Shown here piece by piece: positions 1 through 64,000 of a stretch of DNA of 64,000 bases (the stretch's first letter is position 1; every line of letters begins with the position of its first letter). The notes under the pieces were generated by a model that worked only from the letters and a program-made list of their open reading frames with translations, was not told the DNA's origin and ran no database searches. Origin of the DNA: Nitrospirota bacterium (lineage in GTDB: Bacteria; Nitrospirota; Nitrospiria; Nitrospirales; Nitrospiraceae); contig JAUXVD010000004.1 in assembly GCA_030684575.1 (NCBI GenBank), forward strand, positions 62,001 through 126,000, read 5' to 3'. The position numbers were made by a program, and so were the translations under genes.

Positions 1-70
1 CATACATTCCATGAACGATGCACGAAGCCAGAATCATGGCCAGGACCGCACAAAGGAACCTGCGCGTCAC
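1..70 (-). CDS. Partial lipoprotein-like secreted protein (N-terminal 23 residues)
   Basis: Only the start of this gene lies in the window; it runs off the left edge. A GTG at 70-68 overlaps the ribD stop (GTGA) and is preceded by AAGGAG at the right distance. The 23 codons give a basic start (VTRRFL), a hydrophobic core, and LASC at residues 14-17, which fits a lipobox and would put the lipidated Cys at 17. It looks translationally coupled to ribD. Its function cannot be judged from this fragment. Confidence 0.5.
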   Translation of the reverse strand, partial: MTRRFLCAVLAMILASCIVHGMY

Positions 71-1185
71 AGATCTCCTTCCACAACCAGATCTTCCCCG
101 ATGCGGCGAACCGTGACGTGACGTAAAGGCAATGCTTGGGCCAAACGTTTCGGACTCCGCCCCCCGATCACCGCCTTCGCGTCCTGGCCTCCCATAAGAA
201 TGGGCGCAAGATAGAACCGGATGCGATTGACGAGTTTCTCACGTAACGCTGTGGCATTGACGGTACTGCCTCCCTCGATGAGCACCGACGTGATTCCACG
301 CTTGCCCAGCATCGTCATAAGCGCCGGGAAGGAGACCTGTCGGTTCTTTAGCGGAAGAGCGACCACCTCAACCCCTGCCAATTCGAGTCCGCGACGGCGT
401 AATTCTGAGGCACGACTCGTCGTCACGATCAAGGTCCTCGCCTGGTCCTGCTTGGCACAGACCCTTGCCTTCGTCGGCGTCCTGATTGTGCTGTCGAGCA
501 CGACACGTAACGGTTGCCCCGTGGCCAGCCTCAGCGGGCGATCTGAGAGTCGAGCGGTGAGAGTGGGATTATCCTTGAGCACGGTACCGACCCCGACGAT
601 CACCGCATCCACCTGACTCCGCAGTCGATGCGCGTCTTGCCGAGCAAGCGGACCAGTAATCCAGCGAGACTCGCCCATCGCCGTGGCCACCTTTCCATCC
701 AATGTCATCCCGGCTTTCAGGATGACGAAGGGACGGCCGGTCTTTACCCAATGGAGATAGGCGCGATTCATCTGCATGGCTTCTTCTCGTGCAACACCAG
801 TCGTCACCGTCATCCCGGCACGGCGTAAGGCCGCAACACCACGACCGTTCACTGGAGGATTCGGATCGGTCATCGCCACCACCACCGTTCGCACTCCGGA
901 CTTGATCACTATCGGTACGCAGGGTGGAGTTCGCTTGAGGAGGTGACAACAGGGTTCAAGCGTGACGTAGAGCGTCGCGCCCTTGGCACGAGACCCTGCT
1001 TGATTGAGCGCAAGAATTTCTGCGTGAGGTTGCCCTGGTCCGTGGTGATACCCGCGGCCGACGATGCGACCGTTCTTGACCACGAGGGCCCCGACCATGG
1101 GATTCGGGCTGGTCTGACCCAGGCCCTTCGCCGCAAGGCGAAGCGCCAGGGTCATGAAGTGGAGGTGCGTCGTGGTCGCGGTCAC
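67..1185 (-). CDS. ribD: Bifunctional riboflavin biosynthesis deaminase/reductase RibD
   Basis: RibD deaminates diaminohydroxyphosphoribosylaminopyrimidine and then reduces the ribosyl side chain, the second and third steps of cytosolic riboflavin synthesis. The N-terminal half is a zinc cytidine-deaminase-like domain: TSPNPMVGA near residue 25, catalytic HAE at 54-56 and zinc ligands in LEPCCH...TPPC. The C-terminal half is the RibD/DHFR-like reductase (KAGMTLDGKVA, SRWITG, ILIEGG-like segment). I chose the GTG at 1185-1183 because it overlaps the ppdK stop as GTGA and includes residues before the first conserved helix; an ATG at 1155 is the alternative. A longer upstream reading would overlap ppdK and is not supported. 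It follows ppdK directly. Confidence 0.93.
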   Translation of the reverse strand: MTATTTHLHFMTLALRLAAKGLGQTSPNPMVGALVVKNGRIVGRGYHHGPGQPHAEILALNQAGSRAKGATLYVTLEPCCHLLKRTPPCVPIVIKSGVRTVVVAMTDPNPPVNGRGVAALRRAGMTVTTGVAREEAMQMNRAYLHWVKTGRPFVILKAGMTLDGKVATAMGESRWITGPLARQDAHRLRSQVDAVIVGVGTVLKDNPTLTARLSDRPLRLATGQPLRVVLDSTIRTPTKARVCAKQDQARTLIVTTSRASELRRRGLELAGVEVVALPLKNRQVSFPALMTMLGKRGITSVLIEGGSTVNATALREKLVNRIRFYLAPILMGGQDAKAVIGGRSPKRLAQALPLRHVTVRRIGEDLVVEGDL

Positions 1186-4028
1186 CGCTTCTTGCGCGTG
1201 ACGCGCGATCGGCTGCGAGGCTGCGGAGCCGACTTCGTCTTCGTGGATTTCGCCGCCTTCTTCGTCGTCGTCTTCTTCGCCTTCGTACGCGGCACTGACC
1301 GCTTGCGCGGAGAAGGGACAGCGCTCGCGCCCGCTTCGGCTAAGGCCGCATGGGCCGCCGCAAGCCGCGCAATGCCGACACGATAGGGCGAACAACTCAC
1401 ATAATCCAATCCAAGTTGATGGCAGAACTCCACGGAACTGGGATCGCCGCCATGTTCACCGCAAATGCCAAGCTTGATCCCTGGGCGGCTCTTCCGCCCG
1501 CCGGCGATGGCCTGCTTCATCAAGGCCCCCACCCCTTCTCGATCGAGCACCGCGAAGGGATCCGCGTCCAGAATATTGCTGGTTTGATAAAAATCGATGA
1601 ATTTCGCGGCATCGTCGCGGGAGAATCCGAACGTCGTTTGGGTCAAGTCATTCGTCCCGAATGAAAAGAACTCCGCCTCGGTCGCAATACGATCCGCCGT
1701 GACGGCAGCCCGTGGCAACTCGATCATCGTGCCCACAAGATATGTGAGCTTCACGTTATACCGCTTCATCGTCTCCTGCGCGATTTCTCGGATCAAGTCT
1801 TTCTGTGCCTTCATTTCCGAGACCATCCCCACTAGTGGGATCATGATCTCCGGGACGATCTTCTTCCCTTCTTTCGCCAGCTCACAGGCGGCTTCCATGA
1901 TGGCCCGCGCCTGCATGCAGGTAATCTCCGGCATCGTAATCCCGAGCCGGCAGCCGCGGAGCCCGAGCATCGGATTGAACTCGTGGAGTTCCTCGACGCG
2001 GGCCAGCAACCGGCGCTTCTCTTCGAGCCTGGCTCCGTCGCGCCCGGTCAATTCCAACTGCGCAATCTCCACCATCAAGTCTTCACGTTTCGGCAGAAAT
2101 TCATGCAACGGCGGATCGAGGAGACGAATGGTCACCGGGAAACCCGCCATCTCGCGATAGAGCCCGATAAAATCCTGTTTTTGCAGCGGCAGGAGCTGAT
2201 CAAGAAACTTTTCCCGCTCCTCTTTGGTCCGTGCCAGGATCATCTTCTGCATGATCGGGATGCGATCCTCGGCGAAGAACATATGTTCTGTCCGGCAGAG
2301 GCCAATGCCTTCCGCTCCGAATCCACGCGCGATTTTCGCCTGATCCGGCACATCGGCATTCGCACGGACGCGAAGTGTTCTGACGCTGTCGGCCCATGAC
2401 AGTATCAACGCAAACCGCTGATACTTGTCCGACTGCTTCGGGTCCAACTTGCCCTGAATCACTTGAATGATTTCAGATTCGACGACGGGCAAGTCCCCTT
2501 CATACACATTGCCGGTCGAACCATTGATCGAAAGATAATCCCCCTCCCGAAACACCTTGGCGCCGATACGAACGGACTGGGCATCCAGCACTTCCACCGC
2601 ATCGCAGCCGGCGACACAGACCTTGCCCATTTGCCGGGCGACCACTGCCGCGTGAGAGGTCATCCCGCCTCGTGCCGTCAAGAATCCCGCCGCCGCGTTC
2701 ATCCCATGAATATCGTCCGGGCTCGTTTCCTGGCGAACCAACACCACACGGGTGCCAGCCGCTTTCATCGTCACGGCCTTATCGGGAGTCAAGGCGATTT
2801 TCCCGGCTGCTGCGCCAGGACCGGCAGGGAGTCCCTTCCCCAGCGGATTGGATTTCGACTCTTCTTTCGTGTCAAAAATCGGATAGAGATATTGCGCCAA
2901 TTGTTCAGGCCCGACCCGCTGCACCGCTTCCTGCTTCGAGATGAGGCCCTCTCTCACCATGTCGACTGCAATTTTTACAGCAGAAATGCCAGTCCGTTTG
3001 CCGACCCTGGTCTGGAGCATGTAGAGCTTGCCCTCTTGGATCGTAAACTCCAAATCGAGCATATCCCGGTAATGTTTTTCGAGCTTCTTATAGGTGTGCT
3101 CCAGCTCCTTGTAGGCCTCAGGCACATTCTTCGCGAGCGCATTCACTGGCAGCGGAGTCCTGATGCCGGCCACAACATCCTCGCCCTGAGCATTCATCAA
3201 GCACTCGCCGAAAAAGTTCTTATCGCCGGTTGCCGGATCGCGCGTGAACGCGACACCGGTTCCACTCGTTTCTCCCATGTTGCCGAATACCATCGCCACC
3301 ACATTGATCGCCGTGCCCCAGGAATCGGGAATCCCATAGAGACGCCGATAGGTAACGGACCGCGCACCGAACCAGGACGAAAAGACGGCGTTGACCGCCA
3401 AACGAAGTTGCTCAAGCGGCTCGTCGGGGAACTCTTTCTTGGTCTCTTCCTTGATGAGCGCCTTGAAGCTGGCGACCAACTCACGAAGGTGCCTCGCATC
3501 GAGATGGGTCTCGTGTGTCACACCGACTTCGGCCTTTTTCTGCTTGAGGATCGCTTCGAAATGTTCGCGCTGCACACCCATGACGATGCTGCCGTACATG
3601 GACACAAACCGCCGATAACTGTCCTGGGCAAACCGCTCGTTGCGTGTTTTTGCCGCCAACCCCTCGACCGTCTTAGTGGTGAGACCGACATTCAGGACCG
3701 TATCCATCATGCCCGGCATCGAAGCCCTGGCGCCGGACCGGACCGAGACCAGCAGCGGCCGCTCAGGATCGCCGAACCCCATCCCCATCGACCGTTCGAC
3801 CCGCTTCAGTGACTTCAGCGCGGCGTCCCACATGCCGGGAGGATACTGTTTCCCGTTCTTATAATATTCCACGCAGGCCTCGGTAGAAATCGTGAAGCCG
3901 GGCGGAACGGAGATGCCAAGATTCGTCATCTCCGCCAGGCCAGCGCCCTTCCCGCCGAGGAGCTCTTTCATATTGGAGGTCCCTTCGGCTTTGCCGTCAC
4001 CGAAGTAGTACACGTATTTCTTTGCCAC
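1182..4028 (-). CDS. ppdK: Pyruvate, phosphate dikinase with a basic C-terminal tail
   Basis: PPDK interconverts pyruvate and phosphoenolpyruvate (ATP + Pi to AMP + PPi) in the cytosol. In organisms fixing CO2 by the reductive TCA cycle it feeds pyruvate into gluconeogenesis. The protein opens with KYVYYFGDGKAEG and the nucleotide-binding LLGGKGAGLAEM. It carries the phosphorylated His in GGMTSHAAVVARQMGKVC, the PEP-binding segments GLCRTEHMF and FGTNDLTQ, and the C-terminal active-site Cys region GICGEHGG. The GTG start has AAGGAGAGG upstream. At 948 aa it is longer than the usual ~880: about 45 extra residues at the C-terminus are Lys/Arg/Ser/Thr-rich and end in KKR. The function call is firm; the role of the tail is unknown. 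Confidence 0.97.
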   Translation of the reverse strand: MAKKYVYYFGDGKAEGTSNMKELLGGKGAGLAEMTNLGISVPPGFTISTEACVEYYKNGKQYPPGMWDAALKSLKRVERSMGMGFGDPERPLLVSVRSGARASMPGMMDTVLNVGLTTKTVEGLAAKTRNERFAQDSYRRFVSMYGSIVMGVQREHFEAILKQKKAEVGVTHETHLDARHLRELVASFKALIKEETKKEFPDEPLEQLRLAVNAVFSSWFGARSVTYRRLYGIPDSWGTAINVVAMVFGNMGETSGTGVAFTRDPATGDKNFFGECLMNAQGEDVVAGIRTPLPVNALAKNVPEAYKELEHTYKKLEKHYRDMLDLEFTIQEGKLYMLQTRVGKRTGISAVKIAVDMVREGLISKQEAVQRVGPEQLAQYLYPIFDTKEESKSNPLGKGLPAGPGAAAGKIALTPDKAVTMKAAGTRVVLVRQETSPDDIHGMNAAAGFLTARGGMTSHAAVVARQMGKVCVAGCDAVEVLDAQSVRIGAKVFREGDYLSINGSTGNVYEGDLPVVESEIIQVIQGKLDPKQSDKYQRFALILSWADSVRTLRVRANADVPDQAKIARGFGAEGIGLCRTEHMFFAEDRIPIMQKMILARTKEEREKFLDQLLPLQKQDFIGLYREMAGFPVTIRLLDPPLHEFLPKREDLMVEIAQLELTGRDGARLEEKRRLLARVEELHEFNPMLGLRGCRLGITMPEITCMQARAIMEAACELAKEGKKIVPEIMIPLVGMVSEMKAQKDLIREIAQETMKRYNVKLTYLVGTMIELPRAAVTADRIATEAEFFSFGTNDLTQTTFGFSRDDAAKFIDFYQTSNILDADPFAVLDREGVGALMKQAIAGGRKSRPGIKLGICGEHGGDPSSVEFCHQLGLDYVSCSPYRVGIARLAAAHAALAEAGASAVPSPRKRSVPRTKAKKTTTKKAAKSTKTKSAPQPRSRSRVTRKKR

Positions 4029-4056
4029 GCTGCCTCTCCTTCGCGTTGAGTTCAGT

Positions 4057-4548
4057 TCAATGGACGAGTGATGCCCCTTGGCCGGCGACGGACTTGAGAC
4101 GCAGCCGATACCGGCTGATCAGATACCATTTCGCCACCAGCCCGAATGCAATGACGGCCACGACAAACAACATCAATATGAGCAACCGGTAGTCGGCGTG
4201 AATTCCTTGATCGACATAATACAACCCATCCGGCCCTTGTTTGAGCTTAATCTCCCGTTGAAGCTGATGCGTCTTGCCTGATGGATCGGCAAGATTGACC
4301 CATTCCGAACAGAGGCGGACCGGGTCCGCCGCTTCAGCAACGGATTTCCAGCCGAGCCGGAGGCACACATCCTTTTTGGAATTGAATACATCGGGAGTCG
4401 CTGCCAGCTCATCAAGGTTAATCCCACTGGCCCATAACCCGATCAGAACGATCACGTTGCAGAGAATCGTCATAGCAAGAGACACGCCAAACGTGAACCG
4501 ACGGACCTTACTCGCCCGACGCTGATCGTCTGACAATGCGTGATCCAT
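4057..4548 (-). CDS. Hypothetical two-TM membrane protein
   Basis: I do not recognise this family. With the ATG at 4548 (GGTGAGGGG just upstream) it is 163 aa; a TTG 30 bases upstream has no ribosome-binding site. There is one membrane segment near residues 20-40 (FGVSLAMTILCNVIVLIGLW) and one near 120-140 (LLILMLFVVAVIAFGLVAKW). Between them lies a probably extracytoplasmic loop of ~80 residues with two Cys (DVCLRLG, VRLCSEW) that could form a disulfide. It sits between glyS and ppdK on the same strand, separated from glyS by a repeat element. Confidence 0.7.
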   Translation of the reverse strand: MDHALSDDQRRASKVRRFTFGVSLAMTILCNVIVLIGLWASGINLDELAATPDVFNSKKDVCLRLGWKSVAEAADPVRLCSEWVNLADPSGKTHQLQREIKLKQGPDGLYYVDQGIHADYRLLILMLFVVAVIAFGLVAKWYLISRYRLRLKSVAGQGASLVH

Positions 4549-4603
4549 CCCCTCACCAGACCGGTTGCTCTCGCTCAATAGGCGATCTGGATGAGTCCCC
4601 TAT

Positions 4604-4653
4604 TGCGCGCGTCCAACGAGGGCCTTCCCAGACCGCGCGTTGCGCGAGCACAG
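4604..4653. repeat. Short dispersed repeat, copy A
   Basis: The intergenic gap between the membrane protein and glyS contains TGCGCGCGTCCAACGAG (4604-4620) and CGCGCGTTGCGCGAGCACAG (4634-4653). These two blocks are near-copies of each other and of the blocks at 51960-52009, where the same element sits inside a response-regulator gene. The pair therefore defines a repeat family, with the element here extending perhaps from 4585 to 4670. It codes for nothing recognisable. Confidence 0.6.
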
Positions 4654-4676
4654 AAAATCATCAGTCCCCTCCAGGC

Positions 4677-6869
4677 CTATCCCCCTTGTACCACAATCTG
4701 CGAAAAGTCCGCGAATGAGTTAAAGAAGTCATCCACTTCTTGGAGCAACGACAACCGATTACTCCGGACAGCCTGATCCTCGGCATTGACCATGACTGCC
4801 GCAAAGAACGCATCGATGGCAGGCTTCAAACGCACCAGCGCGTCCAGAGCCTGGCTATAGTCACCCCGCTTCATCCCGGACATAAGCTTGGCCCGCTCAT
4901 CCACCGTAGCCTGGTACAACGCCGACTCAGTGGGATGTTCGAACCGCGCGTTATCGACCGGCTGACGCTCCCACTTCTCTTTCTCGACCAGCCGGTGCGC
5001 GCGTTTGAAGCCGACGATCAACGGATCGAATTCCGGCTTAGTGGTCACAGCCTCAAGCGCTTTCATTCTCTGCACAAGATCGACGAGGTCGAGCGTCTTG
5101 CCGTGCGCCTGCTTGAGCACCGCTTCGATGACATCGTCGCGTAACCCATGGACAACTCTGGCATAGTGCCGAACCCGTTCGAAAAGAAATTCTGTCATCC
5201 GGCGGCGGCCATCTTCGGCAGAGTCCGCTCCCCCTTTGAATCCATCACCGATGACGAGGTTTCTCGCGATATCGACATAACTCCCCAGGTCGATGCGCAG
5301 GTTTCCCTCAAGAATGATCCTGACAACGGCCGTGGCATTCCGACGCAAGGCAAAGGGATCTTCCGATCCGGTCGGCACGAGTCCCACATAGAAGAAGGCC
5401 GCAATCGAATCCAGCCGATCGGCCAACGACAGCACTTGACCTGCGATAGTCTTGGGCAACTCACCTTCAATCGAACGCGGCAGATATTGCTCTCTGATGG
5501 CCTGACTCACCGCATCGGATTCACCGCCATGCTTCGCGTACTCACCCCCCATGATGCCCTGCAACTCAGGAAACTCACCGACGACACCCGTCAGAAGATC
5601 CGCCTTGCACAGCCCCGCGGCCCTCTCGCAAGCCTGTTTGAGCTCGTCGTCCTGCGGTCGCACCGTCGACGCAATGAAGCCAGCCAGTTCCTTGACCCGT
5701 TGCTGTTTTTTCTCCATCGTGCCGAGCTTCTGCTGAAATGTGACCCCGGCCAGCTTCGGCACCCGGTCCTCGAGTGTGACCTTCCGGTCTTCGTCAAAAA
5801 AGAACTTCGCGTCGGCCAGGCGCGCAGCCAGGACCCGTTCGTTGCCTTCGCGAATCAATCCCATATCTTTAGCTCGATTGTTCGTCACCGCGATGAAATG
5901 GGGGACGAGCTTCCCGGTCTCTTTGTGCATCAAGGAAAAGAACCCCTGATGTTCCTTCATCGAGGTAATCAGAATCTCTTGCGGCACTTCTAAATAGGCA
6001 GGCTTAAAGGAACCGATAATGGCGTTGGGACATTCGGTCGTATAGACCGCCTGATCCAACAAGTCCGCGTCGACATTCAACGAGAGCCCTGATTTTTTGC
6101 AGAGAGTCGCAATCTGTTCTTCGATCATATGGCGGCGACGCTGGGGATCTGGAGTGACGCCTTGCCGTTCAAGCCCCTTCAGATAGGACCCGGAGTCCCG
6201 AACCACGAACCCCTTCGAGCTCCCTAAGACGCGATGGCCGAGCGTCTTGTTGCCGGCGGTAATCCCCGCAGCTTCGATCGGAAGCGTGACCCCTCCATAG
6301 ACTACCACCAGCCACCGTACTGGACGAGCAAACCGAACGCCGGTGGTATTCCATTTCATCGCTTTGGGGAACGACAGTTTCGCGATCAACAGTGGAAGAA
6401 GTTCTCCCAGAACCACCTTGGTTGGCCGACCCAGCTCTTGCTTCACCGCAAACAGATATTCCCCCTTCGGAGTCTGACGCACTTGCAGTTCATGGACCGC
6501 GACCCCTTGCCCTGCAGCAAATCCCGTTGCCGCTCTGGTCGGCTGACCAGCTGGATCGAACGCCACCGACTTCGAAGGCCCCATCGCTTCCTTGGCCATC
6601 GAGAGTTGCAACGTCGCCAGGCCCTCAACCACCAAGGTCAACCGTCGTGGCGTCCCCAAGGTGCGAACAGATTGAAACGCGAGGCGGTGGTCCTTGAATA
6701 ACTGTTCCGCTGCCTCTTTCAATGTTGCCAACGCAGGCGCGATAAACTGATAGGGCAGTTCTTCCACGCCAATCTCAAGCAACAACTCGGCAGCCTTCAC
6801 AGGGGAAGGGCGGATTATCTTTTTCGCAGGAGGGACAGGGCCGCGAGACGGTTGAGTCTTCTTTGTCAT
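4677..6869 (-). CDS. glyS: Glycine--tRNA ligase beta subunit
   Basis: Large subunit of the bacterial alpha2-beta2 glycyl-tRNA synthetase, which binds tRNA-Gly and charges it together with GlyQ. The family start LLLEIGVEELPYQFI occurs at residue ~30. Also typical are RTLGTPRRLTL, the ALRRNATAVVRI-like segment and the C-terminal anticodon-binding region (VMVNAEDQAVRSNRL). At 730 aa it is slightly long because about 26 Lys/Pro-rich residues precede the conserved start. It lies 18 bp after glyQ, so the two form an operon. No frame break is seen. Confidence 0.96.
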   Translation of the reverse strand: MTKKTQPSRGPVPPAKKIIRPSPVKAAELLLEIGVEELPYQFIAPALATLKEAAEQLFKDHRLAFQSVRTLGTPRRLTLVVEGLATLQLSMAKEAMGPSKSVAFDPAGQPTRAATGFAAGQGVAVHELQVRQTPKGEYLFAVKQELGRPTKVVLGELLPLLIAKLSFPKAMKWNTTGVRFARPVRWLVVVYGGVTLPIEAAGITAGNKTLGHRVLGSSKGFVVRDSGSYLKGLERQGVTPDPQRRRHMIEEQIATLCKKSGLSLNVDADLLDQAVYTTECPNAIIGSFKPAYLEVPQEILITSMKEHQGFFSLMHKETGKLVPHFIAVTNNRAKDMGLIREGNERVLAARLADAKFFFDEDRKVTLEDRVPKLAGVTFQQKLGTMEKKQQRVKELAGFIASTVRPQDDELKQACERAAGLCKADLLTGVVGEFPELQGIMGGEYAKHGGESDAVSQAIREQYLPRSIEGELPKTIAGQVLSLADRLDSIAAFFYVGLVPTGSEDPFALRRNATAVVRIILEGNLRIDLGSYVDIARNLVIGDGFKGGADSAEDGRRRMTEFLFERVRHYARVVHGLRDDVIEAVLKQAHGKTLDLVDLVQRMKALEAVTTKPEFDPLIVGFKRAHRLVEKEKWERQPVDNARFEHPTESALYQATVDERAKLMSGMKRGDYSQALDALVRLKPAIDAFFAAVMVNAEDQAVRSNRLSLLQEVDDFFNSFADFSQIVVQGG

Positions 6870-6887
6870 GAATTTCTCTGTCGTTCT

Positions 6888-7829
6888 TTATGCGCGGCGG
6901 ACCGTAGTTCTCACGCGCGACGTGGCTGACTTCGCTCCGTCTCGCTCCCCGCCTCGATTGAGCAGCGGATGCCCCATCGCCGCTCGCTCTTCGATATAGC
7001 GTTCGGCACATTGGCGCGCCAGCGCACGAACCCTGGCGATATAGCCTGTTCGTTCTGCCACGCTGATGGCTCCCCGGGCATCGAGTAGGTTGAAGAGGTG
7101 CGAGGACTTGATACAGAATTCGTAGGCCGGAAGGGTCAACCACTTCTCGCGATTCGCCAGCAGCCGTTTGCATTCTCCCTCGAACGATTGAAACGTGGCC
7201 ATGAGCATCGCCACATCGCCTTCTTCGAAATTATAGGTCGAGAACTGCACTTCGGTTTCGTGATGGATATCTCCGTACGTGACTGAATCGTTCCAGGCGA
7301 GGTCGAAAACGTTATTCACTTGTTGCAGATACATCGCGATGCGTTCGGTCCCGTACGTGATTTCAACGGTAATGGGATTCAGCTCGATCCCGCCGATTTC
7401 CTGAAAGTAGGTGAACTGCGTGATCTCCATCCCATCGAGACGCACCTCCCAGCCCAGGCCCCAGGCACCCAACGTAGGAGACTCCCAGTCGTCTTGAATG
7501 AACCGGATGTCGTGCTGCTTCGGATCAATCCCCAATTGGGCCAGGCTCTCCAGATACAACGCTTGAATGTTGTCCGGAGCCGGCTTCAAGACAACCTGAT
7601 ACTGGTAGTAGTGCTGCATGCGATTCGGATTTTCGCCATATCGCCCATCCGTGGGACGGCGACAGGGTTGGGGATAGGCAGCTCGCCAGGGTTCCGGACC
7701 AAGGGACCGAAGAAATGTGGCTGGATGGAAGGTCCCGGCACCCATTTCGAGATCGTAGGGTTGATGGATCACACAACCTTGGTCGGCCCAGTAATGATGC
7801 AATGTGAGAATGAGATCCTGGTAGTTCAC
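6888..7829 (-). CDS. glyQ: Glycine--tRNA ligase alpha subunit
   Basis: Catalytic subunit of tetrameric glycyl-tRNA synthetase. The sequence is highly characteristic: [17 protein letters not shown] at the start, [44 protein letters not shown], then the [17 protein letters not shown] segment. At 313 aa it is slightly longer than the usual ~290 because of a basic C-terminal tail. It is the first gene of the glyQ-glyS operon and is divergent from the Rrf2 regulator gene. The start is the ATG directly followed by NYQDLILTL, as in the family. Confidence 0.97.
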
Positions 7830-8025
7830 AATCGGTCCTGCGAGGTGGTGAAACTACTGAGTGAATGCCCCATGGCGAAGGAAGAAACTAACAGGAATGC
7901 GTACAAGCTGTCAAGAAACAATCCCTCTATGATCAAGGAGTTGCATCAGTATAGACCGCCTGATTTGGTCTTAATTCTTGACGAACTTACGGGAGTGACA
8001 GCGATTGATCTCCACCCGCCTGCTC

Positions 8026-8054
8026 TTGACGTAGCCTTATCAGTCCTCTATTGT
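8026..8054 (+). promoter_or_regulatory. Sigma-70 type promoter of the Rrf2 gene
   Basis: TTGACG (8026-8031), exactly 17 bases, then TATTGT (8049-8054), 40 bp before the Rrf2 start codon. The AT-rich stretch following the -10 (CTTAATACTTGATT) could hold an Rrf2-type operator for autoregulation, but I see no perfect dyad in it. Confidence 0.6.
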
Positions 8055-8093
8055 CTTAATACTTGATTGACTCACTCGGCATTACCTATTCCC

Positions 8094-8528
8094 ATGAAGC
8101 TCTCCAAAAAAAGCGAATACGGACTTCGCGCACTGCTGGAACTCACACTCTTCTACGGCAAGGCGACGCTCCAGCGGCACCAGATCGCAGAGCGCCAGCA
8201 TATCCCCGTCGAATTCCTTGAGCAGATTCTGCTTGCGCTAAAACGAGCCGGCCTCCTCTCTAGCCGTCGAGGCATGAAGGGTGGCTACGCGCTCATCAAA
8301 CCTCCGGGAGAAATCACCCTCGGCCAAGTGATTCGCATTTTGGATGGCCCTCTCGCCCCCATCGGATGTGTGAGCAAAACTGCCTATCAAAAATGTGCGG
8401 ACTGCCCCTATGCCGAGCATGCCCAATGTCCGGTACAGCACGTGATGGGCACCGTGCGTGATGCCATTGCCGGCATCCTGGACCACTACACACTCGACGA
8501 CTTCGCCTGCGGACATCACAAAGGATAA
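8094..8528 (+). CDS. Rrf2-family transcriptional regulator with Cys cluster
   Basis: A 144-aa winged-helix regulator of the Rrf2/IscR/CymR class. The N-terminus MKLSKKSEYGLRALLEL and the IPVEFLEQILLALKRAGLLSSRRGMKGGYAL segment are the family recognition helix and wing. The C-terminal part has four Cys in GCVSKTAYQKCADCPYAEHAQC, spacing C-x8-C-x2-C-x6-C, likely iron-sulfur ligands as in other Rrf2 sensors. I use ATG 8094; an upstream TTG adds nine non-conserved residues. The TauE/SafE gene follows after 2 bp, so the regulator and exporter are co-transcribed. That context suggests control of sulfur or sulfite metabolism. Confidence 0.92.
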   Translation: MKLSKKSEYGLRALLELTLFYGKATLQRHQIAERQHIPVEFLEQILLALKRAGLLSSRRGMKGGYALIKPPGEITLGQVIRILDGPLAPIGCVSKTAYQKCADCPYAEHAQCPVQHVMGTVRDAIAGILDHYTLDDFACGHHKG

Positions 8529-8530
8529 TT

Positions 8531-9364
8531 ATGGATGTAGTCGTACTAGTCCTGATCACGTTCATAGCCGCCATCGTCAACGGGGCCCTCGGATACGGAT
8601 TTTCTTCGATCACGGTTCCCGTCGCACTACTGTTTTATACCAACCGTATTTTGAATCCCGCGTTGGTCCTGGTGGAATTAGTAATCAATGGGTACGTCCT
8701 CTTCATCAACCGCAAAAGCGTCCCGAACATTTGGTGGCGCGTGGCGCCCATTTTGATCGGCCTTCTGATCGGTGTCGCGATCGGTAGCTATATCCTCTCC
8801 CTCGTCCATCCGTCCTGGGTCAAATTTGTGACCTACTTTATGCTGCTGCCCTTGATTCTGCTTCAGGCTGCCGGTATCAGAAAACCCATCAAAGCCGAAA
8901 AGGCCATCGCGGTCCCGTTCGGAGTGGCAATTGGAACCCTCTATTCCGTGACGACGATCTCAGGCCCTCCGCTTGCGCTGCTGTTCAACAATCAAGGATA
9001 TGCAAAACAGGATTTTCGCGCCGCATTGGGCGTCATTCGAGTAGGGGAAGCGGTCATGACGGGAATCGCCTACTACTTCATTGGGCTCTATAGCGTCGAG
9101 AGCCTGGAGATCATTCCCTACATCATCCCCAGCGTCCTGCTGGGAATTCCCCTTGGAAGCTATCTCATCCGTTTGATGGACCCTGAAACCTTCAGACGGA
9201 TCTGCATGGCCTTCGATGCTCTGATCGTCGCATTCGGCATGTCCCGAGTACTGATCGAATTGAACCTGGCCGCTGCCGTCACCACTTACAGCATCCTCTC
9301 GATCGTGATGATCCTCAATGCCTACCTACTGTTTCGTTACTTTCGGGATAGAACCGTCCCATAA
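8531..9364 (+). CDS. TauE/SafE-family membrane exporter
   Basis: A 277-aa integral membrane protein with about eight predicted segments and the TauE/SafE layout: two related halves, the first starting AAIVNGALGYGFSSITVPVALL, the second near residue 135 (IAVPFGVAIGTLYSVTTISGPPLALL). The family exports sulfite, sulfoacetate or related organosulfur anions. AAGGATAATT precedes the ATG. It is 2 bp after the Rrf2 regulator and probably controlled by it. The substrate cannot be told from sequence. Confidence 0.88.
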   Translation: MDVVVLVLITFIAAIVNGALGYGFSSITVPVALLFYTNRILNPALVLVELVINGYVLFINRKSVPNIWWRVAPILIGLLIGVAIGSYILSLVHPSWVKFVTYFMLLPLILLQAAGIRKPIKAEKAIAVPFGVAIGTLYSVTTISGPPLALLFNNQGYAKQDFRAALGVIRVGEAVMTGIAYYFIGLYSVESLEIIPYIIPSVLLGIPLGSYLIRLMDPETFRRICMAFDALIVAFGMSRVLIELNLAAAVTTYSILSIVMILNAYLLFRYFRDRTVP

Positions 9365-9956
9365 GGGAGTACAAGTACATAGCGGCGACCAAATACACAT
9401 AATAGACTGATCAGCCTCCCCTCTCTTTTCGCGCAGCTCAATCCATACGACTCCCCGCCTGGTCACTAACCAAACCACTTGGGAATTTCTCACGACACGA
9501 TACGCCTCCTCACCTCCCCTCACATCCCTTCCCTCTTACAACACGACCCTCCCGCTAGACCATACCTGCACAGCAGGCTCCATCATTGACCAGAACACAG
9601 CCAAACACACTCGCGAGCGCACGTTCGATCGAGTTGATTACGACATCGCTCTCACTGCGACATCCTGCTTAACCCTCCACTCATGCGCGACCACGATAGG
9701 GCCGCTATAGGCCTGTCAGGACAACCATCTTCGATTCGTATGAGGCCTGTATGGTTTTCCATGCATGTCCTACAGTGGCCATAATGCCAGCCATGCCACA
9801 TGGCAAATATAATATTATAAATCAATAGCTTACGATTTGTATTTATGGCACGACCATTGCTCATGTGCCATCCCATATCTACTGTTTGCCAGCAATAGGC
9901 GCCAGGCGGACAACACCTACAGAAACAGAACATGACACTTTTACTCGGAGTAGGAC
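9365..9956. other. 592-bp intergenic region with sigma-54 promoter
   Basis: No convincing gene. A 104-codon minus-strand reading has no family features or ribosome-binding site. The right part is AT-rich and holds several TGGCA/TGCCA half-sites, an inverted repeat TGCCA-CA-TGGCA at 9794-9805, and a sigma-54 promoter at 9846-9861. The TGCCA inverted repeat could be an upstream activator or IHF-type region for that promoter. Confidence 0.6.
9846..9861 (+). promoter_or_regulatory. Sigma-54 (-24/-12) promoter of the FN3 lipoprotein gene
   Basis: TGGCACG-N4-TTGCT matches the RpoN consensus at every conserved position, with GG and GC in the required register (12 bases from the second G to the C). 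The expected start of transcription is near 9872, giving an ~85-base leader to the ATG at 9957. The four-times repeated dyad seen near other sigma-54 sites in this window is absent here, so a different activator is likely. Confidence 0.75.
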
Positions 9957-10415
9957 ATGCCATCATTTAGCAAGATTCAATTTCGCCTCACAACAATTAT
10001 TGCGGTACTTCTTTTTGCCGCAGTGCCCCTCCTGACTGGCTGCGGAGGAGGAGAAGGAGAGATCGGCAGCGACCCTAGCGTCACGGTGACTCCGGGCAGT
10101 AGCACTCCCGGCAGGAACGCTCCAGGTAGTAGCAGTGGAGGATCAGCACCGGTGGCAGGAGCAACGGCCTCTCTCGCATGGAGTCCGGTCCCGGACCCCT
10201 CCGTCATGGCGTACTTCGTCTATTACGGTCGTCAATCACCAGGTCAACCGGGCAGCTGCGCCTATGAACAATCACAGTACGTTGGCTCCCCGTCGGCCAT
10301 GATCACTGGCCTTCAACCCAATACGCGCTACTACTTTACAGTCAGTGCCTACAACGGACTAGAAAGTGCCTGCTCAAGTGAAGTGTCGACCGTCACGCCT
10401 TCTTCCTCCGTGTAG
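9957..10415 (+). CDS. Lipoprotein with fibronectin type III domain
   Basis: A 152-aa exported protein. Residues 1-29 are a signal peptide ending in the lipobox LLTGC. It is followed by a Gly/Ser/Pro-rich linker (to ~residue 65) and a single FN3 domain: ASLAWSPVPDPSVMAYFVYYG, then ITGLQPNTRYYFTVSAYNGLESACSSEVSTVTP, the classical end of an FN3 fold. It is probably anchored in the outer or inner membrane and binds a polymer or protein partner; the ligand is unknown. GGAG lies 7 bases before the ATG. A sigma-54 promoter upstream implies conditional expression. Confidence 0.88.
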   Translation: MPSFSKIQFRLTTIIAVLLFAAVPLLTGCGGGEGEIGSDPSVTVTPGSSTPGRNAPGSSSGGSAPVAGATASLAWSPVPDPSVMAYFVYYGRQSPGQPGSCAYEQSQYVGSPSAMITGLQPNTRYYFTVSAYNGLESACSSEVSTVTPSSSV

Positions 10416-10588
10416 ACTAACTGATCGCCTAAATAACACTGCTATTCCTCATCCCATCTGCACAGATCCTTTCATTGACTCCCCCATTTATTTTTTGTTA
10501 GCCTCAAGCCCCGCCGCGTTGCAACCGATCTCTGAACTAGAGAAGTGTGTGCCGGCTTCCTCGGTAATCAATCCTGAAAGGAGTTTCG

Positions 10589-12454
10589 ATGGCCAGTTCA
10601 ACCGTTTCGCCCGACACCCTCACTGCGCTCCAGAACAAGGCCACGCAGCTCCGCATTGAAAGCGTTCGAGCCACGACTGAAGCGGCCAGTGGCCATCCCT
10701 CCAGTTGCTGCTCCGCCGCCGACATCGTCGCCACACTCTTCTTCTCTGTCATGCGTTATGACCCCAAGAATCCCAAAGCCGCGAACAGCGACCGGTTCAT
10801 CCTGTCGAAAGGCCATGCCGCGCCACTACTCTATGCCGCATGGGCAGAGGCCGGCCTCTTTCCCAAAAGCGATCTCTTGAAGTTACGTACCTTGACGTCC
10901 GACCTCGAAGGACACCCGACGCCCCGCTTATCGTTCGTCGATATGGCAACTGGCTCATTGGGTCAAGGCCTCCCAGTCGGCATCGGCATCGCGCTCAATG
11001 CCAAATTCGTCGACAAGCTCGATCACCGCACCTATGTCCTCATGGGCGATGGTGAATCCGTCGAAGGATCTGTCTGGGAAGCAGCAGAGGTCGCACGCCA
11101 CCATGGATTAGATAATCTCTGTGCGATGGTCGATATCAATCGACTCGGTCAAAGCGATCCCACGATGTTACAGCACGACATGGAGGCCTATCGCGCGCGC
11201 TGGTCAGGATTCGGCTGGCATGCCATCGTCGTCGACGGACACGACATTGCCGCCCTCGTCGCCGCCTTCGATGAAGCCTCACGCACGAAAGGTAAGCCAA
11301 CCGTTCTGCTCGCAAAGACCTTCAAAGGCCGCGGCATATCGTTTATGGAAGACAGCCCGAATTGGCACGGGAAACCAGTGCCCAAGGGAGAGGACTTCCA
11401 AAAGGCCCTCGATGAATTGACCAAGCAGCTGAAACCAGGCAATGGGACCGTTCAGACCGTCAAACCCACAGCCTCAACACCGGTCGCCACCGCTCCCACC
11501 GCGCTGCCACCGTCACCTTATAAGCTCGGCGATTCCGCCGCAACGCGCGAAGCGTTCGGTGTTGCGCTCGAAGCTATCGGCGCGGTAAACCCCTTGGTGG
11601 TCGGACTCGACGCCGACGTCAAGAACTCAACCTATACCGATAAGTTCGGCAAGAAGTTTCCAAATCGGTTTTTCGAAAACTTCATCGCTGAACAAAACAT
11701 GCTTGGCGCGGCAGCCGGGCTTGCCGCCTGCGGCAAGGTTCCCTTCGTCGCAACCTTTGCGGCGTTCTTCACTCGCGCCTACGACTTCATCAGGATGGCA
11801 GCCATCAGCCAGTCAAACATCAAGCTGGTGGGCACACACGTCGGCGTCAGCATCGGCGAAGACGGCCCCTCGCAAATGGGACTCGAAGATATCGCGATGA
11901 TGGCGGCCCAGCCAGGCGTCGTCGTCCTCTATCCTTCAGATGCCACCTGCACCTACAGACTGGTGGAAATAGCAGCCGCTCACAAAGGAATGGTCTACCT
12001 CCGCGCTGGCAGGCCTAAAGCGCCTGTCATCTATGGACCAGAGGAGCGTTTTCAGATCGGTGGCTCCAAAGTCCTTCGCCAGAGCGCCTCGGACGTCCTC
12101 ACGATCATCGCAGCGGGCGTAACACTCTTCGAAGCGCTCAAAGCCTACGATCAGCTCAAGGCTGTTGGAATTTCCGTACGAGTGATCGACCTCTACAGTA
12201 TCGCACCGATCGATCGCACCACCTTGATCGACAGTGCCAGGGCCACGCAGGGACGCATCCTGACGGTGGAAGACCACTATGCCCACGGAGGGTTAGGCGA
12301 CGCAGTCCTCAGTGCGGTTGGCCCAGAAGGGTTACGAGTACACAAACTCGCGGTTCGGGTCATTCCACACAGCGGAAAGCCGGACGAACTCGTGGATCAC
12401 TTTGGGATCGGAGCACGCTCGATTGTCGAAGCGACCAAGCAAATCACCAAGTAA
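10589..12454 (+). CDS. tkt: Transketolase
   Basis: Full-length (621 aa) thiamine-diphosphate enzyme of the non-oxidative pentose phosphate pathway, transferring two-carbon units between sugar phosphates. Seen in order: GHPSSCCSAADI, SKGHAAPLLYA, TGSLGQGLPVGIG, the ThDP/Mg motif GDGESVEGSVWEA, then in the second domain FIAEQNMLGAAAGLA, TFAAFFTRAYDFIRM and GEDGPSQMGLED. The length and the single-chain layout resemble the short, animal-like transketolases. A Pro/Ala/Thr-rich linker near residues 285-310 joins the two halves. AAAGGAG precedes the ATG. The Crp/Fnr gene starts inside its 3' end. Confidence 0.95.
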   Translation: MASSTVSPDTLTALQNKATQLRIESVRATTEAASGHPSSCCSAADIVATLFFSVMRYDPKNPKAANSDRFILSKGHAAPLLYAAWAEAGLFPKSDLLKLRTLTSDLEGHPTPRLSFVDMATGSLGQGLPVGIGIALNAKFVDKLDHRTYVLMGDGESVEGSVWEAAEVARHHGLDNLCAMVDINRLGQSDPTMLQHDMEAYRARWSGFGWHAIVVDGHDIAALVAAFDEASRTKGKPTVLLAKTFKGRGISFMEDSPNWHGKPVPKGEDFQKALDELTKQLKPGNGTVQTVKPTASTPVATAPTALPPSPYKLGDSAATREAFGVALEAIGAVNPLVVGLDADVKNSTYTDKFGKKFPNRFFENFIAEQNMLGAAAGLAACGKVPFVATFAAFFTRAYDFIRMAAISQSNIKLVGTHVGVSIGEDGPSQMGLEDIAMMAAQPGVVVLYPSDATCTYRLVEIAAAHKGMVYLRAGRPKAPVIYGPEERFQIGGSKVLRQSASDVLTIIAAGVTLFEALKAYDQLKAVGISVRVIDLYSIAPIDRTTLIDSARATQGRILTVEDHYAHGGLGDAVLSAVGPEGLRVHKLAVRVIPHSGKPDELVDHFGIGARSIVEATKQITK

Positions 12455-13154
12455 GCCGTCTGGTCCAGTCCTTCCTCAAGGGCTGGACCGCATTCCCCTT
12501 CTGAACATCCTCTCCACAGCGGACCGCCAACGCATGCTCCAAGAGTTGACCGAAACCCGTTACAGCAAGCACGACTACATCTTCCGCGAAGGCGATCCTA
12601 CCGAATACTTCCACATCGTCAAGGAAGGAACCGTCAAGTGCGTAAAGTCCACGCCGGAGGGAAAGGAATGTACGCTGAAGATGCTGATGCCGGGGGATCT
12701 GTTCTGTTGCGACGCAGCCACGTTCGACGGCACCTCTCATCCAGGCTCGGCCCAGCCCATGGGAGACGTCAGCATTCTCCGGATGAAAAAGAAATCCTAT
12801 TTCGAGATACTGCGGCGAAATCCCGATGCCGCGATGGAAGTCATTAAATACCTGGGCAATCGTTTAAACGAAGCACAGGAGAAAACGAAAGATCTCGCGC
12901 TCGACCGCGCCGACCAACGGCTCGCCTCCTTGCTTGTGGACCTTGCAACCCGTAACGGAATCGCAGACCCGAATGGAATCCGCCTGACGGTTCGGATGAC
13001 CAGACAAGACATGGCCAACATGGTCGGGATCACCACAGAAACAGCCATTCGAATCATGGGCCGATTCAAGCGCGACCAGTTGGTCTCCGGCACCGCCAAC
13101 CGCCTCCTGATTCGCGACCTCAAAGGGCTCAAAGCCCTTGCCTCCCTCTCATAA
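12423..13154 (+). CDS. Crp/Fnr-family transcriptional regulator
   Basis: 243 aa from a TTG that overlaps the end of tkt and has CGGAG nine bases upstream. A GTG at 12312 would overlap tkt by 140 bases and is less likely. The cyclic-nucleotide-binding-type beta-barrel covers residues ~30-130 (YIFREGDPTEYFHIVKEGTVK, GDLFCCDAATF), then the dimer helix. The C-terminal HTH reads TRQDMANMVGITTETAIRIMGRFK. It lacks the N-terminal Fnr iron-sulfur cysteines, but four Cys cluster in the barrel. nirK follows, with a 26-bp perfect palindrome of Fnr/NnrR type in between, so I infer that it controls nirK in response to a nitrogen-oxide or oxygen signal. Confidence 0.9.
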   Translation: MSKRPSKSPSKPSGPVLPQGLDRIPLLNILSTADRQRMLQELTETRYSKHDYIFREGDPTEYFHIVKEGTVKCVKSTPEGKECTLKMLMPGDLFCCDAATFDGTSHPGSAQPMGDVSILRMKKKSYFEILRRNPDAAMEVIKYLGNRLNEAQEKTKDLALDRADQRLASLLVDLATRNGIADPNGIRLTVRMTRQDMANMVGITTETAIRIMGRFKRDQLVSGTANRLLIRDLKGLKALASLS

Positions 13155-13188
13155 TCTCGCACGTCGCACCCCTTTCAGCACGAATTTC

Positions 13189-13214
13189 ATAAACATGACA
13201 TATGTCATGTTTAT
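13189..13214. promoter_or_regulatory. 26-bp perfect palindrome, likely Crp/Fnr-type operator of nirK
   Basis: ATAAACATGACAT is followed directly by its exact reverse complement. The core ATGAC-ATAT-GTCAT has the spacing of Fnr/Dnr/NnrR boxes (TTGAC-N4-GTCAA type). Its centre (13201/13202) lies about 41 bp before a plausible start of transcription near 13243, with TATGGT at 13232-13237 as the -10. That is the geometry of a class II activator site. It lies 35 bp after the Crp/Fnr gene and 122 bp before nirK. Confidence 0.8.
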
Positions 13215-13336
13215 TACCATCGGCCTAGCGTATGGTGATTCTATCGACATCTAGGATTTGGAACCCTGAATATAGAGGACCGCTGGTTTACACAACCACG
13301 AATCCATCCATTTTCAACTAGCGAAGGAGAGAGACC

Positions 13337-14287
13337 ATGCAATCATCGCGACACCACTATGGCACTCGTGCCATCCTTACGGGCTTACTCGTCGGAGGCC
13401 TGGCCCTCTCGGCACCGGCATGGGCCAAGACTCATGACATCGCCATGACAGCCGTGGAATCGGATATCGTCATCGATGGGAGCGGAGAGAAGTATGCCGC
13501 CTGGACCTTCAACGGAACCATGCCGGGGCCAGTCGTCCGCGTCACCGAAGGCGACACGATTAACTTTACCCTGACCAACCCCGCCACGAACAAGAATCCT
13601 CATGCCATGGACTTCCATGCCGCAGAAATCGACTTCTTGAAGAACTATCGGGCCATCAATGCCGGCGAAACCATCAGCTTCACCTTTGTGGCGAAAAAGC
13701 CGGGGATTTTCTTCTACCATTGCGGAGCGCCTCCGATGATCCAACATGTCGCCCGCGGCATGTTCGGCGCCATCATCGTTGATCCCAAGAATGCGAAAGT
13801 CTGGGCGAAAGCGGATCGCGAATATGTCCTGGTGCAGTCAGAGTTCTTCAAAAATCCCGACGATGTGCAGGCCATGTTCGACCGCAAGTATGACAACATG
13901 CTCTTCAACGGCGGGATCTTCAAATACCACCCGTTCGTCACCGGCGGCGGCAAGTTGGATGCGAAGCCAGGCGAACGCGTTCGCATCTACTTCGTTAACG
14001 CGGGCCCGAATGAATTCTCCTCATTCCATCCCATCGGTGAAATCTGGGACAACGTCTATGAGAGCGGCAACCCCGCAAACAAACTCACTGGCGTCCAGAC
14101 CTATGTCGTCGGCCCTGGCAGCGCAGCCACGTTCGACGTGGTGGTTGAATCAGCCGGAGCCTATCCGATCGTGACGCACTCACTCACCGGTGCGCTTCGT
14201 GGCGCCATTGCGGTGTTGCTGGTAGGCCCCGATGCCAAGCCGGCACCACTCATGCCGATGGTGCCGTGGGTACTACCAGCAAAATAA
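13337..14287 (+). CDS. nirK: Copper-containing nitrite reductase (NO-forming)
   Basis: Periplasmic NirK, reducing nitrite to NO; nitrite oxidisers of the Nitrospira type usually carry it. Residues 1-30 are a signal peptide (ending APAWA). Two cupredoxin domains follow. Type 1 copper ligands are H89, C129, H137 and M142 in the FYHCGAPPMIQHVARGM stretch. Type 2 ligands are H94, H128 and H281 (IVTHSLTG), and the catalytic pair is D92 and H231 (SSFHPIGEI). All are present, so an active enzyme is expected. GAAGGAGAGA precedes the ATG. Expression probably depends on the upstream palindrome. The 316-aa length fits short NirK proteins without extra haem or cupredoxin domains. Confidence 0.95.
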   Translation: MQSSRHHYGTRAILTGLLVGGLALSAPAWAKTHDIAMTAVESDIVIDGSGEKYAAWTFNGTMPGPVVRVTEGDTINFTLTNPATNKNPHAMDFHAAEIDFLKNYRAINAGETISFTFVAKKPGIFFYHCGAPPMIQHVARGMFGAIIVDPKNAKVWAKADREYVLVQSEFFKNPDDVQAMFDRKYDNMLFNGGIFKYHPFVTGGGKLDAKPGERVRIYFVNAGPNEFSSFHPIGEIWDNVYESGNPANKLTGVQTYVVGPGSAATFDVVVESAGAYPIVTHSLTGALRGAIAVLLVGPDAKPAPLMPMVPWVLPAK

Positions 14288-14296
14288 GCGGCTGGA

Positions 14297-14333
14297 GCAG
14301 GGAGCGATCCGCCGTTGGCGGATCGCTCCCTGC
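14297..14333 (+). terminator. 17-bp perfect stem-loop after nirK
   Basis: GCAGGGAGCGATCCGCC, loop GTT, then the exact complement, starting 10 bases after the nirK stop. The stem is very stable but is not followed by a T-tract (CAAGACC). It could end transcription, protect the nirK mRNA 3' end, or be a repeat palindrome. Confidence 0.6.
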
Positions 14334-14375
14334 CAAGACCGAGCCCAAGAGTATCTCGCCCACACGTATCAAATC

Positions 14376-14747
14376 ATGTTGAACGTCATATCAACCAGGG
14401 TTACGCTCCTCACAGCCATCTGCATGGCCACACTCCTTTTCCACTCCCCTATTTCGGCTGCCGCACCCAAAGAGCGCATTGCCCTCATGCTGACAGGAAC
14501 AGACTGTCACGGAGCGCAGCAGACCCTTGTAACGGCCTTGCAACAGACCGATGGAGTCTTTGCGGTCGATGGCACCAGCGTCCCGGGACATCTGCTCCTC
14601 GATGTCGAGGAGGGAAACGTCTCCGCACGGGATATGCTCACGGTCGCTCAGACGACAATCGGCACCGCCCTTTCCTGCCACATCGAAATTATGCAATCAT
14701 GCATCACCGCCCCTAAGCGGACCGAGATAACAGCACCAGCCAAATAG
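14376..14747 (+). CDS. Secreted small protein with HMA-like fold
   Basis: 123 aa with a signal peptide ending about residue 26 (SPISAAA). The mature part, KERIALMLTGTDCHGAQQTLVTALQQTDGV then a strand-helix-strand, has the beta-alpha-beta-beta-alpha-beta rhythm of heavy-metal-associated domains. There is one Cys in the first loop (TGTDCHG) and two near the end (LSCHIEIMQSC). It could bind a metal in the periplasm and serve the neighbouring copper enzyme NirK, but the CxxC motif of classical copper chaperones is missing. The start is the ATG in front of the signal sequence; no strong Shine-Dalgarno is visible. Confidence 0.65.
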   Translation: MLNVISTRVTLLTAICMATLLFHSPISAAAPKERIALMLTGTDCHGAQQTLVTALQQTDGVFAVDGTSVPGHLLLDVEEGNVSARDMLTVAQTTIGTALSCHIEIMQSCITAPKRTEITAPAK

Positions 14748-14780
14748 GAACCGGTCGCTCGTCGCCCACGCAACACAAGC

Positions 14781-15425
14781 ATGTTATCGATACAAACACC
14801 GGCCGAACCCTGTGGGCCTCAGCGCCCCTGCCGCCACCTCGCTGCTGTAATCATCTGTCTAATGGCCAGCCTGCTCGCCTCGCAGGCTCGTGCACAGGAT
14901 GCGCTGCTCGAATGGCTCCCCGTCCGGCCATTCAGCTTCGATGTGACATTCAGCCAACGGACATTCGCCCCTGACAATCGAGTGATTGGAGTTCAAGCTG
15001 GTTTCACAGCGCTCCGTTATGGGGACCTCGAGGTTCGCACGATATACCAATATTACAGCAACCATACGCAGACCTTTACCACCGATCAAAACTCGCTCTA
15101 TCTGAATCCGCGATGGAATAACTTTATCGACATTCTGGACTTTCCTAAGGGGATGCCGATCAACCGCGTAATCCGGCATGTGCTCTTCGGCCCCCTCGAA
15201 GACCGAGCGATCCCCTACCTGGGCCTCATCGGAGGGGGCACTCTTCCCGGTCCAGGCAACACCTGGCCGGGACATCTCATAGGCGGCCAAGTTGGCGTCA
15301 GATTTCCGGTCGGGCGGGGCGTCTCAGTCGACACGGCCGTCCAATATACTCAGTACGGGATCGACTTTCGCGGGGAAGCCGGGCAGACCCAACAATGGTT
15401 GATTACAACAGGGATTCGGTTTTGA
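14781..15425 (+). CDS. Outer-membrane beta-barrel protein
   Basis: 214 aa. An N-terminal export signal covers residues 1-39 (CLMASLLASQARAQ). It is followed by alternating amphipathic strands and a C-terminal aromatic residue (WLITTGIRF), as in small 8-stranded outer-membrane barrels. Overall it recalls the PagL-like/acyloxyacyl hydrolase superfamily, but I cannot point to the catalytic His-Ser pair, so the call stays general. Its stop is 2 bp from the next start, suggesting one transcript with the binding-protein gene. Confidence 0.7.
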   Translation: MLSIQTPAEPCGPQRPCRHLAAVIICLMASLLASQARAQDALLEWLPVRPFSFDVTFSQRTFAPDNRVIGVQAGFTALRYGDLEVRTIYQYYSNHTQTFTTDQNSLYLNPRWNNFIDILDFPKGMPINRVIRHVLFGPLEDRAIPYLGLIGGGTLPGPGNTWPGHLIGGQVGVRFPVGRGVSVDTAVQYTQYGIDFRGEAGQTQQWLITTGIRF

Positions 15426-15427
15426 GC

Positions 15428-16519
15428 ATGCCTCACACATGGCACGCGACCTTGGAAGCGCCACGGCATGAGGCCGGAACCGGCGCGCCATTATTCATCG
15501 TGATGTTGCGCGGGTGGACGTCACTATTGCTCATCGCGTTCATGCTGCAGGGCTGTGGGCTGGTGATCGATACGGTCCAACTGCTGCATCCCATCGCCAC
15601 GAACGAACTTGATGCGATCTGCGCCAGGGGCCAGGTCCGTGTCGGCATGGCAGTTGAACCCTTTCAGCCGTTCGTGTTCCCGGCCATCTATACAGACGAA
15701 GGGCTACGCGTCACAGGCCTTGATGTCGAGCTCGTGCGCGAAATCAGCGCGGCTCTCTCGCAGCGTTGCGGGAACAAGGATCCGATCGTGCCGACGCTAC
15801 AACTGATTCGTTTTCAAAACCTCTTCATCGAGCTAACGGAAGGCAATCTCGACTTGTTTGTCTCTTCTATTAGTGCCAATGTGGCAGCACCTGGACGAAT
15901 TGGCCTCGCCTATTCGAGCCCCTACTTCGAGGCGGGGGGTATCGGTGGTATCACCGCACGTGCTGACGTCGCTGAACGCGTGAGTGCCTATATCCATCGA
16001 TCCTCTGAACGAGTGGCCAATGCACATCTCATGTCCGAAGCCTTTGCAGGGCTGACCGTGGCCGTTCAAGAAGGCACCAGTGCCCAATTCTATGCGGAGG
16101 CGAATCTGAAAGGCATCACGCTCGTGCTCTGCGACTCGCTTCCCGCTGCCTTCGAGTCCCAACGCCCACCGATAGACCTTATTCTTGGGAAAGAACCGGT
16201 TCTCGACTATACGGTACGTCGAGTCCGTAAAGACTGGCAGCTCCTCACATTGAAAAATGGCAAACCACTGGTCCTGACCCGTGAACAGTATGCGATCGTC
16301 ACCGACGAGGAGAGTTATCGGTTACGACGGTTCCTCAATGACCTCCTGTTCCGGCTTGATGAGTCGGGCCGACTCACCGAGATGCGGCACCGCTGGCTGG
16401 ATGAAAATTACGCCTATCCTCGCCGGGCCGCAACGGAAGGGCTTCCGTTTGCCGCAGAAAAAATGCCTCAGCATTACGATCAAGGCCAATGCCGACTGGC
16501 TGACACCAGGCCACGATGA
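15428..16519 (+). CDS. Solute-binding lipoprotein, SBP family 3
   Basis: 363 aa, with a late signal peptide (MLRGWTSLLLIAFMLQGC around residues 26-43) ending in a lipobox-like LQGC. If translation starts at the internal ATG 15503 the signal would be at the very N-terminus, which is an equally good reading. The mature domain resembles polar amino-acid binding proteins: GQVRVGMAVEPFQPFVFP, VTGLDVELVREISAAL and ESYRLRRFLNDLLFRL...EMRHRWL. No ABC permease or ATPase gene lies nearby, so it may work as a sensor or with a distant transporter. It begins 2 bp after the beta-barrel gene. Confidence 0.8.
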   Translation: MPHTWHATLEAPRHEAGTGAPLFIVMLRGWTSLLLIAFMLQGCGLVIDTVQLLHPIATNELDAICARGQVRVGMAVEPFQPFVFPAIYTDEGLRVTGLDVELVREISAALSQRCGNKDPIVPTLQLIRFQNLFIELTEGNLDLFVSSISANVAAPGRIGLAYSSPYFEAGGIGGITARADVAERVSAYIHRSSERVANAHLMSEAFAGLTVAVQEGTSAQFYAEANLKGITLVLCDSLPAAFESQRPPIDLILGKEPVLDYTVRRVRKDWQLLTLKNGKPLVLTREQYAIVTDEESYRLRRFLNDLLFRLDESGRLTEMRHRWLDENYAYPRRAATEGLPFAAEKMPQHYDQGQCRLADTRPR

Positions 16520-16535
16520 AAGAAAGGATACGCCG

Positions 16536-17291
16536 ATGAACCGCATACGATGTGCCGCCATCGCGGGAATGCTCGCGATCCTCGCCCTCGGAGCCGTAAC
16601 CCCGAGCACAAGCTGGGCGGTCGATCGTGCAGAGGCGGAGGAAACCGCTCGACTCTTGGCCAAGCTACTCAGGGCGGGTCGGCTGGTCATTGAGCGGAAC
16701 CAACCATTGATTGACGATCAACATAAGGGGGACAAGGGCTTTACACCCGAAGTGTTTGAGCAACAACTCGTCCAGGAGTTTCGCGAGCAGACCAACATCG
16801 ATCTCGCAAAACTGCACAACACAACGGTCACAGTGCCGCCCCTCGCCAAAGAGCTCTTGCCGGCGTTCATGATCGCCAGCAAAGAAGTGGTCCGTGATGC
16901 CCAAGTCGTCATCAACCAGCGGGGAATCGGGTACAAAAACTTCATTCCGGCCACTTACGGCAGCCAGGCCGCTGCGCGGTTCTCCAAACAAACACGCGTG
17001 CGGCTGAAGCAAACCACCTTACACCCACGCAATCCCAAGAATGAACCGGACGAATACGAGGCCTCGGTACTGAAATGGCTGTCCGGACGGCCTCGCGCCG
17101 AAGCCTATGTCAGTGAACTCACCGATCAAGGCCAGACCTTGCGGGTCGTCATGCCGATCTACTATGTACCGGCCTGCCTCAGCTGCCACGGTGAACCAAA
17201 AGGCGTGCTGGATATTTCCGGATACCCCATGGAAGGCCATAAGGACGGCGACCTCGCAGGAGCGATCACGGTAACCCTGAGCCGGCCTTAG
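16536..17291 (+). CDS. Tll0287-like (DUF3365) secreted haem-binding protein 1
   Basis: 251 aa. The signal peptide ends near residue 28 (STSWA). The body has the Tll0287-like features: GFTPEVFEQQLVQEF, GIGYKNFIPATYGSQAAARFS, LKQTTLHPRNPKNEPDEYE and the haem c motif CLSCH at 214-218. That domain is PAS-like and usually senses gases or redox state in the periplasm. Here it is free-standing, with no kinase attached. AAAGGATACGCC precedes the ATG. A paralogue lies at 21633, on the other side of sbtAB, so the pair brackets the bicarbonate transport genes. Confidence 0.88.
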   Translation: MNRIRCAAIAGMLAILALGAVTPSTSWAVDRAEAEETARLLAKLLRAGRLVIERNQPLIDDQHKGDKGFTPEVFEQQLVQEFREQTNIDLAKLHNTTVTVPPLAKELLPAFMIASKEVVRDAQVVINQRGIGYKNFIPATYGSQAAARFSKQTRVRLKQTTLHPRNPKNEPDEYEASVLKWLSGRPRAEAYVSELTDQGQTLRVVMPIYYVPACLSCHGEPKGVLDISGYPMEGHKDGDLAGAITVTLSRP

Positions 17292-17301
17292 CTTGAGGGA
17301 T

Positions 17302-17601
17302 TCAAAGGAGCTGGCACAGCGTGAACAATTGCATCCCATCAAACCGCGGCATGCGATAGTCTGAAATGGCGACCTCGCTATATCGCAAGTTGCACCCCGC
17401 CGAGCGAATGATATAGGCAAAGTTTTCCGGGAAACTCAGCCGTTCACGATGGTCCATACACATCCCTACTAAAACTTCTGCCTGACTATAGGGACTGTGA
17501 GTCGCTCCCATATTGTGATAGCGAAGAAGATCCTCGATCGGCGTGCCCCTGACCTCCGGCGAGATGTCGGCCACTGATTCGATCAGTCTCAATACAGTCA
17601 C
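17302..17601 (-). pseudogene. Truncated beta-carbonic anhydrase fused to a receiver-like tail
   Basis: 99 aa. Residues 1-75 match the N-terminal half of a beta-carbonic anhydrase: TPIEDLLRYHN, then the zinc/catalytic CMDHR around residues 48-52, then NFAYIIRSAGCNLRYSE. The second zinc motif (HxxC), expected some 60 residues later, is absent. Instead the last 25 residues (SDYRMPRFDGMQLF...) read like the phosphorylation segment of a response-regulator receiver domain, and then the frame ends. I infer a deletion junction that made a chimera without CA activity. It overlaps the preceding gene by ATGA and is convergent with the DUF3365 gene. Confidence 0.6.
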
Positions 17602-17846
17602 CTGGTCCTCCCATCGATTCGCACGTTAGCGTCCTTCGCACGAATCTCGTAATCCCACGGAAGAGGAGCCAGGACCACGAGCCCTTTCTCCTGTAAATCA
17701 TGCAGCACCTGAAACAGCATCTGCCATCGACACTGAGGCAATGCAGCCGAGAGCACCGTAAAGGTCACCCGGCGATGCTGCGCCACCAGTCGATGAACGG
17801 CATCCTCAATTTCTCGCATCGTGATCTCAACCATGTGAGCAGCCAT
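17598..17846 (-). CDS. Small winged-helix-like protein
   Basis: 82 aa, with possible starts at residues 1, 5 or 10. The pattern (MREIEDAVHRLVAQHRRVTF...VLHDLQEKGLVVLAPLPWDYEIR) resembles a short winged-helix DNA-binding fold: three helices and a beta wing. I do not recognise a family. Its stop overlaps the start of the truncated carbonic anhydrase (ATGA), so the two were one operon. GAGGGG lies ten bases before the first ATG. Confidence 0.55.
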   Translation of the reverse strand: MAAHMVEITMREIEDAVHRLVAQHRRVTFTVLSAALPQCRWQMLFQVLHDLQEKGLVVLAPLPWDYEIRAKDANVRIDGRTR

Positions 17847-18020
17847 CTTGCTTCAGCCCCTCGTACTGAAACCGCTGTTGATCGAACACATTGCAATATT
17901 CAGTCCGCCCACACCACATCACTTTTAGCAACCTAACAACTCGACTGCTGTGGTTAATTCAGAAAATCCTGATTCTCATCCTGCGCAACTGACACGCAAA
18001 ATCCACGCTGCTTCGCCGTT

Positions 18021-18042
18021 TCGCACGGTGCGGTCTGTGTGG
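18021..18042 (+). promoter_or_regulatory. Dyad site 1 (candidate upstream activator site)
   Basis: TCGCAC-GGTGCGGTCT-GTGTGG followed by ATCCGCTC. It is one of four copies in this window with the plan TCGCAC-N10-GTGCGA-(N)TCNCGCTC. The inner part CGCAC-G-GTGCG is itself a palindrome. Its end is 70 bp before the -24 element of the sigma-54 promoter. Confidence 0.6.
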
Positions 18043-18111
18043 ATCCGCTCGAATTCAGAATCGATCCTCCAAGAAACAAGGAATTTCACGCGCTCTTTCA
18101 CCACTCTCAGA

Positions 18112-18127
18112 TGGCATTGTCCTTGCT
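18112..18127 (+). promoter_or_regulatory. Sigma-54 promoter of the porin gene
   Basis: TGGCAT-N5-TTGCT; GG (18113-18114) and GC (18125-18126) have the exact RpoN register. Transcription should start near 18138, 38 bases before the porin ATG. The dyad site lies 70 bp upstream, a usual distance for an enhancer-binding protein. Confidence 0.72.
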
Positions 18128-18175
18128 GGGAGCCTCTTCTCTGACATCAACCACACATCGCCTCAGGAGAAATTG

Positions 18176-19744
18176 ATGGCTATCACGTGTCGAGCTCGAA
18201 TCACGACGGGGCAAGCTATCGCTGGAGCGGTTGCTCTCCTCTTAACGCTCATGTTCTCGCAACAGAGTCTCGCGGGAGGAGATGATCATCGTGCGCTGCG
18301 GCTCCTCCTGGACAAAGGCATCATTACGCAGCAGGAATACGATCAAGCAGTCGAAGAAGAGCAACGTACGAAAACCGACGAAGCACAATATGTGAAGCAG
18401 GCGACGGCAATCACGAAAAACGGGCTGCAAGTCAAATTGGGAGGTTTCGCCGAAATTGATTTTATCGGGGATAGCACGCGGAGCTATGAGGAGATCATCG
18501 GTAATCGGCCGGTCCTGCGAAGCAATACGCTGGGCGGCGCCAACAGCCTGCTTCAAACCAGCCCGAGGAACAGCCGGATCACGCTCGATGTGCGAGCCCC
18601 GGAACGGGACAGCATCAAAAGCCGTTTTTATGGATCCATCGACTTCCTGGGGAACGAACCGGCGATCGGCAGCCCCGGAGTGTCCAATCTCACGTTGCGG
18701 ACCAGCCCGGACGCACGCATCTTTCAAATGTACTTCCTGGTGGAAAGTCCAGCAGTCGATGTGAAGATCGGGCAGGATTGGTCCCGGTTTGGATTCATGT
18801 CTGACTATTCGAGGGGACAAGTGTCGGTGGCTGCCACTCCGGCAAACCTGTTTAATCGTTGGATTCAGGCCAGCATCTCCAAACGACTTCGCGTGACGGA
18901 TACCCTGTCCCTGACGCCCGTCTTCTCCGTGGAGCGGCCTCCACAAACCGATGCCAATCTTCCTTCTTTCGTTGCGGGAGTTCAGGTCGCCTATCACGGC
19001 CTGCTCGCACCCTACACCGGTTCTTCGACAGGCGACATTTCTCTCAAACCGTTGAGCCTCCAAATCAGCGGAGTCGGACGGAGACTTGAAGCGAATACCG
19101 GAGGTCCGACGACTTCATCGGGAAACCAACCCAATCTGGGAGGTCAAACATACGTACCTGGTTGGGGGCTCTCCTCTAGCCTATTTATTCCGGTTCTCCC
19201 ATCACAGAATGGAGAGTTGGGTCATACCGCGCACGTCGTGATGGAGGGTGTCACAGGTGCCGGTATATCCGATATGTTTAATGGATTGAGTTGGGGAGTC
19301 TGCAATCCGGTGTGCGGGAGTTCCACTTCAAACAGCGGCTTTGGCGGAGCGGCCTTCGGTCAGACCAACATCGACGCCGGACTTGCAGCCGTGAGCAATC
19401 AAACCGGAAAATTCGAAGCGATCCGTTCGACCTCGATGATGGTGCATGCGACGTATTATCTCCCCGATCAAGGAAAAACGTGGGTCGGAGGCGGTTATGG
19501 GACCATCTACTCCTCCAACGCCAGCGAAATGACCTGTACGGTGACGGCAGCGTTCTGTGGTGGGGCGCTCCGAACAGCACAGAGTATCTACATCCGCGAC
19601 TCCACCTACTATGCCTATGTGTTCCATGACTTCACTCAGGAAATCCGAGCAGCACTGATGACGAACTGGGTTCGTACCACCTATGCAGATGGAGCCAATG
19701 CCGAGAACCACCGGATACAACTGTCGTTCTTCTGGCGATTCTAG
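18176..19744 (+). CDS. Outer-membrane porin (DcaP/anion-selective type)
   Basis: 522 aa with a signal peptide to about residue 33 (QQSLA). A short helical segment follows (HRALRLLLDKGIITQQEYDQAVEEEQ), a pattern common in front of phosphate- or dicarboxylate-selective porins, then a long series of beta-strands ending in the outer-membrane signature FFWRF. GGFAEIDFIGD, ITLDVRAPE and QMYFLVESPAVDVKIGQDWSRFG resemble the DcaP/PorP-like porins. AGGAGAAATTG precedes ATG 18176; the TTG at 18173 is not needed. With SbtAB downstream and a sigma-54 promoter upstream, I infer that it admits bicarbonate or another small anion. Confidence 0.82.
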   Translation: MAITCRARITTGQAIAGAVALLLTLMFSQQSLAGGDDHRALRLLLDKGIITQQEYDQAVEEEQRTKTDEAQYVKQATAITKNGLQVKLGGFAEIDFIGDSTRSYEEIIGNRPVLRSNTLGGANSLLQTSPRNSRITLDVRAPERDSIKSRFYGSIDFLGNEPAIGSPGVSNLTLRTSPDARIFQMYFLVESPAVDVKIGQDWSRFGFMSDYSRGQVSVAATPANLFNRWIQASISKRLRVTDTLSLTPVFSVERPPQTDANLPSFVAGVQVAYHGLLAPYTGSSTGDISLKPLSLQISGVGRRLEANTGGPTTSSGNQPNLGGQTYVPGWGLSSSLFIPVLPSQNGELGHTAHVVMEGVTGAGISDMFNGLSWGVCNPVCGSSTSNSGFGGAAFGQTNIDAGLAAVSNQTGKFEAIRSTSMMVHATYYLPDQGKTWVGGGYGTIYSSNASEMTCTVTAAFCGGALRTAQSIYIRDSTYYAYVFHDFTQEIRAALMTNWVRTTYADGANAENHRIQLSFFWRF

Positions 19745-20127
19745 CGTGTCCGCGATGCCACTTGCCCAACGCAGCCGTTCTATCAGCAGCATGACCAAGT
19801 CAATGGACAGGCAGTCACCGGCAATGGAAAATCCTGCACTTTTGTCATGCACCCGATCCCCAGGACACCATCTCTCCACGTCAGTATCGTCCGCAACAAT
19901 TTCTCACACCTCAGGATTCGCACAGAGCGCACTGAGCGGATCCGCTCGACTTCAAATTCAGGCTCAAGACAAAACTTGCGATCGATCTGCGAGTTTTCGC
20001 AAAAAGCTGCGCCTGATAACGATTTCAGGCCGACGTGGACTTCATGGGCAACCGCATGCTGGCGGAACAGAACTTGCGATATTTAAAATATCTGCTTGGA
20101 TCAACATGACATCGGAAGGAAGACTGA
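19745..20127. other. 383-bp intergenic region upstream of sbtA
   Basis: No gene supported. It contains dyad site 2 (19918-19939). A weak sigma-54-like element, TGGGCA-N5-ATGCT, occurs at 20045-20060. The run ATTTAAAATAT near 20087 is AT-rich. GGAAGGAAGACTGA before the sbtA ATG is its ribosome-binding site. Confidence 0.5.
19918..19939 (+). promoter_or_regulatory. Dyad site 2, upstream of sbtA
   Basis: TCGCAC-AGAGCGCACT-GAGCGG followed by ATCCGCTCGA. The downstream 12 bases GGATCCGCTCGA are identical to those after site 1. The right arm is the least conserved of the four copies. Confidence 0.5.
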
Positions 20128-21150
20128 ATGGTAGATCACACCTTACTTGACGCCATCGGCCATAACCTGACCGCCCCGATGCCGCTTTTTTTTGCGTTGG
20201 GCATCCTGGCAACATTGCTCCGGTCGGAGCTCAAAGTACCCGATGCCCTCTACATCGGACTGACACTGTATCTGTTAGCCGCCATTGGCTTGCATGGAGG
20301 GGCTGAAATCCGTGAAGTGGGAATCATGGCAATCTGGATGCCGATCGTCGCCTGCTTCTTATTGGGCTCCCTGATCCCTATCGGAGGCTATTTCATCCTC
20401 CGTTACATGGGAAAGTTCAGCATCCATGACTCGGCGGCAATCGCAGGCCATTACGGATCAGTCAGCGCGGTCACCTTTGCCGTCGCGACGCAGTTCTTAT
20501 CCAGCCTCCAAGTCAGACCCGAGGGATATCTGTCCGCGTTTCTGGCGATCCTCGAACCAACCGGGGTGGTCGTCGGAATTTTGCTGGCACGAGTCGCGCT
20601 TCAAATCGAAACGAGAAACCACAGTGAGCCGGATGGGGCAACGAAGGCACGTGCCGGATGGATTCGGCCCGTCCTGCACGAAGCACTGACTGGCACTGGC
20701 TCCATCATCCTGTTGGGTGCGCTTGTTATTGGTTATATCTCCGGACCGGACGGGATTGCGGTGACCAAACCATTTTTCGGAGACCTCTTCAAGGGCGTCC
20801 TCTGTCTGTTCATGTTAGAAATGGGCCTGGTCGCCGGCCGGCGACTGGCCGAGGTGCGAGCGGTCGGTGCATTCCTCATCGCTTTTGCGATTGTCATGCC
20901 GATTATTGATGGAACAATCGGTGTGCTCATAGGGGGCTTTGTCGGGCTGAGCGTCGGCGGCGCCACAATGTTGGGCGTCATGGCGGCGAGCGCATCCTAC
21001 ATCGCCGCACCGGCGGCCATGCGCATCTCGCTCCCGGAAGCGAATCCCTCCTTCTACCTCACGGCATCATTGGGAATTACGTTCCCATTCAATATTGCAA
21101 TGGGCATCCCTCTGTATTTTTGGCTCGCGAAACTAGTATTCGGATCATGA
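20128..21150 (+). CDS. sbtA: Sodium-dependent bicarbonate transporter SbtA
   Basis: 340 aa, about ten membrane segments in two inverted halves, as in the SbtA (DUF897) family of high-affinity Na+/HCO3- symporters of cyanobacteria and other autotrophs. Recognisable parts are LRSELKVPDALYIGLTLYLL, GLHGGAEIRE, IAGHYGSVSAVTFAVA and the second-half GASASYIAAPAAMRI-like segment (MAASASYIAAPAAMRISLPEA). The ATG has GGAAGGA upstream. The PII-like partner SbtB follows after 32 bp, which strongly supports the identification. In an autotroph fixing CO2 by reductive TCA enzymes it would raise cytoplasmic bicarbonate. Confidence 0.93.
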   Translation: MVDHTLLDAIGHNLTAPMPLFFALGILATLLRSELKVPDALYIGLTLYLLAAIGLHGGAEIREVGIMAIWMPIVACFLLGSLIPIGGYFILRYMGKFSIHDSAAIAGHYGSVSAVTFAVATQFLSSLQVRPEGYLSAFLAILEPTGVVVGILLARVALQIETRNHSEPDGATKARAGWIRPVLHEALTGTGSIILLGALVIGYISGPDGIAVTKPFFGDLFKGVLCLFMLEMGLVAGRRLAEVRAVGAFLIAFAIVMPIIDGTIGVLIGGFVGLSVGGATMLGVMAASASYIAAPAAMRISLPEANPSFYLTASLGITFPFNIAMGIPLYFWLAKLVFGS

Positions 21151-21182
21151 CCGACAGGGAACGGACGAGAGGATAGACTCAC

Positions 21183-21500
21183 ATGCACATGGAAAAGGCG
21201 ATACTACTGACCATCATTACCGAACGTGTCATGGAACCCGCGTTAAAAGAATTGGTCAAACGTGCAGGAGCTCCTGGGTATACCATTGAAGATGTCGCCT
21301 CAGGATGGGGAACACATGGTACCCGTACAGGTCAACTCGAGAGCGACCAGACCTTCAAAATGCTTCTGGTCCTGCCCAAGCCCCTGGCACATCTCATTCT
21401 CCAAGAGGTGGAGCGAACCCTTCAACCAGATTATGCTGTCACCGCCTTTCAACATGAGATCGAAGTGCTGAGTCGGGCCCCGGCTTCGCCTGGGACATGA
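21183..21500 (+). CDS. sbtB: PII-like regulator SbtB
   Basis: 105 aa with the ferredoxin-like PII fold: AILLTIITERVMEPALKELVKRAGAPGYTIEDV, the loop GWGTHGTRTGQ, then FKMLLVLPKPLAHLILQEVERTLQPDYAV. SbtB proteins bind adenine nucleotides and gate SbtA at the membrane. The C-terminal redox loop with two Cys found in some cyanobacterial SbtB proteins is missing; the protein ends ...SRAPASPGT. It lies directly downstream of sbtA in one operon. AGAGGATAG is the ribosome-binding site. Confidence 0.9.
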   Translation: MHMEKAILLTIITERVMEPALKELVKRAGAPGYTIEDVASGWGTHGTRTGQLESDQTFKMLLVLPKPLAHLILQEVERTLQPDYAVTAFQHEIEVLSRAPASPGT

Positions 21501-21632
21501 GACGTCGAGAATCAATTGCAACATCATGTGCCCAGTGGGCCCACGGTCGCACGCAAGAGCTGATCAATATCTGAAGTGCTGGACGGGACAAGCCGTGAGT
21601 CGGATTAGACCAACAAGGTGAAGGAGACGAGT

Positions 21633-22388
21633 ATGACCCGTGTCGCACAGAGAATCCTGATAATCATCGTTGCCGGTAGCTTAGGCCTAGTGGGGCCTTA
21701 TGCAGAGGCGGGCGTCACGCCCTATCAAGCGGAAGAAGCGGCGCGCTTGATCGCCACGCTCCTCAGTACAGGACGAGTGATCATCGATCGCAATCAATTA
21801 TTGATCGACGATCCCAACAAAGGCGCAAAGGGATTTACGCCCGAGGTGTTCGAGCGACAAGTCATCAACGAGTTTCGAACCCGCACCGGTGTCGATCTGA
21901 CACATCCGGCTTCGGCTCACTTGCCTCCGGAAACGTCGAACCTCTTACGCGCACTCTTAGATGCGAGCAAGGACGTGGTCGCAGAGGCGCAGCCGGTGAT
22001 CAACCAGCAAGGAGTCGGATATAAGAACTTTATCCCGGCCACCTTCGGCAGTCGGGTAGCCAGCCGGTTTTCGGCCCATTCGGGCATCCAGCTGAAGCAG
22101 ACGACGCTCCGGCCACGCAATCCTAAGAATGCCCCTGACCCATACGAGGAAGCCGTGCTTCGACGATTACTGACGCAGCCGAGTCAATCCGTCACCATTA
22201 GCGATATGGAAACCGGCAATAATACACTGCGCGTACTGACCCCCATCTACTACACGAGAGACTGCCTGACCTGTCATGGTGGGCCGGCTGGAGAGTTGGA
22301 CATTTCCGGGTATCGCAAAGAAGGAGCCGAAGAGGGGGATTTGGCCGGTGCGATTAGTGTCTCGATTCCTCTGGATGCTGTGAAATAA
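21633..22388 (+). CDS. Tll0287-like (DUF3365) secreted haem-binding protein 2
   Basis: 251 aa and clearly paralogous to the protein at 16536: it shares GFTPEVFE, YKNFIPAT-GS, LKQTTL-PRNPKN and the haem c motif, here CLTCH at 211-215. The signal peptide ends about residue 26 (PYAEA). AAGGAG seven bases before ATG 21633 decides the start over an upstream GTG at 21618. It lies between sbtB and a HAF-repeat gene, with 22 bp to the latter. It is probably a periplasmic redox or gas sensor or electron carrier; no kinase domain is attached. Confidence 0.88.
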   Translation: MTRVAQRILIIIVAGSLGLVGPYAEAGVTPYQAEEAARLIATLLSTGRVIIDRNQLLIDDPNKGAKGFTPEVFERQVINEFRTRTGVDLTHPASAHLPPETSNLLRALLDASKDVVAEAQPVINQQGVGYKNFIPATFGSRVASRFSAHSGIQLKQTTLRPRNPKNAPDPYEEAVLRRLLTQPSQSVTISDMETGNNTLRVLTPIYYTRDCLTCHGGPAGELDISGYRKEGAEEGDLAGAISVSIPLDAVK

Positions 22389-22410
22389 AATGTCTCAGGA
22401 GGTGAATCTG

Positions 22411-23418
22411 ATGAAATGGTCGCGCGTATATTGGGCCATCGGACTATGTGCAATGATTGCCTGGTTGAGTGTCGACGCTCTCGCGACGGCAGCGGACAAA
22501 TACACCATCAAGGATGTCGGAGCGATTGCAGTCGGTGGCACGGTCGAAAGCCTGAACAACAACGGTCAATTGGCCGGAGCCATCCCGATCAGCCAGACCA
22601 GGAACACGGGATGGTGGTTCGACGGGAAGAAATTCATCGACCTCGGCACGTGCGGTGGAATCGGCTGTCGCGCCATGGACATCAATGATAAAGGCCAGAT
22701 CGTGGGGAACATTGGACGAGACGCTTTTATCTACAACGACGGCAAGTTCATAGACCTCGCCGCGTTTGTGAGACCACCTGGGATTGCGTTGGCGGTGAAC
22801 GATTTGGCTGAGGCGGTGGGATGGTACACCCTCATTCCAGTGCCCGGATCCGATTTCCCGTCTGAGCGCCATGCGTTTATGTATCGAGGACGGACACTCA
22901 CGGATTTAGGCACCCTGGGGGGCAAAGAAAGTGCGGCGACGGATATCAACCACATCGGTCAGGTTGTCGGCTATGCCAGCGCCTACAGTGACGAGACCCA
23001 TGCCTTCTTGTACCAGCAAGGCAGGATGACGGACCTGGGAACCCTGGGAGGAACGGATAGTCGCGCGAATAACATCAATAACCGTGGCCACGTCGTGGGG
23101 AGCGCGAACATCGCAGGGTCCAATAAAGCACATGCGTTTCTTTACGCGGATGGAAAGATGACGGACTTGGGAACGTTAGAGGGGCAAGAAAGTACCGCGC
23201 TGTCCATCAACGAGGCAGGGCAAATCGTCGGAACAAGTGGCTCGCGCGGATTCCTCTATAGCCAGGGGAAAATGATTGATCTCACCACCCTTCTTCCACA
23301 AGGGTCCGGGTGGAAAACCCTGGCTCCTCGCTGCATCAATGACCGCGGCCAGATCGCCGGGGTCGGAATCGCCGCTGACGGAAAGCCGCACATTTTCCTT
23401 ATAACACCCGCCCCCTAG
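22411..23418 (+). CDS. HAF-repeat secreted protein
   Basis: 335 aa. A signal peptide of ~27 residues is followed by at least five tandem HAF-type repeats of ~45 residues: a histidine/aromatic strand (HAFLY), a short loop, DLGTLGG-S-A, then IN--GQVVG. Such extracellular repeats form propeller-like beta structures of unknown ligand. CAGGAGG eight bases before ATG 22411 fixes the start; an ATG at 22390 is not needed. It follows the DUF3365 gene and is probably co-transcribed with it. Its part in carbon uptake is not evident from sequence. Confidence 0.82.
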   Translation: MKWSRVYWAIGLCAMIAWLSVDALATAADKYTIKDVGAIAVGGTVESLNNNGQLAGAIPISQTRNTGWWFDGKKFIDLGTCGGIGCRAMDINDKGQIVGNIGRDAFIYNDGKFIDLAAFVRPPGIALAVNDLAEAVGWYTLIPVPGSDFPSERHAFMYRGRTLTDLGTLGGKESAATDINHIGQVVGYASAYSDETHAFLYQQGRMTDLGTLGGTDSRANNINNRGHVVGSANIAGSNKAHAFLYADGKMTDLGTLEGQESTALSINEAGQIVGTSGSRGFLYSQGKMIDLTTLLPQGSGWKTLAPRCINDRGQIAGVGIAADGKPHIFLITPAP

Positions 23419-23709
23419 ATCTCTTGGAATTGCCCCGTATATCGATTGGGGGCACGGGTGGAGAAACTTCCGACTATCTGCCCTAGGGAGACCCTGGCCC
23501 AATGTGGCCTCGCCTCGGTACTGAAAAAACTTGAACGACATAAAGAAGCCCTCTTCAACAGAAAAATATTATGTTATCCTGCAGTGCATACGATCTCACA
23601 GTGAGGGAGGGTATGGCCCACTGCCGACTCTGGATCGAGCCACTCTCATACTCGACCCCATACACAAATGACTTATGCCGAGCCCCTGATTGAGAACAAG
23701 GAGGATCTA

Positions 23710-24633
23710 ATGCGCTCTATGCTTGCAGCAGTGATAGTGGCCACGATCGGATTCGGAAACCCGGTGTTGGCTTATGAAGAAATTGCCGTAACGGACGGAG
23801 GTAGCATCACAGGAATCGTGACCCTCGAAGGCCAGGTTCCCAAGCCAAAGGGCTACAACCTCATTACGTTACCGGACCAATATTATTGCGGACGCATTTC
23901 TGATGGCAAAGGCTGGCGCATCCTGCAACCGTTCCAGGTTGGGTCTGCGGGAGAATTTCGTGAGGTCGTCGTCTATCTGGAAGGAATCGACAAGGGCAAA
24001 CCCTTCGTGGAAAAGACCGTGCCACAAATCGAAGCGAGAGACTGCCTCTTCGTCCCCTTCACAACTGTGGTCCGAGACGATCAAACGGTGACAGTGGTCA
24101 ACATGGACCCCGTCATGCACGACATTCAGGCGTATGAAACCTCGAATTTGGGCGCGCGCGTGCTCTTCAACGTGCCCCTGCCGATGAATCCGCAGCATCC
24201 GCGCGACTTGAAGGATCGCAGCGATGCCGGGATGTACCACAAACACATGGCCGGCCCGCCAATGAAGCAACTGGTCAATCTCAGCAAGGGCCGCCGGACC
24301 TTTGTCATGCAATGCGGCTTCCACGCCTATATGGAGAGCTGGGGCTTGGCCATCACGAATCCGTACTTCGCCAAGACGGACGAGCAGGGCCGGTTCACGA
24401 TGACCGATGTGCCACCTGGCACCTATAAGCTGGTCATCTGGCATCCCTATATCCGTACCGTGACCGAACAGACAGTCACCGTCAGCCCGAAGGCGAATGT
24501 GGAGGCCAATATCGCGGTCCAGGCCCCGACCGGACGGCTCTACGCCAACGAGGTGTTAGATCATCCATCCGGCCGCTACACCGTAGAAGCACAGAAAGAC
24601 ATCGATCCGATAATCCGTAAGCAGGCTCATTAA
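23710..24633 (+). CDS. Periplasmic cupredoxin-like protein with carboxypeptidase-regulatory domain
   Basis: 307 aa from ATG 23710 (AAGGAGGATCTA upstream). The signal peptide ends near residue 21 (PVLA). The body has a cupredoxin-like part: DDQTVTVVNMDPVMHDIQAYE, then a C-x2-H-x3-M cluster in MQCGFHAYMESWG, which could be a type 1 copper site with the upstream His. It ends with TDEQGRFTMTDVPPGTYKLVIWHPY, the signature of carboxypeptidase-regulatory-like domains. It is probably a periplasmic copper or electron-carrier protein. It stands alone between the HAF gene and a terminator ahead of the Ehr operon. Confidence 0.75.
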   Translation: MRSMLAAVIVATIGFGNPVLAYEEIAVTDGGSITGIVTLEGQVPKPKGYNLITLPDQYYCGRISDGKGWRILQPFQVGSAGEFREVVVYLEGIDKGKPFVEKTVPQIEARDCLFVPFTTVVRDDQTVTVVNMDPVMHDIQAYETSNLGARVLFNVPLPMNPQHPRDLKDRSDAGMYHKHMAGPPMKQLVNLSKGRRTFVMQCGFHAYMESWGLAITNPYFAKTDEQGRFTMTDVPPGTYKLVIWHPYIRTVTEQTVTVSPKANVEANIAVQAPTGRLYANEVLDHPSGRYTVEAQKDIDPIIRKQAH

Positions 24634-24816
24634 AGAGGAAATGGCCCGTGCACAACAGACCCAGCACCCTTTAGCCTGTATGGCATCACCGATGATGCGC
24701 AGCGCATTGTGCCTGCATTGATTCGTCAGCGCCCATAACCGGATCAGGCATGATTCTTGTGCACGATTGATGGACGTAACGAAAGACTATTCAGACGGCG
24801 ATCTTGCCGCTCAATC

Positions 24817-24845
24817 GGTGCACGTCCTCTATGAGGACGTGCACC
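24817..24845 (+). terminator. Stem-loop terminator before the Ehr operon
   Basis: GGTGCACGTCCTC, loop TAT, exact complement GAGGACGTGCACC, then TCTCTTCCT. The 13-bp stem with pyrimidine-rich tail is a likely intrinsic terminator for the cupredoxin gene. It separates it from the operon that starts 50 bp downstream, although it stands 183 bp after that gene's stop. Confidence 0.7.
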
Positions 24846-24895
24846 TCTCTTCCTGAGCTCACGCGCCCAGACAACTACGACATGAACCACCATAC

Positions 24896-26947
24896 ATGAT
24901 GCTGGCTAGCACCGACGGCATGCACATGCTTCTCAGGCTCCTCCTCGCGAGCTACGCAGCCGGCCTCCTGCTTCCGTTCTGTACCCCGCGAAAGCCGCAG
25001 ACGCAAGGGATGGTGGGCAGCGTCTGTGCCTCTGTCGCAAGTCTCATCGGTATTGCATTGGGACTCAGCGGACTCGTCGCGTCCGAACCGTTGACCGCCA
25101 CCGTCGCATCGCCCATTCCCCTGCTCGCCTTCGCGATTCGGCTCGATCCGCTCGCCTCCTTTTTCGTCCTGACCATCTCCCTCGCCGGGCTGGCCGCCTC
25201 CATCTATGCCATGGGATATCTCAAGGAGTTCCATGACCGGGTCTCCGTCGCCGCGTTGGCATCCTTGACGAACGGGTTCCTGCTCTCCATGACACTCGTC
25301 GTCATTGCCGATAATGGATTCTTCTTCCTCATTGCGTGGGAGCTGATGTCGCTCGCCTCCTACTTTCTGGTCGTCACAGAGCATGAGAAGGCGGATGTCC
25401 GCTCCGCCGGATTCTTCTACCTGGTCATGACACACATCGGCACGGCCTTTGTGGTCCTGACCTATTTAATCTTGTTTCAATCCGCAGGATCGTTCTCGTT
25501 TGATGCCTTTCGTCATCCGGGACAGGCCTTACCGGAAGGGATGCGAACCCTGGTTTTTCTCGCCGCCTTGATCGGCTTCGGCACAAAAGCCGGGATCGTG
25601 CCCTTGCATGTCTGGTTGCCCTACGCCCATCCGGCCGCGCCATCGCATATCTCGGCCCTCATGTCCGGCGTCATGATCAAGACGGCCATCTATGCACTCA
25701 TCCGGGTCTACTTCGATTTCCTTGGGGGACAATTCCCCTGGTGGTGGGGCTTCGTCGTGCTGCTCGTCGGGATCCTCTCGGCCATACTGGGTGTGATGTA
25801 TGCGCTCATGGAACATGACCTCAAGCGTCTCCTGGCGTTTCATAGCGTGGAAAACATCGGCATCATCTTGCTCGGCATCGGCGCCGGCATGATCTTTCAG
25901 ACCTACGGGCTCAAGGAGTTTGCTGCGCTGGGCCTGTTGGCAGGGCTCTACCACACGATCAACCATGCCATCTTCAAGGCCTTACTCTTCCTGGGAGCAG
26001 GTTCGCTCCTCTACGCCACGCATACGCGGAACATGGAAGAGTATGGGGGGCTGCTACGTCGCATGCCCTGGACCGGTCTGTTCTTTCTCATCGGCGCCGT
26101 GTCGATCTCGGCTCTCCCCCCGACCAATGGATTCGTGAGCGAATGGCTGGTGTTCCAAACACTCTTTCTGAGCTTTCAACTCCCGGCTCTATTCCTCAAG
26201 TTGATGCTGCCAATCGCCGCAGCCCTGCTGGCCTTGACCGGCGTCTTAGCGCTGGCCTGCTTTGCCAAGGTCTTCGGTATTTCCTTCTTGGCTCTCCCAC
26301 GAAGTGCCCATGCACGCCATGCCGAAGAGGTCCCGGTCGCCATGCGGATCGGGATGGGCATCCTGGCCCTGCTGTGCGTCGGACTTGGACTCGCCCCCAT
26401 GTTCGTCGTGCCGCTCCTCGACCGGATTACCGCCCCTCTGACCGGCGTGTCGATCACCGACAAGGTCCTCGCACTGGATGGCTGGGCCGTGGCGCCAGGA
26501 AACGTCCAGTTCTCCAGCATCTCACCTCCCATGTTGGCGGCCATGCTGATCCTGGGCGGACTCCTTGGCCTCCTCTTGGCCTTCCTCTTCGGTGGCCGTC
26601 TGATGACACGCGCATACAAAACCTGGGGCTGCGGGATCAATCTGTCCCCACGGATGGAGTACACGGCTACGGGATTTGTCCAACCGATTAAGCGAGTGTT
26701 CAGCACCTTCTATCAGCCGACGATCAAACTTGAGACCGAGTTCCTGGAAGAGTCCCGCTACTTCGCCAAACGACGACACTTTGAGTTTCATATCGAGCCG
26801 GTCTTTGAAAAGTATCTCTACGATCCGGTGGTCCATGTCTTCATGCGAATCGCCGACCGCCTGCGTATTCTTCAGGCCGGCAGCCTGCATCTGTACTTGA
26901 CCTATATATTCGTGACACTCGTCATTTTGCTGTTGTTCGCGGTCTAG
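24896..26947 (+). CDS. Ehr complex proton-pumping subunit, HyfB/NuoL-like
   Basis: 683 aa, about 16 membrane segments. It belongs to the antiporter-like NuoL/MrpA/HyfB subunits: IAWELMSLASYFLVVTEHE, FGTKAGIVPLHVWLPYAHPAAPSHISALMSGVMIK, the Lys-containing helix and HSVENIGIILLGIG. NGFVSEWL near residue 410 is also conserved. The C-terminal extension from residue ~590 (YKTWGCGINLSPRMEYTATGF) is typical of HyfB. It is first of six genes laid out like a formate-hydrogenlyase/Ehr membrane complex. No strong Shine-Dalgarno is visible; ATG 24896 or 24899 is possible. Confidence 0.9.
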   Translation: MMLASTDGMHMLLRLLLASYAAGLLLPFCTPRKPQTQGMVGSVCASVASLIGIALGLSGLVASEPLTATVASPIPLLAFAIRLDPLASFFVLTISLAGLAASIYAMGYLKEFHDRVSVAALASLTNGFLLSMTLVVIADNGFFFLIAWELMSLASYFLVVTEHEKADVRSAGFFYLVMTHIGTAFVVLTYLILFQSAGSFSFDAFRHPGQALPEGMRTLVFLAALIGFGTKAGIVPLHVWLPYAHPAAPSHISALMSGVMIKTAIYALIRVYFDFLGGQFPWWWGFVVLLVGILSAILGVMYALMEHDLKRLLAFHSVENIGIILLGIGAGMIFQTYGLKEFAALGLLAGLYHTINHAIFKALLFLGAGSLLYATHTRNMEEYGGLLRRMPWTGLFFLIGAVSISALPPTNGFVSEWLVFQTLFLSFQLPALFLKLMLPIAAALLALTGVLALACFAKVFGISFLALPRSAHARHAEEVPVAMRIGMGILALLCVGLGLAPMFVVPLLDRITAPLTGVSITDKVLALDGWAVAPGNVQFSSISPPMLAAMLILGGLLGLLLAFLFGGRLMTRAYKTWGCGINLSPRMEYTATGFVQPIKRVFSTFYQPTIKLETEFLEESRYFAKRRHFEFHIEPVFEKYLYDPVVHVFMRIADRLRILQAGSLHLYLTYIFVTLVILLLFAV

Positions 26948-26961
26948 GAGACGCGAGTAGG

Positions 26962-27921
26962 ATGCCCCCAATCATTCAATCCCTGCTGCTCGTCACGGCA
27001 CAGGTCATCGTCCTGCTCGCGGTCTCGCCCTTCCTCGTAGGCCTGATTCGTAAGGTCAAGGCGCGCTTTCAATGCCGCCGGGGCGCCAGCATCTTCCAGC
27101 CCTATGCCGACCTCGCCAAACTCTTCCGCAAGCAGCCGGTGATTTCGACGACGACCTCCTGGATCTTCCCTGCGACGCCGTACATTCTGTTCGCCTCCAC
27201 GCTCTCGGCGGGTCTGCTGGTTCCCACGTTCATCTCACAGACACCGTTAAACTTTTCGGGGAACATCATCGCACTCGTGTATCTCCTGGCACTGGGAACA
27301 TTTTTTCTGATCCTCGCAGGACTCGATGCCGGATCCGCGTTCGGCGGGATGGGCAGCAGCCGGGAAGCGATCGTTGCGTCGCTGACAGAACCGGCCATGA
27401 TCCTCTCAATTTTTGCCATCGCACTGACCGCCGGCTCCACCAATCTCAGCACCATTGTCCACAAGACCGCGTTGCTGGAAGGAATCGTGACAGACCCGTC
27501 CCCGCATCTAATGGCGCTGGCAGCTCTGTTCATCGTGGCGCTCGCCGAGACCGGGCGGGTGCCGGTCGATAATCCTGCCACGCATCTGGAACTGACTATG
27601 ATCCATGAGGCGATGGTCCTGGAATACTCCGGCCGCTATCTCGCCTTAATCGAATGGTCCGCCGGCCTGAAGTTGGCTGTGTTTCTCTCGCTGATTGCCA
27701 ACGTCTTCGCGCCCTGGGGCATTGCGACTACGTTGGCGCCGACCGCATTGGCGATCGGGCTCCTGGTCTACGTGGTGAAGATTGCAGGGCTCGCCGTGCT
27801 GATCGGGGTCATCGAATGTATGTTCTCGAAATTGCGGTTATTTCGCGTAACGGATCTCCTGGGCGTCGCCTTTATCCTGGCGCTCCTCGGGCTGTTATTC
27901 TTTTACATTCTTCGGAGCTGA
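26962..27921 (+). CDS. Ehr complex subunit, HyfC/NuoH-like
   Basis: 319 aa with about eight membrane segments. It has the NuoH/HyfC core: RKVKARFQCRRGASIFQPYADLAKLFRKQ (a quinone-site type loop), ALAETGRVPVDNPATHLELTMIHEAMVLEYSGR with the conserved acidic residues, and ECMFSKLRLFRV near the C-terminus. In this family it joins the antiporter-like subunits to the hydrophilic arm. It starts 14 bp after the HyfB-like gene; GAGACGCGAGTAGG precedes the ATG. Confidence 0.92.
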   Translation: MPPIIQSLLLVTAQVIVLLAVSPFLVGLIRKVKARFQCRRGASIFQPYADLAKLFRKQPVISTTTSWIFPATPYILFASTLSAGLLVPTFISQTPLNFSGNIIALVYLLALGTFFLILAGLDAGSAFGGMGSSREAIVASLTEPAMILSIFAIALTAGSTNLSTIVHKTALLEGIVTDPSPHLMALAALFIVALAETGRVPVDNPATHLELTMIHEAMVLEYSGRYLALIEWSAGLKLAVFLSLIANVFAPWGIATTLAPTALAIGLLVYVVKIAGLAVLIGVIECMFSKLRLFRVTDLLGVAFILALLGLLFFYILRS

Positions 27922-27925
27922 GCCG

Positions 27926-28591
27926 ATGCAGATTTCTCCACATATTGGGTCACAGCTCGTCGACTTGTGTTCGGCCTTACTCTTGCTCACCTGTTTTGCG
28001 ATCGTGGCACAGCGGCGGCTCTCCGCCTGCGTCGACCTCTTCGCACTGCAGTCGGCCTTTCTCGTCCTGACGGCAGCGCTGGTGGCCTTCCTGACCGGAA
28101 ACCACCATATCTACATCGCAGCGGCGCTGACCGGCGTGATCAAAGTGGTCATCATCCCGAGGGTGCTCAAGAAAGTCATCGAGCGTCTGAACGTCAAGCG
28201 AGAACTGGTGATGAACGTCAACGTACCGGCCGGCCTGCTGATCTGCGGCGCACTGGTGATGCTGGCCTTCTTTATCACGCAGCCCATCATTCCGCTGGGT
28301 TTTCTGCTCACGCGCGATTCTCTGGCCATCGCGCTGGCCATCGTGCTCATCGGATTTTTCACGATGATTGCCAGGCAAAAGGCCGTCACGCAGCTGGTGG
28401 GGTTTCTGGTCATGGAGAACGGCTTATTTTTAGGAGCCACCGCCGCCACCTACGGGATGCCCTTAATCGTGGAACTGGGCGTGTTCTTTGACGTGCTCAT
28501 CGCGGCGTTGATTGCGGGAATCTATACCAATCGATTGCAAGACACGTTCGACACGGTGGATACCAGCCACCTCACCGTCCTGAAGGAATAA
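27926..28591 (+). CDS. Ehr complex subunit, HyfE-like
   Basis: 221 aa with about six membrane segments, the HyfE family, related at the end to NuoK. Seen are LQSAFLVLTAALVAF, HHIYIAAALTGVIKVVIIPRVLKKVIERL and a C-terminal GFLVMENGLFLGATAATYGMPLIVELGVFFDVLIAALIAGI with the conserved membrane Glu. It begins 4 bp after the HyfC-like gene. HyfE occurs in hydrogenase-4-like and Ehr complexes but not in complex I itself, which supports the Ehr assignment. Confidence 0.9.
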   Translation: MQISPHIGSQLVDLCSALLLLTCFAIVAQRRLSACVDLFALQSAFLVLTAALVAFLTGNHHIYIAAALTGVIKVVIIPRVLKKVIERLNVKRELVMNVNVPAGLLICGALVMLAFFITQPIIPLGFLLTRDSLAIALAIVLIGFFTMIARQKAVTQLVGFLVMENGLFLGATAATYGMPLIVELGVFFDVLIAALIAGIYTNRLQDTFDTVDTSHLTVLKE

Positions 28592-28605
28592 GTGAAGGGT
28601 TTATT

Positions 28606-30144
28606 GTGATAATCGAAGTCCTTGTGTTGTTGATCGCCCCGCTGCTCGCGGGGGGGCTGAGTTTGGTTGTTCATCGGTCTTCGCTCCTCCACGCGATCAA
28701 CCTCACGAGTATGAGTCTGCTCGTGGGGGCGGAAATCATGATCACCAGGACCGTATTGAAGGATGGTCCGTTCACGGCGCTGGGGCAGTTGGTCTATCTC
28801 GACGCCTTATCGGCCTTCATTCTCTTCATCATCGGGGCGGTCGGACTCGCCTGTTCGTTCTACATGCGTTCCTACATGGACGACCAGGTGGCGCGAGGGG
28901 TGATCGCCCCCACAAGGCTCAACCTCTTTTTTTTCCTCTTTCACATGTTTCTGTTGGCGATGGTCATTGCGACCGTCGCGAACAGTGTTGGAGTGCAATG
29001 GGTCGCCATCGAGGCGACGACGCTCGCCACAACCTTCCTGATTGCCTTCTGGAGACGGCGAGAGTCCTTGGAAGCCGGATGGAAATATCTGATCTTGTGT
29101 TCGGTGGGGATTTCCCTCGCACTCTTCGGCGTGGTGCTCACCTATTATTCCTCGCTGCATGTGCTGGGGGACGTCAGCGAGGCGTTGAACGTGACGCAGT
29201 TGCTGCCTGTGGCCGACCAGTTGAACCCGCATGTGTTGAAGTTGGCCTTCATTTTTATCCTCGTGGGCTATGGCACCAAGGTGGGACTTGTGCCCATGCA
29301 TAGCTGGCTGCCGGAGGCCTATACCGAGGCGCCGGCTCCGGTGGCAGCGATGCTGGCTGGTGTGCTCGAAATTGTCGCGGTCTATGCCATCCTCCGCATA
29401 AAGATGATTGTCGACCACGCCGTCTCGCCTGCCTTTACAGGAGGGTTGCTGGCCTTGCTCGGGTTTGCCTCATTTGTGACGGCAGCATTTTTCATCCTCA
29501 TTCAGCACAACTATAAGCGGCTGTTCGCCTACTCCAGCATCGAACATATGGGGATCGCCATGATCGGCTTCGGAGTCGGAGGTCCGCTGGGAGCCTTCGG
29601 CGGACTATTTCATTTGCTGAATCACGCGTTCGCCAAGTCGATGGCATTTTTTGCCGCAGGCAACATTCACCGTCGCTTTCACACGGTAGAGATCGGTCAG
29701 GTGCAGGGGCTGGCCATTGCGCAGCCCTGGACAGCCATGGCCTTGATGATCGCGGGGCTGGCCTTATCGGCCCTTCCTCCCTTCGCCTCATTTGTCAGCG
29801 AAGTGCAAATCGTCACAGCCCTGGCAGCGCAAGGGGTTCCAGGACAATGGTTGAGCAACAGCGGCGGCATGGTAACCGTGACCTTCTCGAACCAATTCAC
29901 CAGCCTGGGCCTCACTGGACTGTTCCTGCTCTGCTCCATACTTGCATTCAGTGGCTTGCTCTATCGCATTACCGGCATGGTCTGGGGCACCCCGCCGGAG
30001 GGAATCGTCCGGGGAGAAGCCTGGACCTTGGGCCATCTGCCGATCATCGTGCTCGCTGCGGCGTTGGTGGGATTTGGGTTCTTCCTCCCTCAGCCCATCC
30101 GGCAACTATTGGAAGAGGCGACGCGAATAATCCTGGTTCACTAG
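28606..30144 (+). CDS. Ehr complex proton-pumping subunit, HyfF/NuoN-like
   Basis: 512 aa from a GTG start (AAGTGAAGGG upstream). It is a second antiporter-like subunit with about 14 membrane segments: VGVQWVAIEATTLATTFLIAFWRRRESLEAGWKYLILC, YGTKVGLVPMHSWLPEAYTEAPAPVAAMLAGVLEIVAVYAILR, and the Lys helix YKRLFAYSSIEHMGIAMIGFGVGG. Two such subunits suggest two ion-translocating modules. The spacing of 15 bp from the HyfE-like gene and 5 bp to the next shows one transcript. Confidence 0.92.
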   Translation: MIIEVLVLLIAPLLAGGLSLVVHRSSLLHAINLTSMSLLVGAEIMITRTVLKDGPFTALGQLVYLDALSAFILFIIGAVGLACSFYMRSYMDDQVARGVIAPTRLNLFFFLFHMFLLAMVIATVANSVGVQWVAIEATTLATTFLIAFWRRRESLEAGWKYLILCSVGISLALFGVVLTYYSSLHVLGDVSEALNVTQLLPVADQLNPHVLKLAFIFILVGYGTKVGLVPMHSWLPEAYTEAPAPVAAMLAGVLEIVAVYAILRIKMIVDHAVSPAFTGGLLALLGFASFVTAAFFILIQHNYKRLFAYSSIEHMGIAMIGFGVGGPLGAFGGLFHLLNHAFAKSMAFFAAGNIHRRFHTVEIGQVQGLAIAQPWTAMALMIAGLALSALPPFASFVSEVQIVTALAAQGVPGQWLSNSGGMVTVTFSNQFTSLGLTGLFLLCSILAFSGLLYRITGMVWGTPPEGIVRGEAWTLGHLPIIVLAAALVGFGFFLPQPIRQLLEEATRIILVH

Positions 30145-30148
30145 AGGA

Positions 30149-31750
30149 ATGACTGCCATGGCAGAATCGAGGTCCTGCGACGAAGTACTCAAAGCCGCGT
30201 TCCCGTCCATCGTACAAAAAGACGAGGTTCGGACAGAATACTCTCACTTTCTTGTCTCCAAGGATCTCCTCCCGGCGATCACCCGTTACCTCCATACCCA
30301 ACCGAGCTTACATGGCAGGCTCACGCTCTTATGGGCGGTCGACGATCGCCCCGTACGTAACACCTATGGGTTGCACTACCTGTTCACCCTGGAGCCCTCC
30401 CGCCGCTGGGTGCTGCTATCTACTGAACTTACGGGAAACGATCAGGTATTCCCCTCCATCACGCCGCACATTCATGCCGCACAATGGTACGAGCGAGAGA
30501 TTCGCGACATGTTCGGATTGATTCCACAGGGGCATCCGGACTTGCGACGTTTGGTTCGGCACGAACATTGGCCCACAGGCACCCACCCGCTCAAAAAGGA
30601 CTTCCCCTGGGACCAGGTATTGGGTCGGCAGCAAGGCGAACATCATTTCCGCCGCATTGAGGGGGAAGGGGTGTTTGAAGTACCGGTGGGGCCGATCCAT
30701 GCCGGAATCATCGAGCCGGGCCATTTTCGATTCTCTGTGGCAGGTGAGCCCATCATGCAACTTGAACTGCACCATTTCTGGACACATCGTGGAGTCGAGA
30801 AGCTGTTCGAGCAACAAACATTGGCCGCAGCAGTTCCCTTAGCCGAACGGGTCTCCGGCGATACAACCATCGGCCATAGCCTCGCCTATTGCCAGGCGGT
30901 CGAATCGTTGCTGCAGCTGGAAGTGCCACGCCGTGGACGATATCTCCGGAGCCTATTTCTCGAACTGGAGCGACTCCATAACCATCTCGGCGACGTGGGC
31001 GCCATCTGTAACGATACGGCCTATGCCCTGCCCCATGCCCATTGCAGCCGGATGAAAGAGCAGATCATGCAGCTCAACGACCGGCTGACCGGCTCACGAT
31101 TTCTCCGTGGAGTCATCCAGGTGGGTGGAGTCGCCATCGATCTCACGGCGACACAATTGGCCGAGATGGTCGCTGAAATGGACCGCATCGAACAGGACTT
31201 CTCGGAACTGGAATCGATCATCGCCCACAACGCCTCCCTGATAGACCGTCTGGAGACCACCGGTGTCCTGACCGAACCCACGGCCTGGGATCATGCGGTG
31301 GTGGGAGTCGTCGGACGGGCGTCGGGCCTCGATCAAGACCTCCGGCGCGATCGGCCCTTTGCCGCCTACGACGAACTTCCCGTCAAGGTGGTGAACTATT
31401 GCTATGGCGATGTGCGGGCGCGGATGCGTGTTCGCATGGATGAGATCCATGAGTCCATGCGGCTGGTCAGAGAGATTCGGCTGAAGATTCCGCAGGGGCC
31501 GATCGCTACCGAACCCAGTCGCGTGGCACAAACCGGTGAATGGGCCTTGTCAGCCGTCGAAGGTTGGCGCGGTGAAATTCTGTATATGGTGATGGCCGGA
31601 GAGAACGGAACCATTCATCGCTGCAAAGTCCGTGACCCCTCGTTCGCGAACTGGCCCGCAATCCAACAGGCCGTGCTCGGGAATATCATTCCGGACTTCC
31701 CGCTTATCAACAAGAGCTTTAGTCTGTCCTATGCAGGGAATGATTTGTGA
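30149..31750 (+). CDS. Ehr complex large subunit, HyfG/NuoCD-like, NiFe site lost
   Basis: 533 aa: a NuoC-like part to residue ~150 (WYEREIRDMFGLIPQGHPDLRRLVRHEHWP) fused to a NuoD/hydrogenase-large-subunit part. In true [NiFe] hydrogenases this part has RxCGxC and a C-terminal CxxC. Here the first motif reads ERVSGDT, with S236 and T239 in the Cys positions, and the C-terminus reads KSFSLSYAGNDL without Cys. All four metal ligands are gone, so it cannot be a hydrogenase. This is the hallmark of energy-converting hydrogenase-related (Ehr) complexes. The start is ATG 30149, or ATG 30158 which has better spacing to GAGG. Confidence 0.93.
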   Translation: MTAMAESRSCDEVLKAAFPSIVQKDEVRTEYSHFLVSKDLLPAITRYLHTQPSLHGRLTLLWAVDDRPVRNTYGLHYLFTLEPSRRWVLLSTELTGNDQVFPSITPHIHAAQWYEREIRDMFGLIPQGHPDLRRLVRHEHWPTGTHPLKKDFPWDQVLGRQQGEHHFRRIEGEGVFEVPVGPIHAGIIEPGHFRFSVAGEPIMQLELHHFWTHRGVEKLFEQQTLAAAVPLAERVSGDTTIGHSLAYCQAVESLLQLEVPRRGRYLRSLFLELERLHNHLGDVGAICNDTAYALPHAHCSRMKEQIMQLNDRLTGSRFLRGVIQVGGVAIDLTATQLAEMVAEMDRIEQDFSELESIIAHNASLIDRLETTGVLTEPTAWDHAVVGVVGRASGLDQDLRRDRPFAAYDELPVKVVNYCYGDVRARMRVRMDEIHESMRLVREIRLKIPQGPIATEPSRVAQTGEWALSAVEGWRGEILYMVMAGENGTIHRCKVRDPSFANWPAIQQAVLGNIIPDFPLINKSFSLSYAGNDL

Positions 31751-31766
31751 GGAGCATGCCATCAGC

Positions 31767-31836
31767 GATCAGCCTTCAGCTTTCAGTAAGAGTTCCGAAG
31801 CTGAGAGCTGACCGCTGAAAGCTGAAAGCTAAGATC
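31767..31836. repeat. Imperfect inverted repeat between the HyfG- and HyfI-like genes
   Basis: GATCAGCCTTCAGCTTTCAG (31767-31786) pairs with CTGAAAGCTGAAAGCTAAGATC (31815-31836), giving a stem of ~18 bp with a 2-base bulge. CAGCTTTCAGC-type repeats recur at ~58257-58272. The hairpin lies in the only long gap of the operon, just before the HyfI ribosome-binding site GGAGG. It may tune expression of the last gene. Confidence 0.6.
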
Positions 31837-31845
31837 GGAGGAAGT

Positions 31846-32367
31846 ATGTTTCGAATTTTGAAGAAAAGTCTGAAAACCGGAGTCGTAACAGGCCAACATC
31901 CAGCAGCCGCGCCACAGGGAGACATCTCGACATCTGAAGCAAAAGACAAAGCCAGGCCGTTCCGTTCCTCGCTGGCATTTCGCGCTGTGGATACCGGCTC
32001 GTGCAATGCCTGCGAGATGGAAATGAATGCGCTGGCGAACCCGGTCTATGACATCGAACGATTCGGCATACACATCGCAGCCTCACCACGCCATGCCGAC
32101 GCCTTGGTCGTAACGGGACCGGTCACCGTCAACATGGAACGAGCCTTGAAGGACGTGTATGAACAGACGCCGGATCCAAAGATTGTCATTGCCCTCGGCG
32201 ACTGTGCGATTAACTGTGGCGTCTTCAAAGGAAGCTATGCCGTGACTGGTCCTGTCGAGAAGCATATCCCTGTCGATCTCCGCATTCCCGGCTGTCCCCC
32301 ACGGCCAGCTGAAATCCTCAAGGCGCTCCAAGAATTACGGACAGACACAGGCTCACACACAGACTGA
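31846..32367 (+). CDS. Ehr complex small subunit, HyfI/NuoB-like
   Basis: 173 aa, the [4Fe4S] (N2-type) subunit of the complex. Cluster ligands are visible: C53 and C56 (GSCNACEMEM), C120 (GDC, with C124 next) and C150 (PGCPPRP). It lies 95 bp after the HyfG-like gene, separated by a hairpin. GGAGGAAGT precedes the ATG. No 2x[4Fe4S] NuoI/HyfH-like gene and no NADH- or F420-binding gene accompany the six, so how electrons enter is unknown. The quinone-side cluster is kept although the NiFe site is lost, so the complex may be redox-active or purely structural. Confidence 0.92.
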   Translation: MFRILKKSLKTGVVTGQHPAAAPQGDISTSEAKDKARPFRSSLAFRAVDTGSCNACEMEMNALANPVYDIERFGIHIAASPRHADALVVTGPVTVNMERALKDVYEQTPDPKIVIALGDCAINCGVFKGSYAVTGPVEKHIPVDLRIPGCPPRPAEILKALQELRTDTGSHTD

Positions 32368-32419
32368 ACCAGCCTAACCTGACTCTTTCTTTTTCTCGCC
32401 CCACCCCACGCCGAGTCCA

Positions 32420-32460
32420 TGAACCATTTCATATCTGCTATTAGCAGATATGAAATGGTC
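32420..32460. repeat. Perfect hairpin, left arm repeated at 34313
   Basis: ACCATTTCATATCTGCT, loop ATT, then the exact 17-base complement. The left side TGAACCATTTCATATCTGC (32420-32438) recurs identically at 34313-34331, 15 bases before dyad site 4. The hairpin stands ~55 bp after the Ehr operon and could end its transcription, although no T-run follows. Confidence 0.65.
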
Positions 32461-32699
32461 GCTCCTTTCACCCACCCAACTCCAGCGCGCCAACACACAA
32501 CTGTATCCATGCGGCGTTCTCGCTTTGCTCAGAGGCTCCCCATATGGAATAGAGTGCGCATCACCGCCTCTCTTGCTGCTGCCTTACCAGGCTGCCTCTT
32601 TGAGCATTCAGCGGTGGTGTTTTATTTTGCCTCAGACCTACAAGCCATCGAAGTTCTGCTGTGCCGATAATGGTTTCCCCCCGCCCCCCAGGGGCGACT

Positions 32700-32721
32700 T
32701 CGCACCGTGCGCCTGGTGCGA
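32700..32721 (+). promoter_or_regulatory. Dyad site 3 (candidate upstream activator site)
   Basis: TCGCAC-CGTGCGCCTG-GTGCGA followed by CATCGCTC. The arms are perfect inverted repeats (TCGCACC / GGTGCGA counted one base further in). Its end is 71 bp from the -24 element at 32792, the same distance as at site 1. Confidence 0.65.
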
Positions 32722-32791
32722 CATCGCTCTTTTCGCGAACACGTCTGCAACAAGGCGCATGATTTTGCACGAATATCACATACGCTCTGCA

Positions 32792-32807
32792 TGGCATTTG
32801 TATTGCT
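32792..32807 (+). promoter_or_regulatory. Sigma-54 promoter downstream of dyad site 3
   Basis: TGGCAT-N5-TTGCT, with the same bases in -24 and -12 as at 18112 and the same spacing. Transcription should start near 32818. The first confident gene downstream is the secreted protein at 33154. Confidence 0.68.
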
Positions 32808-33153
32808 CTGTACAGTCGATGGGAATGGAAAAATCGAAGGAGCCCCCCTGTTCAGCAATGAAGAGATAATTTCCGTGATTCCGGATATCGAACGGACACC
32901 TGAACACTATGTCACAGCCAATAGTCTGGACAGACACTAGGAAGCCATTTGTCGTCGGCGAGTAAAAACATGAGCAACCAATTGATGCTTCTCCTGCTCA
33001 ACCGGAGGCATGAAGACCTTCCGTTGACGAAACAGGACGAGGTGCGATGGGCGGTTATTCAGCTAACAGCAACCTCGACGAGTCACTCAATTCGTGCATG
33101 ACCAGAAGAAGAGCATGAACATGTGTACCCAACAGCAGTACAGAAAGGAAATC

Positions 33154-33942
33154 ATGATGAAACGAAATAATGTATGGCGACTTGCGGTCCTATCAGCGGG
33201 GTGGCTCTCAGTCGCCTCCATCTCCGGTGCAGCATCTGAGTTGACGCAGGCTCACCCCCAACTTCTTTCCGGAGACCGAGTGCTTCTTGGCACGGTAGAG
33301 GACATCAGGAGCGACCAGGCAAAAATCAATATGGGTGAGGGACAACCTCGGTATCTCCCCATGAACGTGCGAAAAGATAAGGGATTGCCGGAACTCAAAA
33401 AAGGAGACCTGGTTGAGATCACCGTGAATGATCAAAATCTACTGGTAGATGTGCACATTGCCGGCGAGACCAGCCACCATCGTGTGGTTCGAGGGCAGCT
33501 CGCTGAACCGATGCCAACCGGACACGATAAGGCAGTGATTCATACGCCGGATGGAAAAGAAGAGGCCCACCTCATACGACCGGTCGCAAAAAGCAAAGTG
33601 GCTTCCATTCCCGTCGGGGCGGATGCCATCTTTCTCATCGACGAGTTGGATAAGATCGCGGACGTAACAATGGAGAGCGTGGAATCAGTGCATCGAGCAG
33701 CCGAACTCGGACAAAAGAAATCACCTCTCAAGGGCAACCTCGGTCAGGTCTCGGGTGTGATCCTGAAGCCCCTAAAGGGCAATACCATTGTCATTCGCAC
33801 CGCGGACGGCAAAGAGCACTCATACGAGGTGCGCCCGCTCGTTCAGCCGAGGTTGGCGACGCTGTCCAACGGCGATGCTGCCGTGCTCTTGGTGGACGAA
33901 GAGAACAAAGTGACGGACATCGCCTTTCAGCCAAAGAAGTAA
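33154..33942 (+). CDS. Secreted protein with three tandem beta domains
   Basis: 262 aa from ATG 33154 (AAAGGAAATC upstream). The signal peptide ends about residue 26 (ISGAAS). The rest is three copies of a ~60-70-residue beta unit: G-V---IRSDQAKINMG...LPELKKGDLVEITVNDQNLLVDVHI; GQLAEPMP...VASIPVGADAIFLIDELDKIADVTM; GQVSGVILK...ATLSNGDAAVLLVDEENKVTDIAF. Each ends in a charged loop and two strands. I know no family with this build; it could be a small periplasmic beta-barrel repeat protein. It lies in the sigma-54-controlled region. Confidence 0.82.
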   Translation: MMKRNNVWRLAVLSAGWLSVASISGAASELTQAHPQLLSGDRVLLGTVEDIRSDQAKINMGEGQPRYLPMNVRKDKGLPELKKGDLVEITVNDQNLLVDVHIAGETSHHRVVRGQLAEPMPTGHDKAVIHTPDGKEEAHLIRPVAKSKVASIPVGADAIFLIDELDKIADVTMESVESVHRAAELGQKKSPLKGNLGQVSGVILKPLKGNTIVIRTADGKEHSYEVRPLVQPRLATLSNGDAAVLLVDEENKVTDIAFQPKK

Positions 33943-34312
33943 GGAGTCTGAGAAGATGGAGCACCGTGTGAGCCTCCAAAGCATACTGATCGGAGGATTA
34001 CAGGTCGTTCGTAGATGGCACCCCAGCTCGATTCGCCTTTAACGGCTCGAAAGAGGGCACGCACATGACGAACGAGGGAAAATGTCGGGGCATCCGTCGA
34101 TGGATTGCCCCAGAAAAGCGGATCACGGCGCATGTTCTTGATGCCCAGGACCTGAGCGCCACCGGAACGAAAATCACCGGCCAATTTGACGCGAGTGAGG
34201 CTCGGCAGTCGTTCCGCCAAAGTAGCCCTCCTCCCACGCCAGCCGTCACGAACAGCTGGAGACAGCTGACGGACGTTCCCGCCAGACTAGAAACGACCGC
34301 ACGACATAATCC

Positions 34313-34331
34313 TGAACCATTTCATATCTGC
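34313..34331 (+). repeat. 19-base repeat, second copy
   Basis: TGAACCATTTCATATCTGC is identical to 32420-32438. Here it is not followed by its inverted partner, but dyad site 4 starts 15 bases downstream. Confidence 0.7.
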
Positions 34332-34345
34332 CAGCAGGAGCGATA

Positions 34346-34367
34346 TCGCACCGTGCGCGCCGTGCGA
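34346..34367 (+). promoter_or_regulatory. Dyad site 4, far upstream of the SulP gene
   Basis: TCGCAC-CGTGCGCGCC-GTGCGA followed by TCCCGCTC. The outer arms are ATCGCAC / GTGCGAT, perfect inverted repeats. Confidence 0.6.
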
Positions 34368-34418
34368 TCCCGCTCATCCAAAGCCTGAACCGCGATGCAA
34401 GCCTCCCCTCGCAGCTCA

Positions 34419-34796
34419 TCAGTTTATTTCTAAACCCCCAGCATTCTTTGGCAATATACGTAGAAGGCTCTTGGTTGCGCGCCGAAGACGAGCGACCTCC
34501 ATCGGCATCAGTTGTGCACAGACATATGAGGCAACATGAGCAACCAACACCTGAAAGAACAAGACAAGGGAGATGACGATGCCACCGATATTGCGAGCAG
34601 CCCTGACAGAGAGTGCCGATCTGCTTGTCAGGACGGCCAAGGTGACAATTATGGTGACCATGCTCATGCTCACGATCATACTCGTCGGCTGGTTCTTCTC
34701 ATCAGATCTTCCGAACCGGGCAATCATGACCATCAATGGCAGGTAGAGAGGCGCCCGAAGTCGAACAGATGTACTGGCACTTACCGGAGTCAGCAA
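34419..34796 (-). CDS. Possible small membrane protein
   Basis: 125 codons from a TTG (AGGGG eight bases upstream), or ~103 from an internal ATG. Two hydrophobic stretches (SMIVSMSMVTIIVTLAVL and IGGIVISLVLFFQVLVAHVASYV) around a basic loop look like a two-TM protein, and the C-terminus is basic (RLRRATKSLLRIL). No family is recognised. Support is only compositional; it could be a chance reading in a long regulatory gap. Confidence 0.3.
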   Translation of the reverse strand: MLTPVSASTSVRLRAPLYLPLMVMIARFGRSDEKNQPTSMIVSMSMVTIIVTLAVLTSRSALSVRAARNIGGIVISLVLFFQVLVAHVASYVCAQLMPMEVARLRRATKSLLRILPKNAGGLEIN

Positions 34797-34893
34797 CTAG
34801 AATGCCCCTCGACCCAACGTGTCCCCCTAAACAGTTTGAGGCGACGGCCGTTGCACGGGATCACTGGGAACCGGAATGCTCAGGAGAAATTCT

Positions 34894-36675
34894 ATGTCGT
34901 CTCATGAATCGCTGACTCCAGCAACGGAGAAACCACAGAATGGAATACGCGGGCTCAAGCATTGGCGCTACGACCTGTTAGCCGGGCTGCAGGTCGCGCT
35001 CATCGGGCTTCCCCTCTCGCTGGGCATCGCAGTGGCCTCCGGTGCCCCGCCCATCACCGGCGTCATCTCGGCCATCATCGCGGGACTGGTCTTTCCATTT
35101 CTCGGTGGTGCCTATGTGACCATCAGCGGACCTGCCGCCGGCCTGGCGCCGGCTCTGCTGGCCGGCATGATCGCACTCGGCCATGGAGACTTAGCGGTGG
35201 GATATCCGCTCTTGCTAGTGGCGATTTGTCTGACCGGCGTCGTCCAGGTGGTGCTGAGCCTCCTTCGCGCCGGGAGCTTCGCCCTGTATTTCCCCGTCTC
35301 GGTGGTCGAAGGCATGTTGAGCGCGATCGGCATGCTGATCATCATCAAACAAATCCCGCAACTCCTGGGAGACCGGTTGCCGCCTGTCAAATCCATTCCA
35401 GCAGCCATCCTGGCGATTCCTCACGATATCCAGGAGATGAATCCGGCGATCTTCCTCGTCGGAGGGCTGGCGTTGGCCCTTCTCTTTTTTCTTTCCAGCA
35501 GAACAGAACGGTGGGCCACGCTCATCCCAGCGCCTCTCCTCGTCGTCAGCCTGGGTGGGTTAGCCAGTTGGCTCCTGCAACTCCCCAAAGAATACCTCGT
35601 CAATGTGCCCCTCAATATTTTCCAACATGGCGTTCACTTCCCTCACTTTTCTGAAGCCTGGCAGAATCAAGACTTGTGGATGGCATTCCTGGTCACGATC
35701 CTCACGCTGACCCTCATCGATGGCACGGAATCGCTCGCCACGATCGCGGCAGTCGACAAGATCGATCCGTTCCATCGAAAATCGGATCCCAACGTGACCT
35801 TGCGGGCCATGGGTATCTCCAACATCCTCTCCAGCCTGGCTGGTGGCTTGACGATTATTCCCGGCGGAGTGAAAAGCACGACTAATATCATGGCCGGAGG
35901 ACGAACCCTTTGGGCCAACTTTTACTATGCCTGCTCCCTCGCGCTCCTCTTATGGTTCGGAACGAGGCTCATCAATCTGATTCCGCTATCTGTCTTGGCG
36001 GCGTTGCTCATCTGGGTCGGATGGCAACTCTGCGCACCCAGAATTTTCCAGAAGATACTCGCGGTCGGCAAGGAACAACTCTTGATCGCGGTCGTCACCG
36101 TTGTCGTCACCCTGTATACCTCCGATCTGCTGGAAGGAGTGGTCCTTGGCACACTCACAAAGGTCATCGTGCTCTGTCTCGACCTGGTACGGGCTTCAGC
36201 CCGGGAAGCTCCGTCCGGAGAGTCGTCCTTTTGGCGGACCGCCAGGCTGCTACCGGCTGCGCTCACTGAATTGTTCAGCAATCCCGTGATTCGAATCGGA
36301 GATGGCCGCGGCTCTCGTGAGCGGTACAGTGTCATGACCGTTGCGACCAGCGCGATCCGTGGCACGGTCGGAGAGATGAAGAATCCGTATAAAATCTACC
36401 TGTCCTCCGTCACCTGCATGAACCTGATGAAACTCGACAAAGCGCTTCACCAAACGCTCGTCGTTCCCACGAACTCCAAAGCCAACTTCTTAATCATCTT
36501 GGCGGGACAGGTGGTCGACCATACCTCGATGGAGTATTTGCACCATTTCCAGGATGAATGCATCGAGGCCGGCCATACCTGCGCCATCGTAGGAATGGAC
36601 CATTTTCGCGCGTTTTCTGACCACGTGCTGGGATACCGTGTCAATAATCCACGAGAGCGAATGGCATTCGCATGA
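34894..36675 (+). CDS. SulP-family anion (bicarbonate/sulfate) transporter
   Basis: 593 aa. The SulP membrane domain has ~12-14 segments: LAGLQVALIGLPLSLGIAVASGAPPITG, GGAYVTISGPAAGLAPAL, DGTESLATIAAVDKIDPF and SSLAGGLTIIPGGVKSTTNIMAGGRT. A degenerate cytoplasmic STAS domain lies at the C-terminus (residues ~500-590). The SulP family includes the BicA Na+/HCO3- symporters. The neighbouring carbonic anhydrase 104 bp downstream and sbtAB in the same block favour bicarbonate over sulfate. AGGAGAAATTCT fixes the start at 34894; an ATG at 34876 is upstream of it. Confidence 0.9.
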   Translation: MSSHESLTPATEKPQNGIRGLKHWRYDLLAGLQVALIGLPLSLGIAVASGAPPITGVISAIIAGLVFPFLGGAYVTISGPAAGLAPALLAGMIALGHGDLAVGYPLLLVAICLTGVVQVVLSLLRAGSFALYFPVSVVEGMLSAIGMLIIIKQIPQLLGDRLPPVKSIPAAILAIPHDIQEMNPAIFLVGGLALALLFFLSSRTERWATLIPAPLLVVSLGGLASWLLQLPKEYLVNVPLNIFQHGVHFPHFSEAWQNQDLWMAFLVTILTLTLIDGTESLATIAAVDKIDPFHRKSDPNVTLRAMGISNILSSLAGGLTIIPGGVKSTTNIMAGGRTLWANFYYACSLALLLWFGTRLINLIPLSVLAALLIWVGWQLCAPRIFQKILAVGKEQLLIAVVTVVVTLYTSDLLEGVVLGTLTKVIVLCLDLVRASAREAPSGESSFWRTARLLPAALTELFSNPVIRIGDGRGSRERYSVMTVATSAIRGTVGEMKNPYKIYLSSVTCMNLMKLDKALHQTLVVPTNSKANFLIILAGQVVDHTSMEYLHHFQDECIEAGHTCAIVGMDHFRAFSDHVLGYRVNNPRERMAFA

Positions 36676-36778
36676 GAAAAGAAGAATTACGCAAGGGTCA
36701 CGTCTGGAAGCCTTGCTATCATTGGGCATGCACATTCTCCAAGATCGCCGAGTCCGAACGGCCAAGAAGGATGCAACA

Positions 36779-37885
36779 ATGACGAATTCAACGCTGTCAC
36801 ACGCAAATACAGACGGCATGGTCATTCATGGCATGTCCATACAACAACGCATCGACTGGCTGCTCGATCGAGCGCGCCGCCACTCATGGGAATTCCAGAG
36901 TCCCGAGTCATGGCTGGCGCGCAGCCGCTACCTCGCGCAGCACCCGACCGCTATCGCCGCGTTCACGTGCATGGATGGACGCGTCAACATTTCGTTGGCT
37001 ACCAACACACCGCACGGCATCATCCTGCCATTCCGCAATCTCGGCGGATGCTTCCACTTGGGCTGGCCACACCTTGGTGAAGTACTCACAGAGCATGTGC
37101 AGGGCGCGGTGCGACAAGGACGACGTACTCTGGCACTACTCACCTACCATTACTCCAAGGGGGACCCCCGTCGCGGGTGTGCCGGTTTTAACTACGACAC
37201 CAACGCCGCCCGCGCCCACACCTTAGGGATCAAACAACAGATGGAGGCGGTCTTCGGCACCCGACACGACACGGTATATCCGGTGGTGTGTGGATTCGAG
37301 ACCGACGAAGACGCCCTCGTCCTCCACGGCGCTGGAGAGGAGGTCCTCAATCTATCCACCCTCTCCTCCACAGATCACGACACCCTGCCGGCATTGCTGA
37401 CACGGCTCTATCCAGACATGCCCGACCAGATACGCCAGGACTTTTTGCCCCTGGTGCAGGACAATATCACCCACATCGCCGGAGTCAGGCACGCCAACCG
37501 CGAGCTTAACTTTGAGCATCAGGAATGGATGATTTGCATCGGCCGCGGGTTCGAATGGCTGCACCTGCCTAATACGGCACTCATCATCGGCCCCTACAGC
37601 CCCGACCTCGCCAACCCCATCCGCAAGGCCGCCGGCATCATCGAGGCCAACATGTTCGCCGGCCGTATCCCCCATGACGGCTTTCTGCTGCTCGCCGAAG
37701 CGCCCTACCACGAAATCGGCGTAGATCGTGCCCGCGCGGAACTCAAGAGCCACTTCATGTCAGAATTCGCCGCCGATGTCATCCGCGCCGAATTCCCGAA
37801 ACTGGCGGAGAAAATGCACGTGCGCACCGCAGTTCTCGCCTGGCAGTCGAGAACGATGGATATGATTGAGCGCCGTGCGGCTTGA
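36779..37885 (+). CDS. CsoSCA-like carbonic anhydrase
   Basis: 368 aa from ATG 36779 (AAGGATGCAACA upstream). The beta-CA catalytic set is recognisable: C64-M-D66-G-R68 (AFTCMDGRVN), H124 and C134 (TYHYSKGDPRRGCAGF). Zinc would be held by C64, H124 and C134. The ten residues between His and Cys, instead of the two of normal beta-CAs, match the carboxysome shell enzyme CsoSCA. The C-terminal part would be its inactive second domain. No carboxysome genes are here and the organism probably lacks RuBisCO-based fixation, so this would be a free CA interconverting CO2 and bicarbonate beside SulP. The family call is by motif only. Confidence 0.72.
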   Translation: MTNSTLSHANTDGMVIHGMSIQQRIDWLLDRARRHSWEFQSPESWLARSRYLAQHPTAIAAFTCMDGRVNISLATNTPHGIILPFRNLGGCFHLGWPHLGEVLTEHVQGAVRQGRRTLALLTYHYSKGDPRRGCAGFNYDTNAARAHTLGIKQQMEAVFGTRHDTVYPVVCGFETDEDALVLHGAGEEVLNLSTLSSTDHDTLPALLTRLYPDMPDQIRQDFLPLVQDNITHIAGVRHANRELNFEHQEWMICIGRGFEWLHLPNTALIIGPYSPDLANPIRKAAGIIEANMFAGRIPHDGFLLLAEAPYHEIGVDRARAELKSHFMSEFAADVIRAEFPKLAEKMHVRTAVLAWQSRTMDMIERRAA

Positions 37886-37928
37886 ACGCATAGAGTCAAT
37901 CGACTCGGGCCAACAAAGGAGAATCTCC

Positions 37929-39146
37929 ATGCAAGCCAGCATCTTTGTCACTGATGATGAGCCCGCATTGCGCAACGCACTCGTGAAGCGGCTGTCCAGG
38001 CGCCAGCATCGAGTCAGGGCGTTCCAGTCCGGAGATGAGCTGCTCGCCGCTGTCGAGCACGACGTCCCGGACCTGATCCTCCTCGACCTCAAAATGCCAG
38101 GAATGACAGGAATCGAAACCCTGGAAGCACTGCGCACGAAAGCGCGAGATACCGCGGTAATCATTCTCACCGCCTATGGAACAGTCGAGGATGCGGTCGA
38201 AGCCATGAAGCTGGGAGCCTATGATTTCCTCATCAAGACCGTGGACCTCGGAGGCGTGGAGCCAGTCGTCGACCGGGCCTTGGAGTATCTCCTCTTGCGC
38301 CGGCGGGTCGCGTTTGCGACCGAGCACGATACCGGTCACTACGGATTGGCAGAACTCGTGGCGAACAGCCCATCCATGAAACAACTTCTCGCACAGGTGA
38401 CCCAGGCGGCACAGAACCAGATGACGACCGTCCTCCTGACGGGGGAAACCGGAACGGGAAAAGAATTTCTAGCTCGGGTGATTCACCATAATAGTGCGCG
38501 CGCCACTGGTCCATTTGTGAGAATCAACTGCACGGCGCTATCGCCCGACCTCTTTGAGCGTGAACTCTTCGGATGCGAACGTGGAAGCGTCCCGGGATCC
38601 GAGCAGCGCAAACTCGGCTTGCTGGAACAGGCAGAATCCGGCACCATATTTTTCGACGAAGTCGGCGATCTCGATGTGGTGATGCAGGGAAAGCTCTTGA
38701 GGGTGCTGGAGGACCGATCCTTCCGCCGCGTCGGAGGAACCGAAGACATCAGAAGGGACTTTCGTGTCATGGTCGCGTCGAACCGGGACCTCAAGCAGGA
38801 GATTGCGGCACAACGCTTTCGAGAAGATCTCTACCTTCGTCTCAATATCATGGCATGGCAAGTGCCGACGCTCCAAAACCGCGTTGAGGACATCGCCCCA
38901 CTGAGCAAACAATTTATGGTGAAATACGGGATGGAGCTGAATAAGGACGTAAAAGAAATTGACCCCGCAGCCATCGCAATACTGCAACGGTATCCATTCC
39001 CCGGTAATGTGCGCGAGTTGCACAATATCATTGAGCGGGCCATGATCTTGTGCAAAGGAACCATCTTAACGGCAGGCGATCTTCCTGCAGAATTACGGGA
39101 CCTTTCCGCACCCATACCGGCCGCACAAGACAATGTAGGCTCCTGA
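37929..39146 (+). CDS. NtrC-like response regulator, degenerate sigma-54 loop, no HTH
   Basis: 405 aa from ATG 37929 (AAAGGAGAATCTCC upstream). The receiver domain (residues 1-125) has phospho-acceptor D53 in LILLDLKMPG. The AAA+ domain (~145-385) keeps Walker A GETGTGKE and Walker B IFFDEVGDL. At residues 219-224, where active bacterial enhancer-binding proteins have GAFTGA, it reads GSVPGS. The protein stops after the AAA+ lid and has no Fis-type helix-turn-helix. It therefore cannot contact sigma-54 or bind DNA in the usual way. It may form mixed hexamers with, or compete for phosphate with, the intact paralogue at 41241. It starts 43 bp after the CA gene. Confidence 0.9.
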   Translation: MQASIFVTDDEPALRNALVKRLSRRQHRVRAFQSGDELLAAVEHDVPDLILLDLKMPGMTGIETLEALRTKARDTAVIILTAYGTVEDAVEAMKLGAYDFLIKTVDLGGVEPVVDRALEYLLLRRRVAFATEHDTGHYGLAELVANSPSMKQLLAQVTQAAQNQMTTVLLTGETGTGKEFLARVIHHNSARATGPFVRINCTALSPDLFERELFGCERGSVPGSEQRKLGLLEQAESGTIFFDEVGDLDVVMQGKLLRVLEDRSFRRVGGTEDIRRDFRVMVASNRDLKQEIAAQRFREDLYLRLNIMAWQVPTLQNRVEDIAPLSKQFMVKYGMELNKDVKEIDPAAIAILQRYPFPGNVRELHNIIERAMILCKGTILTAGDLPAELRDLSAPIPAAQDNVGS

Positions 39147-39305
39147 CAGTTCTGACAGACGATTGCCGTACCACGGCGCCTTGGTTTCGACGAGTGCTGC
39201 ACGAATACAGGATCGTCACGCCATTGTGCGCGGCCAAACAGGCATGCCGTGTTTTGACAATCCCACGACTCGAACTTAGGATATTCAGACCAACTTGGAG
39301 CGTCT

Positions 39306-41237
39306 ATGCGGGAGTATCTGACTCGCCTGTTTAATAATCTTCCGATCGAACGAAAGCTGCTGCTGGTGTCAGTGATCCCGCTGACCGCCCTCATTCTGCT
39401 CAGTGTCGTCACCTATCACAGCGTCCAAACGGTTGAACGGGATGAAGAACAGCTCAACCGTTTATACCTGACACAAAACTCAGCCGCCCAGTACATGCGG
39501 CTCATCGTCGATCTCGAAACAAGCTTTCGCGGATATGTGTTGACGCTCCAGACTCCCTATCTTCGCCCCTTTCGGACCGCGCAAGAAGGTATTTTCTCCG
39601 TGGGAGAAGAACTCACCAGAATGGTCTCCGATGAGATCCCCCACCGCTCGCAATTTCTTGAAGTTCAAGCACTCGTGAGGCAGCTTATCATTGAGAAAGT
39701 GGACCTCATCGAAGCAACCAAGAAGGGGCACCCTGAGAAAGCGCTCCAATACATCGAAGAAGGACGCGGCCGGACGATCATGGTCAGGATTCGAGAGTTG
39801 ATGGTGACGTTCGACCAGCAGGAACAGAAACGAGTCGAAACGAGACTGGCTCAATTGAGTCAAGATCGAACAGCGACTCTCACCGTCATATTAGTCGGGG
39901 GGGTTCTCACCCTGGGGCTGATGGCCTTGGCGTTGTATCTCATCGCCCGCTCGATCGCTGGTCCGTTGGTCGCCTTGGCCAAAGCGGTTGGATCCTCGCC
40001 GGCGGGCTCTTTTTCAAACATCCCGTTGCTCGAACGAAAAGATGAAATCGGCTATCTCACGAGAGTCATGCACCGGCTAGGCGTTCAGATTCAAAGCCAC
40101 CTCGACCAGGTCGAACATTCTGAAGCGGCCCTCCGTGTGCTGAATGATAATCTCTCCGCCTCGGAATCAAAGTATCGCGGACTGGTCAACAACGCCCCTT
40201 TCGGCATTTTCACGACCAGGGGAACGGAGATTACGTTCAGCAACCGCTACAACCAAACGCTTGCGGGACTCGACCCGGATCACGTGACCGATCCGGACAC
40301 CTTTCGCCAGTGGATCCACCCGGAAGATCAGGACCGTGTCTTGTCCGAATTCGCTCACGCCGTGGAGAACGTCCAACCGTATGAAACCGTGTTTCGCTTT
40401 CTTCATGTGAACGGTTCGGTACGGAAGGTATTGAGTCGCCGGATTCCCCTTGAGCAAGGAATCACTCAACAGCCCTTCTATATCGGCTTCAATCTCGACA
40501 TCACGGCCCTGGATCAGATGCAGACACGCCTCAGTCGATCAGAACGCCTGGCAACGCTCGGCCAGGTCGCGGCCGGAATTGCCCACGAAATCAGGAACCC
40601 GCTCGTGGGGATCGGGTCCAATGCGTTTCTCCTCCTGGACGAATTTGACAAGTCGGACCCGCGCCATGCCGATTTGGAAATGATATTGAAAGAAACCAAA
40701 CGGCTGGATCGCATTGTCAATCAGATCATCGATTATGCCCGCCCACGGGAACTCGCTCCGGTGCTCTGTCCTCTCAACGATCTGATCCACGACGTCGTCA
40801 AATTGCTCGACTCGACCATCACCGCAAAATGCCTGACGCTCACACGTTCCATTTCTCCCACGCTCACCAGGCTCCATGCCGATCAAGACCAAATCAAACA
40901 GGTGCTCTTGAACGTGGTCCAGAACGCCATCGACGCCTCTCATGAAGGAGCAGCCATTGACGTCACCGCCTTCGAACTCCCCCGCGGTCAAACGGCAGGC
41001 ATGGTGGTGAAAGTCACGGACCATGGAGTCGGAATTCCCGATAACGCATTAGCCCACGTGTTCGAGCCGTTCTTTACGAGCGGAAAACGGCAGGGAACGG
41101 GGTTGGGGCTGGCGATTTGCCGCAATATCATCGAGAGCCATGGGGGCGACATCCAGCTCACCAGTGAAGTCGGGAAAGGGACGAACGTCAGAATCTGGCT
41201 TCCGCTCCGCCAGGAATTCCAATTCTCTGAGGGATAA
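39306..41237 (+). CDS. CHASE3/HAMP/PAS sensor histidine kinase
   Basis: 643 aa inner-membrane kinase. TM1 lies at ~17-38. A periplasmic CHASE3-type helical domain follows (SAAQYMRLIVDLETSFRGYVLT). TM2 is at ~195-218 (LTVILVGGVLTLGLMALALYL), then HAMP, then PAS at ~290-405. HisKA has phospho-acceptor H427 in GIAHEIRNPLVG. HATPase_c has NVVQNAIDAS, DHGVGIP and GTGLGLAICRNIIESHGG. TTGGAGCGTCT precedes the ATG. It stands between two NtrC-type regulators and is 3 bp from the second, so it probably phosphorylates both. The signal is unknown; the neighbourhood suggests carbon or anion status. Confidence 0.93.
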   Translation: MREYLTRLFNNLPIERKLLLVSVIPLTALILLSVVTYHSVQTVERDEEQLNRLYLTQNSAAQYMRLIVDLETSFRGYVLTLQTPYLRPFRTAQEGIFSVGEELTRMVSDEIPHRSQFLEVQALVRQLIIEKVDLIEATKKGHPEKALQYIEEGRGRTIMVRIRELMVTFDQQEQKRVETRLAQLSQDRTATLTVILVGGVLTLGLMALALYLIARSIAGPLVALAKAVGSSPAGSFSNIPLLERKDEIGYLTRVMHRLGVQIQSHLDQVEHSEAALRVLNDNLSASESKYRGLVNNAPFGIFTTRGTEITFSNRYNQTLAGLDPDHVTDPDTFRQWIHPEDQDRVLSEFAHAVENVQPYETVFRFLHVNGSVRKVLSRRIPLEQGITQQPFYIGFNLDITALDQMQTRLSRSERLATLGQVAAGIAHEIRNPLVGIGSNAFLLLDEFDKSDPRHADLEMILKETKRLDRIVNQIIDYARPRELAPVLCPLNDLIHDVVKLLDSTITAKCLTLTRSISPTLTRLHADQDQIKQVLLNVVQNAIDASHEGAAIDVTAFELPRGQTAGMVVKVTDHGVGIPDNALAHVFEPFFTSGKRQGTGLGLAICRNIIESHGGDIQLTSEVGKGTNVRIWLPLRQEFQFSEG

Positions 41238-41240
41238 CGC

Positions 41241-42629
41241 ATGCAACTGACCATCTTCGTGACCGATGATGAACCGGCCATCCGCAACGCGATCATCAAG
41301 CGCCTGACTCGAAAACACCATCGGGTCGTTGGGTTTGAGTCCGGCGACGTACTGTTGGCCGCGCTGCCTCAAGAGATTCCCGACCTGATCCTCCTCGACC
41401 TCAAGATGCCCGGCCTCAGCGGACTGGAGACCCTCAGAAAACTGCGTCCGCTGGCCCCTCAGACCCTGGTCATCTTGCTCACGGCCTATGGCACCGTTCA
41501 AGATGCCGTCGATGCCATGAAACTCGGGGCCTACGATTTTCTCATCAAAACTGTCGACCTGGATGCCATGGAACCGGTCCTCGATCGCGCCATCGACCTC
41601 TTGAGCCTGCGCCGGCGTCTCGCTATCGAAACCGAACAGCACGACAGCCAATATGCGCTCTCCCGCTTGGACGTACGGAGTCCGGTTATGCAGAACGTAT
41701 TGTCCCAGGTTCGGGATGTGGCCTCGAATCCGAAGTCGTCGGTGCTGCTCCTGGGCGAAACAGGAACGGGCAAGGAGTATCTTGCGCGGGTCCTCCATCA
41801 CAACGGAGCGCGGGCATCGGGCCCCTTTATCGGTGTGAACTGTACCGCCCTCCCGCGAGAGCTGTTCGAAAGCGAATTGTTCGGTTTCGAGCGAGGCGCC
41901 TTCACCGGAGCGGTCCAGCGAAAGATCGGGCTGCTTGAAAAGGCAGAGGGCGGAAGCCTGTTCCTCGACGAAATCGGCGACTTAGATCTAACCATGCAGG
42001 CCAAGCTCTTACGGGTGATTCAAGAGCGCACCATCAGACGGCTTGGGGGAACGGACGATATCGGGGTGGATTTCCGGCTCATCGCCGCTACGAATCGAGA
42101 CCTCAAAAAAGCGGTGGCCGAAGGAGGCTTTCGCGAGGATCTCTATTTCCGGCTCAACGTGGTCTCCTTCGAACTGCCTCCGTTGCGGAAGCGCGTCGAG
42201 GACATTGAGCCACTCTGCCGAAGAGCGATCATCCAATACGGCAAGGAATTCGGGAAAGATGTCGTCGACATCGAGCCGGATGCCATGACGCTGTTGCGGG
42301 AATATGTCTATCCTGGAAACATTCGTGAGCTGCACAATATCATCGAACGGGCCATGATCTTCTGCCATGGCAAGATGCTGTCCGTGGACAACCTCCCTGC
42401 CGAACTGCGGCAGAGACCGGAATCTGTCGCGGTGACCATCGTGGAGGGAGAAGAGCGCATGCTCCGGCTCGAATCGAAACTGGGGAAACAATCCCTGGCC
42501 GATATCGAACAGGCGATCATTCAGGAAGTGCTTCGGTTGTCGGACTACAATAAAACAACTGCCGCCAGATATCTCGGCCTCACGAGATTTGCGCTGGATC
42601 GGCGCCTCAAAAAGGTCACGGAAGAGTAA
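41241..42629 (+). CDS. NtrC-family sigma-54-dependent response regulator
   Basis: 462 aa, complete: receiver domain with D53 (LILLDLKMPG), AAA+ domain with GETGTGKE, the sigma-54 contact loop GAFTGA at 219-224 and LFLDEIGDL, and a C-terminal Fis-type HTH (LADIEQAIIQEVLRLSDYNKTTAARYLG). It starts 3 bp after the kinase gene. Closely related in sequence to the degenerate regulator at 37929, so the pair arose by duplication around the kinase. It is the only intact sigma-54 activator in the window and the best candidate to bind the TCGCAC-N10-GTGCGA dyads; that link is inferred. Confidence 0.95.
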   Translation: MQLTIFVTDDEPAIRNAIIKRLTRKHHRVVGFESGDVLLAALPQEIPDLILLDLKMPGLSGLETLRKLRPLAPQTLVILLTAYGTVQDAVDAMKLGAYDFLIKTVDLDAMEPVLDRAIDLLSLRRRLAIETEQHDSQYALSRLDVRSPVMQNVLSQVRDVASNPKSSVLLLGETGTGKEYLARVLHHNGARASGPFIGVNCTALPRELFESELFGFERGAFTGAVQRKIGLLEKAEGGSLFLDEIGDLDLTMQAKLLRVIQERTIRRLGGTDDIGVDFRLIAATNRDLKKAVAEGGFREDLYFRLNVVSFELPPLRKRVEDIEPLCRRAIIQYGKEFGKDVVDIEPDAMTLLREYVYPGNIRELHNIIERAMIFCHGKMLSVDNLPAELRQRPESVAVTIVEGEERMLRLESKLGKQSLADIEQAIIQEVLRLSDYNKTTAARYLGLTRFALDRRLKKVTEE

Positions 42630-42636
42630 CGGGCGA

Positions 42637-42957
42637 TCACGAAGGATTCGGCGACACGAACACTAAGACTTTGAGACGCTGGCCCGTGTGATTCTTCACC
42701 CCATGCTCTTCCCCGGCCGGCGCCATCGTTCCCTGCCCTGGACCCAGCACCCGTCTCTCTGCCCCGACCTGAAACGTACCCTGGCCCTCAAGCACGAGAT
42801 AGACCTTATCCTGCTCGCCGTGAATATGCCCCTTCTGTTCCTGACCTGGCTCGAAGCAGTAAATGTCGCAGAAGAATCGTGGCGTTTCAAACATGTTATT
42901 TTTCTTCATCTTATCACTGCTAAACTGATGATAATCTGCAATATTTACTACGTCCAT
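42637..42957 (-). CDS. Cupin-domain protein
   Basis: 106 aa with a single small cupin barrel. Motif 1 is GQEQKGHIHGEQDKVYLVLEG (metal-binding His, His and Gln/Glu), motif 2 GTMAPAGEEHGVKN. Such proteins bind a metal and often a small ligand; no function follows from sequence. It lies 21 bp downstream of the HdrB-like gene on the same strand and is convergent with the NtrC-type regulator, with 7 bp between the stops. Confidence 0.85.
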   Translation of the reverse strand: MDVVNIADYHQFSSDKMKKNNMFETPRFFCDIYCFEPGQEQKGHIHGEQDKVYLVLEGQGTFQVGAERRVLGPGQGTMAPAGEEHGVKNHTGQRLKVLVFVSPNPS

Positions 42958-42978
42958 GCGACGACTCCTTCAGGGCGG

Positions 42979-43869
42979 TTACGGCTGCGTTTGGCGGCGC
43001 TCAAGCGACGCGAGAATAGAATCAACCGATATCAAATGATGCGAGAGACCCAAGTCCTTGGGCAGAATTCCCATCGCCAACCCGAGTAACTGCGGCAGAT
43101 GCAAGATCGGTAAGTTGAGTTCGGTATTCACCGCACGACCAGCCCGATCCTGATAAATATCCAAACTCATGTGGCAGAGGGGACAGGGCGTCACCATAAA
43201 ATCGGCTCCCTGCTCCTTGGCTTCTTTCATGTGCGTCCCGGCCATGGCCACGGCAATGGCTTCCTTCTCAAGGATGATGGGAAATCCGCAACATTTGGTT
43301 CTCCCGGCATAGGGCACTGGCTCACCACCGACGGCCTTAATGAGCCGCTCGAGGGATTGCGGATTCTCAGGGTCGTCGAACCCCAGATCCCACGACGGAC
43401 GCAGAATGTAGCAGCCATAAAACGGGGCGATCCGAAAGTCCTGCATCGGCGTGGAGACCAGGGATCCCAGGCGGGTCAGTCCGATATCGCGTACCACAAT
43501 CCAGAGGAGATGCTTCACCTGGACCCGGCCATGATAGGCCAGTCCCTCCGGCGCCAGAAGTGCGTTGATACGATCCAGCGTCCCCGCCTCTGTTTTCAAC
43601 CGCCGATTGGCGGCACTCATCACCCCCTGGCAGGTGCCGCAGATCGTCATGACGTCCAGGCCAAGTTGTTCGGCTTGCGCAAAGGTCCTAGCGTTGATCG
43701 CCAGGGCCATCTCGGGATGCACTTCCGTCACCACCCCTGCGCCGCAACAAGCGGCGGCAGAGAGCTCGACGACCTCGATCCCCAATCGGCCAATGATGGC
43801 TCGCGTCGATTGATAGAGCTCCGGGGTGGCCCCTTGGGCCGCACAACCGGGGTAGAGAGCATATTTCAT
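42979..43869 (-). CDS. HdrB-like CCG-domain protein
   Basis: 296 aa with two CCG domains as in heterodisulfide reductase subunit B and the C-terminal part of some succinate dehydrogenase/fumarate reductase anchors: PGCAAQG, AACCGAGVV, CGTCQG in the first, then FYGCYILRP, KCCGFP and PCPLCHM in the second. These Cys sets bind unusual iron-sulfur clusters that reduce disulfides or pass electrons to a membrane pool. No HdrA/HdrC or Sdh partner is adjacent. It follows a coiled-coil secreted protein by 4 bp and is followed by the cupin. Confidence 0.88.
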   Translation of the reverse strand: MKYALYPGCAAQGATPELYQSTRAIIGRLGIEVVELSAAACCGAGVVTEVHPEMALAINARTFAQAEQLGLDVMTICGTCQGVMSAANRRLKTEAGTLDRINALLAPEGLAYHGRVQVKHLLWIVVRDIGLTRLGSLVSTPMQDFRIAPFYGCYILRPSWDLGFDDPENPQSLERLIKAVGGEPVPYAGRTKCCGFPIILEKEAIAVAMAGTHMKEAKEQGADFMVTPCPLCHMSLDIYQDRAGRAVNTELNLPILHLPQLLGLAMGILPKDLGLSHHLISVDSILASLERRQTQP

Positions 43870-43873
43870 GGAT

Positions 43874-44323
43874 CTACCGTGACGAAAAATGTGACAGGGT
43901 CTGATTGAGGGACTCTCGGAGATCGTCCATCGCAGCCACCGCCTTCGACTGCACTTGCTCCCAGGACGAAGCCGTGGCGGAATGAATCTCCTGCGCTTTC
44001 TTACTGGCCAGCTCTTTTTTCTTCTCTAATTCCACAATCGACTTCTGGATGTCCGCTCTAGCCGACGCCGACGTATGCTCGACCTGTCCACGCAATTGAG
44101 TGATACGCACCTGCATCTCCTCCAGTTCCATTTGCACCTTGCGTTGAAACGCCTCTTTCTGCTGAACCGTATAGTCCTTGGTGGCCGTCACTGCTTCCTT
44201 CGCTTCACGGACCACCGTCTCGCCTGTCACCGGCTTCTCTGCTGCGCCAGCCACGACGACAACGGGCATGGCGAGCAGCCCAAGGCTCACGATCCCACAC
44301 AACATTCCAGACAAAGCCTTCAT
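43874..44323 (-). CDS. Secreted coiled-coil protein
   Basis: 149 aa from the third in-frame ATG (GGAGG eight to nine bases upstream). The signal peptide ends near residue 28. The rest is almost wholly alpha-helical and charged (EAKEAVTATKDYTVQQKEAFQRK, then ELEEMQVRITQLRGQVEHT and IVELEKKKELASKKAQEI), a long coiled coil like apolipoprotein- or Lpp-like periplasmic proteins. No catalytic motif is seen. It overlaps nothing and is 4 bp from the HdrB-like gene, so the three minus-strand genes form one operon. Confidence 0.82.
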   Translation of the reverse strand: MKALSGMLCGIVSLGLLAMPVVVVAGAAEKPVTGETVVREAKEAVTATKDYTVQQKEAFQRKVQMELEEMQVRITQLRGQVEHTSASARADIQKSIVELEKKKELASKKAQEIHSATASSWEQVQSKAVAAMDDLRESLNQTLSHFSSR

Positions 44324-44790
44324 CGCCATCGCCTCCATTCCATCGACACCAACCTATGCCTCTGAGTATAACTTCCGACTTTCGGAAAGTCACCGTGCAG
44401 GGCACTCCCACGCGACGCGCGAGAGCAGGACGGTCTCTCTAGTTTATCTCGCGTGTCTGATTGCCCTGGCTCGATACGCCAAACGCACAAGATGAACCAG
44501 ACGAACCAGATAAATCGCCAGGGACAGCCACAGGTCGAGCCACGCCACGAACAACCAGATCACATGATGCCAGGCGAACAGGAAGAGAAATCATCAACAC
44601 GCGAGGAACCGATCGCGTCCAAACTCCCTCTGGCGCTGTTGACTGGTATGCGAATCGGTGAAAGGCAGTTCAACAAGAACCGGCATAGAGCCGTATCGCG
44701 CGAGCAAGGAATCTGATAGTGAGGGAGAGGGCAGAAGGATCGTTTAAGCCAGAACAATAAACGCCGGACAATACGTCGGGGGCATACCGG
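44324..44790. other. 467-bp gap, possible 39-codon membrane peptide
   Basis: No firm gene. On the minus strand 44563-44444 a GTG-initiated reading gives a 39-residue peptide with one strongly hydrophobic segment (VIWLFVAWLDLWLSLAIYLV) and a basic end (RLAYRARAIRHAR). It has no Shine-Dalgarno and could be a decayed membrane gene. Plus-strand readings here are Gln/Glu-rich and unconvincing. Confidence 0.3.
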
Positions 44791-45171
44791 CTAGATGTTC
44801 GGATGGAGGAGCTCCTGGAATTCGCTCTTTCCGGAACGGGTCTTCAGAAATTGGATGAGCTCGACCCGGAGTATGCTGTTGAGACGTTGCCGGGCTTCCA
44901 GGGGCAGGCGAATGAACTCCACCCCGAACTCATGACCCTTGACCCATTTAATCTTGCCAAGCTCAACAGACAAGGCCTGCGGATGGTTGGGAAGCAGAAC
45001 ACTCACGCGGACGTCACTGCCGCAGAGGACTTCTCGATCGCTCATGACCGAGCAGCCCATCAGTGACAGGCTGGTCAGGACACCTTCGGCGACGAATGGA
45101 GCCCCCGCGAATATGACGGGATAGAATAGGGGAAATCGATGATAGGTTCGGGAATAATGAGGTGGCGCCAT
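44791..45171 (-). CDS. PilZ-domain protein
   Basis: 126 aa from ATG 45171 (TTGGAGACTGTG upstream; a TTG 12 bases earlier is not needed). The PilZ beta-barrel is recognisable: YHRFPLFYPVIFAG, then GVLTSLSLMGCSVMS and VKGHEFGVEFIRLPLEARQRL. The c-di-GMP-binding RxxxR is reduced (RTYHRF-) and the (D/N)xSxxG is SLSLMG, so nucleotide binding is uncertain. Stand-alone PilZ proteins of this size usually act as adaptors or response modules. Confidence 0.82.
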   Translation of the reverse strand: MAPPHYSRTYHRFPLFYPVIFAGAPFVAEGVLTSLSLMGCSVMSDREVLCGSDVRVSVLLPNHPQALSVELGKIKWVKGHEFGVEFIRLPLEARQRLNSILRVELIQFLKTRSGKSEFQELLHPNI

Positions 45172-45243
45172 CACAGTCTCCAAGATGGCGGATTCTACCG
45201 AGCCGGACCGGGCGGGCGATATCCTACCTTTGGAGGGGTCGCG

Positions 45244-45549
45244 TCACGGTTTTGGCTTGTCCAGGCTTAACGGGATAACTCGCCACCCCAGCAACGCACA
45301 CCAGAGAAAGTAACAGACGAAGAGGAAGGCAAGACCGCCCAAGAGCCACCCCATGAACGGATGGCGGATCCATTGAGGCGCATCAACCAGATTGAACGCG
45401 GCACAGGCACTCAGAAGACCCATGCCGAGGGCACAGGCGAACGCACGTCTTGGTCGCGCGACCAAATCACGATGAAAAACCCGGCGATTGTGGGACTGGG
45501 CCTTGAGATCGTAACGGCTAGCCTTGATATAGCGATCGTCAGACTCCAT
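45244..45549 (-). CDS. Small two-TM protein
   Basis: 101 aa: a polar, basic N-terminus of ~35 residues, then two membrane segments (AFACALGMGLLSACAAFNLV and WLLGGLAFLFVCYFLWCALLG). AAAGGACCGGT before the ATG gives a good ribosome-binding site. No family recognised. Confidence 0.7.
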   Translation of the reverse strand: MESDDRYIKASRYDLKAQSHNRRVFHRDLVARPRRAFACALGMGLLSACAAFNLVDAPQWIRHPFMGWLLGGLAFLFVCYFLWCALLGWRVIPLSLDKPKP

Positions 45550-45683
45550 ACCGGTCCTTTCTTTGCACTAGGACACGTTTAGCCAAATAATTGGGAAGCG
45601 ATGGGCGGCTGGCCCTAGTAACGCGCGGTTCAAGCAAGAACGAGTCAACCTGCAGGCCTGGTTCACGACTATGCGCCTATCAG

Positions 45684-46115
45684 CTAATCGATGATTTCGA
45701 GCGTACAGGCGAGACACAATGTCAATGGCAACGCAGCGGCAGTAAACAAGGCCGCAAGCTCCTCCGCCGGCATGGCATCAATACGCACCTGCCCACGCAT
45801 GTCGGCTGCGACAAGAATCGGGTGATCGTTGATGGCCTTGAGTGCCGCAGCCAGAGCATCACAATTCTCGATTCCCGATGCCGCCATGGGTAGCACGAGC
45901 ACACGAATCCGTAGAGGAAGTTCAGGTTACTTGGCCTTCAAAAACTCCCGTTGAGGAACGGGGGACATCGTACGAAGATTCGCTGGTACGTCCAACTTCC
46001 AGGGCCAGAGGTACAGACCCATCACATTACTCTCAGGGCGGCCGATGAACACCGCCTGGCCAGTCTCAGCCTGCAGCATGTCCCGTAGAGCCGTCAGTTG
46101 GACAGATATTGCCAT
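45684..46115 (-). pseudogene. Gene split by an in-frame TAA (possibly Pvc16/DUF4255-like)
   Basis: Starting at ATG 46115 (GAGGAATATGACC upstream) the frame reads MAISVQLTALRDMLQAETGQ, then VFIGRPESNVMGLYLWPWKL, and stops at TAA 45929-45927. Read through, the same frame continues for 80 more codons with coherent protein sequence (LRIRVLVLPMAASGIENCDA...INDHPILVAADMRGQVRIDAMPAEELAALFTAAALPLTL). The two halves therefore look like one protein of ~143 aa with a nonsense mutation. The layout recalls DUF4255/Pvc16 proteins of phage-tail-like systems, but weakly. No other injection-system gene is near. Confidence 0.6.
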
Positions 46116-46530
46116 GGTCATATTCCTCGCTGGTACGTCTGCCAAGGACTGACCTGCCGTAAATACGGAAATCCGAGCAGCCCAAGCCAAATCCTAGTGT
46201 ACTCGACCCCACAAGCTGCTCCTACATGTATTTTGACGACCGGAAAACGCGAGCAGCGATAGACAAAACCCTGGAGTCCATGAAACCCTGGAAAGCTCAA
46301 TAGTCTGGAAGACGTGGTGAGGGAAAGGGATTTCTGAATGGAAGACAGCCGCTTGCCAGCTCTCCCATTCATAGGGATAATGGGCCCTCGACTTCCGTTC
46401 TTTATCGATCAGTGTAAGAATTCTACGCCCTCCACGATAGACACAGAAGAGACCTGTTGCATCAGCTCCCATCATTGAAAACGGCGCCATGGTTGGGCTC
46501 GACTGGCACCGGAGAAAAAGGACCCGACGC
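46116..46530. other. 415-bp gap with ECF promoter
   Basis: No gene supported: the 112- and 84-codon minus-strand readings have no family features. The right end carries the promoter of the sigma-factor operon at 46413-46439. Confidence 0.5.
46413..46439 (+). promoter_or_regulatory. ECF-type promoter of the sigma/anti-sigma operon
   Basis: TGTAAGAATT-N12-CGATA, followed by GACAC. The identical elements with the identical 12-base spacer occur upstream of the YHS gene at 47465-47491. I find no third copy in the window. The pattern fits autoregulation by the ECF factor encoded 92 bp downstream. Confidence 0.75.
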
Positions 46531-47124
46531 ATGACGGATCAGACTCTGGCCGACTCCCATTCACTTATTGATGTCCATGGAGACTTCCTCTACCGGTTTG
46601 CCCTCGTGCGCGTGAGGAACCAAGATGTCGCTGAGGACCTGGTGCAGGAAACCTTTCTGGCAGCCCTGCAGGGGACCTTCCGCGAGAGCGGACCGACGGC
46701 GGAACGCAGGTGGATGATCGGCATCATGAAACACAAGATCGTGGACTATTTTCGCCGGAAAATCCGGGAACCGATCCAGAACCCCGACCAGGCTGACCAC
46801 AGGGCGGAAGACGTCGTTCTCGACGACGTCCATTGGAAGCCGGAAGCCGCCGCGATGCAAGCCTGGCCGGAACAACCGGACGGACTAATCGAACGCCGCC
46901 AGTTCTGGGACGCCCTGGCCGGTTGCATGGAACGGCTGCCACCCCGAGCCGCCCAAGTCTTTACCTTGCGGGAGCTCGATGAACTTGAGACCGAGCAGAT
47001 CTGCGAACTGCTCCAGCTCACGCCCACGAACTTCGGCGTCATCCTGCATCGAGCCAGGAAACAACTCAGGGACTGCTTGTCCAGCCGCTATTTCGGCCAG
47101 CAACAGGAAGGTCTCAACTCATGA
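46531..47124 (+). CDS. ECF (RpoE-type) sigma factor
   Basis: 197 aa from ATG 46531 (AAAAAGGACCCGACGC upstream). Region 2 is LYRFALVRVRNQDVAEDLVQETFLAAL with WMIGIMKHKIVDYFRRK. Region 4 is FWDALAGCMERLPPRAAQVFTLRELDELETEQICELLQLTPTNFGVILHRARKQLR. This is the standard two-domain ECF plan. Its stop overlaps the start of a small zinc-finger protein (ATGA), the usual sigma/anti-sigma arrangement. Its own promoter matches that of the YHS gene downstream. Confidence 0.93.
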   Translation: MTDQTLADSHSLIDVHGDFLYRFALVRVRNQDVAEDLVQETFLAALQGTFRESGPTAERRWMIGIMKHKIVDYFRRKIREPIQNPDQADHRAEDVVLDDVHWKPEAAAMQAWPEQPDGLIERRQFWDALAGCMERLPPRAAQVFTLRELDELETEQICELLQLTPTNFGVILHRARKQLRDCLSSRYFGQQQEGLNS

Positions 47125-47402
47125 GCCCGCTATATCACATCATCTACACCTGTCAGGACATGGCTCGGCTGCTGTCCGACGCCATGGATCGATCGTTGCC
47201 GTGGCACACCCGCCTGCGCATGCATCTGCATCTCCGCCTCTGTCTCCTCTGCCGGCGCTACCAACAGCAATTGACGCTGCTCCGTACCGTCCTCCGCAAG
47301 CGCGCAACCACGCTCGATGAGGATGATCGCGCCGATGCGCCAACGCTCTCGCCAGAAGCCAAAGCGCGCATACAACGCGCGCTCGATTCCTCTCGCACCT
47401 AG
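47121..47402 (+). CDS. Soluble zinc-binding anti-sigma factor
   Basis: 93 aa without membrane segment. It contains H-x3-C-x2-C (HLRLCLLC), the zinc anti-sigma (ZAS) signature, between two helices (RLLSDAMDRSLPWHTRLRMH and RRYQQQLTLLRTVLRKRA). ZAS proteins hold their ECF factor until the Cys are oxidised or another signal arrives. The ATGA overlap with the sigma gene supports the pairing. Confidence 0.85.
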   Translation: MSPLYHIIYTCQDMARLLSDAMDRSLPWHTRLRMHLHLRLCLLCRRYQQQLTLLRTVLRKRATTLDEDDRADAPTLSPEAKARIQRALDSSRT

Positions 47403-47464
47403 CCGACTCATCAGGCATCCCCTCCTCCGCAGCCGACTCACGCCGTCAATATTCCCCCCCATGC

Positions 47465-47491
47465 TGTAAGAATTTTTCCGCTCACGCGATA
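47465..47491 (+). promoter_or_regulatory. ECF-type promoter of the YHS gene
   Basis: TGTAAGAATT-N12-CGATA, same elements and spacer as at 46413. It lies 58 bp before the ATG of the YHS-domain gene. It marks that gene as a target of the neighbouring ECF factor. Confidence 0.75.
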
Positions 47492-47549
47492 CACCAGCAT
47501 CGAGAGAATCATCTAGATTCTCCGCAACCATTCCTCAAGGAGGGGCTCC

Positions 47550-48011
47550 ATGACAGGATTCAAGCAACTCTTACTCGCCGGGTTGGCGCTGGCGGCCAGC
47601 ATGGCAGCGGTTCCGGTCTTTGCTGAAGACGTGACCCACAGCACACCGGGAATCAGCGGCTATGACCCCGTCGCCTACTTCACCGACGGCAAACCGGTCA
47701 GAGGATCGGGCTATCACGTGACCACACACGAGGGCGTGACCTACGCCTTCGCCAACGCCGAGCATAAGAAACTGTTCATCGCCAGTCCGAAGCAGTACCT
47801 CCCCGCCTTCGGAGGCTACTGCGCCTATGGCGTCGCGGTCGGGAAAAAATTCGTGGCGGATCCGGAAGTCTGGAAGGTCGTCGACGGAACCTTGTACTTG
47901 AACCTGGATAAGGGCATTCAAGACAAGTGGCAGAAAGATATCCCCGGCTTCATTAAGAAGGGCACTGCCAACTGGTCCGATATCAAGGACAAGCCAGCCG
48001 ACGCATTGTAA
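47550..48011 (+). CDS. Secreted YHS-domain protein
   Basis: 153 aa. The signal peptide ends at ~residue 25 (VPVFA). The mature part is the YHS-type domain found in many exported proteins: ISGYDPVAYFTDGKPVRGSGYHVTTHEGVTYAFANAEHKKLFIASPKQYLPAFGGYCAYGVA. YHS domains are thought to bind metal ions. CAAGGAGGGGCTCC precedes the ATG. Its promoter matches the ECF element, so it is probably induced in the response run by the adjacent sigma factor. Confidence 0.9.
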   Translation: MTGFKQLLLAGLALAASMAAVPVFAEDVTHSTPGISGYDPVAYFTDGKPVRGSGYHVTTHEGVTYAFANAEHKKLFIASPKQYLPAFGGYCAYGVAVGKKFVADPEVWKVVDGTLYLNLDKGIQDKWQKDIPGFIKKGTANWSDIKDKPADAL

Positions 48012-48025
48012 CGCACCGACCGAGA

Positions 48026-48051
48026 GCCCGCCGCTCAGCAACGCGGCGGGC
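48026..48051 (+). terminator. Stem-loop after the YHS gene
   Basis: GCCCGCCGC, 8-base loop, GCGGCGGGC, 14 bases after the stop codon. The stem is stable, but no T-run follows. Confidence 0.6.
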
Positions 48052-48256
48052 CGAGGCGAGTAGAGCCAGGCATTAAAAATACGAGCGCCTACCTTCCCGT
48101 TATGGTCCTGCAGCAGGGTCATCCAGAGTACCGGAGGCGAACGACGAGAGACCGAGACGGCCGGAGCAGGAACGAGGGTGGCTCAATGTCCGTGAGAGGC
48201 CGGATATGACGGCAGGAACATATGCCTGACAGCGAGAACTGATCGACAGGAAATCC

Positions 48257-49009
48257 CTAACTGGCCACCCCTCCCAGGAGTGTGAGCAACATGGCGGTTA
48301 CGTACATCAGGCTAATGCCGATCCATATTCCCAGCGCGGCCTGTAGACGGCGAGTCGCGGTATAGGAAATCGTGGTAAGGGAGAGAATGACGTAGAGCAG
48401 CGAACCGGCCGCGAGAGAATAAAAGGAGATGGACAGATAGGGGGAGAGCCCCTGCCCGCTCAACAGAACCCCGATGCACGTCGGACCGCCCGCCACCAAC
48501 CCGAGCAGAAACACATCCTTCCATTGCACCGACGTTTTTCCTGCAGCACCGACAATGCCGAACCCTTCCGTGCCGTTGTGCAACGCAAAGCCCCCCACCA
48601 GCAACATGCTGAGGGCCCATTCTCCGCTTCCATAGCTGGCACCAATCGCGAGCCCTTCGCCAAGGTTGTGAAAGCCCATCCCCATCGCGATCATATAGGG
48701 GAGCGTCAGAAATCGGCTGGTGTGGCGAACGCCGAACACCTGCTTCGATTCCAGCGCCACGAGACCGACCAGGCTTGCGCCAAGACTCACTAGAAAGACC
48801 GCCCACGACAACATATCGCGGGCTCCGCTGAGCTCCACCGCCTCATGCATCAAATCGAAGAACAGATACAGCAACACCCCGGTCGCAACACCAATCAATC
48901 CGCCTTCCCAGGATCGTGGCAACACCTTCCCGAGCAGCAGGGCTGCCCCGATTCCCAGATAGACAGGAATAAGACCGGCAAGAGCCCCTAACGCAAATAA
49001 GTTCAACAT
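48257..49009 (-). CDS. ZIP-family metal transporter
   Basis: 250 aa with eight membrane segments. Both ZIP signatures are present: GMGFHNLGEGLAIGASYGSG (TM4 type, H-N-x2-E-G) and FALHNGTEGFGIVG (TM5 type). FFDLMHEAVELS in an earlier helix adds metal-facing residues. ZIP proteins import Zn, Fe or Mn into the cytoplasm, as a rule. It is monocistronic and convergent with the YHS gene. Confidence 0.9.
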   Translation of the reverse strand: MLNLFALGALAGLIPVYLGIGAALLLGKVLPRSWEGGLIGVATGVLLYLFFDLMHEAVELSGARDMLSWAVFLVSLGASLVGLVALESKQVFGVRHTSRFLTLPYMIAMGMGFHNLGEGLAIGASYGSGEWALSMLLVGGFALHNGTEGFGIVGAAGKTSVQWKDVFLLGLVAGGPTCIGVLLSGQGLSPYLSISFYSLAAGSLLYVILSLTTISYTATRRLQAALGIWIGISLMYVTAMLLTLLGGVAS

Positions 49010-49163
49010 CGACCGTTTGTATCAGAACGGCGGGTGGAAAGAAAAGATTGAACTTTCACGACTCCAAAGACAGAGAGCCGCTCAGGGGTTGCACGCAAGA
49101 GACCACTGGCGGGGCTGAGCGTTCGGGGACAGACTCCAGACCTGTTTAATTGCTTACGGCGGG

Positions 49164-49184
49164 TTCGCGACAAACCGTCATGAA
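49164..49184 (+). repeat. Direct repeat left of the toxin-antitoxin pair
   Basis: TTCGCGACAAACCGTCATGAA. The same 21 bases with one change occur at 50027-50047, on the other side of the toxin-antitoxin genes. Similarity continues weakly on both sides (GCTTRCGGCG before, TGAG/ATCAC after). Confidence 0.65.
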
Positions 49185-49261
49185 AGATGAGGGCCAGCGA
49201 GCAATCACAAGCCATACGCTGTTCGTGTTCCGGATCGGTGAGCAACTGGCTGGTAAAACGA

Positions 49262-49693
49262 TTACGTCAACCGGGGAAGGTCCTCAACCCACAAGACACG
49301 ACGACCATAGGATCCCCCCGTCAGCGATGAATAGAACTTACGATCTGCCGTGACCATAATCCCATCGACTGCTTCAGCCAAGGCAAGATAGAGGCAATCG
49401 TACAGACTTCGTTGCGTGGCCAACGCGAGTTGATAGGCGGAGGGAAAGAGTCGCTCGTCGGCATGCCGCTGGAGGGGAAGTTGCTTCAACTCCTTCAGGA
49501 CCACATCCCCTTCATCCCGAGTGAGCTCACCACGACGAATCCTTTTGGCCAACACGTTGCCGAGCTCCAGCGTCATCAGTGCGGGCACATGAAGTCGATA
49601 GCGTGAACGGCGCAAACGAATCGCCGCCTCGGAATGGATCTCCGGAAGGAACCACTTGATCGCCACACTGGCATCGACCACGTAGCGGCTCAC
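49262..49693 (-). CDS. PIN-domain toxin (VapC/FitB type)
   Basis: 143 aa PIN-domain ribonuclease. The acidic metal ligands are visible: D7 (YVVDASVAIKWF), E43 (LMTLELGNVL), D98 (SLYDCLYLALA) and D116 (MVTADRKFY). The stop of the antitoxin overlaps its start by 4 bases, so the toxin is made only after the antitoxin. It is probably a toxin cutting tRNA or rRNA. Confidence 0.9.
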   Translation of the reverse strand: MSRYVVDASVAIKWFLPEIHSEAAIRLRRSRYRLHVPALMTLELGNVLAKRIRRGELTRDEGDVVLKELKQLPLQRHADERLFPSAYQLALATQRSLYDCLYLALAEAVDGIMVTADRKFYSSLTGGSYGRRVLWVEDLPRLT

Positions 49694-49923
49694 CGCTCGC
49701 GATCCTCACGAATCAGCGCCGCACTATCGCTGAACTTCCGACTAGACTTCCTCAATCGCTCCTGTAATCCTTCGATCCGTTTCCACGCCCCCTCGTAGTC
49801 AGGCACTGCGTCCTCCAGAATCGTCTTCACTTCAGATTGCAGAGATCGCCCATGCTCCTTCGCCCGCTTCTTCAACCGATCGACAATCTTGCTATCGAGC
49901 TGCCTAACAAGAACCTGCGCCAT
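49690..49923 (-). CDS. FitA-like ribbon-helix-helix antitoxin
   Basis: 77 aa. The N-terminal ribbon-helix-helix is AQVLVRQLDSKIVDRLKKRAKEHGRSLQSEVKTIL, as in FitA antitoxins. The C-terminal tail would block the PIN active site (an Arg or Lys of this tail usually enters it; here KSSRKF). AAGGAGGGGG precedes the ATG. A dyad 19-40 bases upstream of the start is a likely self-operator. Confidence 0.9.
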   Translation of the reverse strand: MAQVLVRQLDSKIVDRLKKRAKEHGRSLQSEVKTILEDAVPDYEGAWKRIEGLQERLRKSSRKFSDSAALIREDRER

Positions 49924-49941
49924 ACCCCCTCCTTAGACAGA

Positions 49942-49963
49942 ATTGTGCTATCACAATGATAGC
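49942..49963 (-). promoter_or_regulatory. Overlapping dyads, likely antitoxin operator
   Basis: ATTGTG-CTAT-CACAAT (49942-49957) overlaps GCTATCA-CAA-TGATAGC (49947-49963); both are perfect inverted repeats. The position just upstream of the antitoxin start fits autorepression by the RHH antitoxin/toxin complex. Confidence 0.65.
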
Positions 49964-50026
49964 GGGAGATCACCCCATGGTCAACAGACAGAGACACTGT
50001 GCGCGGCAGGCTTGCGGCGCGGCGAT

Positions 50027-50047
50027 TTCGCGACGAACCGTCATGAA
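50027..50047 (+). repeat. Direct repeat right of the toxin-antitoxin pair
   Basis: TTCGCGACGAACCGTCATGAA, 20 of 21 bases identical to 49164-49184. The two copies bracket the toxin-antitoxin pair and 863 bp of DNA. Confidence 0.65.
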
Positions 50048-50273
50048 TACTGAGCGCTAGTGATCGATCACCTGGGCGAGGAGGACCAGAAACTGCATGC
50101 CGTCACGATCATCACAGACGATGCTCTGCCGGGCATCACCCCGACTCGTGACGTGATGGAGGGCCCGGATAATTCAAGACCCAGCGGGCTTGCCACGGAA
50201 TGGGAATCCACCCCTCGCAACGTTTGGTTGCAATACCTAACCCCACTTCTTCTCCACTGCCTTGGCTTCACGA

Positions 50274-50570
50274 TCACTTCTGTCCCTGACCCTCGCAACA
50301 GATCTTGGCTATACGCCGAGTCCTCACCGCATTCACTGCGGCAGCGAGCGTGACGATCAGCAAAACGGGATAGATCACCAAGAGGTCCGCCCGAATATTA
50401 CATTCGCCGGAGCAGAGGACACGAATATAGATCAGGTACTCATACGACGCATACAGCAGCCACAGACTCCCCGCGACGGCCAAGGCGGCATTTCGCGGCA
50501 ACCGAAAACACGCCATCGTGGCGAGAACGGTCAAAGTCACAAATACAAAGAGGAGTGTCAGGAACACCAT
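50274..50570 (-). CDS. Small three-TM membrane protein
   Basis: 98 aa with three hydrophobic segments: FLTLLFVFVTLTVLATMACF, AALAVAGSLWLLYASYEYLI and LLVIYPVLLIVTLAAAVNAV. Between the second and third is a loop with two Cys (VLCSGECNIRADLL). The C-terminus is basic. GTGAGGTGG precedes the ATG. I do not recognise the family. Confidence 0.7.
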   Translation of the reverse strand: MVFLTLLFVFVTLTVLATMACFRLPRNAALAVAGSLWLLYASYEYLIYIRVLCSGECNIRADLLVIYPVLLIVTLAAAVNAVRTRRIAKICCEGQGQK

Positions 50571-50827
50571 GTGGCAGCCACCTCACGAGAAGAATCGGAC
50601 TGAACGATCCGGCAAGCAGAATCTAATCTCAGGGTGCCAATGCGTCAAGAATTAGCAGAAGACCATGACGGAGACAGACACACAGGGACGCGACGCGCTG
50701 CCGACAGAACCACACTTTCCGGGAACGACTCACTCGCTTTGTTGATTGTCATATAGACTTCTCCTTTCGTTCGGGCTAGCCTTGGCGTTCTGCATATAGG
50801 CCACTAATCTTCACCGAGGAGAAAAGC

Positions 50828-51430
50828 ATGACTCGACACATGATGATCACCATCCTGATCGCGAGCGCTCTTACGATGCCGGCGATCACCATCGCGGGCG
50901 ACAAGGCGTCGAAGAAGGGGGCCACCGTCAAAGAAGTCAAAGCCCTCTCTGAGAAAGAGCAGACGGCCCTGGCCTTGCGCGCAGCCCCGGCACACATTGC
51001 AAAAGAGGCCGGTATCATGATCTTCGGACCGGACGGCAAGCTGACCGAGACCAAGAAAAGCGCCAACGGCTTCACCTGCATCCCTACCGTGATGAACCTC
51101 CCGGTCCCCGATCCCATGTGTATGGACGCGGCCGTCCAGCAATGGATGACAGACCTTACCAACAATGCGCCGAAACCGACGAATACGGTCCCCGGCATCG
51201 CCTACATGGTTCTCGGCGGTTCACACTTTGAAAAAGATGGGAAAGTCGTCATGTCGGGGGAAGGGGCCACGATTGTGAAAGAGCCCGCCCATTGGATGAT
51301 CATGTGGCCCTTCGACTCAGCCTCCACGAAGCTCCCGACCGCCCCGAACCCCTCCGGCACCTACATCATGTTCGACGGCAGCCCCTACGCACATCTCATG
51401 GTGTACCAAGACCCCAGGAAGATGAAGTAA
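50828..51430 (+). CDS. Conserved secreted protein of unknown function
   Basis: 200 aa. The signal peptide ends near residue 23 (AITIA). The mature protein begins with a Lys-rich helix, then EKEQTALALRAAPAHIAKEAGIMIFGPDGKLTETKKSANGFTCIP, PVPDPMCMDAAVQQWM, ALPTAPNPSGTYIMFDGSPYAHLMVYQDP-type segments. Two Cys may form a disulfide. It looks like a periplasmic protein of a widespread uncharacterised group in environmental bacteria. GAGGAGAAAAGC precedes the ATG. It is followed by a stem-loop. Confidence 0.82.
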   Translation: MTRHMMITILIASALTMPAITIAGDKASKKGATVKEVKALSEKEQTALALRAAPAHIAKEAGIMIFGPDGKLTETKKSANGFTCIPTVMNLPVPDPMCMDAAVQQWMTDLTNNAPKPTNTVPGIAYMVLGGSHFEKDGKVVMSGEGATIVKEPAHWMIMWPFDSASTKLPTAPNPSGTYIMFDGSPYAHLMVYQDPRKMK

Positions 51431-51439
51431 CCGCCTCAT

Positions 51440-51473
51440 GCCGTGCAGGGAAGAATGAAACTCTCTGCACGGC
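51440..51473 (+). terminator. Stem-loop after the secreted protein gene
   Basis: GCCGTGCAG, 16-base loop, CTGCACGGC, ten bases after the stop. The loop is purine-rich; no clear T-run follows. Confidence 0.5.
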
Positions 51474-51759
51474 CCTTGAACTGATGAATGAACGCTGGCA
51501 GCTAAGGCCACCCAAAATGATAACGGGACAGGATGGGAAACTGGCTGGGCTGGTCAACGACGGGACCCGCTCTTTTTTCTCTCTGGAATTTTCCCCCTCC
51601 CCTCTGGAATTTCTCCCCATCTTTCAATTCGTCGCTCGTATCTCGCCGTTCGTTGTTCGCATGATCATCCTGCCTTAACCCCCTGTTCTTCCTCACTATT
51701 CCATCCTTTCCCTCTTCATCTTCGAGCCCGGCACAATCCCTGCTGATATCCCCTCCTAT
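51474..51759. other. Gap upstream of the response-regulator/efflux operon
   Basis: Pyrimidine-rich DNA (CCCCTCC and TTCGT runs) without a supported gene. A sigma-54-like CGGCAC-N5-CTGCT at 51729-51744 is in register. It would leave a leader of only ~4 bases, so I do not call it a promoter. Confidence 0.4.
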
Positions 51760-52305
51760 ATGGTGACGCACCCCTCCATCCTCTTAATCGAAGACAGCCC
51801 TGGCGAATGCGAACTCTTCCGCCTCGCCCTCGCCCAAACCGGCCTCACCGTCGCACTCCATACCGAGCAGGACGCGGATGCCGCCCTCCGTTTCTTAGAT
51901 CACCTGGCAGCCAATATCCCTGGATGTTCCCATGGCGAGGCGGCTGGTGTGGTCTCCACTGCGCGCGTCGAACGAGCACATTCTGATCGTGCGCGTTCCG
52001 CGAGCACAGAGACCATGCCAGCCGTCTCGCCATCCCTGATTCTTCTCGATCTTAATCTACGCGGCCAGGACGGCTGCGACTTCCTGAAGCGGCTCCGATC
52101 CGACCTTCGCTTCTCGACGATCCCCACCATCGTCTTCACCACCTCCGACGATCTAACCGATGTCGCCCGCTGTTATACGAGCGGCGCGAACGGTTATGTG
52201 ATAAAACCAGGGACCTTTACCGAACTCGTTCAATGCATAGGCGATATCTGCCATTATTGGCTCACTCGACATCGCGTTCCTCATATGATTGAAACCCCAT
52301 GCTGA
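51760..52305 (+). CDS. Single-domain response regulator with inserted repeat
   Basis: 181 aa, a stand-alone receiver of the Rcp1-like type: ILLIEDSPGECELFRLAL at the start, phospho-acceptor Asp in LILLDLNLRGQDG, then TIVFTTSDDLTDVARCYTSGANGYVIKP. Between the second helix and the third strand (about residues 52-90) there are ~38 extra residues encoded by a palindromic repeat at 51932-52033. The frame is kept through the insert. Its last bases overlap the RND pump gene (ATGCTGA), so it probably shares the efflux operon. Confidence 0.85.
   Translation: MVTHPSILLIEDSPGECELFRLALAQTGLTVALHTEQDADAALRFLDHLAANIPGCSHGEAAGVVSTARVERAHSDRARSASTETMPAVSPSLILLDLNLRGQDGCDFLKRLRSDLRFSTIPTIVFTTSDDLTDVARCYTSGANGYVIKPGTFTELVQCIGDICHYWLTRHRVPHMIETPC
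51932..52033. repeat. ~100-bp palindromic repeat inside the response-regulator gene, copy B
   Basis: Outer arms ATGGCGAGGCGGCTGG...GGTCTC and GAGACC...CCAGCCGTCTCGCCAT pair over 25 bases with three mismatches. Inside lie two near-identical 20-base direct repeats, GCGCGCGTCGAACGAGCACA (51961) and GTGCGCGTTCCGCGAGCACA (51989). Both inner blocks match those at 4604-4653. Confidence 0.7.
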
Positions 52306-55300
52306 CCCGCGCCTCGCTCAAGAACCCCTACGCCGTCTTTGCGCTCTGCATGATCATGCTCGTGCTCGGGGGCGTGTCCTATCAAAAGATGCGGGTGGAC
52401 ATCTTCCCCGAGATCAAGATTCCGACCATTCTCGTGACGACGTTCTACCGCGGCTTGAGCCCCACCGAAATGGAAGGCGCGATTACGCTCAAGATGGAGC
52501 AGCGGTTCGTCGAAGCGAGCTACGTCGAACATATCGAATCCCAGTCGCTCGCCGGGATGAGCTACATCAAAGTCTTCTTCCAGCCGGAATACAGCATCGA
52601 CTCGGCTCAATCGGAACTGACCAGCCTGGCCTACAGCATCATTCGCCTGCTCCCGCCCGGCGTCTATCCCCCCTCCGTCTATAAATTCGGCGTGGCGAGT
52701 TTGCCGATAGGACTCCTCTCCGTGAGCAGCGAAACACTTGGCGCCAAAGAAATTCGCGACCTTGCCTATTTCAATATCCGTCAACAGATCGCCACGATCC
52801 CCGGTATTTCCTTCGGCCCCCCATTGGGCGGGAAGGTCCGGCAGATCACCGTCTTCCTCGATCAGCAGCGAATGATGGCCCGCGACGTGTCCCCCTCCGA
52901 CGTGGTCAAAGCCGTCAATTCCCAAAGCGCCATCATTCCGGCCGGCAACATGAAGATCGGCGACCTGGATTACTACGTCTACTCCAACAGCCTCATCGAG
53001 GCGGTCGACAAGATCAACGACATCCCGATCAAAATCGTGAACGGCACGCCGATCTTCGTGCGGGATATCGGCACGGCGGCCGACAGCGCCGCGATCCAAA
53101 CCTCGATCGTGCGGGTGAACGGGCGCGAGGCCACCTATATCCCCATCACCAGGCAGGAGGGAGCCAATACGCTGGAAGTGACGGACGGCATCCGCGCCAA
53201 ACTCCAGAAGCTGACGGAAATTCCCGCCGGCACCACGGTCAAATTCATCTACGACCAGTCCCTCTATATCCGGCAGGCGATTGCCAATCTCCAGAAGGAA
53301 GGGCTGCTGGGGGCTGTGCTGGCCGGCCTGATGATCTATCTCTTTCTCAGCAGCATGAAGGCGGCGCTCGTCGTCGGGCTGGCCATTCCCCTCTCGCTGA
53401 CCTCGGCCCTCGTTGCACTCTATTTGACCGGCCAGAGCGTAAACATCATGACACTCGGCGGCTTGGCCCTCGTGATCGGCACCCTACTGGACAACAACAT
53501 CGTCGTGCAGGAGAACCTGCACCGCCATCTGGAGATGGGCAAAGACGGCCGCTCGGCCGCGGAAGACAGCGCGACCGAGCTGACGCTCCCGATCCTGGTC
53601 GCCACGATCTGCATCCTGATCGTGTACCTCCCCATCATGTTCTTCACCGGCATCATCAAATTCCTCTTCGTGCCGCTGGCCATGACCGTGGCCTTTGCGA
53701 TGCTCGCCGACTATGCCGTCTCGATGTCGGTCACGCCGGTGCTCCTCGCCTACTTTTACTCGAAGGGCCATGGCGGGGACGGCACGGAGGAGAGTTCTGC
53801 CTCGACCGGCTGGTTCCGCTATGTCCTGGCCCTTTATATCCCGCTGTTGCGGACGGGCCTGCGCTTCAAGCCGGTCGTGATCGGCTTGGCCCTCCTGGCC
53901 CTCATCGGCACCGCCCTCCTCCTGGCCCCCCGCCTCCATACGGAGTTCTTCCCGCGGATCGACGCAGGCAATTTCACCATGCACATCTCGGCGCCGGAAG
54001 GCTCGCGGATCGAAAAGACGACGGCGATTGTGGCGCAGATCGAAAAGCTGGTGCAGGAGACCATCCCGAAAGGGGACCTGGAAGAGGTCATTTCCAACAC
54101 GGGGCTCTATTTCGGCGATGCGGCCCGCTTCGCGCCGAACACCGGCAACCACACGGCCTTTGTGCTGGTGAACCTCGTGACCGGTCACGAAGGGCGCACG
54201 GACGACTACATCGCCAAGTTACGTACCAGGCTGCACCAAGACTTGCACGGCGTCGAAGTCTCCTTTCAGACCGGCGGCATCATCAGCGACGTGCTGAACT
54301 TCGGCTTGCGCGCGCCGATCGACATTCAAGTGAAGGGGCCGACGCTCGATATCATTCGGTCGGTGGCGGAAGAGATTCAGCAGAAAGTCGCGCGCGTGCC
54401 GAACACGGTGGATGTGCGGATCAAGCAGGGCAAGAGCTACCCGGAGATGCACATCGACGTGGATCGCACTAAGGCGGCCTACTATGGCATTGCGCAGGAT
54501 CGCGTGATCATCGACGTGATCACCGGCATCAGCTCGAACATCGCGCTCAGCCCCAACTACTGGCTCGACCCGAAGACCGCCAATGGGTATTACCTCTTAG
54601 CGCAGTATCCGGAACAGTCCCTGACCAGCACCGAGGACCTGCTCAACATCCCGATCATCGGCGCCCGCACGCAATTGCGGTCCACGTCTTCGCTGACCAC
54701 GACCGGCGCGAGCGGCTCGACGATGGCCCTCCAGAACACCCCCTTCGCCGGGCGGCAGATGGAACTGTCCAGCGGCTACTACGCATCCGGGGACGAGCGG
54801 CGGGGACCGCCTGTGCTCCTCCGGGACGTGGCGTCCTTGTCTTTCAAGACCGGGCCGGACTCCGTGGACCATTACGATCTGTCGCGATTGATCGACGTGC
54901 TGATTACTCCGGTCGGCAACGACCTGGGCCATGTCGCGAAAGACATTGAAGCCGTCCTGGCGACCATCACGCTCCCGAAGGATGTAACCATTCAGCTCCG
55001 CGGTGAAGTCGCCAACATGCGTGGCGCCATCAACAACTTTGCCTTCGCCCTGCCCCTTGCCGTGCTGCTGATCTATCTCGTAATGGTGGGACTCTTCCGC
55101 TCTCTGGTCGATCCCCTGATCATCCTGGTGGCAGTGCCATTGGGCTGGATCGGCACGGTGCTGTTACTGCTGCTGACCGACACCTCGGTCAACGTGGAAT
55201 CCATGATCGGCACCCTCATGATGATGGGCATCGTGGTCTCCAACAGCATTTTGCTGGTCGACTCCGCCAACCGCCGGGTACGCGCCGGCGCGACCGCAGA

Positions 55301-55571
55301 GGAGGCCGTGTTCCAGGCCGGCACCAGCCGCATTCGCCCGATTCTGATGACGGCCCTCGCGACGATCCTCGGCCTGCTGCCGTTGGCGCTGGGCTTCGGT
55401 GAAGGCAACGAGACGATGGTGCCCCTGGCCCGCGCAGTCGTCGGCGGCCTCGCCGTTTCCACCGTCATGACCCTGCTCGTGGTGCCGGTGATGCATGTGC
55501 TGGTCTTGGGCCGACGCGTGCACATCCATGAATTGCCAACGACCCCGCCCGCTTCTGCCGAGGAGATCTAG
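52299..55571 (+). CDS. RND-family efflux pump (inner-membrane subunit)
   Basis: 1090 aa, 12 membrane segments, the AcrB/HAE1-like proton antiporter. N-terminal segment NPYAVFALCMIMLVLGGVSY, QKMRVDIFPEIKIPTILVTT, the pore-domain repeats, and C-terminal helices (MMMGIVVSNSILLVDSANRR, RPILMTALATILGLLPLALG). In TM4 the usual adjacent Asp pair reads LLDNNIVVQEN, so only the first Asp is present. The pump gene comes first, then adaptor, then outer-membrane channel, an order less common than adaptor first. It overlaps the response regulator by 7 bases. Substrate unknown. Confidence 0.94.
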   Translation: MLTRASLKNPYAVFALCMIMLVLGGVSYQKMRVDIFPEIKIPTILVTTFYRGLSPTEMEGAITLKMEQRFVEASYVEHIESQSLAGMSYIKVFFQPEYSIDSAQSELTSLAYSIIRLLPPGVYPPSVYKFGVASLPIGLLSVSSETLGAKEIRDLAYFNIRQQIATIPGISFGPPLGGKVRQITVFLDQQRMMARDVSPSDVVKAVNSQSAIIPAGNMKIGDLDYYVYSNSLIEAVDKINDIPIKIVNGTPIFVRDIGTAADSAAIQTSIVRVNGREATYIPITRQEGANTLEVTDGIRAKLQKLTEIPAGTTVKFIYDQSLYIRQAIANLQKEGLLGAVLAGLMIYLFLSSMKAALVVGLAIPLSLTSALVALYLTGQSVNIMTLGGLALVIGTLLDNNIVVQENLHRHLEMGKDGRSAAEDSATELTLPILVATICILIVYLPIMFFTGIIKFLFVPLAMTVAFAMLADYAVSMSVTPVLLAYFYSKGHGGDGTEESSASTGWFRYVLALYIPLLRTGLRFKPVVIGLALLALIGTALLLAPRLHTEFFPRIDAGNFTMHISAPEGSRIEKTTAIVAQIEKLVQETIPKGDLEEVISNTGLYFGDAARFAPNTGNHTAFVLVNLVTGHEGRTDDYIAKLRTRLHQDLHGVEVSFQTGGIISDVLNFGLRAPIDIQVKGPTLDIIRSVAEEIQQKVARVPNTVDVRIKQGKSYPEMHIDVDRTKAAYYGIAQDRVIIDVITGISSNIALSPNYWLDPKTANGYYLLAQYPEQSLTSTEDLLNIPIIGARTQLRSTSSLTTTGASGSTMALQNTPFAGRQMELSSGYYASGDERRGPPVLLRDVASLSFKTGPDSVDHYDLSRLIDVLITPVGNDLGHVAKDIEAVLATITLPKDVTIQLRGEVANMRGAINNFAFALPLAVLLIYLVMVGLFRSLVDPLIILVAVPLGWIGTVLLLLLTDTSVNVESMIGTLMMMGIVVSNSILLVDSANRRVRAGATAEEAVFQAGTSRIRPILMTALATILGLLPLALGFGEGNETMVPLARAVVGGLAVSTVMTLLVVPVMHVLVLGRRVHIHELPTTPPASAEEI

Positions 55572-55575
55572 GACC

Positions 55576-56808
55576 ATGTCGAACCGTTCCGTCTACATCG
55601 TCGCCGCCCTGCTGTTGCTCCTGATCGGCTGTGATAAAGAGGAGCCTGCGAAGAAGACCGCATCTGGCGCCGCGGCGCCAGCCGGCTCCAGCCAGGAGCA
55701 GACCGAAGCCGTGGCACAGAGCGACAGCCAGCCGGTAGACGTACAGGTGACGAAGCCGACCAGGCGCCTGTTGGTCTACAGCGTCACCCTGCCGGCGAAT
55801 GTCTCGCCGCGTTATCAAACCACGCTCTACGCGAAGGTATCGGGCTATCTGAAATGGATCGGGCCAGATAAAGGCGATGCGGTCAAGAAGGATCAGGTCC
55901 TGGCGGTTATCGATGCGCCGGAAGTCGAGGAGCAGTATCATCAGGCCCAGTCCGACTACCATATCAAGCGCCTGACGTCGGAACGGTTGGCCAAGGTCTG
56001 GAAGGAATCGCCGGACGTGATCGCCAAGCAGGATGTCGATGTCGCAGAGGCGGCGACCCAGGGGGCCAAACATCTCGTGGACCAGCGGATGGCCCTTCGC
56101 GACTACACCAAAGTTCGCGCGCCATATGCCGGCATCATTACGGCCCGCTTTGCCGATCCCGGCGCGCTGATCCAGGTCGCCACGGCCTCGTCGTCCGGAG
56201 CGATTCCCCTCTTCACGATCATGGATCTCGATACGGTGCGCGTCTATACGAATGTGCCACAGGACGATTCACCCTGGGTACAGCCCGGCATCACCAAGGC
56301 CAGCGTGATCGTCAAGGGATTGGAGGGGCGCTCGTTTACCGGGACCGTCACCCGTTCGACCCTGGCGCTCGATCCCTCGACGCGCAGCCTGCTCGTCGAG
56401 ATCGACCTGCCGAACCCCGACCATGCGCTCCGCCCCGGCACCTTCGTGGAAGTGGCTCTCGGATTGCGGGAAATTCCCGATGCGCTCGTGCTCCCGCCTC
56501 AAGCCGTGATCAGCGGGCCCAAAGGGAAGTCGGTGTTCATCGTCGACGCCAGCCGCGCAAAGTCGGTACCGGTACAAACCGGTATCAGCGACGGCCGCTG
56601 GATCGAGATTACCTCCGGCCTGTCAGGCGACGAGGAGGTCGTCGTCGTCGGAAAGCGCAAACTGGTCGATCGTTCGCTCGTTTCTCCGGCTCCGTTCAAC
56701 CTGCCGGAAGGGAAACCGGCCCAGCAGAAATTCGAGCGCCGCTCGCCTGGCGCATCAGGCCCGGCTGCCACGCATACAGACAAGGCTTTGCCCACGAACC
56801 CCAAATAA
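55576..56808 (+). CDS. RND periplasmic adaptor (membrane fusion) lipoprotein
   Basis: 410 aa from ATG 55576 (GGAGATCTAGGACC upstream). The signal ends in the lipobox LLIGC (residue 16 lipidated). The lipoyl half-motif is LYAKVSGYLKWIGPDKGDAVKKDQVLAVIDAPE. The alpha-hairpin and the second half (DYTKVRAPYAGIITARFADPGALIQ) follow, then a beta-barrel domain (VRVYTNVPQ). A Pro/Ser tail of ~25 residues ends the protein. It starts 4 bp after the pump gene and links pump to channel. Confidence 0.94.
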   Translation: MSNRSVYIVAALLLLLIGCDKEEPAKKTASGAAAPAGSSQEQTEAVAQSDSQPVDVQVTKPTRRLLVYSVTLPANVSPRYQTTLYAKVSGYLKWIGPDKGDAVKKDQVLAVIDAPEVEEQYHQAQSDYHIKRLTSERLAKVWKESPDVIAKQDVDVAEAATQGAKHLVDQRMALRDYTKVRAPYAGIITARFADPGALIQVATASSSGAIPLFTIMDLDTVRVYTNVPQDDSPWVQPGITKASVIVKGLEGRSFTGTVTRSTLALDPSTRSLLVEIDLPNPDHALRPGTFVEVALGLREIPDALVLPPQAVISGPKGKSVFIVDASRAKSVPVQTGISDGRWIEITSGLSGDEEVVVVGKRKLVDRSLVSPAPFNLPEGKPAQQKFERRSPGASGPAATHTDKALPTNPK

Positions 56809-56845
56809 CGCTCACAGACCTATCGACATGACCAGAGGAGGTCCT

Positions 56846-58216
56846 ATGCATCGCACGATCACTCGCAGCCTGATCGCATGTACGATCCTTGCCGCGCTTG
56901 GCGGAGCAGCCCCAGCCTCGGCACAACCGCTGTCGCGCGCAGCTGAACCGCCGCCACGCGGAGGCTTCCTCGGCCTGCAACAGGCCGTCGAGATGGCGCT
57001 GCAGAGCCATCCATCGGTCCAGGAGGGTAACGCCAACCTGAAAGCCTCCGAAGCGAGAACGCAGCAGACCCGTTCGCTCTATTATCCGCAAGTCTACGCG
57101 AACGCCGACACCACGGCCGGGGCGGGACGGCCCAACCCTCGCTTTCTCGTCGGCGGCGCCCTGCTCCAACAGAACCAAAGCATCTTTGCCGCGGGCGTGA
57201 TCGCCAACCAACGTATCTACGATTTCGGAGTGACCAGCAACCTGGTCGAATCCTCACAGCTGGCCGAGCGTGCCCAGGGGCAGGATGTGAATGCACGGCG
57301 CGCCCTCGTGGTCTTGAACGTGCAGCGCACCTACTTAAACAGCCTTAAACGGCGCAAGCTGGTGCAGATTGCGGAGGAAACCGTGCGTGAGCGGGGCCTG
57401 ATCGCCGGCCAGATCGAGGCGCTCTACCGCCAGCAACTCAAATCCAAGCTGGATTGGAACCTCGTGCGGGTCGAACTCGTCAATGCCGAGTCGTTCCTGA
57501 TTCGCAGCCGCAACGATTTGAAGTCCAGCTATGCAGACCTCAATCGGGCCATGGGCATGGCGGGCCAAGACGATTATGTGCTGGAAGATCTGGCCATCGA
57601 CGTCAAGCCGACTCGCCCATTGGATACGTTGATCGGTGAAAGTCTCTCTCACCCTGAAATCCAACGGCTCAAAGAACAAACAGCTTCGGCGGAAGCGAAG
57701 TTGCGCGCCACGAAACAGCAATATCTCCCGACGATCTCGGCGCTGGCAAGCGGAGGCACCTTCGAGCCCTTCGATGCCAGGCAGAATCAGGCAACGGGAG
57801 GTTGGTGGACGGCGGGAGCCCTGGTGTCGATGCCCCTCTTCACGGGATTTCTGATCGAGAACCAAGTCCATGAGGCACGCGCGCAACGAAACGCCTCGGA
57901 TGCGGCGACCACGAACGTCGAGCAGGCGCTCACACAGCAAGTCACGAACGCCTACCTCGACACCATCACCTTCGTGCAGCAAATCAAGCTGGCGGAGGAA
58001 CAGGTCAAAACGGCGCAGGAATCCCTGCAACTGGCGAAACAACGCTACAAACTCGGCCTCGGCACTGTGGTGGAAGTGACCCAATCGGAAGTCGCCGTCA
58101 CGGCGGCACAAACCAGGCTGGCAGAATCGCAGTTCGACTATAAGATTGCCGAAGTGACCCTCGCCTATTCAGCAGGAGGCCGCGGCCAGCTGGAGGCCGA
58201 TTCGGCGATGCGCTAG
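56846..58216 (+). CDS. TolC-family outer-membrane efflux protein
   Basis: 456 aa from ATG 56846 (AGAGGAGGTCCT upstream; ATG 56828 is not needed). A signal peptide ends near residue 27 (PASA). Two OEP repeats follow, each with long coiled-coil helices: GLQQAVEMALQSHPSVQEGNANLKASEART and YYPQVYANADTT in the first, HPEIQRLKEQTASAEAKLRATKQQYLPTIS and ETAQESLQLAKQRYKLGLGTVVEVTQSE-like in the second. It completes the RND tripartite system. It is followed by a dispersed repeat, where transcription may end. Confidence 0.93.
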   Translation: MHRTITRSLIACTILAALGGAAPASAQPLSRAAEPPPRGGFLGLQQAVEMALQSHPSVQEGNANLKASEARTQQTRSLYYPQVYANADTTAGAGRPNPRFLVGGALLQQNQSIFAAGVIANQRIYDFGVTSNLVESSQLAERAQGQDVNARRALVVLNVQRTYLNSLKRRKLVQIAEETVRERGLIAGQIEALYRQQLKSKLDWNLVRVELVNAESFLIRSRNDLKSSYADLNRAMGMAGQDDYVLEDLAIDVKPTRPLDTLIGESLSHPEIQRLKEQTASAEAKLRATKQQYLPTISALASGGTFEPFDARQNQATGGWWTAGALVSMPLFTGFLIENQVHEARAQRNASDAATTNVEQALTQQVTNAYLDTITFVQQIKLAEEQVKTAQESLQLAKQRYKLGLGTVVEVTQSEVAVTAAQTRLAESQFDYKIAEVTLAYSAGGRGQLEADSAMR

Positions 58217-58304
58217 AGGGCGGCGCTCGTCGCTCACGACCAAAGCACTCAGCCGTCAGCTTTCAGCTATCAGTTTTAACGGTCGCTCTTAGGCGAATGC
58301 TCCC

Positions 58305-58430
58305 GCAGGCTGCTCAAAACGTTCGTCCAGCAAGGCCGCAGGCGAGTCGACACCGGAGGCGTACCCTAGGGGTACGTTGAGGATGGCGATGAGCCGAGAA
58401 CGGAGCTGGCGGACGTTTTCAGCGGCCTGC
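58305..58430. repeat. ~130-bp dispersed repeat, copy 1
   Basis: Begins GCAGGCTGCTCAAAA and ends TTTTCAGCGGCCTGC, with a central GTACCC-TAG-GGGTAC hairpin and the block GATGAGCCGAGAACG. It is ~80% identical to 60822-60959. Its right end supplies the TGA stop (58421-58419) of the lipoprotein gene. This type of element recurs in Nitrospira genomes to my knowledge. Confidence 0.85.
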
Positions 58431-59129
58431 CAGAGAGGCGATGGGGCCGAAGTTAACCTTCATGAGATCGATCACGAACTCATCTTTCGTGTTGGCCAAC
58501 AGCGTGTCGATAAAACTGTGCCGCTGGACGACTATGGCCTCACTCGGATCGAAGAAAAGCTCGAATCCCTTCGCGGCAGTCGGGCGCATGGGGTAACGAC
58601 GATCGTAAATCATCCCATAGGTTGGAATGCCATACACGATCTGCCAATTTCCCAAGATGAGATGTAACTCCGTCCCGTGGAGATAGAGGCCGCCAGACGT
58701 AATGACGCGCTTCGCGGAGGTTTGCGGCTGGCTGAGATAAAACGTCACGCGTTCGTCCGGTTGAGCGATGGCCAGCGCCTCGGCGATCTGCCGCGATAAT
58801 AGCGTGATCTCGTCGGGGCGAAACGCCGGCATCAGCGGCGCCTCGCCCTGCGTCCACTTCTGTAACCAGATCCGATGTTCTTTGACCGAAATGCCGCTGA
58901 GGATGTGAGCCAGATCTTCGTATCGCATCGACTTCGGATGGTCATGCGCGCTAGGTGGCCATTCCGGCAGAACGGCGTCATCATGCTCAAGCCTGACGAA
59001 GTTGACTGGGTCTTCATAGACCGCGCGATAGGGCACGATGGGAATGGCACATCCGGCCAAGACAAGAACCGCACACAAAAGTGATGCGTGACGCGCGATG
59101 CGTGATCGGTACCACTTCACAGCTGACAT
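58419..59129 (-). CDS. Lipoprotein of unknown function
   Basis: 236 aa from ATG 59129; a GTG nine codons upstream is possible. The signal (SLLCAVLVLAGC) ends in a lipobox. The mature part contains YEDLAHILSGISV, RPDEITLLSRQIAEALAIAQPDERVTFYLSQP and LHLILGNWQIVYGIPTYG segments; no known catalytic motif is seen. The C-terminal end runs into a dispersed repeat, whose CTGAAAA provides the stop codon, so the original C-terminus may have been changed by the repeat. Confidence 0.8.
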   Translation of the reverse strand: MSAVKWYRSRIARHASLLCAVLVLAGCAIPIVPYRAVYEDPVNFVRLEHDDAVLPEWPPSAHDHPKSMRYEDLAHILSGISVKEHRIWLQKWTQGEAPLMPAFRPDEITLLSRQIAEALAIAQPDERVTFYLSQPQTSAKRVITSGGLYLHGTELHLILGNWQIVYGIPTYGMIYDRRYPMRPTAAKGFELFFDPSEAIVVQRHSFIDTLLANTKDEFVIDLMKVNFGPIASLAGR

Positions 59130-59178
59130 CGTCACTGCCGCCTCATCACTGATCACACATCACCCATCACAGCATTCA

Positions 59179-59688
59179 TTAGTCCGTAATCGCGACCGTC
59201 ATCTCAACACGCTCCAGCGGATTGTCCCGCCCGTCGCGCTTCATGGCGACCACCTTGTCTACGACGTCCAATCCGCTGACCACTTCGCCGAATGCGGTGT
59301 ACTGCCAATCGAGAAAGTTCGCGTCCGCCACGCAGATGAAAAACTGCGAACCGGCGCTGTCCGGCTCGTTCGAACGGGCCATGGAGAGAACCCCGCGCTT
59401 GTGCGGCTTGCTGTTGAACTCGGCCTTGATCTGATACCCAGGCCCGCCCATGCCGTGCGACGCACGGTCTGGATTCTTGCTGTTGGGATCGCCGCCCTGG
59501 ATCATGAAGCCTGGAATGACTCGATGAAAAGTCGTGTTGTTATAAACGCCTTCTTGGGCCAATTTCGTGAAGTTCTTCACGTGACCTGGCGCCACATCGT
59601 GAAAAAACTTCAGGACGATCTCGCCCAACTGGACTCCCTTGCTGCTAACGGTAATGGTCGCGCGCGTCTTCTCCGTCGGCTCTGACAT
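59179..59688 (-). CDS. Peptidyl-prolyl cis-trans isomerase (cyclophilin)
   Basis: 169 aa single-domain cyclophilin, cytosolic (no signal peptide). The active-site set is complete: FHRVIPGFMIQGGDP (catalytic Arg), MARSNEPDSAGSQFFI and FLDWQYTAFGEVVSG (a Trp for ligand binding). AAAGGGATGAGACG precedes ATG 59688; longer readings upstream overlap the propeller gene. It probably assists folding of cytosolic proteins. It is 19 bp after the Ycf48-like gene. Confidence 0.95.
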   Translation of the reverse strand: MSEPTEKTRATITVSSKGVQLGEIVLKFFHDVAPGHVKNFTKLAQEGVYNNTTFHRVIPGFMIQGGDPNSKNPDRASHGMGGPGYQIKAEFNSKPHKRGVLSMARSNEPDSAGSQFFICVADANFLDWQYTAFGEVVSGLDVVDKVVAMKRDGRDNPLERVEMTVAITD

Positions 59689-59707
59689 CGTCTCATCCCT
59701 TTCTTGG

Positions 59708-60736
59708 TTAGCGAAAACTGAAGGGAGCCGGAGACTCCCCTCCCTCAATGCCCTGATTGATGGAACTCCACGTCCGCCCGTCGTCGTCGCTCCGGAAGGC
59801 CCCCTCGCTCGTCCCGGCATAGAGGATTCCGGCGCCAGACTGGATCAACACCTGGACCGACATGCTCGTCAGTCCCTTGTTGAGCGGTACCCACTGGCGG
59901 CCCTTATCGACCGTCTTGAAAATACCGTGGCCCGTGGCCACAAAAAGCCCACGGCTATTGAAGAGAATTCCGCGGATGGAATCATTCGGCAAGGCCCGGC
60001 TGATGGGCTGCCAGTTCAGGCCTCCGTCGCCACTGCGAAAGACCCCGCCGTCGAACGTGCCGGCATAGATATTCCCCTCGGAATCGACCGTCAGCACGCG
60101 AATGAAGTTTTCGATCATGCCTTCATGGTCTTTGAGCCCCTGTTGCTGACGCACCCAGCCGGCTGATTGTGGCTTAAATCGCAGGATCCCTTTTCCTGAC
60201 GTGCCTGCAAACAGCGTCCCATCGGACGAGAGAACTAACGTATGCACCAGGATGTCGTCTAAGCCGGTCGTCACCGGCGACCACCGGTCTCCTTTTGCGT
60301 TCAGCCGATAGGCCCCGCCACTCGTCCCGGCGTATAATGTGTCCCCCGCCGCCAAGAGCGATTTGACTTCGAGATGCTTGAGCCCGGTATTGACCGCCTG
60401 CCAACTCTTGCCCTGGTCGCGCGAGCGAAAGACCCCGCCACGGAAGGTGCCGGCATAGATTGCGCCGTCTTTTCCCGTGGTCAACGTTAGAATGAACGGA
60501 TCGGTCACGCCCTGGCCCGATCTCGCCCAGGTCGCACCTCGGTCCTCGCTGCGGAAGAGGCCATGGCCGAACGAACCGGCATAGACCAGATCGCTCCCGA
60601 CAGTCGTGAGGGCTTGAATGCTGGTCAGTTCTTGCACGGGCTGCTGAATCTGAGACAGACCAGGCTCCGCAACACCCAACATAGCGGTACCGACACAGAG
60701 TAGAAACAAGGCCAGCCTGATTCCGAAACGATTCAT
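59708..60736 (-). CDS. Secreted Ycf48-like/BNR beta-propeller protein
   Basis: 342 aa from ATG 60736 (GGGAAGGACTGAG upstream). The signal peptide ends near residue 28. At least six repeats follow, each with the BNR/Asp-box signature S-D-G-G-T-W or variant (RSEDRGATWARS, RSRDQGKSWQAV, RSGDGGLNWQPI, KTVDKGRQWVPL, RSDDDGRTWSSI) and LYAGT strands. These make a 7-bladed propeller such as in Ycf48, an assembly factor, or glycan-binding proteins. The partner is unknown. Confidence 0.88.
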   Translation of the reverse strand: MNRFGIRLALFLLCVGTAMLGVAEPGLSQIQQPVQELTSIQALTTVGSDLVYAGSFGHGLFRSEDRGATWARSGQGVTDPFILTLTTGKDGAIYAGTFRGGVFRSRDQGKSWQAVNTGLKHLEVKSLLAAGDTLYAGTSGGAYRLNAKGDRWSPVTTGLDDILVHTLVLSSDGTLFAGTSGKGILRFKPQSAGWVRQQQGLKDHEGMIENFIRVLTVDSEGNIYAGTFDGGVFRSGDGGLNWQPISRALPNDSIRGILFNSRGLFVATGHGIFKTVDKGRQWVPLNKGLTSMSVQVLIQSGAGILYAGTSEGAFRSDDDGRTWSSINQGIEGGESPAPFSFR

Positions 60737-60821
60737 CTCAGTCCTTCCCGCATGATGTTGTCTAGCAGACTGCGAAAAACAGGGTAGACCTATTCTGTAT
60801 AACACGGCGGCTTCCTTCGCT

Positions 60822-60959
60822 GCAGGCTGCTCAAAAAGGCCGTCCAGCAAGGCCGCAGGCGAATCGAACCCGGAGGCGTACCCTCAAGGGTACGTTGAGG
60901 ATTTCGATGAGCCGAGAACGATGCTGGCGGACGTTTTCAGCATCCTGTCAGCAGCCTGC
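60822..60959. repeat. ~130-bp dispersed repeat, copy 2
   Basis: GCAGGCTGCTCAAAA at the left, GACGTTTTCAGCATCCTGTCAGCAGCCTGC-type end at the right (ending with GCAGCCTGC). The centre has GTACCCT-CA-AGGGTAC. It abuts the tatC stop (TAG, 60961-60959). Compared with copy 1 it has an extra 11-base unit near the right end (CAGCATCCTGT). Confidence 0.85.
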
Positions 60960-61732
60960 TACCGGACACGATGGCCGGCCGGTCCCATCGGCAAATCAGG
61001 ATCGAGCGGCAAGCTGACTTCGGTCGGGCCACCCCGTCCGAAGATCCGTGCGCCAAGAATGCCTATCTCATACAACACCATCAAGGGGACAGCCATCAAG
61101 AGCATGGTAAAGAGGGTCGCATCGGGCGTGACAATGGCCGACAGGATCAAGGCGGCCATGATCTCATGCTTCCGGTATTTTGCGAGCGTCGCCCCCGTCA
61201 CCACGCCGAGCCGCGCCAGGATGGTGAGCACCAGCGGCAACTCAAATGCACAGCCGAAGATCAGTAGAAACTTCACATTGAAATCGATGTAGGTGCCGAC
61301 GCTCAAGAGCGGGGTCACGTCGTGGTCCATACCGAAGCTGACGAAAAAGTCGATGACCAGCGGGAGGATGACAAGATTGCAAAAGACCAACCCGAGCGCA
61401 AAGAGCGCCCCGGCCAATGCGAACAGCGGAAAGCCCCAGCGCTGCTCCTTCGGGAGCAGCGCCGGTTCAATAAACTTCCAACATTGATAGAAGATGACCG
61501 GAAGGCTCGCCAGAAGCGCCGCCAGAAAGGACACTTTGATCGAGGCGAATAGAGCTTCCGTTGGTCCGTAAAATACCAGCTGGTTGGGAAACGGACGATT
61601 CAGCCAGGCGACCATCTCGCTGGAAAAGGCGAACGACACCATCAGGGCCACGAGCATCGTGGCGCCGATGATGATCAACCGCTTCTTGATCGTCTGGATA
61701 TGTGCGGCCAGGGGATTGAGGATCTGTGCCAT
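60959..61732 (-). CDS. tatC: Twin-arginine translocase subunit TatC
   Basis: 257 aa with six membrane segments. It receives Tat signal peptides. FGCAFELPLVL and KYRKHEIMAALILSAIVTPDATLFTMLLMAVPLMVLYEIGI are characteristic. The N-terminal HLxELRxR motif, which helps bind the twin arginines, is altered here (AAHIQTIKKRLI), with Thr in place of the conserved Glu. The C-terminal tail (GGPTEVSLPLDPDLPMGPAG) ends at a dispersed repeat. No tatA/tatB lies adjacent. Confidence 0.92.
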   Translation of the reverse strand: MAQILNPLAAHIQTIKKRLIIIGATMLVALMVSFAFSSEMVAWLNRPFPNQLVFYGPTEALFASIKVSFLAALLASLPVIFYQCWKFIEPALLPKEQRWGFPLFALAGALFALGLVFCNLVILPLVIDFFVSFGMDHDVTPLLSVGTYIDFNVKFLLIFGCAFELPLVLTILARLGVVTGATLAKYRKHEIMAALILSAIVTPDATLFTMLLMAVPLMVLYEIGILGARIFGRGGPTEVSLPLDPDLPMGPAGHRVR

Positions 61733-61780
61733 GACTCCGGTTCCGGTTGCTGGCTGATCTCAGCCCCACAACGATGCGCC

Positions 61781-62023
61781 TCAACGTGGAGCAGCCTGCA
61801 GATCCTGGTCTCGATAGACTCGGATCAACTCGGCCATCTTGTCTTTCTTCGCCAACTTCTCTTTGTGCAACTGCTTGGTCGACTGCTCTTCAGCCGGAGT
61901 CCGTACATGGCGCTTCTGCAATTGGACTAATTCCAGGTCGAGACGGTGATGAGACTCTTCCAATGCACGGAATTCGTGACTGGACTGGCGCAACCGTTCC
62001 GCAATCATACTGTCTGTCAGCAT
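61781..62023 (-). CDS. DUF465 (YdcH-type) small coiled-coil protein
   Basis: 80 aa, wholly helical. FRALEESHHRLDLELVQLQKR and KLAKKDKMAELIRVYR match the DUF465 pattern (H-x2-L, K-L-K-K-D-x-I). Such proteins are short coiled coils of unknown role. CAGGAGGTGCGAC gives a strong ribosome-binding site. It lies between rimI and tatC. Confidence 0.88.
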   Translation of the reverse strand: MLTDSMIAERLRQSSHEFRALEESHHRLDLELVQLQKRHVRTPAEEQSTKQLHKEKLAKKDKMAELIRVYRDQDLQAAPR

Positions 62024-62044
62024 GTCGCACCTCCTGGTTATGAG

Positions 62045-62602
62045 TTACTGCAGCGGGTCGAGACGTCCTCCCTCACGAGCGACTTCTTCGGTCAATCGAA
62101 CAGACTCCGATCGAATCGGATCCAGTTCCATCAGTAGCGCATCTTCTATGGGGTTGCTGTAGTAGGTTGGTCGGGTCGACACGTCGCGAAATCCAAGACT
62201 TCGGTAGAGTGCATGCGCGGCATGGTTCGAGGCCCGCACTTCAAGCAGGGCGCGCACGGCCGTCTGTGCAGCCCCAACCTCTAACGCCTGTGAAACCAAG
62301 GCGCGTGCGATGCCTTTGTGCCGCATCGACTCGATGACCGCCAGGTTCATCAGCCGTATTTCCTCAAAGACGACCCAGAAACAGAGATACCCGATAATCG
62401 AGACGGAGCTACTGTCGCCGGGCGCGACCTGCTTGGCCAATAAAAAATGTGCAAACGGATTACCGCTCAGTTCGGCCTCCAACATTTTGCGCGTCCAGGG
62501 GGCCGAGAAGCAAGCTTCTTCAAGGCGCAGAATGTCCGGCAGCGCCTCGACGGTCGCCGGCTCGATCACCCAATCATCCTGCTCACCAAGCCGCATCGTC
62601 AC
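62045..62602 (-). CDS. rimI: Ribosomal-protein-alanine N-acetyltransferase RimI-like
   Basis: 185 aa GNAT acetyltransferase: LRLEEACFSAPWTRKMLEAEL, VFEEIRLMNLAVIESMRHKGIARALVSQAL (acetyl-CoA loop, here RHKGIA in place of RxxGxG/A), LEVRASNHAAHALYRSLGF. RimI-type proteins acetylate the N-terminus of ribosomal protein S18 and others. Its GTG start overlaps the tsaB stop (GTGA); ATG 62596 is the other option. The tsaB-rimI pair is common in bacteria. Confidence 0.9.
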   Translation of the reverse strand: MTMRLGEQDDWVIEPATVEALPDILRLEEACFSAPWTRKMLEAELSGNPFAHFLLAKQVAPGDSSSVSIIGYLCFWVVFEEIRLMNLAVIESMRHKGIARALVSQALEVGAAQTAVRALLEVRASNHAAHALYRSLGFRDVSTRPTYYSNPIEDALLMELDPIRSESVRLTEEVAREGGRLDPLQ

Positions 62603-63417
62603 AACCCGCTCTTCCCTTTTCCTCGCGCAGCCCGCCGATCCCCCGACTGAGCCCGTACCGCCGCCGCACGAGCCGTCATTTTTTTCGCGACGCGTTCCTG
62701 CCGCAGCTGCACCGGCGAGATGCCGCCGGACTCTTCATACTTCAGTTCCGCTGCGGTACGCTGGACATACAGCGGACTGACCCCAACCCCTGCCTGCTCA
62801 CCGCGCCGAAGCCGCTCGATGCCTGCCAATCCAATCGAGACGGCTGAAGGTCTCATGGCAGCCTCAGGCGCTTCAGTCACCGTGATGGCGGATAGGATCG
62901 AGGCACGAATAGCCGGAGCTTCCGTCGTCCAGCCTTCCCCAAAGAGGAGCGCCGACTCCGTGAGGCTGCGCCCTAACATGACGGACGTGCCCACCTGCTC
63001 CGAAACCACTCGTTCCAACCGACCCTCGCCGGTCCAGCGAAACTGTGCCCAGTAGAGTTCCCCGCGCCGACTATTGAGAACGGGACAGAGGAGCGCCGAG
63101 GTGCCTCTCAGGTTCCAGGCCAGACCTTCAAGTGTCGGCACGACCGCCAACGGCAGCTGACTGATCGTCCGGAACCCGAGGAGCGTTGCCAGGCCGACGC
63201 GAAGTCCCGTAAAGGACCCCGGGCCGATCGAGACGACAAGTCCGTCCAATTGCTTGAGCGTGAGACCCGTCTCGCGAAACAACCGATCGATCGTCGGCAA
63301 CAAGAGTTTGGCATGCGACCCGGCCGCATCCTGCTCGTGACAGGCCAGGACGCGCGAGCCGTCGAGAATCGCGACACTCTGCCAGGACGTGGCCGTTTCG
63401 ACTGCCAACACTTTCAT
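62599..63417 (-). CDS. tsaB: tRNA threonylcarbamoyladenosine biosynthesis protein TsaB
   Basis: 272 aa, ASKHA-fold partner of TsaD in making t6A37 of tRNAs. KVLAVETATSWQSVAILDG at the start, GLVVSIGPGSFTGLRVGLATLLGF and VVPTLEGLAW are diagnostic. The C-terminal ~35 residues are basic and Ala-rich (KKMTARAAAVRAQSGDRRAARGKGKSG), beyond the usual ~230 aa, possibly a disordered tail. Its start overlaps the stop of the upstream gene by 4 bases (ATGA). Confidence 0.95.
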   Translation of the reverse strand: MKVLAVETATSWQSVAILDGSRVLACHEQDAAGSHAKLLLPTIDRLFRETGLTLKQLDGLVVSIGPGSFTGLRVGLATLLGFRTISQLPLAVVPTLEGLAWNLRGTSALLCPVLNSRRGELYWAQFRWTGEGRLERVVSEQVGTSVMLGRSLTESALLFGEGWTTEAPAIRASILSAITVTEAPEAAMRPSAVSIGLAGIERLRRGEQAGVGVSPLYVQRTAAELKYEESGGISPVQLRQERVAKKMTARAAAVRAQSGDRRAARGKGKSGL

Positions 63418-64000
63418 CGAAGCGACACCTGCGGGAGGTCAGATGCCGGAAGCGGCTGATTCGGAATCATCTCGTGAAACGTGACCTGCACGCTTCCCTT
63501 TCCGTTCCCATCTTCCAACGAAATCTTAAAGGGTCGAAGCAACCGTCCTGCGCTTGCTGCACCCGTCGCCTCACCCTCGCCGATCGCACGGAAGTCCTCG
63601 TACTGAATCGTGGCTTCCACGGAACCGGACTCCGTCAGCCGATCTTCCTGCACGACGAGCCATGTCTGCCGCTCAAACCAGAGCCGCCGGCGTATGACTG
63701 GTACGCCGTTGGAAGAAGGCCCTGACACATCCAGCCGGGCACGGTCCCCGTCAGCCACAAGGGCAGCCGTCTCGTCCTTCGCAATCGTACCGGTACCCAA
63801 CAGACCACCCATCGCCCAGACGCTCAATTGAAAGGGCCTGGCGAGCTTGCCCATTTCGCTCATATCGGAAGGATTCCCGGAGAGCACACGGCGCATCGTC
63901 GGCAACCGCAACGTATACTGGTCGCCCGTCTGCACGAATTCGAAGAGTTCGCTGCCGATCGCGGTAAACCCGCGCAGGCGCATGGCGTCTGGACGACGAT
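63414..64000 (-). CDS. LolA/DUF4292-like envelope protein (partial, 5' end outside)
   Basis: At least 195 codons; the frame stays open to the window edge and the residues before the first ATG (RRPDA-MRLRGFTAIGSELFEFV) fit the LolA-like fold, so the true start lies beyond 64000. The beta-sheet-rich pattern (GDQYTLRLP, RRRLWFERQTWLVVQEDRL, VEATIQYEDFRAIG, ISLEDGNGKGSVQVTFHEMIPNQPL) resembles the DUF4292/LolA-type proteins that handle lipoproteins in the periplasm. Its end overlaps tsaB (ATGA). Confidence 0.7.
   Translation of the reverse strand, partial: RRPDAMRLRGFTAIGSELFEFVQTGDQYTLRLPTMRRVLSGNPSDMSEMGKLARPFQLSVWAMGGLLGTGTIAKDETAALVADGDRARLDVSGPSSNGVPVIRRRLWFERQTWLVVQEDRLTESGSVEATIQYEDFRAIGEGEATGAASAGRLLRPFKISLEDGNGKGSVQVTFHEMIPNQPLPASDLPQVSLR

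Follow-up and report, generated by a model that had tools for sequence, protein, structure and literature searches.

In NtrC-family (bEBP) two-component systems, a REC-AAA+-HTH regulator with a GAFTGA loop is encoded beside its kinase, and inverted half-sites lie some 100 bp ahead of a -24/-12 promoter. The locus described here is alike in these respects, and the best solved-structure relatives of its regulator, RR2, are NtrC-family regulators. NtrC sites follow the pattern GCAC-N7-GTGC, whereas the four sites of our source genome present GCAC-N10-GTGC and extra half-sites. The Nla28 regulon of Myxococcus xanthus relies on 8-bp half-sites, CT[C/G]CG[C/G]AG, whose binding has been shown experimentally (PMC9765219). 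These half-sites likewise vary in number and spacing upstream of sigma-54 promoters (PMC9765219); the half-site itself and the physiology are different, and binding by RR2 is predicted. The sigma-54 regulons of Desulfovibrio vulgaris were, as here, assigned from activator to operon by comparative genomics; the main text of that study contains no GTGCG/CGCAC and no mention of bicarbonate (PMC4641369). In Nitrospira, sigma-54-dependent regulators beside nxrAB were noticed earlier; they concern nitrite oxidoreductase, the passages of the paper devoted to them name no binding motif, and its main text does not mention bicarbonate (PMC6606698).

The window is the whole stretch of 64,000 nucleotides that we analyzed. 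A first-pass annotation had reported four copies of a dyad in it, whose coordinates were borne out by direct inspection, all on the + strand:

18021-18050, + strand: putative enhancer-type site 1, TCGCACGGTGCGGTCTGTGTGGATCCGCTC, upstream of the porin-like gene
19918-19947, + strand: putative enhancer-type site 2, TCGCACAGAGCGCACTGAGCGGATCCGCTC, upstream of sbtA
32692-32729: putative enhancer-type site 3 with its left arm (core 32700-32729, + strand, TCGCACCGTGCGCCTGGTGCGACATCGCTC); target, the secreted-protein gene
34338-34375: putative enhancer-type site 4 with its left arm (core 34346-34375, + strand, TCGCACCGTGCGCGCCGTGCGATCCCGCTC); target, the SulP gene

As annotated, the TCGCAC-N10-GTGCGA dyad is perfect at sites 3 and 4, and the right arm is divergent in sites 1 and 2. 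Two features of the element are additional to that description: a left CGCTC arm and an inner half-site, which makes CGCAC-N-GTGCG a dyad in its own right and repeats GTGCG at 9 bp. Site 4 is fully symmetric (GAGCG-N3-TCGCAC-N10-GTGCGA-N3-CGCTC). Scanning the window with TCGCACNGTGCGNNNNGTGCGNNNNCGCTC at up to three mismatches returned sites 1-4 only, in agreement with the first-pass annotation, which saw none in the other intergenic regions; sites 3 and 4 also matched in reverse, and 100 dinucleotide shuffles of the window gave zero matches with the same pattern and threshold. Our genome-wide statements are based on pattern searches and on retrieved stretches of the genome. Across the 3.79 Mb, a pattern fitted to the four sites identified, at 0-1 mismatches, those four and the reverse reading of site 4, and all other matches had three mismatches. 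The pattern search therefore gives four sites in the genome rather than a random, genic or repetitive spread, and no repeat family of the element was found by it. Related sites in other genomes are also nearly all intergenic.

The genes downstream of the four sites are the following:

18173-19744, + strand: porin-like outer-membrane protein of 523 aa, target 1; translation probably starts at the ATG at 18177
20128-21150, + strand: SbtA-family bicarbonate transporter, target 2 (Pfam Sbt_1, E 7e-115)
21183-21500, + strand: PII-like protein in the position of SbtB (Pfam P-II, E 5.5e-12)
33094-33942, + strand: secreted protein, target 3, found beside site 3 in sister genomes too
34876-36675, + strand: SulP-family anion transporter and candidate bicarbonate transporter, target 4 (Pfam Sulfate_transp)
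36638-37885, + strand: CsoSCA-like (carboxysomal carbonic anhydrase-like) protein adjoining SulP, with weak profile matches

The assignment of target 1 as a porin, taken from the first-pass annotation, is plausible; the Pfam search yielded only a weak SHOCT match. The PII-like gene is probably on the same transcript as sbtA, given their spacing. The secreted-protein gene probably begins, in fact, with the ATG at 33154 or 33157, and its product has no Pfam or NCBIfam match. SulP is a member of its superfamily, with matches to the NCBIfam sulP and BicA models under their cut-offs (BicA, 129.3 versus 880 bits). The resemblance of its neighbor to CsoSCA is likewise below cut-offs (PF20686, 19.9 versus 21.5 bits; TIGR02701, E 5.6e-7, 28.8 versus 241 bits).

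A further feature that had not been annotated is a sigma-54 -24/-12 promoter-like sequence 91-157 bp 3' of each of the four sites (distances from the site start):

18112-18127, + strand: promoter-like TGGCATTGTCCTTGCT, 91 bp from site 1, score 0.94
20063-20078, + strand: promoter-like CGGAACAGAACTTGCG, 145 bp from site 2, score 0.83
32792-32807, + strand: promoter-like TGGCATTTGTATTGCT, 92 bp from site 3, score 0.94
34503-34518, + strand: promoter-like CGGCATCAGTTGTGCA, 157 bp from site 4, score 0.84

Sigma-54 (rpoN) is encoded by the source genome (PF04552, E 1.4e-55). When the segments were shuffled 5000 times, a score as good was reached once for site 1 and never for site 3, whose promoter is conserved in relatives. 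By their own sequence, the site 2 and site 4 promoters are weak, being equaled in 67 and 40 of the 5000 shuffles, respectively. Each of the four site-promoter pairs has a counterpart at the orthologous place in sister genomes. The orthologue of site 1 has equal promoter spacing in eight of them, and is also present in G068 with a weaker promoter. Site 2 is conserved in three sister genomes, and four genomes, the source genome among them, have an identical promoter at 145-146 bp from it. Site 3 is orthologous in three other genomes with unchanged promoter spacing, and site 4 recurs in five, where it can also be read both ways and where its promoter is kept at 150-155 bp.

We then considered the family as a whole. 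The motif TCGCAC-N-GTGCG-N4-GTGCGA-N3-CGCTC was detected at up to two mismatches in 77 of 147 family genomes, and the reversed-pattern control in none; the element is almost always located between genes. A -24/-12 sequence scoring at least 0.85 was found 60-160 bp downstream of 70 of 129 sites, compared with 0/129 upstream on the same strand and 1/129 in the shuffled control. Distances from site to promoter peak in relatives at 81 and 91-95 bp, and 28 of the 32 mismatch-free sites have a promoter scoring at least 0.83. Some good sites lack a recognizable -24/-12 sequence within 230 bp (e.g., G061:1642107 and G001:325331).

Other lineages have the element before genes for efflux, FNT, ModA-like, CBS and small membrane proteins, and in many relatives it precedes the gene of a conserved 35-residue membrane protein. 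This protein was not found in the window (by pattern) or in the source genome, where a query of this length can escape detection. In view of the other targets, we dropped the idea that the regulon consists of carbon-uptake genes in all lineages. The proposal of the first-pass annotation that the dyad is the site of one regulator of the block is largely supported, and gains the sigma-54 promoters at fixed distances and the conservation in sister genomes; the element is not confined to the block, since it precedes other genes in other Nitrospira. The strict 30-bp pattern did not carry over to other families of the order. Those genomes of f3, one such family, that encode RR2-like proteins lack it and present only a rearranged version of the same half-sites, TCGCWC-N10-GTGCG, with a strong -24/-12 sequence near RR2. 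At 0-1 mismatches, this relaxed arrangement was found in seven of the 11 f3 genomes with RR2 (in six, on the contig that carries RR2) and in one f2 genome. The relaxed pattern was derived after viewing the f3 sequences, and this result is supportive rather than blind.

The regulatory genes of the window follow the CsoSCA-like gene:

37866-39146, + strand: RR1, a REC-AAA+ paralogue of RR2 without HTH, in which GSVPGS replaces GAFTGA
39306-41237, + strand: CHASE3-PAS sensor histidine kinase, presumed partner of RR1/RR2
41241-42629, + strand: RR2, an NtrC-type response regulator (REC, sigma-54 AAA+, Fis-type HTH) that we propose binds the four sites

RR2 matches Pfam Response_reg, Sigma54_activat and HTH_8, each above cut-off, and its Walker A/B motifs (GETGTGKE, FLDEIGD) and GAFTGA loop are intact. 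Its scores do not reach the NCBIfam equivalog cut-offs of ntrC (395.5 versus 558.6 bits), AtoC (426.6 versus 714), ZraR (339.3 versus 760 bits) and the others listed, which indicates that it is none of these. RR2 orthologues show hardly any variation in the recognition helix (TRFALDRRLKK), and RR2 of f3 has the same helix. The first-pass annotation had pointed to this gene as the candidate regulator, a choice favored by two patterns across genomes. RR2 orthologue and element are both present in 71 genomes and both absent in 57, with four genomes presenting RR2 only and 13 the element only (Fisher 1.7e-22); the association is also observed inside genus g1 (p 3e-5) and genus g6 (p 3e-8), all these tests counting related genomes as independent. 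Three of the four RR2-only genomes possess a degraded site with three mismatches on the RR2 contig, and of the 13 genomes in which an element (up to three mismatches) but no RR2 was detected, several are incomplete or have weak matches only. In addition, nine genomes have RR2 and sites together on one chromosome-sized contig; of the 36 sites listed for them, 17 lie no more than 40 kb from RR2, where 0.67 would be expected.

Sites, uniqueness, sigma-54 promoters, conservation, intergenic position, and RR2 co-occurrence and clustering were computed directly. We consider it probable (roughly 85%) that RR2 uses the four elements as upstream activating sequences (enhancers), through which bicarbonate-uptake genes would be switched on via sigma-54. 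The kinase would phosphorylate RR2, and RR2 dimers, docking on the half-sites with their Fis-type HTH, would then assemble an AAA+ ring. The ring would loop to RNA polymerase-sigma54 at the -24/-12 promoter 60-130 bp downstream and open it, so that RR2 would act by activation and not by repression. The genes switched on would be those of the porin, the SbtA-PII pair, the secreted protein, and SulP with the CsoSCA-like protein; depending on the extents of the operons, the regulator genes may be included if the SulP transcript reads through. Most simply, the programme would be one of inorganic-carbon (bicarbonate) acquisition, presumably responding to a carbon or alkalinity signal.

Alternatively, the sigma-54 enhancers might be bound by another of the approximately 15 NtrC-type activators of the genome, RR2 being a co-inherited neighbor. 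Searching the genome with RR2 does return 16 matches at E<=1e-80, and a few complete genomes carry the element without a detected RR2 (G026 and G127 at up to two mismatches, with completeness of at least 96%). We regard this as unlikely: the nearest full-length paralogue, G000:C21 (50% identical), occurs in at least 17 RR2-less genomes, only one of which has the element at up to two mismatches; RR1 has no DNA-binding domain; and both the clustering of sites near RR2 and its conserved recognition helix favor RR2. It is still less probable that the dyads are bound by a conventional regulator of sigma-70 promoters, whether repressor or activator (of LysR or TetR type, for instance), and that the -24/-12 sequences are incidental. 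TCGCAC-N10-GTGCGA is a frequent shape of dimeric repressor sites and some copies lack a sigma-54 promoter, but strong -24/-12 sequences at two preferred distances, downstream and never upstream of the 129 sites and conserved across species, make this reading very improbable. The inverted-repeat character of the sites, and the unrelated repeat GAACCATTTCATATCTGC near sites 3 and 4, could finally suggest chance similarity, a dispersed or mobile repeat family, or transcription terminators. This last reading is refuted, with next to no probability left to it, by the absence of matches in the shuffles, the mere four copies in the genome, the promoter counts with their fixed spacing, the location of the sites before genes, and the orthologous positions kept for the four targets.

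RR1 may be a modulator subunit: the HTH and the GAFTGA loop are both gone from it. A T-to-P change in GAFTGA has been discussed as inactivating (PMC4641369). In Cereibacter sphaeroides, FleT, an activator without DNA binding, forms hetero-oligomers with the DNA-binding FleQ, and RR1 with RR2 may resemble this pair by analogy; FleT has no regulatory domain, whereas RR1 keeps REC and the ATP-binding motifs and has lost GAFTGA (PMC11999139). We tentatively suggest, as a possibility that we hold to be somewhat less than even, that the duplicated RR1, devoid of DNA binding and sigma-54 contact, joins a mixed AAA+ ring as a phosphorylatable poison or modulator subunit, tuning a Nitrospira-wide sigma-54 regulon with a new multi-half-site enhancer that controls bicarbonate acquisition in this lineage.

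The literature that we searched described neither sigma-54 control of bicarbonate uptake nor a regulator-motif pair for it in Nitrospira, and other papers may exist. Members of Nitrospira are widespread nitrite oxidizers and comammox organisms, and to our knowledge the regulation of their carbon uptake has been little studied. Since motif, promoter class and regulator are all specified, as are targets in many genomes, the proposed circuit is directly testable, even with purified protein and without Nitrospira genetics. The element also offers a handle on the conserved 35-residue membrane protein of the relatives.

The first-pass annotation described four dyads and proposed that they bind one regulator of the block, and re-reading these sites in the window bore out both their positions and their described structure. 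The sites represent a motif of ~30 bp with several half-sites (hereafter the element), for which we corrected the consensus to TCGCACNGTGCGNNNNGTGCGNNNNCGCTC. Two features were overlooked initially: with its left CGCTC arm, site 4 is symmetric throughout, and an inner GTGCG turns the right half of the element into a 9-bp direct repeat. No match to TCGCACNGTGCGNNNNGTGCGNNNNCGCTC with up to 3 mismatches was found in 100 dinucleotide shuffles of the window. Scanning the 3.79-Mb genome with a pattern fitted to the four sites yielded, at 0-1 mismatches, these four sites alone and the reverse reading of site 4; all other matches had 3 mismatches. A separate sequence, GAACCATTTCATATCTGC, forms an inverted repeat near site 3 (32421-32461) and is present as a single copy directly upstream of site 4 (34314-34331).

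We searched for sigma-54 promoter-like (-24/-12) sequences using weights that are our approximation of the published consensus, and each site was followed by a candidate.

Elements (+ strand), mismatches to the consensus and -24/-12 candidates (distance from site start)
Site 1, 18021, 1 mismatch; TGGCATTGTCCTTGCT at 18112, 91 bp, before the porin-like gene
Site 2, 19918, 2 mismatches; CGGAACAGAACTTGCG at 20063, 145 bp, before sbtA
Site 3, 32700, 0 mismatches; TGGCATTTGTATTGCT at 32792, 92 bp, before the secreted-protein gene
Site 4, 34346, 0 mismatches; CGGCATCAGTTGTGCA at 34503, 157 bp, before the SulP gene

The promoters of sites 1 and 3 are outstanding (equalled in 1/5000 and 0/5000 shuffles), and those of sites 2 and 4 are weak alone (67/5000 and 40/5000) yet conserved. 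The porin pair recurs at 91-92 bp in G042, G065, G120, G009, G071, G091, G118 and G094, and with a weaker promoter in G068. Sister genomes also retain the pairs of sbtA (145-146 bp; G042, G065, G120), the secreted protein (92-93 bp; G065, G068, G071) and SulP (150-155 bp; G065, G042, G120, G009, G068). A perfect sigma-54 consensus without an element, TGGCACGACCATTGCT (9846-9861), lies ~110 bp upstream of ORF 9957 (fn3-like) and is presumably the target of some other activator.

Across the family, the element was present in 77 of 147 genomes at up to 2 mismatches, where a reversed-pattern control gave 0 matches. All but 3 of ~75 copies examined were intergenic, based on genes called by a simple codon-usage score. 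A strong -24/-12 (score of at least 0.85) was found 60-160 bp downstream in 70 of 129 distinct sites, upstream on the same strand in none, at the mirror position in 13 (some elements are symmetric) and after shuffling in one. The favoured distances, 81 and 91-95 bp, are about one helical turn apart. For four good copies far from RR2 (L110, L115, L127, L129; 0-1 mismatch), we recognised no -24/-12 within 230 bp.

At the end of the block, SulP is followed by a CsoSCA-like gene, then RR1, a CHASE3-PAS kinase and finally RR2.

37866-39146, RR1, paralogue of RR2
41241-42629, RR2, NtrC-type response regulator (REC-AAA+-HTH)

RR2 orthologues form a separate score class (full length, at least 63% identity). 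Their presence agreed with that of the element (up to 3 mismatches) in 128 of 145 genomes, 71 with both and 57 with neither (Fisher 1.7e-22, counting related genomes as independent), and the co-occurrence also holds inside genera g1 and g6, in which RR2 and the element are patchily distributed. Three of the four RR2-only genomes (G076, G090, G093) carry, on the contig of RR2, a site with 3 mismatches. In G120, which has the element without RR2, a contig edge bears RR1 and a terminal part of the kinase gene, RR2's expected place being next. Where RR2 and the sites share one chromosome-sized contig (nine genomes), 17 of the 36 listed sites fell within 40 kb of RR2 vs 0.67 expected. The presence of RR2's nearest full-length paralogue does not follow that of the element. 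Judging from these sequence patterns, the elements very probably act as sigma-54 enhancers that depend on RR2 (probability of roughly 0.85).

In f3, another family of the same order, RR2 shares 60-63% identity and an identical recognition helix, and the strict element pattern was not found. A pattern derived post hoc near f3 RR2 reads TTTCGCWCA-N9-GTGCG (equivalently TCGCWC-N10-GTGCG), and downstream of it come a near-perfect -24/-12 and then a 51-residue ORF (MSEFSILYKSLHCEQK...; L259, L260, L263, L264, L266, L269). At several f3 loci this rearranged element lies inside GTGCGATTTCGCTC, a building block shared with the right half of the Nitrospira element. In 3 of 5 f3 loci examined, SulP-family genes adjoin the rearranged element or sit downstream of its promoter.

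RR1 is 61% identical to RR2 across REC-AAA+, ends before the HTH and has GSVPGS in place of GAFTGA. In every lineage where RR1 was seen (also L165, L166, L167, L182, L183, L194, L197, L106), the HTH is absent and the loop degraded (GSFPGA, GSVPGA, GAFAGA, GAFEGA or EAFAGA in relatives), with Walker A/B-like sequences and the receiver LLDLKM (Asp region) retained in these relatives. For another activator, a T-to-P change in this loop is described as inactivating (PMC4641369), and activation is impossible for most GAFTGA mutants (PMC7175178). RR1 is likely a non-activating partner (modulator) subunit.

Between the sbtA cluster and SulP lies a Hyf/NDH-like membrane complex (24896-32367; HyfB profile above cut-off). 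We rejected its reading as a working NiFe hydrogenase because the large-subunit gene (30149) lacks the CxxC nickel ligands.

In many Nitrospira, the element precedes a conserved single-span membrane protein of ~35 residues (MVRMIKKVGDRELAWVMLAVAAVALWSTWGL-type), with exactly 81 bp to the sigma-54 promoter in L091, L092, L094, L107, L122, L125 and others; this protein was not found in the present genome. Further targets in other Nitrospira, assigned to families by visual reading of their sequences, include genes for RND efflux and an FNT-type channel accompanied by MFS/EmrA/TolC-like genes, as well as ModA-like and CBS-domain proteins; SulP and the kinase itself are also among them. Because these targets differ, the regulon appears to have been rewired. 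The SbtA, PII-like, SulP and CsoSCA-like neighbours, the last scoring under curated cut-offs, point to a possible low-carbon signal and role, and bicarbonate acquisition may be the theme of the regulon in this lineage.
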